Positions 1 through 64,000 of a DNA stretch of 64,000 nt are shown piece by piece; the stretch's first letter is position 1; each line of letters opens with the position of its first letter. The stretch is taken from NCBI GenBank assembly GCA_030159075.1, contig BROG01000139.1, forward strand, positions 876,501 through 940,500, given 5' to 3'. Below the pieces are notes generated by a model. It was not told where the DNA came from and searched no databases. It saw nothing but the letters and a program-made list of their open reading frames with translations. The stretch is from Atrina japonica. Lineage: Eukaryota > Mollusca > Bivalvia > Pterioida > Pinnidae. Both the position numbers and the translations under genes were made by a program.

Positions 1-55
1 AACACTAGTGTCATTATGTCCCTAAATTGTTGAATTTTTCTACAAATTTTAATAG

Positions 56-558
56 GCTACAGTGAGTCAACTTCTACAAGAAAAAAACCTGTGTATATAT
101 TGCCCAAACAAAGTAACACCACCTTAGAATTGCAACCATCTTTTCTGGTAACTGTTAGTGACCCTGTTGGACTGGTACCCGTTAGCAACCCCGTCGGAAT
201 GGTACCCATTATCGATCCTGTAGGACTGGTAAATGTTGGCAACCCTGTTGGACAGACTGAAAGTCAAGGACAGAGGTTAATTCAGGCAGCACCATCTCCG
301 GAGTCTCGTGGACTATGTTTTCACCACATGTACCCAAGTGAAACATTTTTAAAATCACAGACTAGCACCGCACCCAGTCAGGATGGTAACCTGTGCTGCG
401 AATTCTGTGGGAAAGGATTTAAATCTGTGAATGGTTATGTTATACACAAAGAAAGATACCACTCAGATAAAAAGCTATACCCAACGTGTGAAAAATGTGG
501 GAAAACATTTTCATGTACTAACTCACTGGTGAGACACCAGATGAAGCATTGCAAGTAA
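56..558 (+). CDS. Exon Z1: alternative terminal exon, two C2H2 zinc fingers, possibly truncated
   Basis: Seen: a T-rich tract ends in AG at 54-55; the exon then opens with two bases completing a codon and stays open to TAA at 556-558 (about 167 residues). The first ATG is internal, so a spliced start fits better than an initiator. The N-terminal half is a linker with four 9-residue repeats (nt 157-252, core NPVG/DPVG). The C-terminal half has two C2H2 fingers (C-x2-C-x12-H-x4-H, then C-x2-C-x12-H-x3-H). Sister exons Z2 and Z4-Z6 end in a C2HC finger; here such a finger lies in frame just after the stop (559-642). Z1 is therefore a shortened variant, a decaying exon, a readthrough case or a sequence error. 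Likely role by family: nuclear, sequence-specific DNA binding as the C-terminus of a larger protein whose 5' exons are outside the window. Confidence 0.8.
157..252 (+). repeat. In-frame 27-bp repeat in exon Z1
   Basis: Four tandem 27-nt units encode 9-residue repeats with core DPVGLVP / NPVGMVP / DPVGLVN / NPVGQ. The repeat keeps the reading frame, so it is a low-complexity linker before the fingers rather than a break. Confidence 0.8.
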
Positions 559-645
559 AGGATGTTCACATGTCTAATTTGTAGCATGCTTTTCAACTTT
601 AAAAGTACATTGAAGGCACATAGATGTGAACCAAGCTATGATTAA
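559..645 (+). pseudogene. Out-of-ORF third zinc finger of Z1 (after the stop)
   Basis: Directly after the Z1 stop the same frame stays open for 28 codons to TAA at 643-645. It encodes a finger-like segment, C-x2-C-x12-H-x-C (Cys at 571, 580 and 625, His at 619), the same C2HC layout that closes Z2, Z4, Z5 and Z6. One stop codon at 556-558 separates it from the rest. It is either lost coding sequence, a readthrough extension, or an error in the sequence. Confidence 0.7.
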
Positions 646-1088
646 ATACAGACAAGTATAGTGAAATCTAGTTATAAGTTACCCTTAAAGACAGATGGAA
701 TGACCCATGCTATTGATGTTAGGAAGAGTTCGCTGTTTTCAGGGGTGGATGATGCAATAGCTAAAGCTCTCTTTTTTAGAAAATGTGGGCATCTTGCATG
801 CCTTTCTTCATCATACAGGAAAGGTTCAAGATGAACTTAGGATTTCTTATGATTGAATGTAACACTTGGAAACACATCCAAATCCTGAGATACCATTGAA
901 TTGAATGACATACAGCAAAATGTACATCACAGGTACCTACCTATAAAGGGCATTCAAACATTCCCTTTTGTTAACTTATTTTTATTTTGAATGAATATTC
1001 ATTTATAAAGGTCACCTGTCTATAATGGCTACTCTTACCTGCCCCTTGGGTGGCCTTTGTAGACAAGTTTGACTGTACAGTTACATTT

Positions 1089-1154
1089 AATAAACTATGT
1101 TATTTAGGAGCCCATCACATCAGAAAATGGATGGATTCCTTATTTTGAAATAAA
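1089..1154 (+). terminator. Possible polyadenylation signals for Z1
   Basis: Two AATAAA hexamers at 1089-1094 and 1149-1154, roughly 530-600 nt after the Z1 stop. In AT-rich DNA such hexamers occur by chance, so support is weak without 3'-end reads. Confidence 0.3.
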
Positions 1155-1845
1155 GTATGTTTGTATACCTGTTTGATTATATGTAACAAATCATCCTTGT
1201 TTACAGGTTTATCCTTTCAAAAGATGAATGTGTTAAGTATGAGTTTTGTGTAAAAGTTTCATTTCTGTGCAATGTAGCCTCCCAAATCTGATCCCCCCCT
1301 GAAAAAAAAAACAAAAAACCCAAAACAAAAAAACAATCACTTTCTGATACACATCATGGTTACAAAGTCCAGATTTTTCTCTTGTATTCATATAAAAATT
1401 AAATTCTGAATACTGATTCTGACATAGGAGACATAAACAGTAGCTTTGAGGTTCGGAACCTTACAATAACAGGTCAGTTTTTGGAAGTAGCACTTTACAT
1501 AGGATCAGAGTAAGGTATAACTGCTGATGATATAGATTGTAATTTGTGTTCCTTTGTGACATGTGCAGTCCAATATTATAAAAAACCACAAGGCGTTTCT
1601 AGGGTTAGTAACAAAGTTTATTTATGACCTTGTGTGGACCTTGGGGTTGGAGGGAGAGGGGTTTTGTAGATGGTCTGGGGTGGGAGGAGACAGGGGTTTT
1701 GCACATAGTCTGGGGATCCTGGGGTCAGGTTTTTTTGTAGATAGTTTAAGGATTTCACTGACCAAGTCACCGAAGATAAACTTTTACAGATGTGTGCTTT
1801 CATTAAATCTATTTTTCAGTACAGTAACAGAATTCAGGGTTAACA

Positions 1846-2478
1846 GGTGTACATCAAATATGTTTGGTTTTGTGTTGTTGTTGATGTTGATTTCTATCCC
1901 AGTCATATGGTATTACCAACCAGGATTTTTAATGTTTTGTTTTTTCCCATGGGGCCGGAGAGTGGATGAAGAAATAAATCTGTTTTACAATCGAGTGGAC
2001 CCCGCTATTACGATCAACCTAACTGACTGACACAATAGTCTGATCTGCAGGGGTGGTCGCTTAAGTGAGGGCCTAGACTTAATAAATACAGTGAAACCTC
2101 AATATCAAAACCACCTAACTGACTGACTTGACTCAAAGTGGTCCAATTTGTGAGGGTCTGGACTTTAATCAAATGACTAAATGTTAGTGCTCTTAAATGT
2201 GAGGTGATCTGCTAAGCTAGATGGTTGTAAGGTGAGGTTTCACTGTATAAAGTAAAAATTATAATTTATATGTGAGTGTGAGTATTTACTGGATTTTGTG
2301 ACACCCGATGCAGGGTGAAAAATGTATCGGAACTTCCCCAGCCTGGATACTTATCAAGTTAAAAGTCAATATAACATTATACAACCGGATGGTCAACACA
2401 CATAATCTTACACAAACAGACAGAGACACACACTTACATACTGAAAACTTGAATATGATTTGCCTTTGACTTAGAATA
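1846..2478. repeat. Duplicated spacer segment, copy 1 (with 4464-4893)
   Basis: Shares long stretches with 4464-4893: a segment with TTTTTCCCATGGGG, a chain of GACCACCTAACTGACTG-type sequence, and an AC-rich tail ending near TTTGAATATGATTTG. It sits just before exon Z2; the second copy has no intact exon after it. Confidence 0.75.
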
Positions 2479-2575
2479 TTTGTACATTGCTGTTAGGTTA
2501 TTGGTTTAATTTTCTGTGTTTAAAATAAATAATTCGACATCTTTTATTTGACTCCAAACTCTTTCTTCTTCTCAG

Positions 2576-3165
2576 GTCAAACAACGGAATTATCACCTGT
2601 ACATGCTAACATGGATACTTCGCATTTGAATCCTCTGTTAGAAGCATCTGGCCAGTATCACCTTAGCAAAGGTCATGCAGCCTGTCATGTGATCCATGAC
2701 CCCATAGTTGTTGATAACAATCCTGTAAACACGAGTAATTTTCCAGATGAGAAAAATGTTTACACTGACCGAAAACCATCCTCTGTTGTTTCACGTGACA
2801 TCTTAAAGTGTTTACAGTGCAATGAATCTTTTTATCGCGTTGACTTGTTGAGTCATATTGAAAAAAGGCATTCAGATTCGGGCCTCGACAAATTAAAGTG
2901 TACCTTCTGCAGGAAAAACTTTCGCTCAAAATGGGGATTAAATGTACATAATCAAATGTACCATTCAAGTGAGAAAAACTTACCGAAATGTAAGATTTGT
3001 GCAAAAACATTCCCAAGTGCAACACATCTTGCCACGCATTTAATTTCCCATTCCAGTCAGAGAAATTTCCAATGTAGCATATGCCAGAAAGCCTACAAGT
3101 TGAAACATCATTTAAAGGCTCATTCGTGCCGACCGGGAGTATCATCTTTATCTAACACTATGTAG
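2576..3165 (+). CDS. Exon Z2: alternative terminal exon, four zinc fingers
   Basis: Seen: a strong pyrimidine tract with acceptor AG at 2574-2575; the exon begins with two bases completing a codon (Gly if the upstream base is G) and is open to TAG at 3163-3165, about 196 residues. The first ~80 residues are a linker without recognised domains. Four fingers follow: C-x2-C-x12-H-x4-H twice, C-x2-C-x12-H-x3-H, and a final C2HC finger ending H-x-C. This order matches the last four fingers of Z4-Z6, so these exons share ancestry. Oddity: the stop codon falls within a tRNA-like SINE fragment (3161-3251), so the C-terminal tail may have been cut or set by an insertion. Likely role by family: DNA-binding C-terminus of one isoform. 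No initiator context is seen. Confidence 0.87.
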
Positions 3166-3251
3166 CTCAGTGGCCAATTGGTTAGAACATTGTGCTTTTA
3201 ACCATAAGGTCTCTGAGGATTTGAGTTCCTCTGGAACCTAAGCTGGGCGTG
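3161..3251 (+). repeat. tRNA-like SINE fragment at the Z2 stop
   Basis: TAGCTCAGTGGCC resembles a tRNA A box and GGATTTGAGTTCC a decayed B box; then comes the phrase GGAACCTAAGCTG, also seen in the SINE at 50342. Stems do not pair well, so it is not a working tRNA. It stops where similarity to the Z4 upstream flank begins. Confidence 0.6.
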
Positions 3252-3294
3252 GTACCTAAATCATGATATTCTGTATCATTTTGATGGACTCTGT

Positions 3295-3782
3295 GCAGAC
3301 AGAATGAAGAAATTGCTAGTTATGCGAAAATGTTAGGAGTTGAAAATGTGCTTGACTCTTACAGTTAAGCCAAGATAGTAGATCTACCTAGATTACAGTG
3401 TGTTAAGTGTTGGAGAACTTTAAGAGTGGTGTCTGGCAAGGTCATACAGTTGTAGCGTTTGTTTTACATAGTTCACTGATAAAGCCGCAGAAATCAGCAT
3501 GTGATTGATTGCCACCATAACACTGGTGATGTCATACAGTGTGAAGATTGTGGGAAAGCATTTAAATCCAGACCGGGCTACATCACACATAGTCAGGAGG
3601 AGCTGCCGAAATGTACTGAATGTGGAAAGTGTTTTCCTTCAGTCAGTCGACTTGCCATCCACCAACGTGTTCATTCTGTCGATAAATATTATATCTGTTT
3701 AAAGTGTAACAGATCGTATAAACATAAACACAACCTTAAGACTCATAAATGTCATGCTGGAGAAGAGAACTTGAAACAGTAA
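3295..3782 (+). pseudogene. psiZ3: decayed copy of exon Z4/Z5
   Basis: Seen: nearly identical to Z4 (7687-8219) with several lesions. The acceptor CTCTAG is changed to CTCTGT, so the usual splice AG is gone. In the ancestral frame TAA appears at 3366-3368. A deletion of about 30 nt removes most of finger 1, one base is lost in the GCCGCC region of finger 2, and about 13 nt are missing near the end of finger 3. The 3' half, with the last two fingers, stays open to TAA at 3780-3782. At sites where Z4 and Z5 differ (AAATCCAGACCGGGC) it matches Z4. Remaining ORFs here are remnants rather than genes. It is a dead third copy of the Z4/Z5 exon. Confidence 0.85.
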
Positions 3783-3910
3783 AACTTGATATAGATTTAA
3801 ATAATAGCAAAATAATACAAATGATGTCTAGGAGCAATTAGTCAATGTGACAACATAGCTAATTTTTCTGGTAAATGTATCTTAATGTTGTCCAATTGTC
3901 TGATTCACCT

Positions 3911-4158
3911 AAGATAGCGGGGCGGAGTAACCTTTTGATTATCATAGGGTTATACTACTCACTCTTTGGATATGACACCATGCACAGGAAAAAATGTTTC
4001 ATTACTCACTGTATATTTTCTTATGTATGTTAGGAATGATTACTTTATAGTCAGTCTAGTTTTAATTCTATGCTTTATTACCTAAAATATAAACTCGTCC
4101 AGGTCAAAAAAGGGTTCACAAGACTCCGCCCAGCCAGGTTATGTGGATTTTAGTATAC
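3911..4158. mobile_element. GC-edged miniature foldback element, copy 1
   Basis: One edge carries GCGGGGCGGAGTAACC and the other a decayed inverted counterpart (GTTCACAAGACTCCGCCC). Related copies lie at 15030-15302 and 38867-39117. Non-coding, about 250 bp; superfamily not assigned. Confidence 0.65.
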
Positions 4159-4463
4159 AGGACTCCTGTGAGGTGAAATAAGAAAATTACATTGTCAAGG
4201 AAAAAATGTTTGATTGAAGTCTTATAATATTCTACCTTCATAGAGATGTGACATAACAGGGATGATAGGCTAGTGTTGACACAATATATTATGACTACAG
4301 TAATACATGAAATTGGAGCAAGGCAAAATGTTTTACCTTTACACCCCTGTTTAGGAAAATAGACTAGTCTGGGATTTGACAGAAACTAAAATGTCTTTTG
4401 TTTTTGTTTTTTTAATATTTATATTTCTGTGTTGGCCCCTTCCCTCTTGATGACTGTTGGGAC

Positions 4464-4893
4464 ATCAAATATGTTTGGTTTGTTGTTGTTGTTGGTAACC
4501 AGGATTTTCTATATTTTGGTTTTTCCCATGGGGCGGAGAGTGGATGAAGAAATAAACATTTTTTTACAAATGAGTGGACCCCCAATATTACAATCCTAAC
4601 TGACTGACACAGTGGTCTGGTCTGTGGGGTGGTCGCTTAAGTGAGGGCCTAGACTTAATAAATACAGTGAAACCTTGATATCAAGACCACCTAACTAACT
4701 GACTCAAAGTGGTCTGATTAGTGAGGGTCTGGACGTTAATCAAATGACTAAATGTTAGTGCTCTTAAATAAGTCGGAAGTCAATATGACATTATACAACC
4801 GGATGGTCAACACACATAATCTTACACATACACACACAGACATACAGACACACACATACATACAGAAAATTTGAATATGATTTGTCTTCCACT
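4464..4893. repeat. Duplicated spacer segment, copy 2
   Basis: Shorter, internally deleted match to 1846-2478. Because copy 1 directly precedes exon Z2, this may be the upstream flank left from a lost exon duplication; that is inference. Confidence 0.7.
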
Positions 4894-4904
4894 TAAAAAA
4901 GAGC

Positions 4905-5125
4905 CAGCCTTGCTCTGTCGGTAGCACACTTGACTCTTGATCGTGAGGTCATAAGTTCGAGTCTAGCCAGCGACAGGTTGGTTTCCTATCCTGCGGATGA
5001 GACAGCTAAAACCGAGTTCCAGTGTCACAGTAGGTGTCGGCACGTTAAAGAACCCTCACTGCTCAATGGCCGTAAGTGCTGAGCATAGGCCAAAATTTGA
5101 AGCCCTTCACTCCTAATTGGTCCCA
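4905..5125 (+). mobile_element. tRNA-derived SINE
   Basis: tRNA-like head with A-box-like TGTCGGTAGCACAC and B-box-like AAGTTCGAGTCTAG, followed by a body with GGCACGTTAAAGAACCC and TGAGCATAGGCC, a layout common in metazoan SINEs. Not a functional tRNA. Confidence 0.7.
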
Positions 5126-5865
5126 TTAAGCACCCACCCCTTTTTCCTGATTTTTGTAGCACCCTGGGCACTTAATGGGTCAAATATGGTAGGTACTATG
5201 TATAGAAAAATGAAGTCGTCATTAACTTGTACAATACGTTTCACATTATATAAATAGTTAAAATCTGAAAACATTTGGAAAATAAGAGTAGTCAGTATGT
5301 TAAGAAGCATACAGTAAGCTTTGGATAAAGATACATCTTTTTAACTTGAAAGTGTCACCTATTCATACAAAGAATATGAACTAAATAAATGAATTATTCC
5401 TTAGCCTGATAAATGAAAGAATTTAATTATATTCTTGTATTTCAAAATTTAACAGAATGAATTATATATAAAATTTGAAATATATGCTGTTCAAATTGAT
5501 AAGAATAAAATGTCCAAAAATATGTTCGTGTGTTTTGTACTGTGATCCAATCTCTGATATGCCGATTGATTGTATGTTTCTATTGATGTTGTTCATGATC
5601 AAATTAATGGTACATCAAGAGGTGGGGGGCACCTGTTACCAATCAGATAGCGTTACTTATTTGAATATATTGTTTCTGTACATTTGTATCTTTAAATCAA
5701 TATTCAGCATGATGTACAGGTATGATGTTATGTAGCAGTTTATCTTGCTATTATGATATGCATTTGGACAGGTACAAAGTGAATGAAATAAATTCAACTC
5801 AATATAGACTGTGATTTCTGTTTTCGTATTCGTTTATTGAAACTGTTACCTTATTTTTAGAATTA

Positions 5866-6025
5866 CAGTAAAACCTGTGTATAAAGACCACCTGGTCACA
5901 AAGACATATTTGCTGTCCACAATGGTACCATTTGTGTACAAAGCAACCTCTATATAAAGACCACCTCCCTATAAAGACCAGTTTTAGTGAGTCCCTAAGG
6001 AGGTCTTTATATACAAGTTTCACTG
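5866..6025. mobile_element. Foldback element with CAGT..AAACCTG ends
   Basis: Starts CAGTAAAACCTGTGTATAAAG and ends with the near inverted match CTTTATATACAAGTTTCACTG. A related element lies at 32991-33169. CAGT-type ends suggest a Tc1/mariner-like (pogo-type) MITE, not proven. Confidence 0.65.
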
Positions 6026-6645
6026 CATGTAGTGTAGCTTAGAAACATCAAGAGTTCAACTGCAAAATTTTCATTTGTACATACTAGTAAGACCAAATAA
6101 ATTTACAACTTAGTGGTCATAATATGAGAGGAGGGGGGAGGGAGTGAGAGACTTTGATATTTGTTGTTAATTTCAATTTTCCAACACATTTTAGATGTTA
6201 CGGTATTGACCCTGGTGTTTTGGGGGTTTTCTCTTTCGTCCAGTGCTGGTATACACTAATATTTTGAATGTTAACAGTTGCGCTGAAGATGTGTAAGTTT
6301 ACTTTCAAGTGTTAATTCATGTTGTTAGTATTTGGTAGTTTATTTACCAAGATAACAGAATCTGATGTTTTGATTTTCGTACCTTTCAAGCAACAATGCA
6401 ATTGCTGGTCTGTTCTTAACCATAATGTAAGGAGTATTTGTAAATGTGATTGTGTTTTCTAGGAAATAATTCTGATTTCTGTTTGCTTACGTTTTCATAT
6501 AGAGGTTATTTTTGTGTGTTTATGGGAAAAGGAAGGTGAATTATTGGAGGGAAAGCTTATATTTTCATATAGTGTGATTTTTTGTGTGTGTTTATGGGAA
6601 GAGCAGGGTGAAATATTGAGGGAAAGTGAATAATACATTCAATGG

Positions 6646-6733
6646 TTAATTCATCAACCCCTGAAAAACAGTGGACCCATCTGTAAATCAATGACTTAGA
6701 CCAGTCCAAATGTGTCTTAAGGGGTGAATGTTT
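6646..6733. mobile_element. TTAA micro-foldback element (unit A, first)
   Basis: About 90 bp, starting TTAATTCATCAACCCCTG and ending AGGGGTGAATG. One copy of the family described in the findings; its counterpart in unit B is at 8695-8782. Confidence 0.65.
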
Positions 6734-7094
6734 ACAAACATTACAGGTGTTCTTTCACAGATTTCCATGTGTAGGGTTAAAATTTCATCTTCCACCCCAA
6801 CCTCACCCCATATAAACTTCTGATTTTGGTATTCACTTGAGGAGTTGAGAACAAAACTACATTGTCCTAAGCAATATAGACAACTGTTGGATCAGATAAT
6901 TTCATGGGGTTAAAATTGCAATGTTTTACAAATAAAAATTGTTTTTCATTACATTTCTTTGAAGTAAGCAAACTTGTTGTAAAGGAACCCATTACTATTA
7001 CTGGGTTTAATTTATGTAAAATTGTTATGGTTTAAATGTTGATATATGAATGCGAAATTAAAACCACTATAATTTTTTTCTGATTCTACCGTAA

Positions 7095-7185
7095 TTAATT
7101 CATTCACCCTTAAAGACACATTTAGCCTGGTCCAAGTCATTGATTTACAGAAGAGTCTATTGTTTTTCAGGGGTTGGCAAATTAA
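7095..7185. mobile_element. TTAA micro-foldback element (unit A, second, inverted)
   Basis: 91 bp bounded by TTAA at both ends, with TTCATTCACCC on the left and CAGGGGTTGG on the right. Counterpart in unit B at 9088-9165. Confidence 0.7.
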
Positions 7186-7686
7186 AAAAGCCATTTTTGA
7201 ACATATTACTGCATGTGATTTTATACATGGACTCTAAGACAATACAGGTCTACCGAGATAAAGTGGAACATTCGATCAGAAACCAAAACAATACTGTCTA
7301 TTTTCCAAAAGTAGGGGTGTACAGGTATACAATTTGCCTTGCACTGTTTCCATGCATTACTATAGCTCTGATGCTTTGTGCCACCTTTGTAGCCTTACAC
7401 CCTTGTTATGATCTAATGTAGACTCACTGTGTTTGTAAACATGTGCCAATGTAGCTGTGTAGGCCAGTACATAGCCTTTTTAACCCATGTGTCTGTATTT
7501 GAATGGGACAAAACAGTAACACATGATACTCTGTCAGAACATTAAAACATTCAATGGTAGAACAAAAAATGTGATAAAATGAATTTCTGTGGAAAAAACA
7601 CTCTTTAACATTTATGATAATTTCATTCGATACGGAGGATGAGTTTCCTAAATCATAGTATTCTTTATCATTTTGATTGACTCTAG

Positions 7687-8219
7687 GCAGACAGAATGAA
7701 GAAATTGCTAGTTATGGTGAAATGTTAGGAGTTGAGAACATGCTTGACTCCCACAGTGAAGCCAGGGTTGTAGATCTACCTAGATTACAGTGTGTTAAGT
7801 GTTGGAGAACTTTCTATGATGGGAAGGAGTTAGAGCAACATAAAAAGTGGTGTCTGGCAAGGCCATACAGTTGTAGCGTCTGTTTTACTCCATTCACAGA
7901 TAAAGCCGCCAGAAATCAGCATGTGATCGATTGCCACCATAACACTGGTGATGTCATACAGTGTGAAGATTGTGGGAAAGCATTTAAATCCAGACCGGGC
8001 TACATGACACACAGACGGGTTTATCATAGTCAGGAGGAGCTGCCGAAATGTACTGAATGTGGAAAGTGTTTTCCTTCAGTCAGTCGACTTGCCATCCACC
8101 AACGTGTTCATTCTGTCGATAAATATTATATCTGTTTAAAGTGTAACAGATCGTATAAACATAAACACAACCTTAAGACTCATAAATGTCATGCTGGAGA
8201 AGAGAACTTGAAACAGTAA
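7687..8219 (+). CDS. Exon Z4: alternative terminal exon, five zinc fingers
   Basis: Seen: acceptor TTTTGATTGACTCTAG (AG at 7685-7686), same entry phase as the other exons, open to TAA at 8217-8219; 177 residues counting the junction codon. A ~34-residue acidic linker is followed by five fingers at about residues 36-56 (C2HC), 63-84, 93-114, 122-142 and 150-168 (C2HC, ending H-x-C). Finger 5 is rich in Lys/His. The in-frame TTG upstream lies before the acceptor and is not a start. Near-identical sister exon Z5 is 1.95 kb downstream and a dead copy (psiZ3) lies upstream. Likely role by family: nuclear DNA-binding C-terminus of one isoform. The Z4-Z5 differences include the contact positions of finger 3, so the two may recognise different sites. 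Confidence 0.88.
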
Positions 8220-8694
8220 AACTTGATATAGATTTAAATTAAATGTAAGAAAAGGTACATTGAGCAGTGTATGGGAAATTGAGGGAGAGGAGTTGAACAA
8301 TGTGTGAGGCAGAGGGAGGAGTTGAACTGTGATTGATGTTAAGATAGGGTTTTGTTTTTATGAAATTAGACAGTTATTTTACTCCCTTTCAAATGATGCG
8401 TCAAGAGATCAAATTTTTCACAATCACTACAGTCCTGTAACTTTGGCAATATGATAAAGATATCTCGAAAATAACGTCCAGCAATAATCATTGATCATTA
8501 CAGTGTGAAATATTCTTACTGGTATCTGTATCATTGGAAGTGTACAAATGTTACATTAGTGCATTATGATTATGAATTGTACAAATGCTGCATTAGTGCA
8601 TCATAATATAGTACAATACATTCTCAAAAATAGACGCATTGCTCTCAGTTGCAACATGGACTTTTTAATTGAAAGTGAATAATACATTCAAAAG

Positions 8695-8782
8695 TTAATT
8701 CATCAACCCCTGTAAACAGTAGACCCTTCTGTAAATCAATGACTTAGACCAGTCCAAATGTGTCTTAAGGGATGAATGTTTA
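8695..8782. mobile_element. TTAA micro-foldback element (unit B, first)
   Basis: Starts TTAATTCATCAACCCCTG; counterpart of 6646-6733 in unit A. Confidence 0.65.
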
Positions 8783-9087
8783 CAAACATTACAGGTGTTC
8801 TTTCACAGATTTCCATCTGTAGGGTTAAAATTTCATCCTCCACCCCAAAACTACATTGTCCTAAGCAATATAGACAACTTGGATCAGATAATTTCATGGT
8901 GTTAAAATTACAATGTGTTACAAATAAATTTTGTATTTCATTACATTTCTTTGAAGTAAGCAAACTTGTTGTAAAGGAACCCATTACTATTACTGGGTTT
9001 AATTTATGTAAAATTGTTATGGTTTAAATGTTGATATATGAATGGGAAATTAAAACCACTATAAAAAATGTTTTGATTCTATCATAG

Positions 9088-9165
9088 TTAATTCATTCAC
9101 CCTTAAAGACGCAAGTCATTGATTTACAGAAGAGTCCATGGTTTTTCAGAGGTTGGTAAGTTTAA
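9088..9165. mobile_element. TTAA micro-foldback element (unit B, second, inverted)
   Basis: Starts TTAATTCATTCACCC and ends near TTAA at 9162-9165; counterpart of 7095-7185, slightly shortened. Confidence 0.65.
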
Positions 9166-9633
9166 AAAGCCATTTATGAACATATTACTGCATGGGATTT
9201 TATACGAGGACTCCAAGACATTACAGGTCTACTTCAGTCAGAAACCAAAACAATACTGTCTATTTTCCAAAAGTAGGGATGTACAGGTATACAATTTGCC
9301 TTGCACTCTTTCCATGCATTACTATATCTCTGATTCTTTGTGCCAGCAAGTGGCCTGACACCCCTATTATGATCTAATGTAGACTCACTGTGTTTGTAAA
9401 CATGTGCCAGTGTAGCTTTGTAGACCAGTACATACCCTCTTTAAACCATGTGTCTGTATTTGAATGAGACAAAACAGTAACATATGATACTCTGTCAGAA
9501 CATTAAAACATTCAGTGGTAGAACAAAAAATGTGATATAATGAATTTCTCCTTAACATATATGATAATTTCACTCGTTACAGAGGATGAGTTTCCTAAAT
9601 CATGGTATTCTTTATCATTTTGATTGACTCTAG

Positions 9634-10166
9634 GCAGACAGAATGAAGAAATTGCTAGTTATGGTGAAATGTTAGGAGTTGAGAACATGCATGACTCCCA
9701 CAGTGAAGCCAGAGAAGTAGAACTACCTAGATTACAGTGTGTTAAGTGTTGGAGAACCTTCTATGATGGGAAGGAGTTAGAGCAACATAAAGAGTTGTGT
9801 CGGGCAAGGCCATACAGATGTAGCATCTGTTTTACACCATTCACAGATAAAGCCGCCAGAAATCAGCATGTGATCGATTGCCACCATCTCTATGGTGATG
9901 TCATACAGTGTGAAGATTGTGGGAAAGCATTTAAAACCAAATCGGGCTACATGACACACAGACGGGTCTATCACAGTCAGGAGGAGCTGCCGAAATGTAC
10001 TGAATGTGGAAAGGGTTTTCCATCAGTCAGTCGACTTGCCATCCACCAACGTGTTCATTCTGTCAATAAACATTATATTTGTTTAAAGTGTAACAGGTCG
10101 TATAAACATAAACACAACCTTAAGACTCACAATTGTCATGCTGGAGAAGAGAACTTGAAACTGTAA
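9634..10166 (+). CDS. Exon Z5: alternative terminal exon, five zinc fingers (tandem copy of Z4)
   Basis: Seen: acceptor CTCTAG with AG at 9632-9633, the same entry phase, open to TAA at 10164-10166; 177 residues with the junction codon and the same five-finger layout as Z4. About 18 residues differ from Z4. All the expected zinc ligands remain. Differences include the finger 1 tail (KKWC to KELC), the finger 1-2 linker, and positions -1, 1 and 2 of the finger 3 helix (SRP to TKS). The reading frame survives with no lesions, unlike psiZ3, which suggests selection. Likely role by family: DNA-binding C-terminus of a separate isoform. An AATAAA lies at 10982-10987. Confidence 0.88.
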
Positions 10167-12180
10167 AACTTGATATAGATTTAAATTAAATGTAAGAAAA
10201 GGTACAATGAGCAGTGTATGGGAAATTGAGGGAGAGGAGTTGAACAATGTGTGAGGCAGAGGGAGGAGTTGAACTGTGATTGATGTTAAGATAGGGTTTT
10301 GTTTTTATGAAATTAGACAGTTATTTTACTCCCTTTCAAATGATGCATCAAGAGATAAAAATTTTCACAATCACTACAGTCCTGTAACTTTGGCAATATG
10401 ATAAAGATATCTCGAAAATAACGTCCAGCAATAATCATTGATCATTACAGTGTGAAATATTCTTACTGGTATCTGTATCATTGGAAGTGTACAAATGTTA
10501 CATTAGTGCATTATGATTATGAATTGTACAAATGCTGCATTAGTGCATCATAATATAGTACAATACATTCTCAAAAATAGACGCATTGCTCTCAGTTGCA
10601 ACATGGACTTTTTAACATGATAACAACAATTCAGTAACTTTGGATGTAAAAATGGAACAGATTTCAGAAAAATTAGGTTTTAAAGACAATCAGTTGCTAT
10701 GATGATAGTACAGTTATGGACTATATTATTTTACTGTCTGAAGTTATGGGACCAGAGTGAAAAGGTCTTTTAGGTGGCAAAATAATATAGCTGACGTAGA
10801 AAGATATTAAGTCTCTGTGACATCATTGCCTATTTCATGGGTTAATTATCATTTTGCTGTCCAAAGTTACAGGACTGCAGTAAATTGAATTAAGAATTTT
10901 AAAAAAGTACATTGTCATGGAAAAGATTGGATAGAAGTCCGATAATATTCTACATTCATAGAGATGAGACATAAAGATCTGAATAAAGCATTAGTCACTC
11001 ACTAAATGTGTGAACATTTCACACAATTAATTGTACATTGAAAAATAGTCTTTGAAGTTCTTCTGTGAACTATATGATTAGATTGTTTACTCCATTATCA
11101 GGTATAATGATGGATTTGATAGTCCGGCTTACATGTTTAGGTTAGTAATAGCTTTTCCAGGATGGTTTTTCCATAACTCTTCAACCCCTGAAAAAACAAT
11201 GGACTCTGCTATAAATCAATGACTTGGACCAGTCCAAATGTGTCTCTAGGGTGAATGAGTTAACCATTGTCCTTGAAATTTTTAAAAGGTTTTCTTTGTA
11301 TCACTTTCTCTCTCATCTGCCACTGAAATGTGGTCTCTCAAGACAACTTGTCTATCACAACAGGGTTTACATAAAGAATTGTTTAACTGAGTGGTTTTTA
11401 GTAGAATATGATCGGACAAAGCAGGATGTCTTACATGAGTGTGGTCGCTGTATATATGGTTTGTGTAGATTTTGCTAGTCTTTGCTGTAGGCCTTTTCAC
11501 TGCATCACAACACACCTACTGGTGTCTACAGCTGTTCATCTTGATACCAGATTTGTAGTAATTTTTGTATATGTCTCTGACAATTTCATGTTGATTTTAG
11601 AAAGAACAACAGTATTTACTCAACCCCTGGTAGCCACATTTAGACTCACCCTTTTCATAGAATGGTACGGTCCACTGTCAGAATTTGGATATGTATTATT
11701 CTGAATCTAAATAATGTTAAAATTTAGCATGCAATCTTTACTTGCTCACCCCCTATATTATGACAGTAGACCATGCTATCTATTGATTTGGATAAGTCTA
11801 AATGTGACCTCAGTGGCTGACGAGTAAATTATAGACATGACAAAGTGTCTGCACTGTTATTTCTTTTCTAAATTTATTGTTCAGTCCAAATGTAAATAAT
11901 GGGGAATATCAGTTAAGTTGACTTGCATTTGTTACTAGTGACAGATCTTTTTTGGTCATGTTAGAGTTGCCCTTCTTGGGCCATTTGTAATTGACTTTAT
12001 ATCTGTGATTGTTTGTAAGGTAATAATATATCAAAGCAGAATAGATAAATGTTCCACTTAGTTCCACATTTAAAAGCTGTTGTATAGGATTCAGAAAAAG
12101 ATACAGTAGAGACTGTCTCAAGTGATTGTCAAACAGACTAATTGGTCACTTGAGTCTGTATATTCTTTTTAATATTACAG
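10167..12180. other. Spacer between Z5 and Z6
   Basis: Starts with the end of unit B. Holds a segment at 10900-10970 similar to 4190-4260, an AATAAA at 10982-10987, TTAA-family elements at 11173-11263 and, more diverged, about 11730-11827. No exon recognised; small ORFs lack splice context or domains. Confidence 0.6.
11173..11263. mobile_element. TTAA micro-foldback element
   Basis: Starts ATAACTCTTCAACCCCTG and ends AGGGTGAATGAGTTAA. Same family as 6646-6733. Confidence 0.65.
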
Positions 12181-12692
12181 GCTTTCAATGTACAAAATTG
12201 ACATCGAGAGGTGGCCGTATCTATACACCTCAGACCATCACTACAGAGTCAAGGAAACAGAATCGCATTCAGTGTGATCACTGTCTACGAACATTCAACA
12301 ATCACGATGATTACAGGGTCCACAGACAAACTACTCACCAAAGTAACGAGTATTTTTGTAATATATGCAACGTCATGTTTACTGACAAAAATGCCAGAAA
12401 TAAACACATTACAGAGAACCACATCCAGGAGGGTGAAGTCGCTGAGCAATGTGAGGATTGTGGGAAGGCTTTCAAGTCGAGGCAGGGATATCTGTCACAC
12501 AGAAAGATATATCACAGTCAGGAACAACTACCTGCCTGTGTCAAGTGTGGCAAAAGTTTTCCTACACGTAGTGCTTTAGCCATACATGATCGTGTGCATT
12601 CTGAAGAGAAAGACTACTGTTGCTTGTTGTGTAATAAGTCGTATAAACACAAATTTAACTTGAAACGTCACAAATGTCAAATTGACCAATAA
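12181..12692 (+). CDS. Exon Z6: alternative terminal exon, five zinc fingers
   Basis: Seen: acceptor TTCTTTTTAATATTACAG (AG at 12179-12180), entry phase as in the other exons, open to TAA at 12690-12692; about 170 residues. A ~30-residue basic linker is followed by five fingers in the same order as Z4/Z5: C-x2-C-x12-H-x4-H, a second beginning C-x2-C-x12-H, a third with GKAFKSRQGY, a fourth with GKSFPTRSAL, and a terminal C2HC finger with YKHKFNLK. It is clearly related to Z4/Z5 but well diverged, so it is an older duplicate still under constraint. Likely role by family: nuclear DNA-binding C-terminus. It is the last C2H2 exon; downstream exons carry other domains. Confidence 0.88.
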
Positions 12693-12711
12693 AACGTCTA
12701 CGATGTCGGAG

Positions 12712-12981
12712 CAGGGGTGAGGAAATCCTATGCCCAACTTGCCCAACCTGTTACTTTGACCGTCTGGACAAGTGAATTTTCTTATTTTGGTTGTCCGTGG
12801 ACAAGTGCATTATAAAGAAGAAAAAAAAAGCATAAATCTTGAGTTCAAAATATTTTTGTTTATAAAAAAATTTGTCAGTAATTAGATATTGGACAAGTAA
12901 AAATCCATTTCGGGCAACCAGTTTTTTTTGCATTTACTTGCCCAGGGACAAGTGCATGAAAGTAATATTTCCACACCCCTG
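12712..12981. mobile_element. CAG...CTG foldback element (hAT-like ends)
   Basis: About 270 bp starting CAGGGGTGAGGAAAT and ending with its near reverse complement ATTTCCACACCCCTG, with further inner pairing (TGCCCAACTTGCCC against CTTGCCCAGGGACAAG). CAG/CTG ends are typical of hAT-type MITEs. A clear 8-bp target duplication is not visible. Confidence 0.7.
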
Positions 12982-13489
12982 CAGAGTGACTGGTAGTTAA
13001 TTGACAGTGCATAAAGCTTTAATCTTTAGATTCTCTGTCTTAAAATGTTCTGGATGTTGCTTTTTTTGTATTGCCCTTTAAGATTGAAGGGGAAAGGGTA
13101 TTGGATTTGATGCCCCCTTGAGATGGGGGCGTATCTGTTTAAGACATTGGTTTCTATCAGATAGTATTCTTCTTAGTGAAATCAAAATGGTTTATTGATT
13201 TGTACAAATAAGATCAAGGGTAAGATTGATTGTAGTCAACATTCAGCTCTAATTGCAGTTATGGGACTCCTAATAATTATGGCGTAACATGTATTTTAGT
13301 AAGTTAAAGATGACTCATTACCTGATGGTAAAAATCATAATTATCCAGGTGAGATGTAACCTTTTTATAGAGATAACAAATTTCTTATAAAAAGTATTGA
13401 TTTTTATTTCCCTGGTTGGAAGTTCACAGGTCATATTGTTTTGGTGCATCTGTTTGACCTTTTGTCTGTAAATTTTTAAATTCTGCCAA

Positions 13490-13850
13490 GTACAGTGTAA
13501 CCTCGCTATTAAGACCATCTAACTGACTCTAAGTGGTGTGATTGTGAGGTGTTACAGTGGAACCTCGCTATTAAGACCACCTAACTGACTCTAAGTGGTG
13601 TGATTGTGAGGTGTTACAGTGGAACCTCGCCATTAAGACCATCTAACTGACTCTAAGTGGTGTGATTGTGAGGTGTTACAGTGTAACCTCGCTATTAAGA
13701 CCACCTGACTCAAAGTGGTGTGATTGTGAGGTGTTACAGTGGAACCTCGCTATTAAGACCACCTAACTGACTCAAAATGGTGTGATTGTGAGGTGTTACA
13801 GTGTAACCTCGCTATTAAGACCATCTGACTCAAAGTGGTCTGATTAGTGA
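13490..13850. repeat. Tandem array, about 60-bp unit, six copies
   Basis: Units start GTRTAACCTCGCTATTAAG or GTGGAACCTCGC and contain CTAACTGACTC and GTGAGGTGTTACA. The unit resembles the end of the CAGT-type foldback elements, so the array probably arose from one of them. Confidence 0.85.
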
Positions 13851-14481
13851 GGTGCTCCATTAAGTGAGAGACAACTTAATACAGTTGATTCTTGGTATTA
13901 AGACCACCTAACTGAATGACTCAAAGTGGTATGATTTGTGAGGCGGTCTTTTAAATGAGATTCTGTACATATTGGATAATTATCAAGAGACTGAAAACTT
14001 ACGGTCTGAAATGTGAGATAGTCTCCTAAGTGAGGTGATCTGTAGGCAAGGCTCTAACGTATCTCCACCCCCTCCCACCCCCACCCCTCTTCAACATTTA
14101 ATCATGTTTAGTAATGAATCAATAAGATCCTGATTGAGTTTGATTTTGACTGATATTCTGTGATATTTTCCAGAGTTATTGGACTTTAATCTTAACAGAA
14201 GGGCTTGATTCTCAAGGACAAACAACATTATAATTTAGTAGTTCAATTGTTCATATCTCCTCAGCTTTGGGAGAGCTGATAGATGAGCTGAGTGGTACGT
14301 TGTTTACCAGTACAGATATTTGGAATCCCTATGGATTCTTCAGTCTGCCTTCACCCAGTTCAATTTTGTACTTTGCATGGCTGCATCAACACAGGGTTTT
14401 TGTGTGAATTTTTTAAAAGCAAGATCAAAAGTATGACCTATCATTCTTCAATATTGTGTAATTTTTTTTCCTCAAGGAAAC

Positions 14482-14849
14482 TTAAAGGGGCATTAGCTGT
14501 GTTTTCTTTCAAAATTTATTTTTCCCTTTTGCCTACTAGTACTTGATGTACAATAACAAGAAAGTGATATACCCAGGCATAAAAACTCTTAAATTCCTGT
14601 ATGTTTTGTGAAATTTGCTTCAGAAACCCAGGTTTGGCACTTTTTCACTTGCAATTGATTTACTCAACCTAACTATTAGTATAAGCATATTTTACACTGG
14701 ACCTGACCTTAGTTTCACAAAATGTGTAGGGATATAAGATTTTCCATGCTTGTGTATAACTCTTATTTGTTGTTGTACATCAAATACAAATCGTAAAAGT
14801 AGAAAAACTCCCAAATATTTTTAGTAAAACACAGCTAATGCCCCTTTAA
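14482..14849. mobile_element. TTAA-bounded ~360-bp foldback, copy 1
   Basis: Begins TTAAAGGGGCATTAGCTGTG and ends CACAGCTAATGCCCCTTTAA, a near-perfect terminal inverted repeat bounded by TTAA. Inner arms also pair (TACTTGATGTACAATAACAA against TTGTTGTTGTACATCAA), so it can form a long hairpin. No coding capacity. TTAA boundaries are what piggyBac-type insertion gives, but the family is not established. Confidence 0.8.
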
Positions 14850-15029
14850 CGTTTGGTAATTTGAATGTATGTTACAATTATGACAAGAAATGTATATAAA
14901 AAAATTAAGATGACTTTGTTATCAATACAAGGACAATGAATAAAGAATTTACCTCATTACTTACTCTCTTTTGTCCGTTCTCTATATATGTTGTGCACAA
15001 GCCTGGCTCCAAGGTCATGAAGCAATTGT

Positions 15030-15302
15030 ATAGTCCACTCAAATGACGTGGCGGGGCGGAGTAACCTTTTGATTATCATACGGATGATTCTACTCATTTC
15101 TTAGGTTGTAACAAGCTTCACACGAAAAAATTGTTGTATTCCTCACTGAATTCTCAAAGGTATAGCGACAATCAGGAACAATTAGTCTTGCCAGTGTAAA
15201 TTTAGATTTGTTAAGCTTGATTATCTAAATTTTGAACTCACCAAGGTCCAGAAAAGGTTCACTAGACTACACCCCGGCCAGGTTACATGGATTGGACTAT
15301 AG
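15030..15302. mobile_element. GC-edged miniature foldback element, copy 2
   Basis: Flanked by TATAGTCCA on the left and TGGACTATA on the right, enclosing GGCGGGGCGGAGTAACC and the inverted GGTTCACTAGACTACACCCC. Same family as 3911-4158. Confidence 0.7.
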
Positions 15303-16629
15303 ACTTAAGTTAAAACTTGGAATTCTGTAGTTAGATTTCCTAGGATATTTTTACCTAAATATCAGAAATTTTAATAGTGTATATTCCAGAGATATTGAAC
15401 CCTTTCCCCCCCTAAATATCTGTATTGTAGGCTCTTTTCTATTGTAAAAGACAATTCCATTGTGGGGTTGAAAGGGTTAGACTACGAAACTAAGAGTTTC
15501 TAAATGGTAAATGAACATTTTATCGCAGATTGAAGTTATGTCGTAGCATTTTCAACCCACAGAACATAATAGACTGATCTTATTCAACAGGAAAGGGCGT
15601 ATCATTGAGATATTTGATGGTGAAAAGGTTATGTGTGAGATTGTTTAGTGATGAAGGAGTTTGATGGTTTTAGTTCAAATCTACAGCAAAATGTATGCCC
15701 TTGTTTTGTTTGTACAGACCATGGTGTTTTTCCTCTCTTATTAAAGACCAGTCTATTATATATAGTCAGTAGGGATAATAGGGTAAAGTTTAGGATTGTT
15801 GTCCTGTATCCAGGAGAAGCAGTTTCAGAAATGTTATAGGAGTCATCGGTTGAGAAGAGGATCCTTACGACACAACAATGGAAATGCGAGAGATTAAGGA
15901 ATTCTGTCTGATGTGATACTTCTTATTTTGTAGAATTTTTGTGCCAGTTACCCTCGCCTGCACTAATTGTCATGTCATATTTTTTAAATGCGCATATTTT
16001 AAAGTTTCTGAAAACATATAACTGACAATTTCCCCCCAAATTGTCCTAAGGTACCTTTTTACAGCTGCTGGCTAACATAGACTTATATGTCAATTCAAAG
16101 AGGAAGCACACTTTATACTGACCACTGTAAATGAGCCAACAAATAGGAAGGTAAAAATATAACGGTCATAGAAGTCTGTTTTTTACTTCTGACAGTTGAG
16201 GTCAATTCATTTTTTGTGATGGTCAGTCTTTTGATAGTGAATGTGAAGCTATTTTGCAGTGATGGTCAGTGTTTGACAGTAAAGGGCAGTCTGTTTAGAC
16301 AGTGAAGGTCAGTCTTCTGAGAGTATAGGAATTGTTTTTGTGATAATGGAGGTCAATTTATTTGGTCAGTGATGGTCAAGGTAATCTACAGACCTACAAG
16401 TCTACAGTATTAACACATTGACCCCTGTGGTGGCATTTAGACTCTTCTAAATCAATAAAAAGTATTGATTGGTCTACTGTCATAATTAAGGGGGGAACAA
16501 GTTTTAAATGAAGGTGAAATTATCGTAGAATTTAGATTCTAAGTCATACACTCTTGATTTCTGACAGTGGACTTCATTAACTGTCAGAATTTAGGGTTGT
16601 ATGATTTAAAATCAAGATTTTATAATGAC

Positions 16630-16986
16630 TTAAAGGGTCATTAGTTGTGTTTAAAAATATTAATTAGAATTTTTGTTCATTTACTACTTGTCCTTGATGT
16701 ACAATAACAAATAAGAGCTAAACACAGGCATAAGAAATATAATATTCCTATATATTTTGTGAAAATAAGGTCAGGTCCAGTTTGGTATTCATCAACAAAT
16801 AGTAAGGTTGAGTCATTTGCAAATGAAAAAGTGCCAAACCTTGGTTTTTCAAGCAATTTTCACAAAATGCATAGAAATTTAAGAATGTTGATGCCTGTGC
16901 ATATCCCTTTTTTGTTATTTTTTATCAATCTAAGTAGTAAAAAGGGAAAAAAAAAACTGAAAAAGACACAGCTAATGCCCCTTTAA
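16630..16986. mobile_element. TTAA-bounded ~360-bp foldback, copy 2
   Basis: Starts TTAAAGGGTCATTAGTTGTG and ends CACAGCTAATGCCCCTTTAA. Same internal layout as 14482-14849, partly in the opposite arm order. Confidence 0.8.
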
Positions 16987-17786
16987 TCTGCAATATTAAC
17001 TTATCACTCCCAAATTATGACATTAGACAGTATTATGTAGTGATTTGGATGAGTCTAAATGCAACCACAGGGTATAATGAGTTAAGTCTTTTGACCACAC
17101 AGCAATATTTTGGTTATAGTATATGGTGGCAACAAGTTTATACAAGTACTTCACAAAATCAATTAAGGTTCCGCTGGGGCTCAAATCATTAAGAGATTGT
17201 GTTTTAAAGTGTGATGCTCTGTCATTGTCACAGGATACCACCTGTCTTGTGAGACCACATTCTGAAAAACAGTAAGTTAAGTAGTCCTTTAAATAAAACC
17301 TCTTTAGAGAGACCACCCATCTTGCTAGTTGTGGAAGATTGTTGTTCTCTTCCTGGGTGTACTGTTCTCTCCACTACCTTAAAAACTGGACAACACCATA
17401 TATCTAAAAAATTGTTGAATTTGTCATAAAACACCAACAAAACAGGAAAACTAATCCTTTAGCTTTACATAAAACCTCTTTTGAAGGGCCACCTGTATTA
17501 TATGACCACTTTTCAGTGGCAGAAGGGGTGGTCTTTCAAGATGGGTTGTTCTGTGCTATAAAGCTCAGTACAAGCCAATGATGGAAATTGAATTTGATGG
17601 AAAACTTGTATGAAATTAAATTGGAAAAAAAAAGTGCTAAAATAATGCGAGTGATACTGGCACAGTGTTTGTCAAGGTTACCCAGATGTTTAAAATTCAT
17701 CTTCATAATACAAAGCTTGAAATCCTATCAGGAAATACAATTTTAGTATTTAGAATTGTAACTGTTTTTCTGCTTCTGCTGTTCAG

Positions 17787-18007
17787 AGGGAGAGATGGAT
17801 CCAAACTTATGGTATCACTATGATGCTTCCCCTAGACAGAAACAAGGAGAACTGACTTTGGAGGAGAGGCGTCGGAGAAGAAATGAAAGGCAAAAACGTT
17901 ACAGGCAGAGATTGAAGAAGGACCCATCCAGACGACTGCTATATGAAAAAACTCTTGCATACCATCGCACATACAATAGATTTCGAAAGGAGGAACAGAA
18001 GGAAGAG
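17787..18007 (+). CDS. Exon B1: basic exon of the array, no zinc ligands
   Basis: Seen: acceptor CTGCTTCTGCTGTTCAG (AG at 17785-17786) in the same entry phase as the finger exons. About 74 residues, with a short N-terminus (WYHYD) and a long helical, strongly basic stretch: five Arg in a row, then RQKRYRQRLKKDP and RTYNRFRKEEQ. The ORF continues to TAG at 18035-18037, but AAGAG/GTGAAT at 18007/18008 is a good donor and would leave in phase 0. Such ERQ+RYRERLK-DP basic stretches recur in uncharacterised invertebrate proteins as far as I can recall; I do not assign a named domain. Possible role: DNA contact or nuclear localisation. Either a terminal exon ending at 18037 or an internal exon joined to B2 or B3. 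Confidence 0.65.
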
Positions 18008-18087
18008 GTGAATCTGGTTTCTATATTGATAACTTAGTATAGGTTTTTGTTACTTAAATATTCCAAGTGAGCAGTGGACTCAAGGGC

Positions 18088-18178
18088 TTAACTCATCTAT
18101 CCCTGAAATGCAATAAACTCTTCCAAATTTCATTGATGTAGACCAGTCCAGATGTGTATATAGGGATGAATGAGTTAA
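18088..18178. mobile_element. TTAA micro-foldback element
   Basis: 91 bp, TTAACTCATCTATCCCTG to AGGGATGAATGAGTTAA. Confidence 0.7.
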
Positions 18179-18220
18179 AGAATGGAAGTTTTAAAGATTT
18201 TGTTAGCTTCAGTTGTAACC

Positions 18221-18567
18221 TGATGCCTGTTTTATGAAAGGTCCTGAGTGTTAGACTTTGTCTTAGGACCACACTTACGATTTGCGACCATTTTACAAAG
18301 ACTTGGCGCCTTGACCTACGACCAAATTAGGTCAGGTCTTTATGACTACCCAGAGGCTGCGCATAGACCTCACTTATCTGTATGTGTCGTAATTTATCTT
18401 TGTAAATGTAGCAGGGAAAATACTTGTAAAGTATCAAAATCTTACTTGAAAATGTGCAAAAGTATCTAAAGACTTGGGTTAGGACAGCGTTGATAAAACG
18501 GTCCTAATTTTTGCCTTAAGATCAAAAGACTTACGACAAAAAAATAACTTGATAAAACGGGCCCTTG
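18221..18567. mobile_element. Foldback element with GCCTGTTTTATNAA ends
   Basis: Left end ATGCCTGTTTTATGAAAG pairs with right end CTTGATAAAACGGGCCC. Inner arms with repeated TTAGGACC / GGTCCTAA and TTACGA motifs also pair. A similar design with GGGTCCAGCACC ends is at 61226-61362. Confidence 0.6.
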
Positions 18568-18934
18568 TGCGTTACATCACAATGCCAGTCATAAAAACAT
18601 TGCACCAGCATTTTGTTCATTTAATGGTCTGGTGTTTTACTGTTGCTATACATCACAGACATTTTTCACTTATTTTGAGAGGTCACAGGCTTTAGATGAA
18701 GTGCCACAATTTTTTTTTTACCTCTGCTTAAGCTTGAATGCAGTAAGGGATCTTTCAATGCAAAACCTCCTGTGACATGACAACTAGAGTTTGAGTCTCG
18801 TCCCAAAAACCTATGATGTTTACTTATTATTGCTGAGAACTCAAAGGAATTACTAAGTTTGTCGCTAAATCCTCAACATTGTTAAGGGCACTGGGTGACT
18901 TGTCAAAAATCATCAAATCCACTAACTTCAAGTG

Positions 18935-19025
18935 TTAACTCATCAGATCCTGAAAAACAATGGACTCTTTCCTAAATCAATGACTTAGGCCAGTCTAAAT
19001 GTGGCTTTAGGGGTGAATAAGTTAA
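18935..19025. mobile_element. TTAA micro-foldback element
   Basis: 91 bp bounded by TTAA at both ends; TTAACTCATCAGATCCTG to AGGGGTGAATAAGTTAA. Confidence 0.7.
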
Positions 19026-19139
19026 GGTTGAAGACACCTTGTGTATAGTACAGGTTTACACTGGGCACCTGGCAAGGACAGGAAATCGTAAACATAGACA
19101 AATCCACAAACACTGGCTTCTTAGCTATTTGGATTTGAC

Positions 19140-19300
19140 TGTGGACTTATGGCGGGTGTGACCGGTCAACATGGTCAACATGCTTACTCTTTTATATCAC
19201 CTGATCCCACCTCTGCATTTCCAGAGGTCCATGTTTGTCCAATATTCACCAGATTTGTGTATCCTGGACAGCCTGAAGATTGATACTTTGGTATCCGTCA
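19140..19300. repeat. Dispersed repeat with GGTCAACATGCTTACTC
   Basis: Similar in inverse orientation to 27215-27400 and 48430-48600, and in the same orientation to 57950-58040. Core features: GTGTGACCGGTC, CACCTGATCCCACCTCT and a following AGAGGTCCATGTTT. Unclassified. Confidence 0.6.
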
Positions 19301-19462
19301 TTTTTATATTCGGGGAACATACAAATGCTATTAACTTGTGATCAATATATGTGTGTTCTTTAGGTTTGTGTAATATGTGAAACAATAATAGAATAGTTCA
19401 TCTTTCAACAATTCTGTGTTATGCTGTTATCATTCTACAACTGGGCTCCCTTCTTTTTGCAG

Positions 19463-19522
19463 AAAATGAAAGCAATGTCTCTAGATACATATCAGGAGAT
19501 ACCACAAAAACAACCATGGTGA
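19463..19522 (+). CDS. Candidate exon B2: short phase-0 terminal exon
   Basis: Seen: a strong pyrimidine tract (CCCTTCTTTTTGCAG, AG at 19461-19462) followed by 19 codons open in phase 0 to TGA at 19520-19522. Phase 0 is what the B1 donor at 18007 would need, and it is the next good acceptor after it. The joined product would end in a charged helix followed by a short tail (SLDTYQEIPQKQPW). It has no recognised domain and is short, so chance openness is possible. An internal GTGAAT donor at 19519 would give phase 2 and has no clear partner. Confidence 0.35.
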   Translation, partial: KMKAMSLDTYQEIPQKQPW

Positions 19523-20538
19523 ATCATTTAACCCTTTCATCCCCACAAACCACAATAGACTGATCTAAACAACAGAAAAGAGAATGCCATCTGAAAACTT
19601 AGGGGTGAAAGGTTAATTGAGAATCTAGGACCACCACATAGGTCACAGTTTAAAGCCAGCTGTAAAGATTGGAAAACATTCAAACTCTGGACTCCAGGAT
19701 TATGATACCCAATCATCCATGTTCCATCTGGTGTTTTTATGGAATTTGTGATCTTGATTTTAGATTGAAAAATAGACTTTATGAATACACAAAATATTCT
19801 ACTCTGTGAGTAGAGTATTCTTTTGTAAAGGGAAGTAATTTATATATATAGACAAGTTTAGCTCAAACCATTTCTGCTTGATTTGAGACATTGAGTAATT
19901 GAAGTATTAGTGTATGGAAATTACTCCCAATATGAAGCCAGTGTAATTGACTAGATGTGAAGAGAGAATTGTTTTTCTTCATTCTATTGGAACTGATTCC
20001 AAGGAAACTTTAACAGTGAATATTTGTATTTATTGAACTTTTGTAGTAATGACTTAAATTCATTTGTAATATGGAAGGGTTGTATATGAATTGATTTGAA
20101 ACCTGTCACTCTTATAAAGAATGGTTTTATATGAATTTGATTTGAAACCTGTCACTTTGTTGTTAAAAAGGATCTTGTTGATGAATATGACCAATTTATA
20201 ACTAGTTTGTGTGCTAATGTATTCTCCCGGGTATATGTTAAATGAAGACACTATGTAGTACACTCATTCTCATGAAAAACCCATCTCTCATGGCTCCCAT
20301 TTTCTGATATTTGCGTAGAAGATCCAAAGCAAACTATTATGGGTCACAAGCGAATGGCATTGTTATCTGACCTCCTGAAATGAGTTGGTAAGGATATTCT
20401 TGGACTAACTTATTTTTCATTGTGCTGAGGTGAGGTGAGGTAGGCTATGATTTAGAGTGTTCTGAAGTAGAGACCATTATTTTGTTACCCTAGAAAAGAC
20501 CCATTTTAAGTAACTGACTTGATAGTACATCCCACAGT

Positions 20539-20562
20539 TTATATATATATATATATATATAT
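20539..20562. repeat. (TA)n microsatellite
   Basis: Pure TA dinucleotide tract of about 24 bp. Confidence 0.9.
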
Positions 20563-20599
20563 CAAGGAGTGTTACATAACCAACACTTGTGAAATGTAA

Positions 20600-21215
20600 T
20601 TATAATACTGTTCACTTGTATGTCACATGATTATAAACGCTGTTCACACTTGGTCCATTTGATTATAACACTATCCACAATCTGTGCTGTGATTATAAAC
20701 ATTGTTCACACTTGGGCCATGTAATTTTAATACTATTCACAGTCTGTGCCATAACTATAATACTGTTCACACTTGGGGTCATGTGATTTTAAGACTATTC
20801 ACAGTTTGTGCCCTGATTATAAACATTGTTCACACTTGTGCCCAGGTTGTATGATCATGACACTATTCACAGTCTGTATGACATGATTATAACTTCATAC
20901 TTTTGTCATGTGATTATAATACTGTTCACACTTGTGTCATTTGATTATAATACTGTTCACACTTGTGTCATGTCATTATAATTCTGTTCACACTTGTGTC
21001 ATGTGACTATAATACTGTTCACACTTGTGTTATGTGATTATAATACTGTTCACACTTGTGTCATGTGACTATAATACTGTTCACACTTGTGTCATGTGAT
21101 TATAATACTGTTCACACTTGTGTCTTGTGATAATAGCACTGTTCACACCTCAGTTATGTTTTCAAGGTCATATGATCATAACTGTTTCCTGTGTCATGTG
21201 ATTGTAATACTATTC
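20600..21215. repeat. 31-bp minisatellite
   Basis: Unit close to ATGTGATTATAATACTG plus TTCACACTTGTGTC (31 bp). Degenerate over 20600-20900 and nearly perfect over 20900-21130, as expected from recent expansion at one end. Confidence 0.9.
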
Positions 21216-21761
21216 AGTCCATGACAACTGCTTAGAACACTTCACAATTTGTGTACTTTAAAGTGATTATATGTTGAATGAAAGTGAGAAAATGTTTGGA
21301 GATAGCCGTGTAATGAAATAGGTTGAGACACGTGGGGATTTTGATAGTATGCAGAGTCATTTTATGTTTAAATCCTAGTGATAGGAATGAGAATTTATTC
21401 CCATTTGATTTACATAAGGTGTTCTGTATTGCTTCAGTTGATTTTTACGAGGTGGCGTCAGGTGGAGTCTTTTGGATACTGATGAGTGTGGCAAGGTAAA
21501 GATGAACTTCATAGGATTCCATCCGCTAATTTGGTCATGACCATGTTGGATTCCATTGGCTAATTTGGCCAAGACCATGTTGAATTCTGTCAGCATATAT
21601 GGGCATGACCTTGTGTCAGTTTTTAGCAGCAGGAACTGTACATTTTGGCCTGCTTTTAGACAATAAAAAGTTTAAACTAATACGTAACGTGTTTCTGTTG
21701 TTTCATATATGGTTTACAGATTTTTTTTTCTGTATTTTAGAATTATTACTTTTCTTTACAG

Positions 21762-22207
21762 AACCACAGAGACCAGACCAAGAGGAGTTTTCTCAGTTGG
21801 AACACTCATTCCCTAAACCTTCTTGGTATAATTATAGCTATGCACAAGATGTTACTCCAGTAGAGGCCAAAGCAGCCATGACTGGAGTTTATTCTTCTCC
21901 TGTAGTTACGACTGACAGTAAGAGAAAGATTGGGCCACATGGTATAGGTCCTCAGAAATATCCAGGAGCAATGATATCATTTGGTCATCATCATCTCATT
22001 CCAAATTTTGGTGGACTAAAGAGAGTTTGTGCTCAGTGCAAGCTGGATGGCAGCAAATTTGCTTGTGGCATGTTCCGTAGATCATACTACAAGTGTGACA
22101 CATGTAATATTTCTCTTTGTCGACCCAAAGTCAGGAACTGCTTTGAACAATGGCATTTGAATCTGGGAAATGCAGCAGATGCTGTACACGTAGATAAGCA
22201 AACTTAG
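21762..22207 (+). CDS. Exon P1: alternative terminal exon, piggyBac-type C-terminal zinc domain
   Basis: Seen: acceptor TTACTTTTCTTTACAG (AG at 21760-21761), shared entry phase, open to TAG at 22205-22207; about 148 residues. A ~75-residue linker precedes a domain opening HHHLIP, then C-x2-C-x18-C-x2-C-x4-C-x6-C-F-x3-H with SYYKC before the second Cys pair. The CF..(W/Y)H ending and overall layout resemble the C-terminal zinc domain of piggyBac transposases, although the 18-residue spacing is longer than the roughly 12 I recall for typical members. No transposase core is nearby. Known role of that domain: binding transposon-end DNA. Inference: a reused DNA- or protein-binding module. A second in-phase acceptor 21 nt upstream (TTTTAG, AG at 21739-21740) could add 7 residues. 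Confidence 0.85.
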
Positions 22208-23189
22208 TCCTGGTCAATGAAGCTCTGGTCAGTCAAGTTGATGGCCAAAATACCCTTGTAACTGTTGGCAACAATATCTGGTCTTCTCTACATGGATGGA
22301 TTTTGTTTTGAATTCTCTGATCAGTTGCAAGATCTAAAGAAGTGCATAAACAAACTGTCGTGTATAATTGTGTTTGCATGTGTTAACATTAAAACTTGTT
22401 GTTTAGTTAATGCTGAATGCCTATGGAAATCATTTGGATATATTGTAGTACTGAGTAGCTTTGAAGGGACATAATTCACTTTAAGCTGTAAAGGGAAATA
22501 ACTCATTTTAAACTTTAAAGGGACACAACTCGCTTCTTACATATGATGTCTAACTTTGTTTTTGATCCTGTGTTCAACACAAATAAGGCATCGTTGCCTG
22601 TTTGTGAAGGTTATTGGATAACCATTGCCTTTATTTTTATGTGATCAGAAGTTGTTTATATAAATATTTCATAAATTCAGTAGTTTAGAATTTCATTTAG
22701 TCTGTTGATATTTATCTGGTATAAGGTTTGACCATGATAAGGTTATGAAGTTTCATATGGATCGACTTACAAGGACTGTAGGGCTATATTTTTGTACTTT
22801 ATATTTATCTGTTTGTGCAGTCAGATGTTTGTGTAGCTGTAAGATAATAGCTGTTGGATATATTTATAAATGCTCACGGTCACTATAAGATAACAAACAG
22901 ACGCAATCATACTTACTGTATACAAAGTTTACCTGAAAATTTTCACCCTAGATGAGAGGGCAAATTTAATACCATAAAATACAAACATATTTCCTGTATA
23001 CCTGGAAATTTTTGCTCTTGTTTAATTTACGCCCTATATGAGAACGCAAATTTAAAATGAAAGCAAAATTTTCAAGTTATTACTAGAGGCATGGACATAC
23101 ATGCCAAATTTAAAACAGGTTGAATATGTTTTGTGTTTAAAAGGGAGAAATATTCAGGTCTACATTAATACCATGAAATACAAACACCC

Positions 23190-23281
23190 TTAACTCATCA
23201 ACCTCTGAAAAGCAATGGACTCTTCTGTAAACCAATGACTTAGACCAGTCTAAATGTGTGTCTAGGGGTCAATGGGTTCAA
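23190..23281. mobile_element. TTAA micro-foldback element
   Basis: Starts TTAACTCATCAACCTCTG and ends AGGGGTCAATGGGTT. Confidence 0.65.
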
Positions 23282-23830
23282 TACAGATTGAACACTATAG
23301 GCTAAAGACAATTTAAACACAATAAGATGATAACAATTGAAACTCCTTAGATGTAAAACAGTTTAAACATCGGTAGGTTATAAACATTTGAGGTTTCCAT
23401 TGTAAAAGAGTCAAAATTTGATTCCTGGTAAGGTGCTATGATGTTTTTTTGATTGATAGGTAATGCCCATGTACAGGTATGAAGTTTTCAGGGACTAAAT
23501 ATCAAAGGGGGAGTAACTCTGGCACATCAAACTTGTCAATTACTTGTCAAAACACTTCTCTCCAAGGAAATCACAATGGCAGATATAAAACCATATTAGT
23601 TGTAAATGTTTGATGATTCAAGTAAAGTAATCATTCACAAAATTTATTTATCTAAAGAAAAATGTCGATATTTCTATAATGTTTACTTTTATCCGGTATT
23701 TAGCAAGATTGCAACAGAAATATGCAACTTTGATAAACTCATTTATTCAGTGGATACCTTTAATTTCCATTAAATGACCAAGAAACAGTTTCAACAACAA
23801 GAAAACAGTCTTTATCATATTATCACCCAC

Positions 23831-23831
23831 A

Positions 23832-23898
<67 letters not shown>
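23831..23898. repeat. (TA)n microsatellite
   Basis: About 68 bp of TA with one interruption (TATG). Confidence 0.9.
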
Positions 23899-23899
<1 letters not shown>

Positions 23900-23945
23900 T
23901 TGAATTAAAAACCTATAACAAACTGGTCCAATTACAACAGTATAT

Positions 23946-24032
23946 TTAACTCATCGAGCCCTGAAAAACAATGGATTCTTCTGTAAATCAATAACTTAGA
24001 CCAGTCCAAATGTGTCTGTAGGGGTGAATTAG
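23946..24032. mobile_element. TTAA micro-foldback element
   Basis: Starts TTAACTCATCGAGCCCTG and ends AGGGGTGAATTAG; the right TTAA is lost. Confidence 0.6.
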
Positions 24033-24556
24033 ATATAATATATTAAAGAATTCAGAAAGTCTTATTTAAAGTGTAACAGTCAGAGTTGATGAAGGTTTTT
24101 GTATCATATGTATGTACAATTCACTTTTGACCTTACCCAAAAGTGCACAATGTACTCAGGTGGTTACTTTTCACAGGTGATATATGTAAAGGTGTTTTTC
24201 AGAAAAATGCATCAGTTTCCAGGTGCTGTCATAGTTGAGGTTTTGTAAAGCAAGTTTTGTTGCTAAGTGTATCTAGTTTAGAATTGATATATATATATGC
24301 TAGTCGTAAATATGGTACAGTTATAGATGATAGTATTCCCAAACCTGACCCCCACCCCCACCCAATCTCCATAAAAATGTTTCATTTTCACTAAATTCTG
24401 TACTGTCAGCTGAGGTAATTTTTCATACACTAAAATTTATCTCATCTCTTGTTGTTTGCCTTTTCCAAATTTTTAATTGGCATAGACAGAATTTTATGAA
24501 CTCGTTTTAGTCTAGTAATGTAGACATTTAACATATATGTGTGAATATTTTTGCAG

Positions 24557-25008
24557 GAAAACAAAGACATATGAAAATAAAATCATCCCCTTCATTTCCT
24601 GCTAAGACTCAGCAACAGAACCGTACCTCTGTTAAAAGTAGCATGAAGGGTATGGAAGAGGATATCTCAAACGAACCAAGTATAATTTCCAAATTGTTGT
24701 TAGGTGCTGATTCTGAAGCTTTTGGGTCAACGTCAGTTCATGTTAATACCCAGGATGACCCTGAAGCTAGAATCATAGAAGTAATCGACAGTGCCGGAAG
24801 TCACTTTCACCATCTGGTGCCAATAGTGCCAGACTTGTCTAGAAGGAAGGTGTGTCAGTTCTGTAAAATGAGTGGTGACAAGTACGTCTGTGGGGATACG
24901 CGGCGATCATACTACATGTGCCTAGAATGCAGTGTCCCGCTTTGTTTACCAACAATGAAACCTTGTTTTGTAAAATTTCATCAATATGCGCAGGATCAAA
25001 TGCACTGA
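24557..25008 (+). CDS. Exon P2: alternative terminal exon, piggyBac-type C-terminal zinc domain
   Basis: Seen: acceptor GTGAATATTTTTGCAG (AG at 24555-24556), shared phase, first full codons K-Q-R, open to TGA at 25006-25008; about 150 residues. The ~90-residue linker is Ser/Glu-rich. The C-terminal domain opens HHLVPI and has C-x2-C-x18-C-x2-C-x4-C-x6-C-F-x3-H, with an additional Cys (CG) inside the 18-residue loop as in P1, P3, P5 and P6. The junction start G-K-Q-R matches G-E-Q-R in P4-P6, which supports common ancestry of whole exons, not only of the domain. Inferred role: interchangeable nucleic-acid or protein-binding C-terminus of the same gene. No piggyBac catalytic sequence nearby. 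Confidence 0.87.
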
Positions 25009-25015
25009 AGTGCTG

Positions 25016-25102
25016 AAATCATTCACCCCTAAAGAAACATTTGGACTGGTCTGACTTATTGATTGACAGAAAACTCATTGTTTTTCAGGGGTTGATGAGT
25101 TC
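25016..25102. mobile_element. TTAA micro-foldback element (inverted)
   Basis: AATCATTCACCCCTAAAG to CAGGGGTTGATGAGTT, only a few bases after the P2 stop, so it would lie in the P2 3' UTR. Confidence 0.65.
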
Positions 25103-25279
25103 ATGGAAAGCATATTATCACCTGGACAGCTGGAATACTCGATACTATATTATGCTGTTTGATGTTGATAATATGAGCCAAAACTCTACATTATTGCTAA
25201 GATATACTTATTGTATGGTTGTGAAGGTAGTATCATTTTGTTACAAGACTAGAGCTTAAATAGCCTGTACATGTTTGTG

Positions 25280-25280
<1 letters not shown>

Positions 25281-25320
<40 letters not shown>

Positions 25321-25330
25321 TATACATATA
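25281..25330. repeat. (TA)n microsatellite
   Basis: TA tract with a TGCATATACATATATG edge. Confidence 0.9.
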
Positions 25331-25546
25331 TGTGTATATTGGAAATGATATAAATTTCCCAGCCAAAATGATACAGATTTCCTGGTCAAATAATTTTATT
25401 GCCATTATAACCTTGTTGTTTTGAAAGCTCTGTTTAATTGAAGGGAAAATCATTCCCTTTCGATTTCAGTATATCTGGGTTCGACGGTATATAAAATTGC
25501 AAAAAGCTGAAAGGGGGATTATATTTACACTAGAGGAAGTGTTCAT

Positions 25547-25637
25547 TTAACTCATTCACCCCTACAGACACATTTGGACTGGTCAGAGTCATTGACTTAC
25601 AGAATAGTCCATCGTTTTTCAAGGGTTGACAAGTTAA
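25547..25637. mobile_element. TTAA micro-foldback element (inverted)
   Basis: 91 bp bounded by TTAA at both ends: TTAACTCATTCACCCCTA to AAGGGTTGACAAGTTAA. Confidence 0.7.
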
Positions 25638-26143
25638 GATTAGAGTTGTTTTAAGATCAAAGTGGCAAGAAATGTTTGAAGTTAGAGGTGGTGAGAAATT
25701 GTTATAACAGTGATGATTGTCTACACTTGACTGTATGTATATCTGGATGTGTTTATCTTGGAAGTCTTGAGATGGAAGTTGTTTTATTAGTAACTAACAG
25801 ATGTAAAGCTAGAAATGGTACCTTTGCTAAACAATCAGTAAATGGCTCAAAAACTTCTTTTTAGTAAAACTTTTTTTCTGATAGATAGGGTATGGCTTAG
25901 CAGAATAAAGTACAGTGTTGTCCTGGATTTGTGGTCTTGCATATTTCGGGGTGAATATTTGGTGTCTGAAGTTTCTATTGAATACAAAATACAGATCAGT
26001 GATAAAAATCTCTTTCACATATTTCCATTCAATTAACCGACCATGTACTAAAAGAAACTGTCAGAGAAGGAAGTTATATTCAATTCATTATGACAGTAGA
26101 ATAGTAAGAATAAATTGATTTGCAGGATTACATATTTTTGCAG

Positions 26144-26586
26144 GAAATCGTGGAACTGCGAGTGCTGCCTGTATTAACTCTAATGTGAATTTTCCCCCAT
26201 TAGAACAACTTATCTCCCATCACTATAAACCATTTCAACCTGAAAGCCATTTGGATCAGCATCCAGAATTGGTATCCCATATTGATTTTTCAAGGAAAAA
26301 TGCTTCAAATTGCAATGACCAGATGCATGTGGTTAAAGTTAGCTGTCCAGCGACATCCAAAGACTCTGGAGTGAGTTTGCACCACTTGGTGCCACTGACA
26401 TTTGAGTTTGTCAAAACTAAAATCTGCAAGTTTTGTCTGATTAGCGGTGACAGGTTCGATTGCGGGAAAACTCGGCGATCATATTATAAGTGTCAGGAGT
26501 GTGATGTACCATTGTGTAAACCAAATAAGCGAAATTGTTTTATCAATTACCACAAGTTCCTAGAACAAAAGGAACAAAACATCTAA
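26144..26586 (+). CDS. Exon P3: alternative terminal exon, piggyBac-type C-terminal zinc domain
   Basis: Seen: acceptor ACATATTTTTGCAG (AG at 26142-26143), shared phase, first codons N-R-G, open to TAA at 26584-26586; about 147 residues. A His- and Asn-rich linker of ~80 residues precedes a domain opening HHLVPL with C-x2-C-x18-C-x2-C-x4-C-x6-C-F-x3-H; the 18-residue loop holds the extra Cys and the RRSYYKC motif. A second AG 18 nt upstream (GATTTGCAG, 26124-26125) is in the same phase and would add six residues. The exon is clearly related to P2 and P6 but diverged in the linker. Inferred role as for its sisters; the ligand (DNA, RNA or protein) cannot be read from sequence. Confidence 0.87.
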
Positions 26587-26659
26587 TTTTGTTTGCAGTT
26601 CTGTGTATTTTGTAAAGATTGAGAAATTGAGTTTTGATTTCTTTCATTTGTAGTCAGAC

Positions 26660-26890
26660 CGCGAACTTCAATCACATCCTGGTAGATAACATTTCAATCC
26701 AAGATATTACAACTAGTAGAGAACTTCAATCACATCCTTCTAGATAACGTTTCAATCCAAAATCTTGCATCTAGTAGAAAATTTCAATTACATCCTCGTA
26801 GATAACGTTTCAATCCAAGATCATGCGTCTTGTAAAAAAAAAATTCAATTACATCCTGGTAGATAACACTTCAATCCAAGGTCTTGCATC
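26660..26890. repeat. About 58-bp tandem repeat, four copies
   Basis: Units begin near ACTTCAATCACATCCTGG and continue AGATAACRTTTCAATCCAAG. It sits about 75 nt after the P3 stop, probably inside its 3' UTR. Confidence 0.85.
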
Positions 26891-27076
26891 ACCTTCAGCT
26901 TTGACAAATTGTGGCGTGTTTTGTCCTATGTTTCTGTTTACTAATTCTCTTTACTGTTAAAATGTCTTTAGTTGCATCCATGCAGACGAATGTCACATTA
27001 TAGACATTTTATTTGTTTTGAATTTATGCTGGGTTCTATTCCTACAGTAATTACCAAAGACTTAAATTTACAAAAC

Positions 27077-27082
27077 AATAAA
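27077..27082 (+). terminator. Possible polyadenylation signal for P3
   Basis: AATAAA about 490 nt after the P3 stop. Weak support, since chance hexamers are common here. Confidence 0.25.
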
Positions 27083-27214
27083 ATTTTGACCACATAACAA
27101 TCTGTGAAAGAAACCTCATCTGAAAAACTGCTTTGCCAGTTATCATCAGATTTGGTGCCTCTAGAGTTAAGGTAATACAAAAATGTATATAAAATACTAA
27201 AGTATAAATCTACA

Positions 27215-27400
27215 GGACGTCCATGATACATATACAAATTTGGTGATATCGGACAAACACAAACCTCTGGAAATCCAGAGGTGGGATCAGGTGCCATGGA
27301 GGAGTAAGCATCCCCTGTTGACCGATCATACCCGCAGTTAGTCCATTTGTGAATTTCATTGGTCACCAATTCCGTACATAAGGTGTGGACTTGTGGATGA
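27215..27400. repeat. Dispersed repeat (inverse of 19140-19300)
   Basis: Contains AGAGGTGGGATCAGGTG, then GGAGTAAGCATCCCCTGT. Related to 48430-48600. Confidence 0.6.
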
Positions 27401-27639
27401 TTGGCATGGCCTGTTAGGCCTTTTAGGTGACCTTTGATTACTCTACATTTTTTTTTACATCGATATAACTCAGTTATTCTTGTAAATAGTTTCAAATTGT
27501 AACTTTTCAATATTGATCCCAACAAGTGCCATACACTATAAACCAGTTCAAGTTTAAAATATTTTAAGACATAGATAAGTACATTTATTAGGGTTTATAT
27601 TGCTTGGTCCAGGTTACTCAAATTTATTATATTTCATGA

Positions 27640-28050
27640 TTTTTATGCCCCCAGTCTGAAAGGTCCACCAGGGACATCTAGTGTTTGGATCGTCTGTCCG
27701 TCTGTTTTCCTGTCTGTCGGTAAACCAGTCCCTCTTACATATAACGTATAATGTTTCAAGTTTGGATTGTGATACAGTAAGCAAACTTAAACTGTAAATT
27801 CATCTAAGGGTTGCTCACACTTCACTTGCATCACATGCTCCTGGAGATGGGGTGGGGTCAAAATGTAGGACATTGCAATATTTAAAGTTTGGATTGTGAT
27901 ACAATAACCAAACTTGGAGTGTAAGTTAATCTAAGGGTTGCTTACTACACTGACATGCCCCTGGGGTGCACTTTGCTGACATCACATTCCCCAGGGGGTA
28001 GGTGGGGTCATTTTATTTGCCCGCATAGAAATTTGTTGGGACATCTTGTT
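27640..28050. repeat. Dispersed repeat with TGTCCGTCTG motif
   Basis: Shares GTTTGGATYGTC, CTGTCTGTC, TCTTACATATA and AAGGGTTGCT with 51565-51870, with a body copied in part twice (about 27770-27930). Unclassified. Confidence 0.6.
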
Positions 28051-28620
28051 TATTTCATGTATTTCCTTTTTAAATGAATGTTGTTTCATAAAGGAATGTC
28101 CTGTATGATATAGAACAGCAGTCTAGGTATATGAATCACTTAAACCCTTCCAACCCTACAGACTGTAATGGACTGGTTTCAAATAAAAGATAGATGATTA
28201 CCATTTAGAAACCTAGGGGGGAATAAGTTAACTTACCAATCCCTGAAGTCATGCTTGGACTTTCCCATTTCAAAGAATGGTTAAGTCCTTTGTCAGAATT
28301 CAGGGGTGTATGAATGAGAATTTAAAATTTATTATAATTGTACATGCCATATGAACTTGTTCACTCCTGAATTGTGACAGTAGACCATACTATATATTGA
28401 TCTAGGCGAGTCTAAATGTGACCATAGGGGTTGATGTGTCAACCACCCAAGTAGAATTGAGATGTGCTTAAGAAACAAATATTGGTACATTGATGTAAAA
28501 ATTGTATATAATTGGTTTATCAATGTCTTCTTTTGTACTGCTGTTCATTAAACAAAAATAAATTATCCTCATTTTAATGATTTTCAGTAGTTTGTACCAT
28601 AAGAGTTAAGTCCCTTTGTT

Positions 28621-28733
28621 AATTATGTACTTTTTTATATCTTAAATCAACTGTTACCACCAATGTGTATTTATGTAATTATGTACTTTTTTATATCTTA
28701 AATCAACTGTTACCACCAATGTGTATTTATGAT
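28621..28733. repeat. 56-bp direct duplication
   Basis: Two near-identical units starting AATTATGTACTTTTTTATA. Confidence 0.9.
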
Positions 28734-28899
28734 CAGCACTGTGTAACAGAAAATTGTATAATATATGTTCAAGGTGTCAATATGATTGTAAATGTATTTC
28801 AGAGGTGAATAAATGTAGAAAATATCTTGATATCACTTGCTTTTGGTAAGGTTTCCTGTTGATATCCATAGCTGAGAAATAAATCTTTTATCAAACCAT

Positions 28900-29810
28900 G
28901 CACTTCAGCTGCTAATACATACATCCTTTGTAAGATTAAAACCCACACACTTAGCTCTTAATACACACCTTGTTTGTTAGTTTAAAACCCATACATTTTA
29001 GGTCTCAGTACATATCACCTTTGTAAGTTTAAAACACCTACACATTAGCTGCTGACACATAACTCCTTTGGAAGTTTAAAACCCATACACTAGCTGACAA
29101 TATATACATCCTTTGTATGTTTAAAACCCATACACTAGCTGACAATATATACATCCTTTGTATGTTTAAAACCCATACACTAGCTGACATTATATACATC
29201 CTTTGTATGTTTAAAACCCATACACTAGCTGACATTATATACATCCTTTGTATGTTTAAAACCCATACACTAGCTGACAATATATACATCCTTTGTATGT
29301 TTAAAACCCATACACTAGCTGACAATATATACATCCTTTGTATGTTTAAAACCCATACACTAGCTGACATTATATACATCCTTTGTATGTTTAAAACCCA
29401 TACACTAGCTGACATTATATACATCCTTTGTATGTTTAAAACCCATACACTAGCTGACATTATATACATCCTTTGTATGTTTAAAACCCATACACTAGCT
29501 TACAATATATACATCCTTTGTATGTTTAAAACCCATACACTAGCTGACATTATATACATCCTTTGTATGTTTAAAACCCATACACTAGCTGACATTATAT
29601 ACATCCTTTGTATGTTTAAAACCCATACACTAGCTGACAATATATACATCCTTTGTATGTTTAAAAACCATAAAGTACAAAAACTACATATCACCATTGT
29701 AAGTTTAAAACATATACACATTAACTGCCGATACATAGCTCTTTTGTTAGTTTAAAACATATACACATTAACTGCCGATACATAGCTCTTTTGTTTTAAA
29801 ACCCATACAT
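28900..29810. repeat. 45-bp minisatellite (core 29080-29665)
   Basis: Unit about 45 bp: TATGTTTAAAACCCATACAC, then TAGCTGACAATATATACATC, then CTTTG. About 13 nearly identical core copies with two alternating variants (GACAAT or GACATT), flanked by degenerate copies. As 45 is divisible by 3 and the unit lacks stops in one frame per strand, long ORFs appear on both strands; this is a by-product of the repeat. Confidence 0.95.
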
Positions 29811-30215
29811 TATAGGTGCTAAAACATACTACATGTAGTACCTCCTTTGTAGATTTAAAACCGGTAAACATTAGCTGCCAGTTCACACTCTGTAAGTTTA
29901 AAACCCATACATCTTAGGTGCTAAAACATACTACATGTATGTAGTACCTCCTTTGTAGATTTAAAATCCATAAACATTAGCTGCCAGTGCATACTCTGTA
30001 AGTTTAAAACCCATACATCTTAGGTGCTAAAACATACTACATGTATGTAGTACCTCCTTTGTAGATTTAAAATCCATAAACATTAGCTGCCAGTTCATAC
30101 TCTGTAAGTTTAAAACCCATACATCTTTGGTGCTAAAACATACTACATGTATGTAGTACCTCCTTTGTAGATTTAAAACCCGTAAACATTAGCTGCAAAT
30201 GCATACCCTTTTGTA
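29810..30215. repeat. 106-bp higher-order repeat, about four copies
   Basis: Unit start TGTAAGTTTAAAACCCATAC at 29891, 29997 and 30103, with a palindromic ACATACTACATGTATGTAG segment in each. It grows out of the 45-bp array. Confidence 0.9.
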
Positions 30216-30819
30216 CATTCAATAATTATAAAGAATAAAATGATAGATGTCATAAATGTTGTTGACTGTTTTATTGCAATGCATTCTTGATTTTTTGTTA
30301 CCTGATGTAAAGTAGGTTATGTTGAGTAGCAATTTGTATAGTAATAATACTAGAATTTAATCACAGATTTTTTAACAAGAGATATTATAATGGGACATGT
30401 ATCAAGATGATTATGTTTCTTTTGAGCTTTTGTTACATACAATTTACCTTTGTAATTGATTGAAATAAACATCTGAAATCGAAACATTTTTATGTACATG
30501 TACTGCAGCAGAAATAATGGCACTCGCTTACACAGAGTTATGGTTCTTTGCACTCCCAAACAATCTCTGTCAACACCTCAAATTTTGCCAGATTCTTGCA
30601 AAATATAAATATACTCTCAATTTTGCTCTATATAAGCTGTTTGCTTTCTTGCATAAAGTATTAGTTTTGACATGAAATATATCATTTGATGCGAAAATAC
30701 TTTTTAAAATGGCTATAAATGCAGGGACTATATTTTTGTAAAATGTATCCTTTCTCTTGGTAATTTGGTCTTATATTCATTCTGTTACATGATCAAATGT
30801 GTTTTTGGACTGTTTTTAG

Positions 30820-30924
30820 ACGTTGACAGAGATTGATCGAGAGTACAAGGACCGACAACTCTGTAAGAGATTGAAAAAATGGATGGATGATCACGTTGAT
30901 TTCTTCATTTTGACTCGACTGTAG
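30820..30924 (+). CDS. Candidate exon B3: short phase-0 terminal exon
   Basis: Seen: acceptor TTTTTGGACTGTTTTTAG (AG at 30818-30819) followed by 34 codons open in phase 0 to TAG at 30922-30924. Composition is coding-like: EIDREYKDRQL, CKRLKKWMDDH, then FFILTRL, a charged helical stretch with a hydrophobic end. Entry phase 0 fits the donor of B1 (18007), 12.8 kb upstream, and not the phase-1 exons. In the array's usual phase it meets TGA at once. It may instead belong to a gene I cannot see. No domain recognised. Confidence 0.35.
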   Translation, partial: TLTEIDREYKDRQLCKRLKKWMDDHVDFFILTRL

Positions 30925-31117
30925 TTCCTCACATGCTTTATTCTTTTTGTTGGCTCTGTTGGTTTTTGTGACAGCCCTTCCAAATTAATGAGTACTCTCT
31001 CGGAAACATTTTGTTTATAACTGGTTTGCAACTACACAAGAGTAGTTTATAGCCTCGCAGAATTAAATGAACTCAGTTTCAGCTACTGAGGGTCAGACTA
31101 GCCTTGATTCGGAATTA

Positions 31118-31352
31118 GGGTCTCCATGGCCAAGTGGTTAAAACATCTTGCATCAAACCATGAGGTCTCTCACCTCTTGTCAGCGTGGGTTCCAGCATGG
31201 CTGGATTCTTAGATGATTGTGTGAGTTTACTTGTGAAAGACCGACAGTCTCTAACCGGGTCTCTAACTGGGTACACTGTTACTGGGTTCTCCCCTAGAGT
31301 GGCCACCATGTAACTGACAAAATATTGAGTAAGACATACTACTCCATTCAAA
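31118..31352 (+). mobile_element. tRNA-derived SINE, family 1
   Basis: Head with TGGCCAAGTGGTTAAAAC (A-box-like) and GCGTGGGTTCCAGC (B-box-like); tail with GGTACACTGTTACTGGGTTC and AAATATTGAGTAAGACAT. Related copies at 50342, 55990 and 62725. Confidence 0.75.
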
Positions 31353-31649
31353 CAAGCAAAAAAGTTTTAAAAAAATGATGTGGGAAAGACTATATGTTCA
31401 CTTACAATCATCAGTTTCGTGACTTGTGTATTGCAAAGTGAACTATTTCAATATACTGTGTTCATCATTGGTTGACGATAATCATTTAGCTAAAGTCCGA
31501 AGAGTAGAGTAGATCAACAAGGAAAGTTGCATGTACTTGTCTGCCATATTTGCTTTAACTCGCACTCAACAGTTTGCAGTCATATTTAGGAGACCAGTAG
31601 TTTTATTTGAATATTTAATGTATGATATACTGAATTCATTCTCTTCATC

Positions 31650-31796
31650 TATAGGGGTTGAGTGGTCTTGTAAGGTGGGCGGTCTCCTCCTCGGTACACT
31701 ATAACCAGGTTCTCTGCTCCACCAATATAAATAAAAACTGGCCGCCACCAAATGACCGAAAAAATGTTGAGTGTGGCATAAAACAACATTCAAAAT
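31650..31796 (+). mobile_element. SINE family 1, 3' fragment
   Basis: Retains ACTATAACCAGGTTCTC, AAAACTGGCCGCCACC and TGTTGAGTGTGGCATAAAAC; the tRNA head is missing. Confidence 0.7.
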
Positions 31797-31809
31797 TAAT
31801 ATATATATA

Positions 31810-31825
31810 TTTTTTTCAATTGTAG

Positions 31826-31872
<47 letters not shown>

Positions 31873-31905
31873 TAAGCTACAAGTACAATTGAAAAAAAAA
31901 TTTTT
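31810..31905. repeat. (TA)n centred in an inverted repeat
   Basis: TTTTTTTCAATTGTAG on the left and TACAATTGAAAAAAAA on the right flank a ~45-bp TA tract, so the region can form a hairpin. Confidence 0.75.
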
Positions 31906-32055
31906 TACACAACAAAAGAGGTACAGTAAACAAAATAAACGAATGAAGGAAACTAAGAAATATCAAACATGGGTATCCTCGTCATTCTGTGTAATAAAAG
32001 CTGTTAATTATGTAAGCTTTGATGTTTATTTTGACTTCAATCACGTTACTGTGAC

Positions 32056-32345
32056 CACTTGCACTGGTCTAGAGGTAGAGCGTTCGACTCGCAAGCCCCG
32101 GGATCGATTCCTGGACTGGGTCATACCAAAGACTTAAAAAAATGGTAGTGACTGTTTCTTCGCCAAGTGCTCGGCATACGAAGTGAAAGACATGGATCTT
32201 TCATATCAGTCATGTGAGGCTGAAAACCGAGGTCCCGTGTCGCGGAAGGCGTGGCGTCAGTCCATAGCACAGGTCAAAATTTGGCACTTCACATAAAGCT
32301 GGTGACATTTCAATATAAGTGAAAAACTTTTGACGGGATGTAATA
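32056..32345 (+). mobile_element. tRNA-derived SINE, family 2
   Basis: Head with CTAGAGGTAGAGCGTTCGAC (A box) and GGGATCGATTCCTGG (B box), very tRNA-like; body with CTCGGCATACGAAGTG and CCCGTGTCGCGG; ends in an AAAC-repeat tail. Related copy at 50742-51055. Confidence 0.8.
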
Positions 32346-32990
32346 CAACAAACAAACAAACAAAAACGTTAGTGTGAAAGCAGTTGGATAACTTGTTTGT
32401 TGTATAGTAACATTTCGATTGTACTTTTATGTTCATGTGTACATGATTGAAATATGTGTTGAGTGATGGTATAATACTGCTCATTCTGCTGTGTCTAATA
32501 CCATTTCATATACTTTATTTTATATTTAATATTTGTTTACTAAGCTGAATATTGTTGAAAGGCAAGACTTAAATATTTCATCATGAGTATATGGACCGTA
32601 GTAGTAGTAGTTGTTGTTCTTTAGAAATATGAAATGTTTCGTTTCAGTTACACGTGTTTAATCAGATTTTGTAGTTCAACAAGAAATAGTGATTGCATAA
32701 TATATAGACTTATCAATTTTATTTATTCTGTTTGCTTCATCAAAAGTTGAAACTTTTATAGACATTTCTTTTCACCAGACATATTGGCTAATTCATCGTT
32801 AAATATTCATGTAAGCTGAGGAACTAGACGCTTCATAATCTGCATTTTGTCTCTTAGTTTGTTAGTTGTTCAAAGAAATTTCAAAATGTAGTTCGCATTG
32901 TGTACCTGTAAATTGTCACCCCTATTTATTTTTTGCCCGATATATAAGGGCAAATTCAAAATGTATGGCAGGAAAACTTCAACCCAAATA

Positions 32991-33169
32991 CAGTAAAACC
33001 TGTATATAGGGGCCACCCAAGGGACCAGAAAATATTGGCCTTTATGTGCAGGTGACCCTTATACACAGGTTTAATTTAGTTGAAGTATGCAGTCATGGTA
33101 CTTTTCAAAACTGGCCTTTATAGACAGGTGATCCTTATATAGAGGTGACCACTATAGCAGGTTTTACTG
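32991..33169. mobile_element. Foldback element with CAGTAAAACCTG ends
   Basis: CAGTAAAACCTGTATATAGG to GCAGGTTTTACTG, with further inner pairing (GGCCTTTAT, TATAGAGGTGACC). Same type as 5866-6025. Confidence 0.75.
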
Positions 33170-33714
33170 TAACTGATGCAAGGCCATTCATGCTGTCCAC
33201 TTGACTACAATAAATAAAATTTAAAGATTTTTAAAAATTCTTAAGGGGCACGAATATCTTTCTGTCGAGAAGGGGCGAAAATATCAATATATGCAATAAT
33301 TGTAACAATTTTAAACTGCATGATTTTGATGAGGAAAGCTTTGTTAACATTAGGTAAACAAATTAATCAATGAGTAGCCAGCTATGGTGTGATTTCGACT
33401 AAATAGATCACGCTTTTGTGAGGTATTTTTAGATCATTCATCAGCTGTTTGACATTTTTCTCAAACAGAAGGGGAAAATATTGTTGTGCTACATACTAAA
33501 GACGAAATCATACCATAGCCAGCTACTAGTCCTGGCTGACTACAGGTCTTCAACCAGTATAGATTGTGAAACTGTAATCATTTACACAATGATAAGATAA
33601 TTTAAGGAGGAAAAAAAAATTAGTTCAGAATGTTTAATAAGTGAATTCAATTTATTTATGAAATGAAAAAGGGTCATCATTTGAATGAAACTGCATAAAT
33701 TACATTTGATTTAA

Positions 33715-34380
33715 AGTTTTAGAATTTTCGGGTGATAATGGTAAATTCGGTTTTAATATAGTCAAATGTTTACGGCATATATGGTATTTATTTCTCAGAA
33801 TTATTGGTTTCCATAAACTTGTGTCTATTTTACTTGAATCTTTTAATTTACTTAGAAGGTTTTTTTTATTGACTGGTATTAGGAAATGTCATTTCCAGAT
33901 TTGATTGGATATTTAAAAGAAACGCATCATAGTTTTCATCGAATTATGTATTTTTCAAATTCTAAATTATAATTCTAGGAGAACAAAGAACATCGGACAT
34001 TGTACATGAACACTCGGGTGATCCCAACTCTGACCAATATAAACGACATATTTATGACGAATCGGCTCACAGCAGCACCATGTGGAATGCTTATGAAGTT
34101 TTCAACAGGCCTACAAATAAATCTCAGTTCGAGGTTGCAATCTATGATGGAACAAAATGTATAGTGCATCATTTGGTACCAATCTCTAATGACTTTTCAC
34201 AGCGGAAAGTTTGTCTGTATTGCAAAATGAGAGGCATTGAGTTTTACAGTGGTAAAGCAAGAAAGTCGTACTACAAGTGCTCTGAATGTGACTTAGCCTT
34301 ATGTAACCCAGTGGCTTGTAACTGTTTCTATGACTACCATACTTATTTACAGCAGAAAATGAATTGAATACCAACAACAA
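33715..34380. repeat. Tandem duplication unit containing P4
   Basis: Matches about 34645-35330 (offset 929 bp), including the intron segment with GTCAAATGTTTACGGCA upstream and the whole exon. Confidence 0.85.
33979..34367 (+). CDS. Exon P4: alternative terminal exon, piggyBac-type zinc domain (tandem copy of P5)
   Basis: Seen: acceptor AAATTATAATTCTAG (AG at 33977-33978), shared phase, first codons E-Q-R, open to TGA at 34365-34367; about 129 residues. A ~70-residue linker matches P5 closely; the domain opens HHLVPI with C-x2-C-x18-C-x2-C-x4-C-x6-C-F-x3-H. Oddities: the extra loop Cys present in P1-P3, P5 and P6 is Ser here (YSG for DCG), and an additional Cys appears before the last pair (VACNC for VARNC). 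The main inferred zinc ligands remain. The code upstream of the first ATG (34080) is open and matches P5, so the exon starts at the acceptor, not at that ATG. Inferred role as for its sisters. Confidence 0.85.
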
Positions 34381-34907
34381 TTAATTAACTCACATTTTGA
34401 ATTATTACTGTTGTCAAAGTTTGGGAGGGGATATGAAAGAAGAGGATAGGATCGATATTTACTAGGAAGTTAGAAAATGTGTAATGATAATATTCTTGTT
34501 GTGTTTATGGTGGTATGAACTGTTTACAATAATGAAATTATTTAAAAGTGGGGAGCACAAAATGATTGCTGTTTGTAAGTGTTCCAGATAATTTGTGAAA
34601 TGATCTGTCAAATCAGCAGAATTGAACTACATAAACTATATGTAATTTAAGGTTACGTAATGTTATAACTTTTTTGAGTGATGATGGGAAATTTGGTTTT
34701 ACGGTGGTCAAATGTTTACGGCACATTTCGTCATCAATTCCTGTGGAACATTAGTTTTCATAACCATGTATCCTTTATATCTGGTTCTCTGACTTTATCA
34801 TTTTTTTAACTCTCTCTCTCCTGTCATTTAAAACATCTGGTTTTAAGAAAAAAAAATCTTAGTTTTCATTAAATTGTGTATTTTCAAATTCTAAATTATA
34901 ATTCTAG
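34368..34907. other. Short spacer between P4 and P5
   Basis: 540 bp. The right half repeats the intron segment upstream of P4 as part of the tandem duplication. No AATAAA close to the P4 stop and no other feature seen. Confidence 0.65.
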
Positions 34908-35330
34908 GAGAACAAAGATCATCGGACATTGTACTTGAACACTCGGGTGATCCCAACTCTGACCAATATAAACGACATATTTATGACGAATCGGCTCAGA
35001 GCAGCGCCACCTGGAATGTTTACGACATTTTCAACAAGCCTTCAAACAAATCTCAGTTCGAGGTTGCAATCTATGATGGAACAAAAAGTATAGTGCATCA
35101 TTTGATACCGATCGCTAATGATTTTTCAAAACGGAAAGTTTGTTTGTGTTGCAAAATGAGAGGCATTAAGTTTGATTGCGGGAAAACAAGGAAATCGTAC
35201 TACAAGTGCTCCGAATGTGATTTGGCCTTGTGTAAACCGGTGGCTCGTAACTGTTTCTATGACTACCACAGTTATTTACAGCAGAAAATTAACGGCATAC
35301 CAACATCAATTAATCAATGATTACCTCATG
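34645..35330. repeat. Tandem duplication unit containing P5
   Basis: Second copy of the 33715-34380 unit. Confidence 0.85.
34908..35320 (+). CDS. Exon P5: alternative terminal exon, piggyBac-type zinc domain (tandem copy of P4)
   Basis: Seen: acceptor AAATTATAATTCTAG (AG at 34906-34907), shared phase, first codons E-Q-R, open across the whole exon to TGA at 35318-35320; about 137 residues. The linker is nearly the same as in P4; there is no ATG until the loop (ATGAGAGGC), so it cannot be an independent short gene with a normal start, which favours a spliced exon. The domain opens HHLIPI and keeps C-x2-C-x18-C-x2-C-x4-C-x6-C-F-x3-H with the extra loop Cys. It extends eight residues beyond P4. 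Inferred role: interchangeable binding module. Confidence 0.87.
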
Positions 35331-36394
35331 TTCTTAAAGAGTAGATGCATCATAATTTTATATTTTTTGCATTTATTATCTCGTTTTTGTTTGCGGAAAT
35401 TTGGTTTTTATTTTGAGAGCAGATATGGGAGGAAAGGATGTGTTTATAAGATATTAAAACATTTTTACCACTGCTAATTGTTTAGCATAGCAATGTTTAA
35501 TTTTAGTCCAACAAATGAGTGATTCAAGAAATTGCGGTAATATTCTTGTGGCGGTTGTCGTTGTATTATCAAGAGAAACTGAGTGGCCACTATTAATAGC
35601 ATGCTTCTAAATACATCTATTTGAATATGATATGTTTTCTCTATAAATGGCATTACCGACAGCTAGTACTATTGATATGATGCTAAACGGACACTCATCA
35701 GTAAGGCTAGAAAAATATATCCTAATTCCTGTATAAGATTTACTGGATCTTTAGTTGGAGATTATGATCAGGTCTTCTTAGTCAGGGTACATGTTTATAC
35801 CACAAGGAGAGTTTTGTAAATTATGTCTGCTGAGAATTGGCGAGTTTTGTCCTCGCTTTTGTTATATATGAGGGGTGAGAATGTTGACCAGGAAGTTTCA
35901 TCACCAATGCTAAAAATATGCGATGACCTCATGTGTACAGAGAGTGGTTTGGTGTTTTCTCGGTACACCGAGAACTCTTGAGAGATCAGCCTTTCTGCCA
36001 CTAACATTTGATATCTCAAAATAGGTTTTATTTAAAAGATTATTATTGTGCTCTGATTGTGATCTCAAAGGACAGGTGGTTGTTGATGAGAGTGGTCTCA
36101 CAAGACAGGTTTTACTGTACCACCAGCATGGATTGAAGAATGATCCCCAGAATACTAAATCTCGTACATATTTGCATGATTTGTGATGATGATATAATGC
36201 AAAATTAACTATTTTTCAATGTCCTGATTATCGTTACCAGAAATGGCAAAAAGATTTGTTTGTTTTATGTATGTACATAATATTTACCAGCTGTTACAAA
36301 ATTACACCTTTCGATAGCTTTGTAAATGCATTTGATATTATGAAATTCTTTATAATTTTGTGAGACAGATTGCCAGTTTACAGTTTAGTTTGTT

Positions 36395-36512
36395 GATCTC
36401 TCCTCGGATACAATTGTAACAAGGTTCTCTCCACCATTAAAAACTGGCCGCCACCATATAACCAAAAAAAAATTGTTTAGTGTGGCATAAAGCACTATTC
36501 AATTTTTTTTTT
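36395..36512 (+). mobile_element. SINE family 1, 3' fragment
   Basis: Retains AAGGTTCTCTCCACC, AAAACTGGCCGCCACC and TTTAGTGTGGCATAAAGC. Confidence 0.65.
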
Positions 36513-37159
36513 TTAAATGCTATGACTTGATTTTTAGGGGCAAACTGTTTCTCAAACACATCTTGTTTCTGTTTGATTTTACGATTGTAAAAAGGAATAT
36601 ATGACAGTTATAGAACAGCCATATTATCAAAATGACTTTCAGTTGCACATTTTACATTGTTGGTATAAAATCCCAAAAATTTATTTTTCGTTACGATGGA
36701 TTGCATAGGTAGAACAGGTGATTGTAATCCGCACACAATTTATGAATTATGTTTATTAGTTCACCTTGCCTGAAGGGACCAATGTCCATCGTCTGTCCAT
36801 TAGCTTTTTCATTTAAACGACTCCTTAAGAACCACTTGCCAAATTTCAGCCAAATTTGACAGGGGTCTTGGTCCTTGGAATGGGCATTAAATTTGCGAAA
36901 ACGGGTCAAAACTTGGTACATCTTAGAAAATTTTTCATCCACCAATGATCAATTTCTGATAAACCAATGATCAATTTAGTTTCAAATTTGGTAAACAGTA
37001 TTGTTAAGCCAATATGTAAGCCAAGTTTGTAAATGAAATGGAAATTTGTTCATAAACGAGCCTTTGTCGAGCGGTCAAATGACAAATGGTATGGTTTTAT
37101 GCAGATGGCTTATTAAATCAAAAGTGATTGACTTTTTGTATACAAAGATATATTAGAAA

Positions 37160-37160
<1 letters not shown>

Positions 37161-37199
<39 letters not shown>

Positions 37200-37200
37200 G
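37161..37200. repeat. (ATT)n microsatellite
   Basis: About 13 ATT units. Confidence 0.9.
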
Positions 37201-38097
37201 AATGATCATTGTTACAAAATTTAAAGGTCATAAAATCGAAGTTCAAAATCATAGGTGCCTAAGAAAACAGAAAATACCAATTTGTCATCAACTTTGGCCC
37301 AGTTGTTGGTGATGTAATGATGAACAGTGGTCTGGTATCTTCTTCAAAACTTGTATATGAATTTATAAACTGGTTATAAGAATATTAAAGTTATTTAGTA
37401 CTCTCTCTCTTTCTAGCTTTCGTTTCATTTTTGTGTTTGTATACTCTTAGACGGATTTTGGCTATACGTTTAGATTTATTATTTGGCCTTGTCTGATACC
37501 ACTTTCTCTTTAGAAAATCTATTTAAAATTAAACCTCAACTGATGAATTCTAATAGACAGAAACGATCATCTTGAGCATTATAACTTTGGTATTATGTTT
37601 ATAATATTTGTCTAAATCATAGTAAACTACCATCAAAGACTTTATGACTACATTTCTAGTACCTGGTAGTTCGGTTCCAGTCGATTATTTTATACTTAAG
37701 TAATATTTCGCTCAGATAGCATCATTTAAATTCTTACCTTCTTAAAAACTAACACGGATTTGGTTAATTATTTGACCTTGTATGATACCACTTTTTCTTT
37801 GGGAAATATATGTTTGTTATAGTCGTGCTCAACTGATAAAGTATTATGGACAGAAACGATCGTTTTGGGCATTTGGTTCAGCCTTTTTGTAAAAATACAA
37901 GTTTGGTATTGTCAAATGATATTTAAGAATGTGTTTAGTACCCGATTTTGTAAACTGTTTACTTATTTAGGCTCTGAAACTTAAAGTACAGATAGTTTTC
38001 AAGCAAAAGTCAAGTTAGTGGTTTTGTAATTGCAATAATGATATAGGATGGTGATATAATCTGATGATGGTACTTATATGAGAAGATAAAAAATTGT

Positions 38098-38440
38098 ATT
38101 GGGCGAGGCAAAGCCGAGCCTAATACAGCTTTTTATTATGGACCCCATATATTTCCGTATCCCCTCTAGAACACTACATAACGAATTTATCCTGTCTACG
38201 GACATTCAAAGGAATTTTTGAGAGCTGAATGATAGGGTTATGAATATTTATAATAAATTTGCAAAAATGAAAATAAATTCTTTCAACATTTATATTTTCT
38301 GTGTGTTTTTGGCGTTTAAATCTCCTCTGACCTGGGCGATTTCCGTATCGCTCCGTGATGCAAACCTGTTTGTTTACACCTTCGTCACCAAAGTGAGGCT
38401 CGCTACAGGGGAGGGGGTGTATAAGCATTATCCGTGAGTA
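38098..38440. repeat. Unclassified repeat-like segment with GCGAGGC/GCCGAGCC edges
   Basis: Left edge GGGCGAGGCAAAGCCGAGCC is itself a short hairpin; the right side has GTGAGGCTCGCTACAGG. The segment is richer in CpG than its surroundings. It looks like an inserted element, but I see no second copy in the window. Confidence 0.35.
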
Positions 38441-38529
38441 GATTTTTATGTATGTCGAGTAGATGATGGATACAGAATAATGAGAAGGGGGGGGGGGTGT
38501 TTGTTAATTTAGACCAATCAAAAAGAAAT

Positions 38530-39320
38530 TACCCATAGGCAGGATGATGATGATGATATATGCTTGTGATGATACTTACATATGATGATGATGATGACGA
38601 CATAGGCTTACGATGATACTATATGGGATGATGATGATGATGATATAGGCTTGTGATGATACTTACATGGAATGTAGATGATAATGATGACAAAGGCTTA
38701 TGATGGACATTAATGGTACTTTTATGATAATGATGACAAAGGCTTATGATGGACATTAATGGTACTTTTATGGGGCTTATGATGATATATGCTTGTGGTG
38801 ATACATGGGATGATAATGATATATGCTTGTGATGATACTTACATGGAATGATGATATAGTAAAATCCATATAACCTGGCGGGGTGGAGTCTTGTGAACCC
38901 TTTCTTGACCTGGAGGAGTTTGAATTTTAGGTAATAAAGCATCTCGATAAAAATGCACTGACTAGAGTAATCATTCCTATTTGTCAACATACATCAGACA
39001 GTATCCAGTGAGGAATAAAACGTTTTCCCGTGCTGCTTGTCATAACAGAAAAGTGAGTAGAATCATCCGTACGATAATCAAAAGGTTACTCCGTCCCGCC
39101 ATCTTATGTGAATGTGACAATACTTACATTGAATGATGATGGTAATATAGGCTTGTGATGGTACTTACATCGGATAATGATGATGATGATGATATAGACA
39201 AGTGATGATATGTATAAGGGGTGAAGTTAGAGGATAATGATGACACGTACATGAAATGATGATGATTATGAAAGGATAGTGATGCTGCGAGATGATTGTA
39301 TAGGATAGCGATGATGGTTA
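38530..39320. repeat. ATGATG-rich minisatellite field
   Basis: Irregular units such as GATGATGATGATATATGC, then TTGTGATGATACTTACAT. Degenerate and partly triplet-based. Confidence 0.8.
38867..39117. mobile_element. GC-edged miniature foldback element, copy 3 (inverted)
   Basis: ACCTGGCGGGGTGGAGTC on the left; AAAAGGTTACTCCGTCCCGCC on the right. Inserted in the ATGATG field; related to 3911-4158 and 15030-15302. Confidence 0.7.
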
Positions 39321-39984
39321 CATATGATTGTATTGGATTGTGTTAAAAGAGCTGAATAGTACAAATGTTACTTCTTTTTTAAACTTTCTCTGGATTTTTT
39401 CCTAGATTACCTGATTTTTGGATAGCTTTTTTATTATTATTATTATTACTTTGTTTGAACACTTGATTACAGTTCTCTATTTAGCAGAAATGATCTGTGA
39501 CTTCCAGAAACCTATCAGATTAATGTTAGATATCTGTACACTGAATTTTTCGGGTGATATTTATATTATTAGCAAACATACAACGTTTTTAACCGAATAA
39601 ATGTTAAAAAATGAATAAGAAATTTTAGAAAATTGAATTCAGTGGAATTGACATTATGTACAGGAATTTTAATCACATCAGGATGTGTAGAAAATTGGAA
39701 TATGTGCATGTTGACGCTTTTTACGAGAAATGTATAATGTACTGGTTCAGTTGTGTTCTGTTTGGGTTTGTTATTTTGTTTTCTGTCGGCTCCTGAGGTC
39801 TGTATACCTAGAAATTTTGGCTCTTGGTTATTTTCTCCCATTTTACCACAGGAAACATATCTACCTGTCTTAAATTCGCTCCAAATCACCAGTCTCATTA
39901 ATTAATTAATTAGTTTGAAATTTCCGCGTCCATTTTAAATTCGCCATCCAAATGAAGGACGAAAATAGCGAAAAAATAGAGTTA

Positions 39985-40285
39985 AAATATCCAGGTGTAC
40001 AATATATCAAAGTGTGTTTTCCCCAATATCAAGGTGTACAATATCAAGGTGTACAGTATATCAAAGTGTGTTTTCCCCAATATCAAGGTGTACAATATAT
40101 CAAAGTGTGTTTTCCCCAATATCAATCAATATAAAAGTCCCAATACATGTATGATTTTCCCCAATTAACAATATCCAGGTGTACGATATATCGGTGGGGG
40201 AATCAAGGTGTACAATATATCAAAGTATGTTTTCCCCAATATCAAGGTGTACAGTATATCACAGTGTGTTTTCATCAATATCAAT
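39985..40285. repeat. About 38-bp repeat field upstream of P6
   Basis: Units such as AATATCAAGGTGTACAATAT, then ATCAAAGTGTGTTTTCCCC, six or so copies with gaps. It ends about 120 bp before the P6 acceptor. Confidence 0.85.
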
Positions 40286-40409
40286 CTAAAAACTCTACAT
40301 GGTGATAGTTAACTCCTGTCGACGGTGGGGGAATCAGAATATATATGCAATGTCCATTTGATACCCAGCTTTGTAGTCAATTTTACAATGCGAGCAAATT
40401 ATTTTACAG

Positions 40410-40834
40410 GAGAACAGAGAGCTCATGAAACAGTGCAGATGTATGGTAGCGTAAGTACCCCACAGTCTGCTGGATATAGTTATGAACCACCAGGAAGCAC
40501 CTCCTGGCCCAGACAGTCCGCTAAACCCCACATGAGTATTGGCTCAAAGATGAGTAATGCATATTATAACGATATTCCTCCTGTAACGGAAATACGCTGT
40601 GTGGTGAAAACAGATGGTGCAGGAAGTAAAGTTTGGCACCACCTGGTTCCAATAGCAGAAAATTTGTTAAAAAAGAAAGTGTGCCAATTTTGTAAAATGA
40701 GCGGTGACAAGTTCGAATGTGGTGTCACAAGAAAGTCGTACTACAAGTGCTACGAATGTGATGTGGCTCTTTGTAAGCCAACAATGCGAGCCTGTTTCAA
40801 CAATTATCACCAGTACCTGGAGGAACATGGTTGA
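40410..40834 (+). CDS. Exon P6: alternative terminal exon, piggyBac-type C-terminal zinc domain
   Basis: Seen: acceptor GCAAATTATTTTACAG (AG at 40408-40409), shared phase, first codons E-Q-R, open to TGA at 40832-40834; about 141 residues. The linker is Ser/Tyr/Pro-rich and continues into an I-x-C-V-V-K-T stretch resembling the pre-domain segment of P3. The domain opens HHLVPI with C-x2-C-x18-C-x2-C-x4-C-x6-C-F-x3-H, including the extra loop Cys and KSYYKC. It is closest to P2, P3 and P5. An AATAAA at 41177-41182 (343 nt after the stop) could end the transcript. Inferred role as for its sisters. Confidence 0.88.
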
Positions 40835-41176
40835 TTAAGTTGTTGATATACGTACATGTCCATATTTTGTTACCATGGTGCTTTGTGTCAACAATCCTGG
40901 ATTTGTGCAAAACAACAAACGTTGATTTATGCAAAACAACAAACGTTTCATTGGGAACAGTTTGTATTGTTTGTAAATGACATGTAAATACCTAAGAAAA
41001 TAATAATATAAAAAACTGGAACTACTACTCAGATATTTATATCCATGTACTTTCAATGGAATTTGAATTTAAAAAGAAGGAATGGAAGTAAAGCAGTTTT
41101 CCTCGAAATCCAAACATTTAACTGCAACCATTTTAAGACCAAGATGAATGTGTTGAGAACTATATAAGTAATGTTG

Positions 41177-41182
41177 AATAAA
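41177..41182 (+). terminator. Possible polyadenylation signal for P6
   Basis: AATAAA 343 nt after the P6 stop, followed by AAAGATAATGG. Weak but reasonable distance. Confidence 0.35.
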
Positions 41183-41204
41183 AAAGATAATGGAAGCATA
41201 GGTA

Positions 41205-41365
41205 AATATCACAAAACGCGGAAACTGAACATTTGTGACGTGGGAATATTGAAAACTCGGAAACCAAATAGTTTTAACATTAGAATATTGAAAACTCGGA
41301 AACTGAATATTGTTTATATTAGAATATTGAAACCCCAGAGACTAAACATATTGAAAACTAGGATA
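41205..41365. repeat. ATTGAAAACTCGGAAAC repeat
   Basis: About four degenerate units of 42-45 bp; open in one frame only because of the repeat. Confidence 0.75.
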
Positions 41366-42849
41366 TGGTAAACACTTATAATCTAAAGTCATCTCCAAAA
41401 TTATCTCGTCTTATTTATAAAAGATTTTCAGCTAAAATTATTTCACAATGAATGCTTTTAAATTTTTTATTACAATTTCAATGCAATAAAATTACCATAA
41501 AACAGCTGTGTGGTCTGGTATAATTCTATCTATTATAGGTTATAGATGACTTTTTTAAGACATCGTAAGGTATGTGTTTGGTTATCAATACAGAATGATT
41601 ATTGTTTCTCATTTCTTTGGAAATACGATAGATAAAAATGAATTAAATTGACTAAATGTATAGAAATAAAAATTAATAGAATTGTACTGGAAGCGGCAAG
41701 GTTGGCCACTCATCAAATGCAAATTCGTTTGTTAATTAGTCAGCACTTTTTCAGATACGAGTCACTTCATACTGATCTAAGTCAATACGTCGTATCCGAG
41801 ATCCGGAACGGTTCAGAAATTACAACGCACTGATCATGTGACTTTGAGAAAATGTAGGGCACTTTGGTCGCGGTGAATAAGAATTAACTATGGAGGGTAG
41901 AGGAAATCAATATAAATAAAAAAAAAAACAAGTGCTGATATGTGGTGCCATGTTGTAAATCGGATTCCAGAGAGAAAAATAAATCAGTTAAATATCCGTG
42001 GATGGACGACGATTCATTTAAACGAATTTCCTAATAAAAATATGAACCTACAACTGTAGCGTATTTATAGCCTTTAGGTCTATGATACGCCATCACTAAC
42101 ACTGATGTAAACTTTGAGTCAAATCAGGAGTATACACCTAGCCAACAACTCTTAGATATAGGAAAATGTTTATAAGTTAAAATATTTATTGTAGGACTTT
42201 TTGTATCAATCTGAACTTATCATTTATCAGCTGATACGAAGACTACAGTAGGTGTCCGCCATTTTGTCCAAGATGTGCCCTAAATTTTGTCACGTGGTGA
42301 TGAAAGTCACATGACAGAGAGTGGTCTGTGGAGGGATCTCGGAAACGACGTATAGATGACCATATCTTTTATGTCATGCATATACCCGTACTTCTATAAC
42401 AAATAATGCGTATTGCTAAACTTGGACAAAGTGCAAGCTATTTGGACTGATGCTTGCAGGTGTTATTCACATCACATTTGTGTCTTTTAGGTCATTTGGG
42501 TCAGGTTAGCTTTTAGCGTATTTTATTTTCCGTGTTTGTAAAAAATTCTCTTTATATTTGGTATATAGTACAAGTTATGGGTAAACATTTTTTGTATTTG
42601 AAGATCCCCGAATCAGAGTATTTTTTCTCTGTAGATAAAGATGAAGGCAAGTCCGTGGATGAGTGTTGTTATTTTCTCTGTTTCAGTGTCTAACATATTT
42701 TGTGTGATTTATTGTAAAACATGTTGTATATTCTGTTGCTGTATTTCTACTACATATAGCGGGACAACATATATCAAGGATATATCACAGATTGTGAATT
42801 TGCTAGTTTTTCCGAGTTTGATGCTTTATTTTTTGCCTAATGCATTATA

Positions 42850-43010
42850 ATACGATATATGATTAGATATACAAATGGTCTCAACGTGAAGAACAATTGC
42901 GAATCCCAAACGGGATGGGACCAAGTGATGGGACCCTGTTAGCATGCCACACCCTTCGCAAATGTTCAATGGAAACCTCTCGAGTTCGGTGAAAATGTCA
43001 TCAGTTTAAG
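42850..43010. repeat. Dispersed repeat with TTAGCATGCCACACCC
   Basis: Shares CTCAACGTGAAGAAC-, GATGGGACCA- and AAATGTYC-type phrases with 57385-57500. Confidence 0.65.
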
Positions 43011-43157
43011 ATGCGATTTAAATGAAATAATCACACCAGCCAGTTCATTGCATTATCTCTGGTACATAACTCAAGTAAGTTTAATCCAATACAACTATGA
43101 TGAATGAGTTACTTGTAAGAGATAACAAAACAAACTCAAAAGTTAATTGCAATATAC

Positions 43158-43600
43158 ATGTATTATATAAGCGAGTCAAATGAGTTTAAAGCAATAGATC
43201 ACAAAAGTGCCCCAAAGGAGTTTAATACATCGGATTACCTTAGCGAGTTCATTGCAATAGATCAAGTACATGACTCAAAAGAGTTACATGCAGTAGATTA
43301 TATAAGTGACTCGAGTGAGTTAAATGCAGTATATTTTATAAGTGACTCAAGTGAGTTATTTGCAGTAGATTAAATAAGTGACTCACGTGAGTTAAATGCA
43401 GTAGATTTTATTAGTGACTCAAGTGAGTGCAATGCAGTTTTATAAGTGCAATGCAGTTTTATAAGTGACTATATAAATAAGTTAAATGCAACATATTTAA
43501 AAGTGACTCAAATGTATTAAATGCAGAATATTTTATAAGTAACTCAAGTGAGTTAATTACGGTAGATTATATAAGTGAGTTAATTGCAATAGGTTATGCA
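43158..43600. repeat. 36-bp tandem repeat
   Basis: Unit like AGTGACTCAAGTGAGTTAAA, then TGCAGTAGATTTTATA, with internal palindromic ACTCAAGTGAGT. Open in one frame for 71 codons as a 12-residue repeat, with no splice or domain support as a gene. Confidence 0.85.
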
Positions 43601-43624
43601 ACTTAGTCGAGGAGGTTAAACGAT

Positions 43625-43895
43625 GAAGCATAACAAGGATTGCAGTCAAAATAGGATTATGTGTATATTGACAAAGGAACATTATTTCAAGAAAGGTATT
43701 ACAAGTAGATGATGTGTTTGTGAAGGGTTATAATAATCAGTGTTGATTATAAATACAGATGAAGAATAACAAGGATTGCAGTCAAAATAGGATTATGTGT
43801 ATATTGACAAAGGAACATTATTTCAAGAAAGGTATTACAAGTAGATGATGTGTTTGTGAAGGGTTATAATAATCAGTTTTGATTATAAAATGTTA
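43625..43895. repeat. About 136-bp direct duplication
   Basis: TAACAAGGATTGCAGTCAAA at 43631 and again at 43767, near-identical through TGATTATAAA. Confidence 0.9.
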
Positions 43896-44259
43896 AAATC
43901 TTAATATATAGGGAAAGGACAGTCAGTGAAGCATATATATAATATTTATCGTCATGTATGCCTTGGAGTTATCAATTTGTGTAGACACCATGCTACAGCG
44001 CAAAAAATAATACAAAAAAAAAGATATTTTTTCTTTTATTCTCACATTTTCTTGTTATGTCGTAATGACCATTTCTTCAGCCACTGGCTCATGTGTCAAA
44101 ACAGGGAGGAGGGTGAGATTAGGTTATTAGGATAATTTTCCCTATACATCAAGGTAAACTTTTCCCCCAGGAAGGATATTATTTTAAGTGTTGTTTGTGT
44201 TACTGTGCAATGGATGTCATGATGCCAGAGATATTTATATCTTTATCGTGTTCTCTTAG

Positions 44260-44759
44260 AGCAGGAAATGAGATACCAGTATGTTTTACCTGGACATGGT
44301 GCATTGGGTCAACAGGAACAATCGTCATCACAGTATGCAATACCTGGATACAAGGAACAGGGCCAGCAACCAGACTCGGGAATACAACTTTCAGCATCTG
44401 GCCTCGAAATGCTAGAAACACAGCAAAGATTTGATCATCGACAAGATTTATTCCCTAAAGATCAGAATGTGTTTAACCTGGCGAAACATCAGTCCAACTC
44501 TCAAGCTATTCACCGATTAGTTCATATGCCACGGAACCGAACATGTGCATTTTGTGGTTTAACTGGCAATTTGACAAGAGCAGGGTTTGCGAAAAAGTCG
44601 TACTATAAGTGCGCAACTTGCAGAGTTCATCTGTGTCGCGGTGATTCACAGTGTTTTGAGAAGTATCACAAATTTATGGAGGGCATTGACGTCAATGTCT
44701 TGACGAGAACAGAACTGAAGAACAGATTGAAAAATTTCTTAGAAAAACAAAACAAATAA
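44260..44759 (+). CDS. Exon P7: alternative terminal exon, piggyBac-type zinc domain with C-terminal tail
   Basis: Seen: acceptor TATCGTGTTCTCTTAG (AG at 44258-44259), shared phase, open to TAA at 44757-44759; about 166 residues, the longest P exon. The linker is very Gln-rich. The domain opens HRLVHM with C-x2-C-x18-C-x2-C-x4-C-x5-C-F-x3-H; it keeps KSYYKC but lacks the extra loop Cys of P1-P3, P5 and P6. A ~30-residue Lys/Leu/Asn-rich tail follows (ending NFLEKQNK), absent from the other P exons. A second AG 5 nt downstream would shift the frame, so the first is preferred. It links the HHLVPI group (P1-P6) with the more diverged P8-P10. Confidence 0.85.
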
Positions 44760-45834
44760 GATTTGAAATTTCATCATCTCAAAAATTGACATTTCTTACA
44801 ATGTAAGACATTTGCAGTTCATCTTCTCAAAATACGAGAATTAAAATGATAGTTGATTTAATAACTTACTAGACATGTACAGCATCGTGCTAAAAGTGAG
44901 AATGCTGATGTAATTTTCTGTAGCATTTTTTGCTAAATCAATTTTTAAAAAAAAAGTAGCCAGACTCATTTACTCAATGAAATCTTGTAAACTTTTGCAA
45001 ATCTTGTAAACTTTTGCAAACTTGTGTTGAAGTCTGGACTATTGTTCTAAATAGGTTTGAAATGTGTCAGTTTCTTTTAATGAGTATCTGAATGGTATGG
45101 TCTTTCTATTGTTGATGACCAGTCTATTGTAGCCTGTAGGATGTAAAGGATTAAGAAATCGCAAATTGTTAGGTGACCAGTTATAGTTAGTTTATAACCC
45201 CAGATTGAAATTCGAGTATTTTAAATGATTGTTTTATTTCAAATACGCCATGTAAATATTTGTCTCAATTAAAATGAATAAGAACACAAAAATGTCTTTC
45301 ATTCATTAAATTACCTACAGTGGAATCTGCCTTGAAAGCCCAGTCTGATAAAAGATCACTGGTTTGAAAAACCTTTTGAATAAATAATGCTTTAGATAAA
45401 TCTCCTTTGAGATCACATATCACTGGCAGATAGGGTGGTCTTTAACCTTGGAAAGACGTATTCGCCATTTTGCCAAGAATATCTCTGTTCACACCCTAGG
45501 GTGCAGACAAGCTACACGTGTGATGACATCATACTATTATTTTATAACGAAGGATTTCTGTGTGATGAGAATACGGTGTATTTAAGGAACACATGTTTGC
45601 GCGAAAATTAACCAAACATGGGTGTGATCTGTGGAAAGGGAAATCTCAACCCTCGTATCTGAAAGTCCAGTCCTCGGGACACCCTTGTATTGGACAACGA
45701 GAGTCTTACCACTCTGGTGGAGATATTCTTATCCACTCCAGCCACTCATATAAGATTCTAATAGATAGTCTCTCAAGACAGGTTTTACTGTATATGATAT
45801 ATGGAGCAAACCAAGGATAAATGATTACTCATTT

Positions 45835-46400
45835 AAACCTAAGGTTTATGAAAAATCATGCAAAACTTTGATCTATGATTAATCATACTAAACTTTGCTT
45901 TATAGTTAACTATAATCACGCAAACCTTACATTCATGAAGAATTATGCAGACCTTGGATTTATGAGTTATAAAACTTAAAAGAGTTATGATTAATGATAT
46001 AAAGACTAATCTATGATAAATCATATAATTAATGTATGATGAATTATACAACCCATAGATATATGATTAATCATACAAACCCTGACTTTATGATGAAATA
46101 TACAAACCTTAGATTTATGATTAATCATACAAACCCTGACTTTATGATGGATTATACAAACCATAGATTTATGATTATACAAACCTTGGCTTTATGATTA
46201 GTCATGCAAGCCTTGGCTTTATAATTAATCATACAAACCTTGGCTTTTATGATTAATCATGCAATCCTTGGTTTTATGATTAATCATGCAAACCTTAGAT
46301 ATATGATTCATCATGTAAACAGTAGATTTATGATTACTAAAGCAAACTTCAGATTTATGATCAATTATGTAAACATTTATGAATTATAGAAACCTCTGAT
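45835..46400. repeat. About 27-bp tandem repeat
   Basis: Unit near TTTATGATTAATCATACAAA, then CCTTGGC, about 20 degenerate copies. TGATTAATCA inside the unit is palindromic. Confidence 0.9.
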
Positions 46401-46571
46401 GTATGATCACCTTTATTCTTCTTTTTATAGTGGCTCTGTTGGACATGCTGAATATTAATCTTTTACACACTGAACACAGAACCTTCCTTACAAAGTAGTT
46501 TAATGTTGTCCTGTAGTGTATCTTGCATTGTTTTTAATCAGAGAAAAATTCACACCCACAAATACACACAT

Positions 46572-46590
46572 GAGAGAGAGAGAGAGAGAG
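46572..46590. repeat. (GA)n microsatellite
   Basis: About nine GA units. Confidence 0.9.
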
Positions 46591-46993
46591 CATCTGTAAA
46601 GTTTATTATCTGATTTGTTCCTCCTTGTGTTTATTTGGTCTCATCAGGCTTTATTATGGTTTTAATTGACAAACATAATATTTTCTTTTCATCTACTTTA
46701 TTGGCTGGTCTTTGTCTTCCTATTGGGGAATTGTCAGTATGTCACATTTTGATCTCTTACTACTTAGTACAGGTACATTATATTTGAACGTAGTAATGAT
46801 CTTAACAGTGTTACCAATTTTGTATGTGTTTGTATTTGTCACTGGTGCATGGACAAGTACATTTACGAAAATGTGAGGCTTATTTTAGTATAGTAAACTA
46901 AACATTAATTTCATTTAACTACCTACAGCTTAAAACAAACATTGTACGTCTCTATGACCTCCGATAAATGGATTTTTCTTCTTGTGTTTTCAG

Positions 46994-47406
46994 AACCTTT
47001 CCCGCATACTCAGGCCTCAAAATACACGCGGAGAGGTCATGTCCCAAGTGAAATTATGGTAGGACAGTTAGGCGAAGAAAAGGAGCACAAACTAATTAGG
47101 CTGGATCCATATAAATTAAAGCGATGTTTTTACTGCCAGATCATGAAAGTACGAACGAGGAGTGGTTATAGAGTCAAAACGTCCAGTCAGTGTCTCGCCT
47201 GCGAGGTTCCCCTCTGTAGCGAAACCACGAGTGACTGTTTTCAGCGGTATCACGCTCTTGTGAAGAACATGTCCGCCAGTCAGAGCCAGGCCTTATTAGC
47301 GGAAGTCAAATCACCTCAGTGGGTTCGTTCTACCAGTGCTGACACAAGTAGCCATGGCGATACAGAGACTCCTTCAAATTTTTACGCTTATTATCACGGT
47401 AGCTGA
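46994..47406 (+). CDS. Exon P8: alternative terminal exon, diverged piggyBac-type zinc domain
   Basis: Seen: acceptor TTCTTGTGTTTTCAG (AG at 46992-46993), shared phase, open to TGA at 47404-47406; about 137 residues. The linker is short (~35 residues), so the domain lies centrally: HKLIRL, then C-x2-C-x18-C-x2-C-x4-C-x6-C-F-x3-H with KVRTRSGY in the loop, a pattern repeated in P9 (KVRTKNGW) and P10 (RVKTKSGW). The SYYKC motif is changed to SSQC. A ~50-residue Ser-rich tail follows. P8-P10 form a subgroup closer to typical piggyBac zinc domains in the loop motif. An AATAAA at 47852-47857 lies 446 nt after the stop. Confidence 0.84.
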
Positions 47407-47851
47407 AAATAGAAGTGAATTTTGTGAAATAAGACTTATGACAGCAGGATAATTTCTGGTGCATGTATATATTACATAATATAAGACCATTTTTGTATTA
47501 TTAATCTAAACAAGGAGAAAAAAACTTAACCTATTCAGTGACATATATCTGTATGTGTAGGCCGCATGGAGTGTATTGGGTTATGGATCTTCCCAACATA
47601 TAGCAATTGCAGATTTTTTAATCTTTTTTACTTTCATATCACGACCCCCTAGACATATTTGGATTTGAAAATTATTTTTGGTTGCTAAGGAATTTGATTT
47701 TGTCTAGCAGAAATTTACTAGTGGGAAAAGAAGTTATCTTAATACATGTATATGTTCATTATATTCTGGTATGGATTATTTATGTAGCGATATATTTGAA
47801 AGTTTGAAATGCAAGGTTAAGGTACCGATTCTGTATATATATAACACACCA

Positions 47852-47857
47852 AATAAA
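47852..47857 (+). terminator. Possible polyadenylation signal for P8
   Basis: AATAAA 446 nt after the P8 stop. Confidence 0.3.
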
Positions 47858-48429
47858 CATTTGAAAGATATTGTAACATCAGTTATTGTACAGTAAAGCT
47901 ACCCTGAGAGACCACCCTTGTGAGATCAAGATCAGCTGTCATATAAGACCACATTCTGAGAACCACTCAGTTGAGTAAAACAACTTTTAACTCGTCAACC
48001 CTGAAGTCACATTTGGACCTGCCAATTTCAAAGAATGGATAAGTCCACTGTCAGGATTCAGAAGTGAACAAGTTCATATTACGTGTAAAAGTATTATACA
48101 ATTTTCATTCATACACCCCTAAATTCTGAGAGTGGATAGCTCTATAACCATACTTTGAAATCGGCAGGTCCAAATATTACTTCAGGGGTTGATGAGTTAA
48201 GGGGCCAATTATTTTAGAACACATTTAAAAATTTGGTATCCGTAGTTGCATTTTTAGACACTGTTCAAGGTCACTCCCGCTCCCACCAGTCCATCGAGGT
48301 ATTTGGGTATAATTGTACATACAACGTTATGTGTAACGGTAAAGTTGACATACATTTTTATAACGTAATAAGTGTTACGGTACGTGGATGTACATCTAAA
48401 CAGCGAAATAGTATAAAAAATTTCAGATA

Positions 48430-48600
48430 CCAAAGTATAAATCAATAGAATGTCCCGGACATAGATACAAATCCGGTAAAAATGGACAAACACGGACCTC
48501 TGGAAACCAAGAGGTAGGATCAGGTGCTATGGAGGAGTAAGCATCCCCTGTCGACCGGTCACACCCGCCGTGAGTCCACAGTCAAGTCCAATGAAACACG
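48430..48600. repeat. Dispersed repeat (related to 27215-27400)
   Basis: CCAAGAGGTAGGATCAGGTG, then GGAGTAAGCATCCCCTGT, then CCGGTCACACCCGCC. Confidence 0.65.
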
Positions 48601-49660
48601 TGAGGAGTGTATCCTCGTCACAATTGGTACAGACGTCTCAACAACCGCCAACGAAAAGGCAACTCAACATTTCACTTAGTGAAACATAGTAGTCGCAAAC
48701 AAGACTATTATACCGACCGTAAAATTTGCGGAATGTTGACATTAAACGCGGTTTACGATATTCCTGTGTCAATAATTTGTCAGTAAGTAGTTTACATCTG
48801 TATATGAAATCTTCATATGTTGTACACTCCCTGGCATATTGGATCATTTGTGAAATATAAACTCCATATGCAGGGATATTACTACTTAAATGTGGAAAAT
48901 TTACAATGGGAAAGTCGAAATCGTCGCGTATAGCTTAGTTGCTAATTTCCCGTCTGTGTTTATATTAAGTAAAATGTCTAAATAGGTGTCACGGTACGGG
49001 GATGTATACAAAACAGCGTAATAGGTACGGTACAGGGGATGTACATTTAATAAATGTAATAAGTGTTAGGATAGGCTATGGCAGATGGGGGTGATAAATT
49101 GAGTCCTCGCGACCCAAATCCGTAAGATAAATATATGTGCAACTTACACAGGCATTGCCAGGGACACAAGTTTATATGTAAATGAAAATGTTGACCCTAA
49201 ACACGAAACTAGAAATTTATCTAATATATCCATAGTAACTTGTAGGATAAGAAGTATAAATGAAGTGCAGTGGCTGCATCTGTGTTACATAGATAGCACA
49301 TTTGCTCTTCGATCACTACATTTGATTCATAAAGATATCTCAAAAGATAAAGTTACATGTTTATTTATCTATGGGGTAAGCACAGTTAGCAAAGTCTGGC
49401 ACATTTTGTTGCAATGGGTAATAGACAGCTGCAAGAATAGTACATTTGAGCTGTGATAGTCAAATGGTATAGCTCCAGTGATTGTTGATGTGAAAGAGGT
49501 CAAAATGACAGAACTGCTACCTAAAGTGATATTAAATATTATATGTTTGATGGTTTACTGGTTTCAAAGGTCACTGTGTAGATGGCGGCATATTAATTTT
49601 GGTATGTGTTTTTCTCTTTACAACAGTACATAAAATGCCATGTTTTTCTGACATTAAATT

Positions 49661-49755
49661 TTAACTCGTTCACTCCCGACACATTTGGACTGGTCAACGT
49701 CATTGATTTACAGAAGGGTCCATTGTTTTTATTTCAGGGATTGATGGGTGGTTAA
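49661..49755. mobile_element. TTAA micro-foldback element (inverted)
   Basis: TTAACTCGTTCACTCCCG to CAGGGATTGATGGGTGGTTAA, bounded by TTAA. Confidence 0.65.
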
Positions 49756-50341
49756 TCAAATATTGCATAATGCTTTATACATAGGCTCATTAAACATAGG
49801 CTTATTGTCATTATGGCGAACATTTTACTATATCGGACATTTAATTTTTTATGACTGGCTAAGCTCAGTTTCTAGAACACATCTTATAAGTTCGAGAATA
49901 AGTAAGAATCTACAGTAGCCACTCGTATCCAAAAGTTATTATTTATGTAAATATTAATGTATGTATGTATCTATTTGCATATCATGTTCCAACTATTTAT
50001 GTAAATATTAATATTACTGAGAAGGAATTTGTGTGAACATATAGAATATTCAGATTTCTAATATATGTATATTTAGTTCATTATTCAATAAAATTTTAAA
50101 CTTATAAATCCGAATCTGAACTGAATATGATATTTTTCATTGAAATTGGTCAACATTGATTTATATGTCGACAGTTATTGAGCAGTACTGAGAAATGATT
50201 CCACAAAATCTTAAAATAGACTGTTTCATGATAATTGCAGTCTTCTAACTTTGGACTGCAAAGTGAAACCTATTTCCGACGAAAATAATGTTAAGAAAGA
50301 ACCTTTCTTTTTTGGCAGTAATCTGTATTATTTTGCTGTCC

Positions 50342-50600
50342 GGGCCTCCCTGACCGAGTGGTAAGAGCAACACGTTTTGATCCATGAAGTCGCTCACTTC
50401 TGGTCAGCGCAGGTTCGAGCTCCGCTGGAACCTAAGCTGATTTTTGTGAGTAAGTTTGCCAGTTTACTTGTGAAAGGCCGGTAGTCTCATACCAGGTACA
50501 TTGTAACCGGATTATCTCGTCCAACATTAAAAATTTGATGCCAGCATATAGCTGAAAAATTGTTGAGTGTGGCGTTAAAAACTATTCAAAATAAAAAAAA
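50342..50600 (+). mobile_element. tRNA-derived SINE, family 1, full copy
   Basis: Head with TGACCGAGTGGTAAGAGC (A box) and GCGCAGGTTCGAGCTCC (B box), body CCGGTAGTCTCATACC, tail TTGTTGAGTGTGGCGTTAAA and a poly(A) run. The clearest copy of this family in the window. Confidence 0.85.
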
Positions 50601-50741
50601 AAAAAAAATGCCTTCCAAAGTTACAGGTCCGCAGTTATCGTAAGTTCTGTCAAACCTATCGTAAGTTATACCGAAATGTACAAAACTTACACTGATTGTT
50701 ACTTGAAGACTTTCTGTGATAGGAGTTACTGAATTATTTAA

Positions 50742-51055
50742 CGCGTGTGACTACTTGCAGTGGTCTAGTGGTACAGCGTTAGACTCGCAAGCTGAAGATC
50801 CCAGATTTGATTCCCAATACTGGGTCATATTAAAATCTTTAAACAGTGATAGTGACTTCATACGCCAAGTCCTCGGCATACGACTTGTAAGTCACAAATA
50901 TTTTGGATGCGACTTATAACCGAGATCCCGTGTCACAGTAGAATGGCATTACTCGTAAAAGACCTCTGCCGACTGTATTAGAGTCGGTCACCACAGGTCT
51001 ATATCAGTTAGAATTCAGGGAGGAATGTAAAACTCTAATTAAACCAAATTGAAAG
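50742..51055 (+). mobile_element. tRNA-derived SINE, family 2
   Basis: Head with CTAGTGGTACAGCGTTAGAC and CAGATTTGATTCCCAA, body CTCGGCATACGACTTG and CCCGTGTCACAG. Same family as 32056-32345. Confidence 0.75.
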
Positions 51056-51199
51056 ATAGCTGTGACACGCGTATGAGAACAAAGTTTATCTACTTAGGTT
51101 TGACTTGTTTCCGACCAGGAGAAGAAGTCTGAAGTATTTGTCCTATCGTTTCGGGTAGTTTACTGGTATTTCTCACACATTAAAAGACAATTTTGTATC

Positions 51200-51560
51200 T
51201 GGTTGCTGATGAAGATATGATAAAAACATTGTCATATTTCAATAGAGGTTCTCTTGTCATATTTGTAATTAGTTAAGACATTGTCATTTGTGTCATGGTA
51301 AAGACGTCATATTCAGTAGAGGTACTCTTCAGCTTCTTGTCATATATGGCATGATAGAGACCTCATATTTCAGTAGAGGTTCATATTTGTAATTAGTTAA
51401 GACATTGTCATATGTGTCATGGTAAAGACATCATATTCAGTAGAGGTACCCTTTCAGCTTCTTGTCATGTATGACATGATAGACACTGTCATATCGCAGT
51501 ACAGGTACTCTTGTCATATTTGTAATTGGTAAAGACATTGTCGTATTACAGCACAGGTAC
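51200..51560. repeat. GTCATATTTGTAATTAG repeat field
   Basis: Degenerate long-period repeat with TTAAGACATTGTCAT, TCAGTAGAGGTACTCTT and CTTCTTGTCATATATGGC, about three rounds. Confidence 0.8.
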
Positions 51561-51564
51561 TTTT

Positions 51565-51870
51565 TATATCACCAACCTGAAAGGTTCGCCAGGGGCATAT
51601 AGTGTTTGGATTGTCCATCTGTCTGTCTGATTGTCTGTCCGTAATTCCGTCCCGCTTACATATAGAGTGTAATATTTCAAGTTTTGATTGTGATAGTAAC
51701 CAGACTTGAAGAGTTCATGTAAGGGTTGCTTACACTGCACTGACATCACATGCCCCTGGGGTGCACTTCACTGACATCAATGCCCTGGGGTGGGTTGGGT
51801 GATTTTATTTGCGAGAATAGAGATTTGTTGGGACCAGGGGCATATGTGTTTCACAAACACATCTTGTTGT
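51565..51870. repeat. Dispersed repeat (related to 27640-28050)
   Basis: GTTTGGATTGTCCATCTGTC at the left, TTTCACAAACACATCTTG at the right. Confidence 0.65.
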
Positions 51871-52639
51871 AATATTAAATATAATTGTGTTGAATGATAC
51901 ATACTTTCTGTACTGTAATTTGCTGTATTGCACTGTACGTAACTATTTGATATAATTTATAAGGAATGTAGAAATGAAATCGTGTTGGATTTTTACTTTG
52001 TTGAAGCGTTATCTATATTTTAGATAAATTGGCATACATGGCGGGGCTGAAGGTGTGAAATATAGATAACATTAAAATATGTGCACGTCACTTTTGTTTT
52101 AACATTTTAAGTTGTGTTTAGTTTATTATATGGTAGTCTTAATACATTCTCCTCATGGTCAGTATAAACAGGTGTCCTTTGTATGGAGGTGGTTTGATAT
52201 GTTGGGTGTGCAAATAAGAGGCATATCGAGTAGGGAAACTGGTAAAGGAAGCTTAGTGGGTCAAATTTTCGACAGAACAGTCGAAAATAAGAGCTTGGTA
52301 GGTAGGGCATATTGCATAAACTTTCTACCTGGAAGACAGCAGTAAATACATAACACAATTTAAACCTGATTTCAGTTTTTGCATGTGAATACTTGTCATA
52401 GATGATTTCAGTAGTGTCTCATCTTATCATTTATGTAGTTCTTAAAATACATGAATCAACGTTCTTAATCTTTTTCAATCATTAATGTTTACTGAGGTAC
52501 CATACTGTAATAGATGTCTGGCAGAGAGAGTGAGAAGGGAGGGAGAGGGCAAAATAAGGTGGGAGAGAGCTTTGTGGAGCCTATCAATTTTAAGGAAAAC
52601 ATCAGACAAATATTGTCAGTTATTTTGTTTGCCTTTCAG

Positions 52640-53019
52640 ATTCTGATCTGTCAAAGCCCATTCTGTCATATGGAATGGGAACCGAATACAGACAAGAATT
52701 GGGCCAACCGCAAGTAGTAACGGAAGTAATGGCACATCGTCATGTCCAGTTCAGCTCCGCCTCTGGTCAACAGTCCCATTGTTTGATACAATCCAGAAAG
52801 AAACACAACTGTCACATGTGTAACATATCAAAAGTCAGAACCAAAAACGGATGGCCCGTATCCAGCCGATATATATGTGAACAGTGCAATATCGGATTCT
52901 GTCGGGACAAGGGATGTTTTGAAATCTTTCACCAGAATTATCTTCAGTTCTCAAGGCGATATTATTCTAGTGATAATAAATCAGATCAATACAATAAAAC
53001 AGTGTATTCCATAGATTAA
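52640..53019 (+). CDS. Exon P9: alternative terminal exon, diverged piggyBac-type zinc domain
   Basis: Seen: acceptor TTTGTTTGCCTTTCAG (AG at 52638-52639), shared phase, open to TAA at 53017-53019; about 126 residues. The ~45-residue linker precedes HCLIQS and C-x2-C-x18-C-x2-C-x4-C-x4-C-F-x3-H, with the KVRTKNGW loop and FH instead of YH at the end. The spacing between the last two Cys is the shortest of the set. A ~30-residue Ser/Asp/Tyr-rich tail follows. Oddity: the usual first residue after His is Cys here. An AATAAA is found at 53212-53217 (193 nt after the stop). Inferred role as for its sisters. Confidence 0.83.
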
Positions 53020-53211
53020 AAACAATAAGTGATTTTAGGAGCACTTTATAAATGTTTTGAGGTTGTTTCTCCTTAACAAAATGAGTCTTTTCCCCCTGGA
53101 TATTGGGTATATTTTCCGGATATTGCAGAACATTTTTATGTGATAATGTATTGAAACTATCCCAGATTTCAAATTTCTTTATTCAGATAACTTCAGGACA
53201 TGCATATTCCC

Positions 53212-53217
53212 AATAAA
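53212..53217 (+). terminator. Possible polyadenylation signal for P9
   Basis: AATAAA 193 nt after the P9 stop. Confidence 0.4.
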
Positions 53218-54748
53218 CAATTTTTGAGTTGTTCCATTACGTTTAGTTCTGTCAGAATAGTTTGTACTCCGATCACGTGACTTCAACAGAAAGACAGGCA
53301 AGGTCAGTTCTTGTTTCACGATATTTACGTAGACAATACTCAATGAATTATTGTTTCAGCTCATCTGCGAGGAATACCGTTTAGATAAATGTAAAGATGA
53401 AACATGTCGTTACTTTCATGTTACAAGCTTTCCAACCCTGGCACTTATCACCGCATAATATCCATATCCATATGCATTAAGGTCATATATACGATAAACC
53501 GGAAATGATGTTGCCCTACTTTTTGCTTTGAAACTCCATACTATTATGTCAAACCTTGACGGAATGGAACAACTCAAAAAAGTATATTGCTTTTGAATAT
53601 GAGAAATCATTAACAATCAGAATTCAATGTATGGAGAAATGTTTTAATTGCATCGATAGTTTAAGAAAAGGTCAAACATTTTATTTCCACTAGATCGTGA
53701 AGGTTGGTAGGGGGCAATCTGTTTTTTATGTAGCTATATACCATATTTGGAGCGATGGTTAATATCAATGACCAAAGTTCGGCTATATTTACCAAAGGTA
53801 TAAGCGGTTAAATATTAATTAATGGCTTAGTTATCAGATGCAAAGTGTTTCTCAAACACTTTTCTTCACTAAAAGAGTTTCAAAGATCTCATTTTACTCT
53901 TAACACAGGTACTGTTAAAGCTTTAAAGAGGTTTAAATTGAATATAGTGATTTTAAACAATGACCACATACAAATAAGTATTGAAATGATGTATATACCG
54001 AACTAGATAAACATTTGAGAAATGCACAAAATAAAGAAAGTATTTAGCAATAAAAATTCTAAACATTTAAGCACCAGAACTCGGATAAGCGTTTGTAATT
54101 ACTGTAAATCTACGTTTGCTAACCGCCCATGGTAAAACATCCCCTTTCTGCTTTACGGCTGTGTAATAGTTCGAGTCTCATAGTTACTTTGTCAAAATAC
54201 CAACCCATGTCGGTTCTTCCAGATTTAGTAAACAACCAAGAGGTATAAAACGCGTTAAAAACAAAGTAGGCAGCACGTTTTTGGCATAAAAGGGGAATAG
54301 ATATATAGCTTTTTAAAAATATTAAAAACGTTTTGTAAAATGCCAATACATGACTGAAGTCAGTAATTTATACATACAATATGTATAATGTATATAATAA
54401 ACAATATTCAAGATACAAGTAAATTAGCAGATTTCAACCAGATTTTACTCAAGGTGTGACCAAATTGTTGAAATTAGGTTGTTTTTTTTTCCGGGAAATA
54501 GCTTTAAGAAAAACAAATTTTCGGTAAGGGCCCCATGTTCCGTAAATATGTTATTTCTATTGAATAGGAATACAGGGACCTTTTTATTTTGTTCATTTTA
54601 ACAATTATGATTACTAGTTATCCTAGGATGCTCAAGAATGATTGAATATGACACATTTATAACGCACTCTATTTGAAAACAACTAACGAATCGTAAACCA
54701 AATTTTTCACATTGACTGAAAAGTTCATGGGGTGAAAAAGCATCCGTC

Positions 54749-55105
54749 TTAAAGGGGCATTAGCTGTGTTTACCAGAAATGATTATTTTGATTTTTTGTA
54801 CTTTTACTATGTGTACTTGATGTACAATAACAAATAAGAGCTATACACTGGCATAAAAAATCTTAATACTCCTATATATTTTGTGAAAATAAGGTCAGGT
54901 CCGGTGTGGTATTCATATAGAAATTGTAAGGTTGAGTTAATCAATTACAAGTGAAAAAGTGCCAAACTCACGTTTCTCACACAATTTTCACAAATATATA
55001 GGAATATAAGAAGTTTTATACCTGTGTATATCTTTTTTATTGTATATAATTCTAAGAAGTAAAAAAGGGAAACATTTTTTTATAAACACACAGCTAATGC
55101 TGCTC
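54749..55105. mobile_element. TTAA-bounded ~360-bp foldback, copy 3
   Basis: Starts TTAAAGGGGCATTAGCTGTG; right end decays after CACACAGCTAATGC. Internal arms as in 14482-14849. Confidence 0.75.
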
Positions 55106-55989
55106 ATTGGAAGAAAACATTAATAATAAATGAACGTTTTATTCATTTATTACAGGATAATCTTAAGTGTGAGGCCATAAATCATATGTGAATGATGAAA
55201 ATATGTTTTCTAGTCATATAAACCCAAAAGTTTACTAACTATTATATAGTTAAAATACTGGGGGAAAAAACAAGTATTGAGAGAATTTGATGAATTCGGG
55301 CGCTTGAAACCCAAAAGAACATTTTTTACACCATTGTGTTTTCTGAATGAAAATGTTAGTATGTAACCTCTTGGATTATAAATCCAATATTTTTTAACAA
55401 TCTGTTACCATGGGAAATATTATGTAGAAATTACCACTCATCTTAAAATACTGTATCAGTGGCACCAATCTCTTACAAGAAAACTAATTATGTACTTTAA
55501 TTATAATATAATGTGGTTTGTCTAAACTGATGATGATGATGATGATGATGGAGTTTTCTCAATTATTTTCATTTGGAAACTTTTGGGATTTTTTCCCAGT
55601 GCTGCCATGTTTGTCCAATGATCAATGTAATAAATATCTTTTAGATGTCTTTTAGACCCTCTGTTAGGTAACACTTGTTTACCTGTACTTTAAGGTCGCA
55701 GAGACAAGGTGTCAACAGAGTAAATATGGTACCACCGGCATCGCCGACGTCAGTGGACAAACATTGTAATGTAGGCTTTATCTTTAAAAGAATAAGGGGT
55801 GGTGCTATAATAATTCACAAGTACTACTCTTCTCACCAGGTCGTTCAGGTTGTATCATTATCCGTTACCTTGTGACCTAGAAATTCAGATTGACCCCCTG
55901 AAGGTCAGTCATAATTTCAGTATCTGAGATACGATGCTGTCATCGGCAAGCTAAGTGATATGGCTACTCTAGCTGTAATTCTTGCACTG

Positions 55990-56225
55990 GGAGCCACCGT
56001 TACTGAGTGGTTAGAGCATTGCATATCGAGCCTCAAACTCTTAGTCTACTGGAAGCTAAGCTGATTTAGTAAGAAGTTTCGCCAGTTTATCTGCGGAAGG
56101 CCAGTTGTCTTTTCCCAGGTACATTGTAACGGGGTTCTATCCTCTACACCATTTAGAAAAATCGCCGCCTCCATAAGACCAAAATTGTTGAGTGTGCTGG
56201 GGAACACCTTTCAAAGAAAAGAAAA
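55990..56225 (+). mobile_element. tRNA-derived SINE, family 1
   Basis: TTACTGAGTGGTTAGAGC head, GCCAGTTTATCTGCGGAAGG, ACATTGTAACGGGGTTC and TTGTTGAGTGTGCTGG. Confidence 0.7.
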
Positions 56226-56649
56226 ACCAAAAGACATGTTTTGCTTCAATTATGTCTAAACCTATAAAAGGAAATATACCTAATAAACGTAAAGATTTAT
56301 TCTGAAATATTCCCATCGTTTGCCATCATCAGAAAATTGTTCTGACTGTATTTTCAGAATCAAAAGCTTTTTGTCTTTGAAAGTTGTTCATCTGTAAAGT
56401 TTTGTACAAAAATATGAATAGATTTATCCCTAATGTTGTATGTGTCGTTTATGCCATTTTGTATGTTTTATTGTATATACATATTGTGTAATTGTTTTTA
56501 TTTATCAATAAAGAAATTTTATCCATAGTCCTCCATTTGTTTCGTATGCAAGCGTTTTTGAAATTTTATCCATAGTCCTCCATTTATTTCATATGCAAGT
56601 GTTTTTTGAAGTTTTGTATTCTATATAAACAGATACGTTAATGCTTGGA

Positions 56650-57300
56650 CCAAACCTCCCCAAAACCCATAAGTACAACACTTAGTAGATGGTGTAGTGG
56701 ATGAAACCCACCAGAACACTGAGCAGATCAGGTGGTGTTTATATAAAATACACCCCCACACACACCACTAAACAGATCGGATAGTGCTTAGTTCAAACTT
56801 CCCCCGTGCACATATGGAGCTAAGGTAGTGCATGGATCAAACCCCCACACACCACTAAGCAGATAAGGTAATGCTTATATAAAAACCTCCCATGGAGCTA
56901 AGGTAGTTCATGGATAAAACCTTCCCACGCCACTAAGCAAATCAGAATGTGATTAGTTCAAACCTCCAACACCACTAAGGAGACAACGTAGTGCAAAGTT
57001 CAAATCTCTTACGCCATAAAGCAGAGCTTGGTTCAAACCGCCACACTAAGCAGATAAAGCAGAGCTTGGTTCAAACCACCACACTAAGCAGAGCTTGGTT
57101 CAAACCGCCACACTAGGCAGAGAAAGCAGAGCTTGGATCAAACCGCCACACTAAGCAGAGCTTGGTTCAAACCACCACACTAAGCAGAGCTTGGTTCAAA
57201 CCGCCACACTAGGCAGAGAAAGCAGAGCTTGGATCAAACCGCCACACTAAGCAGAGAAAGCAGAGCTTGGTTCAAACCACCACACTAAGCAGATAAAGTA
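56650..57300. repeat. About 30-bp repeat field with AGCAGAGCTTGG unit
   Basis: Clean units over 57010-57295 (AAGCAGAGCTTGGTTCAAAC, then CGCCACACT), degenerate over 56650-57000. Resembles local expansion at one end. Confidence 0.85.
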
Positions 57301-57384
57301 TAATGAAGTACTTAACAATGGAAATTAGAAACTCCAAGTCCATTAGAATACGACAAATTAGATATAACAACTGTCTCAACACGA

Positions 57385-57500
57385 AGAACTATTGTGAATC
57401 CCATACGGGGATGGGACCAGGTGTCCGGAGGGAGTAAGCGTCCCCTATTAGCATGCCACACCCATCGCAAATGTCCCATGGTCACCTCTCGTGTTAGATG
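57385..57500. repeat. Dispersed repeat (related to 42850-43010)
   Basis: ACGGGGATGGGACCAGGTG, then GGAGTAAGCGTCCCCTAT, TTAGCATGCCACACCC. Confidence 0.65.
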
Positions 57501-57949
57501 AAAAGGTCATGTTTGATTCACTTTTGGCATGGGGCTGTATCATATTCTATAATTTCAGCAGAACAATAGTAACTGAAATTCGGAAGGTCTAAGGACGCAT
57601 AGTTTTCCGTATCTTTAAAAGCATTTTACACACTTTGAGAAATGTAATTTGTGTAGTACGCAAGATGAATTCTCAGGTGTTTATTTATTTTTCTTTTATC
57701 TGATTTTCAACAATTTAGTTTCTGTCAAATAACTTTTAAATGAACTTTGGTATTTTGCTTTATATAAAGTAATTTGTGGATTGAGTCTTAATAATGCTAA
57801 TATTTCAGACATATTTGCAAGATAGAATTTGTTGAGTCGTCTGTACCGATTTTGACGAGGAATTTTATTTCTTCACTTGTTTTTATTTTAATTTAACTCT
57901 GGAACTCATAGCTGTGTTACCGGTCTGTCAAGGGTATTTGATTCTCCAT

Positions 57950-58040
57950 GGCACCTGATCCCACCTCTTAATCTTCTGGAGGTCCATGTTTTTCTAATAT
58001 TCACAAGCTTTGTATTCTGTCTCTTGGACCACCTGATGGT
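57950..58040. repeat. Dispersed repeat fragment (related to 19140-19300)
   Basis: CACCTGATCCCACCTCT, GGAGGTCCATGTTT and CTTGGACCACCTGATGG. Confidence 0.6.
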
Positions 58041-58065
58041 TAATACTTTTATCGCATACACACAC

Positions 58066-58069
<4 letters not shown>

Positions 58070-58114
<45 letters not shown>
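58070..58114. repeat. (GA)n microsatellite
   Basis: About 22 GA units. Confidence 0.95.
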
Positions 58115-58118
<4 letters not shown>

Positions 58119-58393
58119 TGACCACAGGAGTTATGGTTCTTTGATGGGCAAAGAATTCAACTAGTTTTATGTGAAGAGCAGTTAAATGGCAAATTTATAT
58201 CTTTTTTGTTTCTTAGTTTATTGTGTTCTATTTTGATATTATTGAAATTGTGTAATAGGAAATATTTGCTATGTTATATAAGATTTCACTCTTCCATATC
58301 TTAAAAACATCAACTCTTCTGTACTTCAAAGGACATATTTATAGACCAGTCCAACGATGTGTTATATTAGGGTGATGGATTCAATACTCTTAC

Positions 58394-58858
58394 AGTAAAG
58401 GGGCATTAGTTGTGTGTGTTTGTTGTTTTGGTTTGTTTTTTTTCGTTTTTTTTTTTTTTATTATTATTTTGTTGGGTTTTTTTTTTTGGGGGGGGTGACT
58501 TTTTGTGCAAAAAGATATGTACAATAACAGAAAAAGCGATATAACCGTGCCTAAAAATTCTTAAGTTCCTATATATTTATAAACATGCCTAAAAATTCTG
58601 AAGTTCATGTATATTTTCTGGAAAGTGCTTCAGAAACCCAGTTTGGCAGTTTTTCACTTGCAATTGATTAATTCAACATACTATTTGTAAATGCACATCA
58701 CACTGAGCCTGACCTTATTTTCACAAAAATATAGGAATATAGGATTTTGTTCATGCCTGTGTATAGCTCTTATTTGTTACTGTACAAGTACAAGTAGTAA
58801 AAATTAAAATAATCGAAATATTCTTTTTTGGTAAGCCTAGCTGATGTCCCCTTTAAAA
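58394..58858. mobile_element. TTAA-type foldback, copy 4, with T/G insertion
   Basis: AAAGGGGCATTAGTTGTG on the left, GATGTCCCCTTTAA on the right. A T/G-rich stretch (58417-58498) and a partly duplicated segment enlarge it. Confidence 0.7.
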
Positions 58859-59586
58859 TGCATGTACTTAACAGTCTTAACAGTCTCACAATGATGACGT
58901 CTGTTGCGAAACTTAACCATGTATGACAAATCAACACTGTAATTCTATCAGACAAGTTGTATAGCTATTTGCATCACTACATTGGTGTTATTTTTGTGAT
59001 ACCTTTTCACTATTGAGTGGCGAGTACAGTTTTAGCATGTTCCTCTCAGTATTTTCCTGGTCAGTGATGTACCGTGTTACTTTTCTCTCTCTTGTTATGG
59101 TACTAGTAATGTTATAAACAAGTTATCACTTGTGCGGGAATTGAATGAAGAAGAAACTAATGAAAATGTAAGGCAATAAGAAGTAAAGAAATCTAACTAC
59201 TGTTGCATAAGTTTATCTATTTGTAAGCTTATTAATCAAATATTTTCCAGTTTGTAATATGCATTGCAAAGGCATTATATATATTTCAGTTATCTGTCAG
59301 AATTCAAGAACCTCTTTTTCTTCTGTTGATCCCTTGTGCAATTTCTGTTCATTTTCCAATTATTTCTTTATTTTTTTTTTTTTTGGTGCATTTTAATATG
59401 CATATTATTTATAAATCTGATAATTTGCAATATGGAGGCAGAAATGCATGGAAGCATGGCATTGCATTTTTTATTTGTTTTGAAATGTTGACTTACTACT
59501 AATAAATGTTTGTTGAAGAATTTATTTTCATGAAAGTTCAGGGAATTTCCAAAATAGACATTTGTATTTGCTCTGTTCCATTACAG

Positions 59587-59873
59587 ACTACAAACACGGT
59601 CAGGATTGGTTAAGAAATGCAGTGGGTATGTTGCCGCCGGTTCCGAGAAGCTTTTTGTCGTTTGATTCTGGCAAAGGTGAAAAAGACATTCCGCCATGTC
59701 ATAGGCTTGTCCAAGCTTCAAGGAAGAGGTGTACTGTTTGTTACGCAAGAAGAGTCAAAACAAAATCAGGATGGGACATATACACAAACTTTAAGTGTGA
59801 ATTCTGTGATGTGGCGCTGTGTAAACGCGAGGACAAGGAGTGCTTTCGATTCTACCATGATGCAAAACTTTGA
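59587..59873 (+). CDS. Exon P10: alternative terminal exon, diverged piggyBac-type zinc domain
   Basis: Seen: acceptor TTTGCTCTGTTCCATTACAG (AG at 59585-59586), shared phase, open to TGA at 59871-59873; about 95 residues, the shortest of the set. A ~42-residue linker precedes HRLVQA and C-x2-C-x18-C-x2-C-x4-C-x6-C-F-x3-H with RVKTKSGW in the loop; it ends four residues after the last His. The loop resembles P8 and P9. An AATAAA lies only 36 nt after the stop (59909-59914), the best-placed signal in the window. It is the last exon found in the array; if the gene model is right its acceptor is at least 59.5 kb from the shared donor. Confidence 0.84.
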
Positions 59874-59908
59874 GTAATTGTGAAAGTCAAAAGAAAATGG
59901 AAAATGCA

Positions 59909-59914
59909 AATAAA
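59909..59914 (+). terminator. Polyadenylation signal for P10
   Basis: AATAAA 36 nt after the P10 stop, then GATTTGTTG; a typical place for a terminal exon. Confidence 0.5.
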
Positions 59915-60549
59915 GATTTGTTGACCAGCATTAATTGATATCAGTGATAAAATTATGCTTTTAATTTTCTTTTGCTTGTAAATAGTTTTTGAAGGCGATT
60001 GTTAAGCCATTTCTGTTATACATCGCGCTATGGAGTATTTTATGTTTTAAAACTGTACATATTTAAGCTCTGGGTCATAGGTCAAGTGATTTCATTATTG
60101 ATTAATATTTAGCGAAATATTTCTGTTATAAATTACATCCGTCAACACTCAAATTATTGATTTTGATTTGTATGAGATACTTAGCTGTTATAAGAGTATA
60201 AAAACATTTTCTTACCATTTTCTATGTTAACACCTTACTCTGCACGTTCTGCGCTTTGCTTTATAAAACTACAAATTTGTGATGAGTAGTGTTGTGTACT
60301 ATTGAAATGTTGATAAAAATTATATAGAATCGTAATCAGATCTAAAATATTAATTAGATTAGTATTTCATGCGTTGAATCATGATGATACAATTTCAGGT
60401 TCAATCGTTAACTATCTTTCTAAGCGTATAAATACATATTTTTATAAACTTATGTTGAGCGGGCCTTCAGTTGATGACACTTCACCTTTGTTGTATTATT
60501 TGGTTACTTACCTGGTAGATAAACAGTATGGATAATAACACTACTTAGA

Positions 60550-60677
<128 letters not shown>

Positions 60678-61225
60678 GTGTGCATCGATTGTGCTATCAA
60701 TACTTCAAAACACTACATGAAACATTTACCAGATGTCTTAAAACATCTGTTGTGGTAAATCTTTTATCAATTCTGGTATTCAAGAATGGAAGTTGGTTTA
60801 TGCGTTTGTCAGGTGAAATATGTATTCATTGTCATTAGATTATACCAAAGACGTCTTTAAACATTAATTATTCCATTGGCTTGTATCAAAGGCAATCAAA
60901 ACTTTTTAGGGTATTGGAGTCTACGGTATCGGATGTGTGTGGAACAGTTGGGAAAAGTAAATGAATCAAACCCAAGCATTCTATTTTCATTCATTTATTA
61001 TTCTTATGTGACGTAAGTGTTTCATTGGACCCGTTGTGATCTATAGCTGTCGTAACTAATACAGTTGTAAATTTTGGGGAAAAAATTCTATAATTTCTAT
61101 AAAAATCTCACTCATTCATAGGATGCGTTTGAAGAGGAGCTAGATTCATAACTATTATATACATGTGTACACATTACTTCACTAAATACTCTATTGTAAG
61201 CCAAACTTGATATTATGTAGTCAGG

Positions 61226-61362
61226 GTCCAGCACCATAAAACTTACGAATTACTTATGTCTAAACTTTTGCATAACTTTGCAAATCCTGAAATCTGAGCA
61301 GGCCAAGTTGAGAATATTCTCAGGCTTGAGTAAATTTTAAAATTTTATGGTGTCGGGCCCAA
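61226..61362. mobile_element. Short foldback with GGGTCCAGCACC ends
   Basis: AGGGTCCAGCACCATAAAA on the left pairs with TTTTATGGTGTCGGGCCC on the right; about 137 bp, non-coding. Confidence 0.7.
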
Positions 61363-62724
61363 ATCACCCTTTTGGTAGCGGCTTCTATATTTATTACCCC
61401 AGAAATATAAGTTTTAGGGGCATGTCGTCGAATATTGTTTTGTGTTCGTCTCTTTTACCACATTTTTTTCTTTCCGTCACATAATTTCAGTTAATTTCCC
61501 TAAATTTTAACCATATTTTGTGAGTTGCTTTATGACTTTTTAAGATCAGTTCAATTTTGGACAATATTTGCCAGAATTATGGGTTTTTATCACCTGCATG
61601 AATGGCTTAACAGTGGGCATAGTGTTTCTCAAATCTTGTTTTTATTTATCAGAAGGGTTACAGCAGCTCGCTATGCTCTGATAGCCATGCATCAGTAGAT
61701 TTCGTATTTGGCTGTATTTACGGTTTTGCGAAATGAAATGTCATGTGAACCTCTCATCGTTACGAAATATCGGCATTGTATATAATTGAATGGATACCCT
61801 AGTTTTATACATTCGATTTGTTTATTGCTTCATTTTCCCATTAATTGATTTCCCCCTTTTAACCCTTTGACTGCTACATTACTAGAGTAAATATAGACCC
61901 TTACTGCTGCATTAATTATTCATAATTTAAAGAAATTATGATTCCAGGTAATTCAAAAAGTGTATAAGATACAGAGATAATACATACATCAAAATGTTTT
62001 TCAGAGTTTATACTTTGAAAAGATACTATCTTGAGTAATATGTCATCGTCTTCACCTGTACATGTGAAAACCCTGTATGATAATATCTACAATGATGAGT
62101 CAGAGAAACAACTTTAGTTGTGCGTAGCACTGGGTGTCTATTAACAGTGGCACAGCAATAGTTGTGTGTAGCAGTCTAGGGGTTAAAAGATGCAACTTTT
62201 CAGTGGATTTATTTACTTTCTGGTTGTGGTAAGCTTTTTGTGTATTCTGAATTTGAATCCCCTTCCGCCCAAGTCTGTTGTCCTGTAAAATTGTTTAAAG
62301 GCTCTATGGTAAGAAATGTTCATCCCTCAAGGCGAAGACACTGACACAGTTTAAATATGGACCATACTTCTATAGAAATGATAGTTTCTCACAACACTTT
62401 ACTGAAGCGATAAAAGTCACAAGACACAGTTCACAATATACATACTTCATCTTTAGTTGGTGGCATTCCCATAGAAATGAATGATCATTGGCGGGAAATA
62501 AAATGAGATTTCAATTTCAATATAAACTTGTGATTTGGGGTTTTCTATAGTTGCATATTACAACAAAACAGTACAAAAACAAAACTAAATCATAATAAGT
62601 GAAGCCTCAACTGCCCTAACCTTGCACCTAATTAATTAATCCCACATTTTAGACAACCTCAGAATCTATCAGGTTAATGTATAGTTCACCTTATTACTAG
62701 CTTCCAAGTGTTGCGAGGGTTCCC

Positions 62725-62960
62725 CATGACTGCCGGTCAGACCACTGATTTTAAACCATGACGTCTCTCATCCCTTATCGACATGGGTACAAGTCCCGCT
62801 GAAACCAAGATAATTTTGTAGGGAAAGTTTGCCAGTTTACTTGCGGAAGGCTAAAGGTCTCTTCCCGAGGACAATGTAACTTGGTTGTTGTCTCTATCAT
62901 TAAAAACTGGCCGTCATCATATAACAGAAAAATTGTTGAGTGTAGCATAAAACACTTTAA
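62725..62960 (+). mobile_element. tRNA-derived SINE, family 1
   Basis: Decayed head with CATGGGTACAAGTCCC, then GCCAGTTTACTTGCGGAAGG, ACAATGTAACTTGGTTG, AAAACTGGCCGTCATC and TTGTTGAGTGTAGCATAAAA. Confidence 0.75.
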
Positions 62961-63556
62961 ACACAACAGGCTTTGAGTATATTTATTCTAGGTCTTTAGA
63001 ACTATACATTCAGCTTGAAATATACATGATTTTATTTCATTAGATTTTAAGTAATCCTAATATTATTTTAGTGAAAGTTTTGACGTCATTGCATCTAGAT
63101 AAACTCTTTGGTGTGAGGTAACTTTAATGCATGCTTTTTATTTTTATGACTGTTTAGGTTCACACTGGTCTCCTATAAATGCGTCTATGTTCGCCAGGGG
63201 GAGGGGATGGTCTTGGGGTTGATTACGTGCTGCGAGAACTCATTAACGAATTACTTGTATTGGGTAAACATAAATGCGTAGATATTTTTGCCACTTCAAT
63301 GTATAGAAGAAAAAAAAACACGAAAAATTTATTCCCAGTGAAAATGTCCCCATGCTAATGATAATAATTGACGATGTACGTTACTGTAAAATCTGCTACG
63401 CAACGCAGCCATTCTCGTCATGTTCTTGCTTGAAAAATTGAAGACGACGTTATTGACGATTATTTCATGCTGACAGCCTGTTGTATTATCTACCCAGTTC
63501 AGTTCACTTAGAACTTAAATCAATTTTCATTTATTTCTAAATGTTTTCGATGTTTC

Positions 63557-63649
63557 TTAACTCATTCACCTCTAAAATTCACCCCCTGGACTGGCTAAAG
63601 TCATTGATTTATAGAAGAGTCCAATTTTTCAAAGGGATGGATGAGTTAA
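63557..63649. mobile_element. TTAA micro-foldback element (inverted)
   Basis: 93 bp bounded by TTAA: TTAACTCATTCACCTCTA to AAGGGATGGATGAGTTAA. Confidence 0.7.
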
Positions 63650-64000
63650 TTACCGACGTAATGGAGTCTTGATATACGGTGTCTGATTTGTGTCTGGATT
63701 ATACATGGTATTTGCTGTACTCTATCTATTAAGTGTCAAGTGGGTTGATGTTCAAATACTGAAATTGCTTAAGGAATCATTAAAGTCCTCCACCGGTAGT
63801 GAAGGGAATGAAGCTGTAGATTTTGTCTGCGTCCGTGCACCAGTTTGTCCGTTCAAGGTTTTGGTTTACGTTTTGCTATTGCTCATCGTTCACTAATTGC
63901 TTCCTGGGTTTGGGAACATGTATTCGATTCATTATTACTCATAGAATGCTTCTTTATATCTTTTTGTGATGTTATGCTGTTAAGCAAATGGAATCGGCTG

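Follow-up and report, generated by a model that had tools for sequence, protein, structure and literature searches.

The locus examined here raises the question of whether a row of coding islands in the genome of Atrina japonica belongs to a single gene with exchangeable C-termini. The window, a stretch of 64,000 nucleotides, contains sixteen such islands, in which a sequence-only reading had recognized the terminal exons of one gene whose common exons were predicted to lie to the left. Our analysis suggests that this is very probably correct: one bivalve gene would combine a constant BTB trunk with some two dozen terminal exons ("tails"), used one at a time and likely cis-spliced.

The common phase of the islands was borne out: AG precedes all sixteen named positions, and each is followed by two bases and then by full codons to one stop, always on the + strand (Table 1). 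The entry dinucleotides are GC, GT, AG, AA, GA, AT and AC, as had been stated; an upstream T would indeed create stop codons, though in nine of the sixteen exons rather than about ten. Because the earlier reader had picked its own acceptors, we re-scored every AG in each open frame by a simple pyrimidine-tract score, with domains placed by means of the tails of other species. The 18 tails re-scored comprise fifteen of the window (tail 17787 was left out because it has no relative) and three downstream of it. The top-scoring AG gives the two-base entry in 14 of the 18 (binomial p 1.4e-4), and a higher-scoring AG lies in another phase in 4; among the fifteen window tails, the top AG is the acceptor chosen originally in eight, and a different AG scores higher in seven. 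Two-base entry is also best in 4 of the 5 alternative ends of a module upstream of the window and in 14 of 15 tails at paralogous trunk loci (C578, 5/5; C682, 2/3; C163, C845, C319 and C61 together, 7/7); for control frames (80 aa or longer) taken from outside the gene the proportion is one third (22/75 on the + strand, 24/69 on the - strand). These counts omit a decayed tail copy at 3.3-3.8 kb, the core exon of the module (phase 0), and the matches at C277, where no trunk was found (two of the three have two-base entry, with scores of -0.75 and 3.9), and at C689, where the BTB is distant (not two-base).

A search of the upstream sequence recovered the predicted common exons as a BTB trunk of three exons at -37043 to -24712 (window coordinates, that is, left of the window), extending over 12 kb including introns and encoding 575 residues, a BTB domain followed by a flexible linker. 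The donor of the last trunk exon (-24712) is of phase 1, with G immediately before gtaggcc, which is the donor that the entry dinucleotides had led the sequence-only reading to expect. The closest PDB relatives of the BTB domain, among the best 60 of 78 matches, are ZBTB17, BCL6, NAC1 and BACH1. Neither this trunk nor the N-terminal 80 residues of any of the 181 proteins checked, some of them partial, contain the FxLRWN motif of TTK-type BTB domains, even in a loose form. A search for short proteins carrying trunk exon 3 found none.

The array is not confined to positions 56-59873 and extends in both directions, with a two-part module that has five alternative ends upstream of the window and three further tails downstream. 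The trunk donor would thereby serve the acceptors from 56 to 73819 and, for the module, one at -12927. All 25 tail-like clusters within 184 kb lie on the + strand, and the last tail is about 98 kb from the trunk donor. The module looks BEN-like by eye, but has no Pfam match (PF10523), and profile comparison with BEN-type isoform tails gave a probability of 0.2% (with few sequences on either side); the BEN reading was rejected. Oyster isoforms place its acceptor at -12351, in phase 0, rather than at the position first chosen, -12344. The first exon of the module yielded nothing useful by tblastn, and an exon at -22608 has no relatives among 120 bivalve isoforms.

Table 1. Terminal exons and one decayed copy within the window
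Feature	Position	Strand	Entry	Remark
C2H2-finger tail exon	56..558	+	GC	
C2H2 tail exon	2576..3165	+	GT	
Decayed copy of 7687 tail	3255..3802	+		limits of DNA match; acceptor altered, frame broken
C2H2 tail exon	7687..8219	+	GC	
C2H2 tail exon	9634..10166	+	GC	recent duplicate of 7687
C2H2 tail exon	12181..12692	+	GC	
Arg-rich tail exon, provisional	17787..18037	+	AG	no relatives detected
piggyBac-type cysteine-rich tail exon	21762..22207	+	AA	
Cysteine-rich tail exon	24557..25008	+	GA	
Cysteine-rich tail exon	26144..26586	+	GA	
Cysteine-rich tail exon	33979..34367	+	GA	
Cysteine-rich tail exon	34908..35320	+	GA	duplicate of 33979
Cysteine-rich tail exon	40410..40834	+	GA	
Cysteine-rich tail exon	44260..44759	+	AG	
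Cysteine-rich tail exon	46994..47406	+	AA	
Cysteine-rich tail exon	52640..53019	+	AT	
Cysteine-rich tail exon	59587..59873	+	AC	

The claim that each island encodes one C-terminal domain has to be qualified: ten tails are of the piggyBac cysteine-rich type and five of the C2H2 type, and tail 17787 has no recognized domain and no relatives among the 120 bivalve isoforms. The Pfam scan covered ten of the sixteen window tails, five of them cysteine-rich; among these five, the curated cut-off of PF13842 is attained by 59587 and 24557 and narrowly missed by 21762, 40410 and 46994 (E 1.4e-4 to 2.6e-4). Only three tails of the locus reach E 0.01 in a genome-wide Pfam search. Eight residues (H76, C91, C94, C113, C116, C121, C128 and H133) are invariant in all ten cysteine-rich window tails and are putative ligands of two zinc ions. 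Comparison of the tail profile with the PDB gave the piggyBat transposase (9c0f) as the best match (E 1.9e-4; runner-up 0.019); as regards a cross-brace zinc-finger fold, the predicted structure of the tail has block pLDDT values of 78-94 over the domain, and a Foldseek search of the modelled tail against the PDB returned no significant match. Three long-frame copies of zf-Tnp_2 in the genome (C471, C77 and C551) group with the tails in a tree; C471 and C77, the two scanned of thirteen long-frame copies in the tree, are transposases by Pfam. Judged by sequence comparison, these ten window tails have their relatives in the C-termini of piggyBac transposases. An Rfam search gave no match.

Consistent with the suspected mollusc origin of the DNA, the nearest relatives are from bivalves (Pinctada, Magallana and scallops). 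Orthologous trunks in oysters and scallops are annotated by NCBI as numbered isoforms with differing C-termini, and these isoforms are already present in the annotation; such models can be pipeline extrapolations rather than read-supported transcripts. Their tails are of the zf-Tnp_2, C2H2 or BEN type, and DUF3504 is present in one scallop isoform. In all 118 proteins that have the junction motif, the trunk is followed immediately by one of the five residues that a shared G donor allows, namely G, D, E, V and A (of 120 examined among 410 matched, two lacking the motif; the isoforms are not mutually independent). Three short contigs of other bivalves, of 2,324, 2,117 and 2,101 bp (P0002, P0014 and P0128), not stated to be RNA, carry trunk and tail in one unbroken frame. 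For fifteen of the sixteen window tails there is a match among the isoform C-termini (E<1e-3), one that is unspecific for the five C2H2 tails. In the tree, tail 59587 pairs with a Magallana gigas tail, P0003 (support 100/99), and tail 21762 groups with the oyster tails P0002 and P0011 and a tail of the C845 locus of A. japonica itself (93/97).

The trunk is present in 14 copies in this genome, and the order of trunk followed by tails recurs at ten of them. Of 79 zf-Tnp_2 matches genome-wide, 39 lie downstream of a trunk, all on the strand of that trunk, and in no case does a match close to a trunk lie on its wrong side. A phase-1 G donor is found at both readable paralogous copies of exon 3 (C578 and the first C682 trunk); the second C682 trunk has no exon 3 match. 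DUF3504 adjoins the C163 trunks and has no match at E 0.01 at the locus studied here.

These features fit a mechanism in which the phase-1 donor with its G and the two-base tail entry would keep the frame whichever tail is joined. Each mRNA would receive a single tail, or else the two-part module with any of its five ends, and the piece joined would supply its own stop and 3' end, probably by alternative cis-splicing together with alternative polyadenylation; poly(A) signals are too frequent in the region to be informative. The resulting isoforms would be nuclear regulators that pair through their common BTB domain and differ in the target-recognizing tail, acting through C2H2 fingers or through the two-zinc domain related to the piggyBac transposase C-terminus. 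The junctions are presumably used in this way in A. japonica, in cis rather than in trans, and the tails presumably recognize DNA or chromatin. The corresponding domain of piggyBac itself binds the ends of the transposon, and that of PiggyMac shows weak binding to histone H3 (PMC8086355). The same gene might instead have tails transcribed from their own promoters and trans-spliced to the trunk, as in mod(mdg4) and partly in lola. The anatomy equals that of the insect loci and the distances are long, up to the 98 kb noted above, but there is no opposite-strand tail among the 25 clusters or the 39 zf-Tnp_2 matches, and cis-splicing requires nothing extra; we consider trans-splicing unlikely. Tails on the same strand are compatible with trans-splicing too.

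Most tails had been thought to lack a usable start codon; an in-frame ATG in fact lies between acceptor and domain in 14 of the sixteen, which speaks neither for nor against trans-splicing. By frame alone, separate short proteins from the tails would be compatible with these codons, which, like the clearly decayed copy at 3.3-3.8 kb (87.7% identical to the 7687 tail over 593 columns), favour reading the islands as short genes in their own right, or as exon copies in decay, next to an unrelated BTB gene. Against this stand the shared entry phase, the trunk-tail fusions with matching tails in other bivalves, the order of trunk before tails at ten of 14 trunks and dN/dS below 1 in two duplicate pairs (0.50 and 0.26); we regard this explanation as highly improbable. 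We give still less credence to the piggyBac-like tails being leftovers of recent transposon insertions: piggyBac transposases do end in this domain, and full-length relatives exist elsewhere in the genome, but nothing beyond the domain is recognized in the tails, an acceptor of the shared phase precedes each of them, oysters carry relatives as tails on the same trunk, and the tails come after the trunk on a single strand. A single gene with alternative terminal exons remains the reading that we favour.

The best-known examples of one trunk with many tails are two Drosophila loci whose BTB domain is of the arthropod TTK type. The proposed analogy with lola and mod(mdg4) is sound as regards a single trunk donor serving many terminal exons of matching phase, but not as regards kinship, the BTB type being different, and there is no sign of trans-splicing. 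According to the accessible text of PMC11426971, lola has a TTK-type BTB and mostly C2H2 ends (17 of 20 isoforms), and mod(mdg4) has 30 or more isoforms that share one BTB trunk, with FLYWCH in most tails; mod(mdg4) is trans-spliced from acceptor exons that lie partly on the opposite strand (accessible part of PMC12692577). The bivalve gene resembles lola in its BTB trunk with many alternative C-terminal ends and differs in lacking FxLRWN, in having ten of sixteen window tails transposase-related and in the duplication of its trunk to 14 loci; it resembles mod(mdg4) in using one zinc domain type in most of its tails, whereas its tails lie on one strand only and carry a piggyBac domain. FLYWCH is probably itself transposase-related. 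Other host genes, too, have acquired transposon domains: in human CSB-PGBD3, a host N-terminus is alternatively spliced to a piggyBac-derived C-terminal coding sequence (PMC3459987, in part), and in KCTD1 and ZMYM, a host gene of the BTB or zinc-finger type has gained Crypton-derived DUF3504 (PMC3212892, in part). The single tail of CSB-PGBD3 is a whole transposase and the DUF3504 of KCTD1 is single and N-terminal, unlike the bivalve tails, in which the zinc domain only has been multiplied into an array. BTB proteins whose zinc domain derives from a transposon or a virus are almost all from Chordata, with the domain N-terminal and one per protein, in the accessible text of PMC12062965, in which "mollus" and "bivalve" do not occur. 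In the parts accessible of the open-licence literature on comparable genes of bivalves or other molluscs or on domesticated piggyBac domains, we found no account of this locus; PMC10620080 is unrelated to it.

The trunk loci, at least 14 in number, may, more speculatively, form a growing, transposon-fed library of swappable tails, in which a piggyBac finger was captured once and then amplified to dozens of terminal exons, with Crypton-type recombinase tails joining it at sister loci; with BTB pairing, the tails may still recognize the ends or chromatin of related transposons, as a silencing system that recruits its detectors from transposons. We regard this extension as tentative and rather doubtful. 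Tail-swapping in bivalves seemingly evolved separately from that of the fruit-fly genes, and its occurrence on a different BTB type, with 14 trunk copies and many transposase-related tails, makes convergence testable. The locus is probably a cis-spliced counterpart to the trans-spliced mod(mdg4), and would be a case of a transposon domain giving rise to a combinatorial repertoire of regulators, with the birth of tails (recent duplicates) and their death (a decayed copy) both readable in one locus.

The DNA examined comprised the window (C139:876501-940500) and its flanks, 184 kb in all, in a genome of 832 Mb and 2,347 contigs. Positions are counted from the window start, so that the stretch runs between -80 kb and +104 kb, values under 1 or over 64000 are flanking DNA, and adding 876500 converts a position to contig C139. 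The sequence-only reading had placed shared exons to the left of the window, with a phase-1 donor ending in G; a three-exon trunk is located there (see table), encoding 575 residues with a BTB domain and a serine-rich linker, and its last exon ends in exactly this way. Exon 3 ends identically in the two paralogous copies that were read (on contig C578 and in the first trunk of contig C682); a search for exon 3 at the second C682 trunk gave no match. The nearest named relatives are bivalve proteins, with 89% identity between the BTB part and a protein of Pinctada imbricata, and 56% for the whole trunk. Upstream, an exon encoding a Rubicon-homology domain (-48195 to -47950; Pfam 1.7e-14) probably marks the preceding gene.

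Each of the sixteen predicted alternative terminal exons, or tails (named by acceptor position), has an AG acceptor, two bases followed by full codons and one stop, all on the + strand, as had been read; the proposed entry dinucleotides also match the sequence in all 16. An upstream T would indeed create a stop in most tails, but in nine of 16 rather than about ten, and the claim that most tails lack a start codon fails, an in-frame ATG preceding the domain in 14 of 16. As a control for the choice of acceptors, domains were placed by tails of other species and a simple home-made score picked the best AG per open frame. Of 18 tails scored on contig C139, 14 have two-base entry at the best AG, as do 14 of 15 at paralogous loci; the control, open frames of 80 aa or longer from outside the gene, gives 22 of 75 and 24 of 69; the acceptor originally named is the top AG in eight of the 15 that could be examined.

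The array extends beyond 56-59873. Compared with isoform tails of other species, the 184 kb show 25 matching clusters, one decayed copy included, and every one is on the + strand. A two-part module upstream of the window (a core exon with five alternative ends) accounts for six of them, and three further tails lie downstream. Oyster isoforms, in which two such ends were seen, share 53-62% identity with the module. The -10849 acceptor of module end 1 is outscored by an in-phase AG at -10828, and the -7559 acceptor of end 2 by an AG at -7545 that lies in a different phase. In all, 24 C-termini are predicted, tail 17787 included, and one additional exon may add another.

Exons of the trunk and of the array outside the window (window coordinates)
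Feature	Position	Strand	Remarks
Trunk exon 1 (ATG)	-37043 to -36918	+	
Trunk exon 2	-27026 to -25717	+	BTB by Pfam, 1.5e-10
Trunk exon 3	-25001 to -24712	+	ends phase 1, G before gtaggcc
Possible additional exon	-22608 to -22310	+	entry GT; without relatives
Candidate short first exon of module	-12927 to -12839	+	splice-site and frame constraints; likeness to oyster peptide by eye but not in a similarity search
Module core exon	-12351 to -12105	+	ends phase 1 with G, like trunk
Module end 1	-10849 to -10752	+	two-base entry AT
Module end 2	-7559 to -7456	+	two-base entry TA
Module end 3	-6925 to -6774	+	two-base entry CA
Module end 4	-6738 to -6623	+	two-base entry GA
Module end 5	-6394 to -6261	+	two-base entry TG
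Downstream cysteine-rich tail	65222-65502	+	entry AT
Downstream cysteine-rich tail	70008-70285	+	entry AT; phase-0 AG eight bases further scores higher
Downstream cysteine-rich tail	73819-74159	+	entry AT

Two adjoining minisatellites in the window (28907-29672 and 29739-30196; a 45-bp unit in 17 copies at 91% match, then a 106-bp unit array) produce long spurious open frames in both orientations. The peptide-like string PLKNNGLFCKSMTWTSPN and its variants recur in stray frames at 7012-7233 (-), 25530-25793 (-) and -74809 to -74495 (+), which suggests an interspersed repeat.

The trunk matched 410 proteins, of which the 120 listed are the basis of the isoform counts: mainly oysters (Magallana, Crassostrea, Ostrea, Saccostrea), scallops (Pecten, Argopecten, Ylistrum, Mizuhopecten) and Pinctada, many being numbered isoforms that differ in the C-terminus. 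Among isoforms of Pecten maximus LOC117336493, some end in zf-Tnp_2, some in BEN and some in neither; C2H2 is found in other Pecten isoforms of equal trunk score. At least two such trunks, with 63-66% identity, are present in scallops. The junction motif is present in 118 of the 120, followed in every case by a GNN-codon residue (Gly 68, Asp 26, Glu 19, Val 3, Ala 2), and simple patterns sort these 118 tails into C2H2 (70), cysteine-rich domain (23) and other (25). Trunk and tail share one frame on three contigs of 2,324, 2,117 and 2,101 bp (proteins P0002, P0014 and P0128), which look as spliced mRNA would, the molecule type not being given by the database. Three scallop isoforms (P0024, P0029, P0042) have long or Lys/Arg-rich tails with no Pfam match beyond BTB, suggesting additional tail types outside recognised domains; one scallop isoform carries DUF3504.

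At a threshold of E<1e-3, every window tail but 17787 has a counterpart among the tails of the listed isoforms (15 of 16). Five are C2H2 by Pfam (9634 assigned as a duplicate of 7687), and ten have the cysteine-rich domain of piggyBac transposases (zf-Tnp_2, PF13842), with eight Cys/His positions invariant in all ten. Of the five scanned with Pfam, two reach the curated cut-off and three are slightly under it, and the best hit of a profile built from all ten is the solved piggyBat transposase structure (E 1.9e-4). In a tree of 56 rows and 57 columns, the 43 cysteine-rich tails and the long-frame copies C471, C77 and C551 stand apart from ten other long-frame copies of the genome (99/99), and the tails may have a single origin; C471 and C77, the two of the 13 copies scanned, are piggyBac transposases by Pfam. 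The array seems to mix old and recent members, because 59587 has a tail from Magallana gigas as its partner (100/99) and 21762 clusters with two oyster tails and one C845 tail of the same genome (93/97), whereas 24557, 26144, 33979, 34908 and 40410 form their own group (99/90). Two pairs of tails are duplicates, 7687 with 9634 (90% over 2 kb; dN/dS 0.50) and 33979 with 34908 (80% over 0.7 kb; dN/dS 0.26), ratios that, from few changes, suggest constraint on duplicate tails; a third copy of 7687/9634 at about 3.3-3.8 kb has lost acceptor and frame.

The genome encodes 14 trunks at least 52% identical (C139, C845, four on C163, C61, C578, C1405, C319, C112, two on C682, C40) and two remote ones on C689. 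The genome search gave 79 zf-Tnp_2 matches at E up to 0.01. Of these, 39 follow a trunk on its strand at a distance of no more than 150 kb, spread over ten of the 14 trunks; the remaining 40 are elsewhere, and no trunk has one nearby in the wrong position or orientation. Tail counts are lower bounds, because just three of the 13 cysteine-rich tails of the C139 locus are among the 79. Four of 43 DUF3504 matches, a domain derived from a Crypton recombinase (PMC3212892), lie downstream of two of the C163 trunks and share their orientation. On C163, at about 900-1200 kb, four BTB trunks in 200 kb are each followed by their own same-strand zf-Tnp_2 matches (6, 1, 4 and 5), two also by DUF3504 frames; this is a predicted cluster of swappable-tail genes. 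On C425, about 350174-435183 (+), thirteen DUF3504 (Crypton-type) matches occupy one strand of ~85 kb, eleven in open frames of 296-352 aa, with two more further on in the opposite strand. No BTB on C425 is among the genome BTB matches listed, and the set is perhaps a further tail array that belongs to some other trunk, or else a cluster of genes.

Trunk-tail anatomy, phase match between donor and acceptors, and orthologous fusions are all observed. The locus follows the same principle as lola and mod(mdg4) but lies outside their family: neither this trunk nor the first 80 residues of any of the 181 proteins compared, some of them partial, contains the TTK motif, and the closest PDB relatives of the BTB, among the matches listed, are ZBTB17, BCL6, NAC1 and BACH1. 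According to PMC11426971, the TTK group is specific to arthropods. The closest case found of a piggyBac part as alternative C-terminus is human CSB-PGBD3 (PMC3459987). Each mRNA would receive one tail, spliced from the -24712 donor, and end within it. In mod(mdg4), acceptor exons lie partly on the opposite strand with their own promoters (PMC12692577); here cis-splicing is favoured over trans-splicing, because no tail is on the opposite strand. The cysteine-rich domain of piggyBac binds transposon ends, and that of PiggyMac binds histone H3 weakly and does not bind DNA (PMC8086355), precedents for two candidate modes of action of the cysteine-rich tails; C2H2 tails would be expected to bind DNA. 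The trunk would provide dimerisation and the tail the choice of target.
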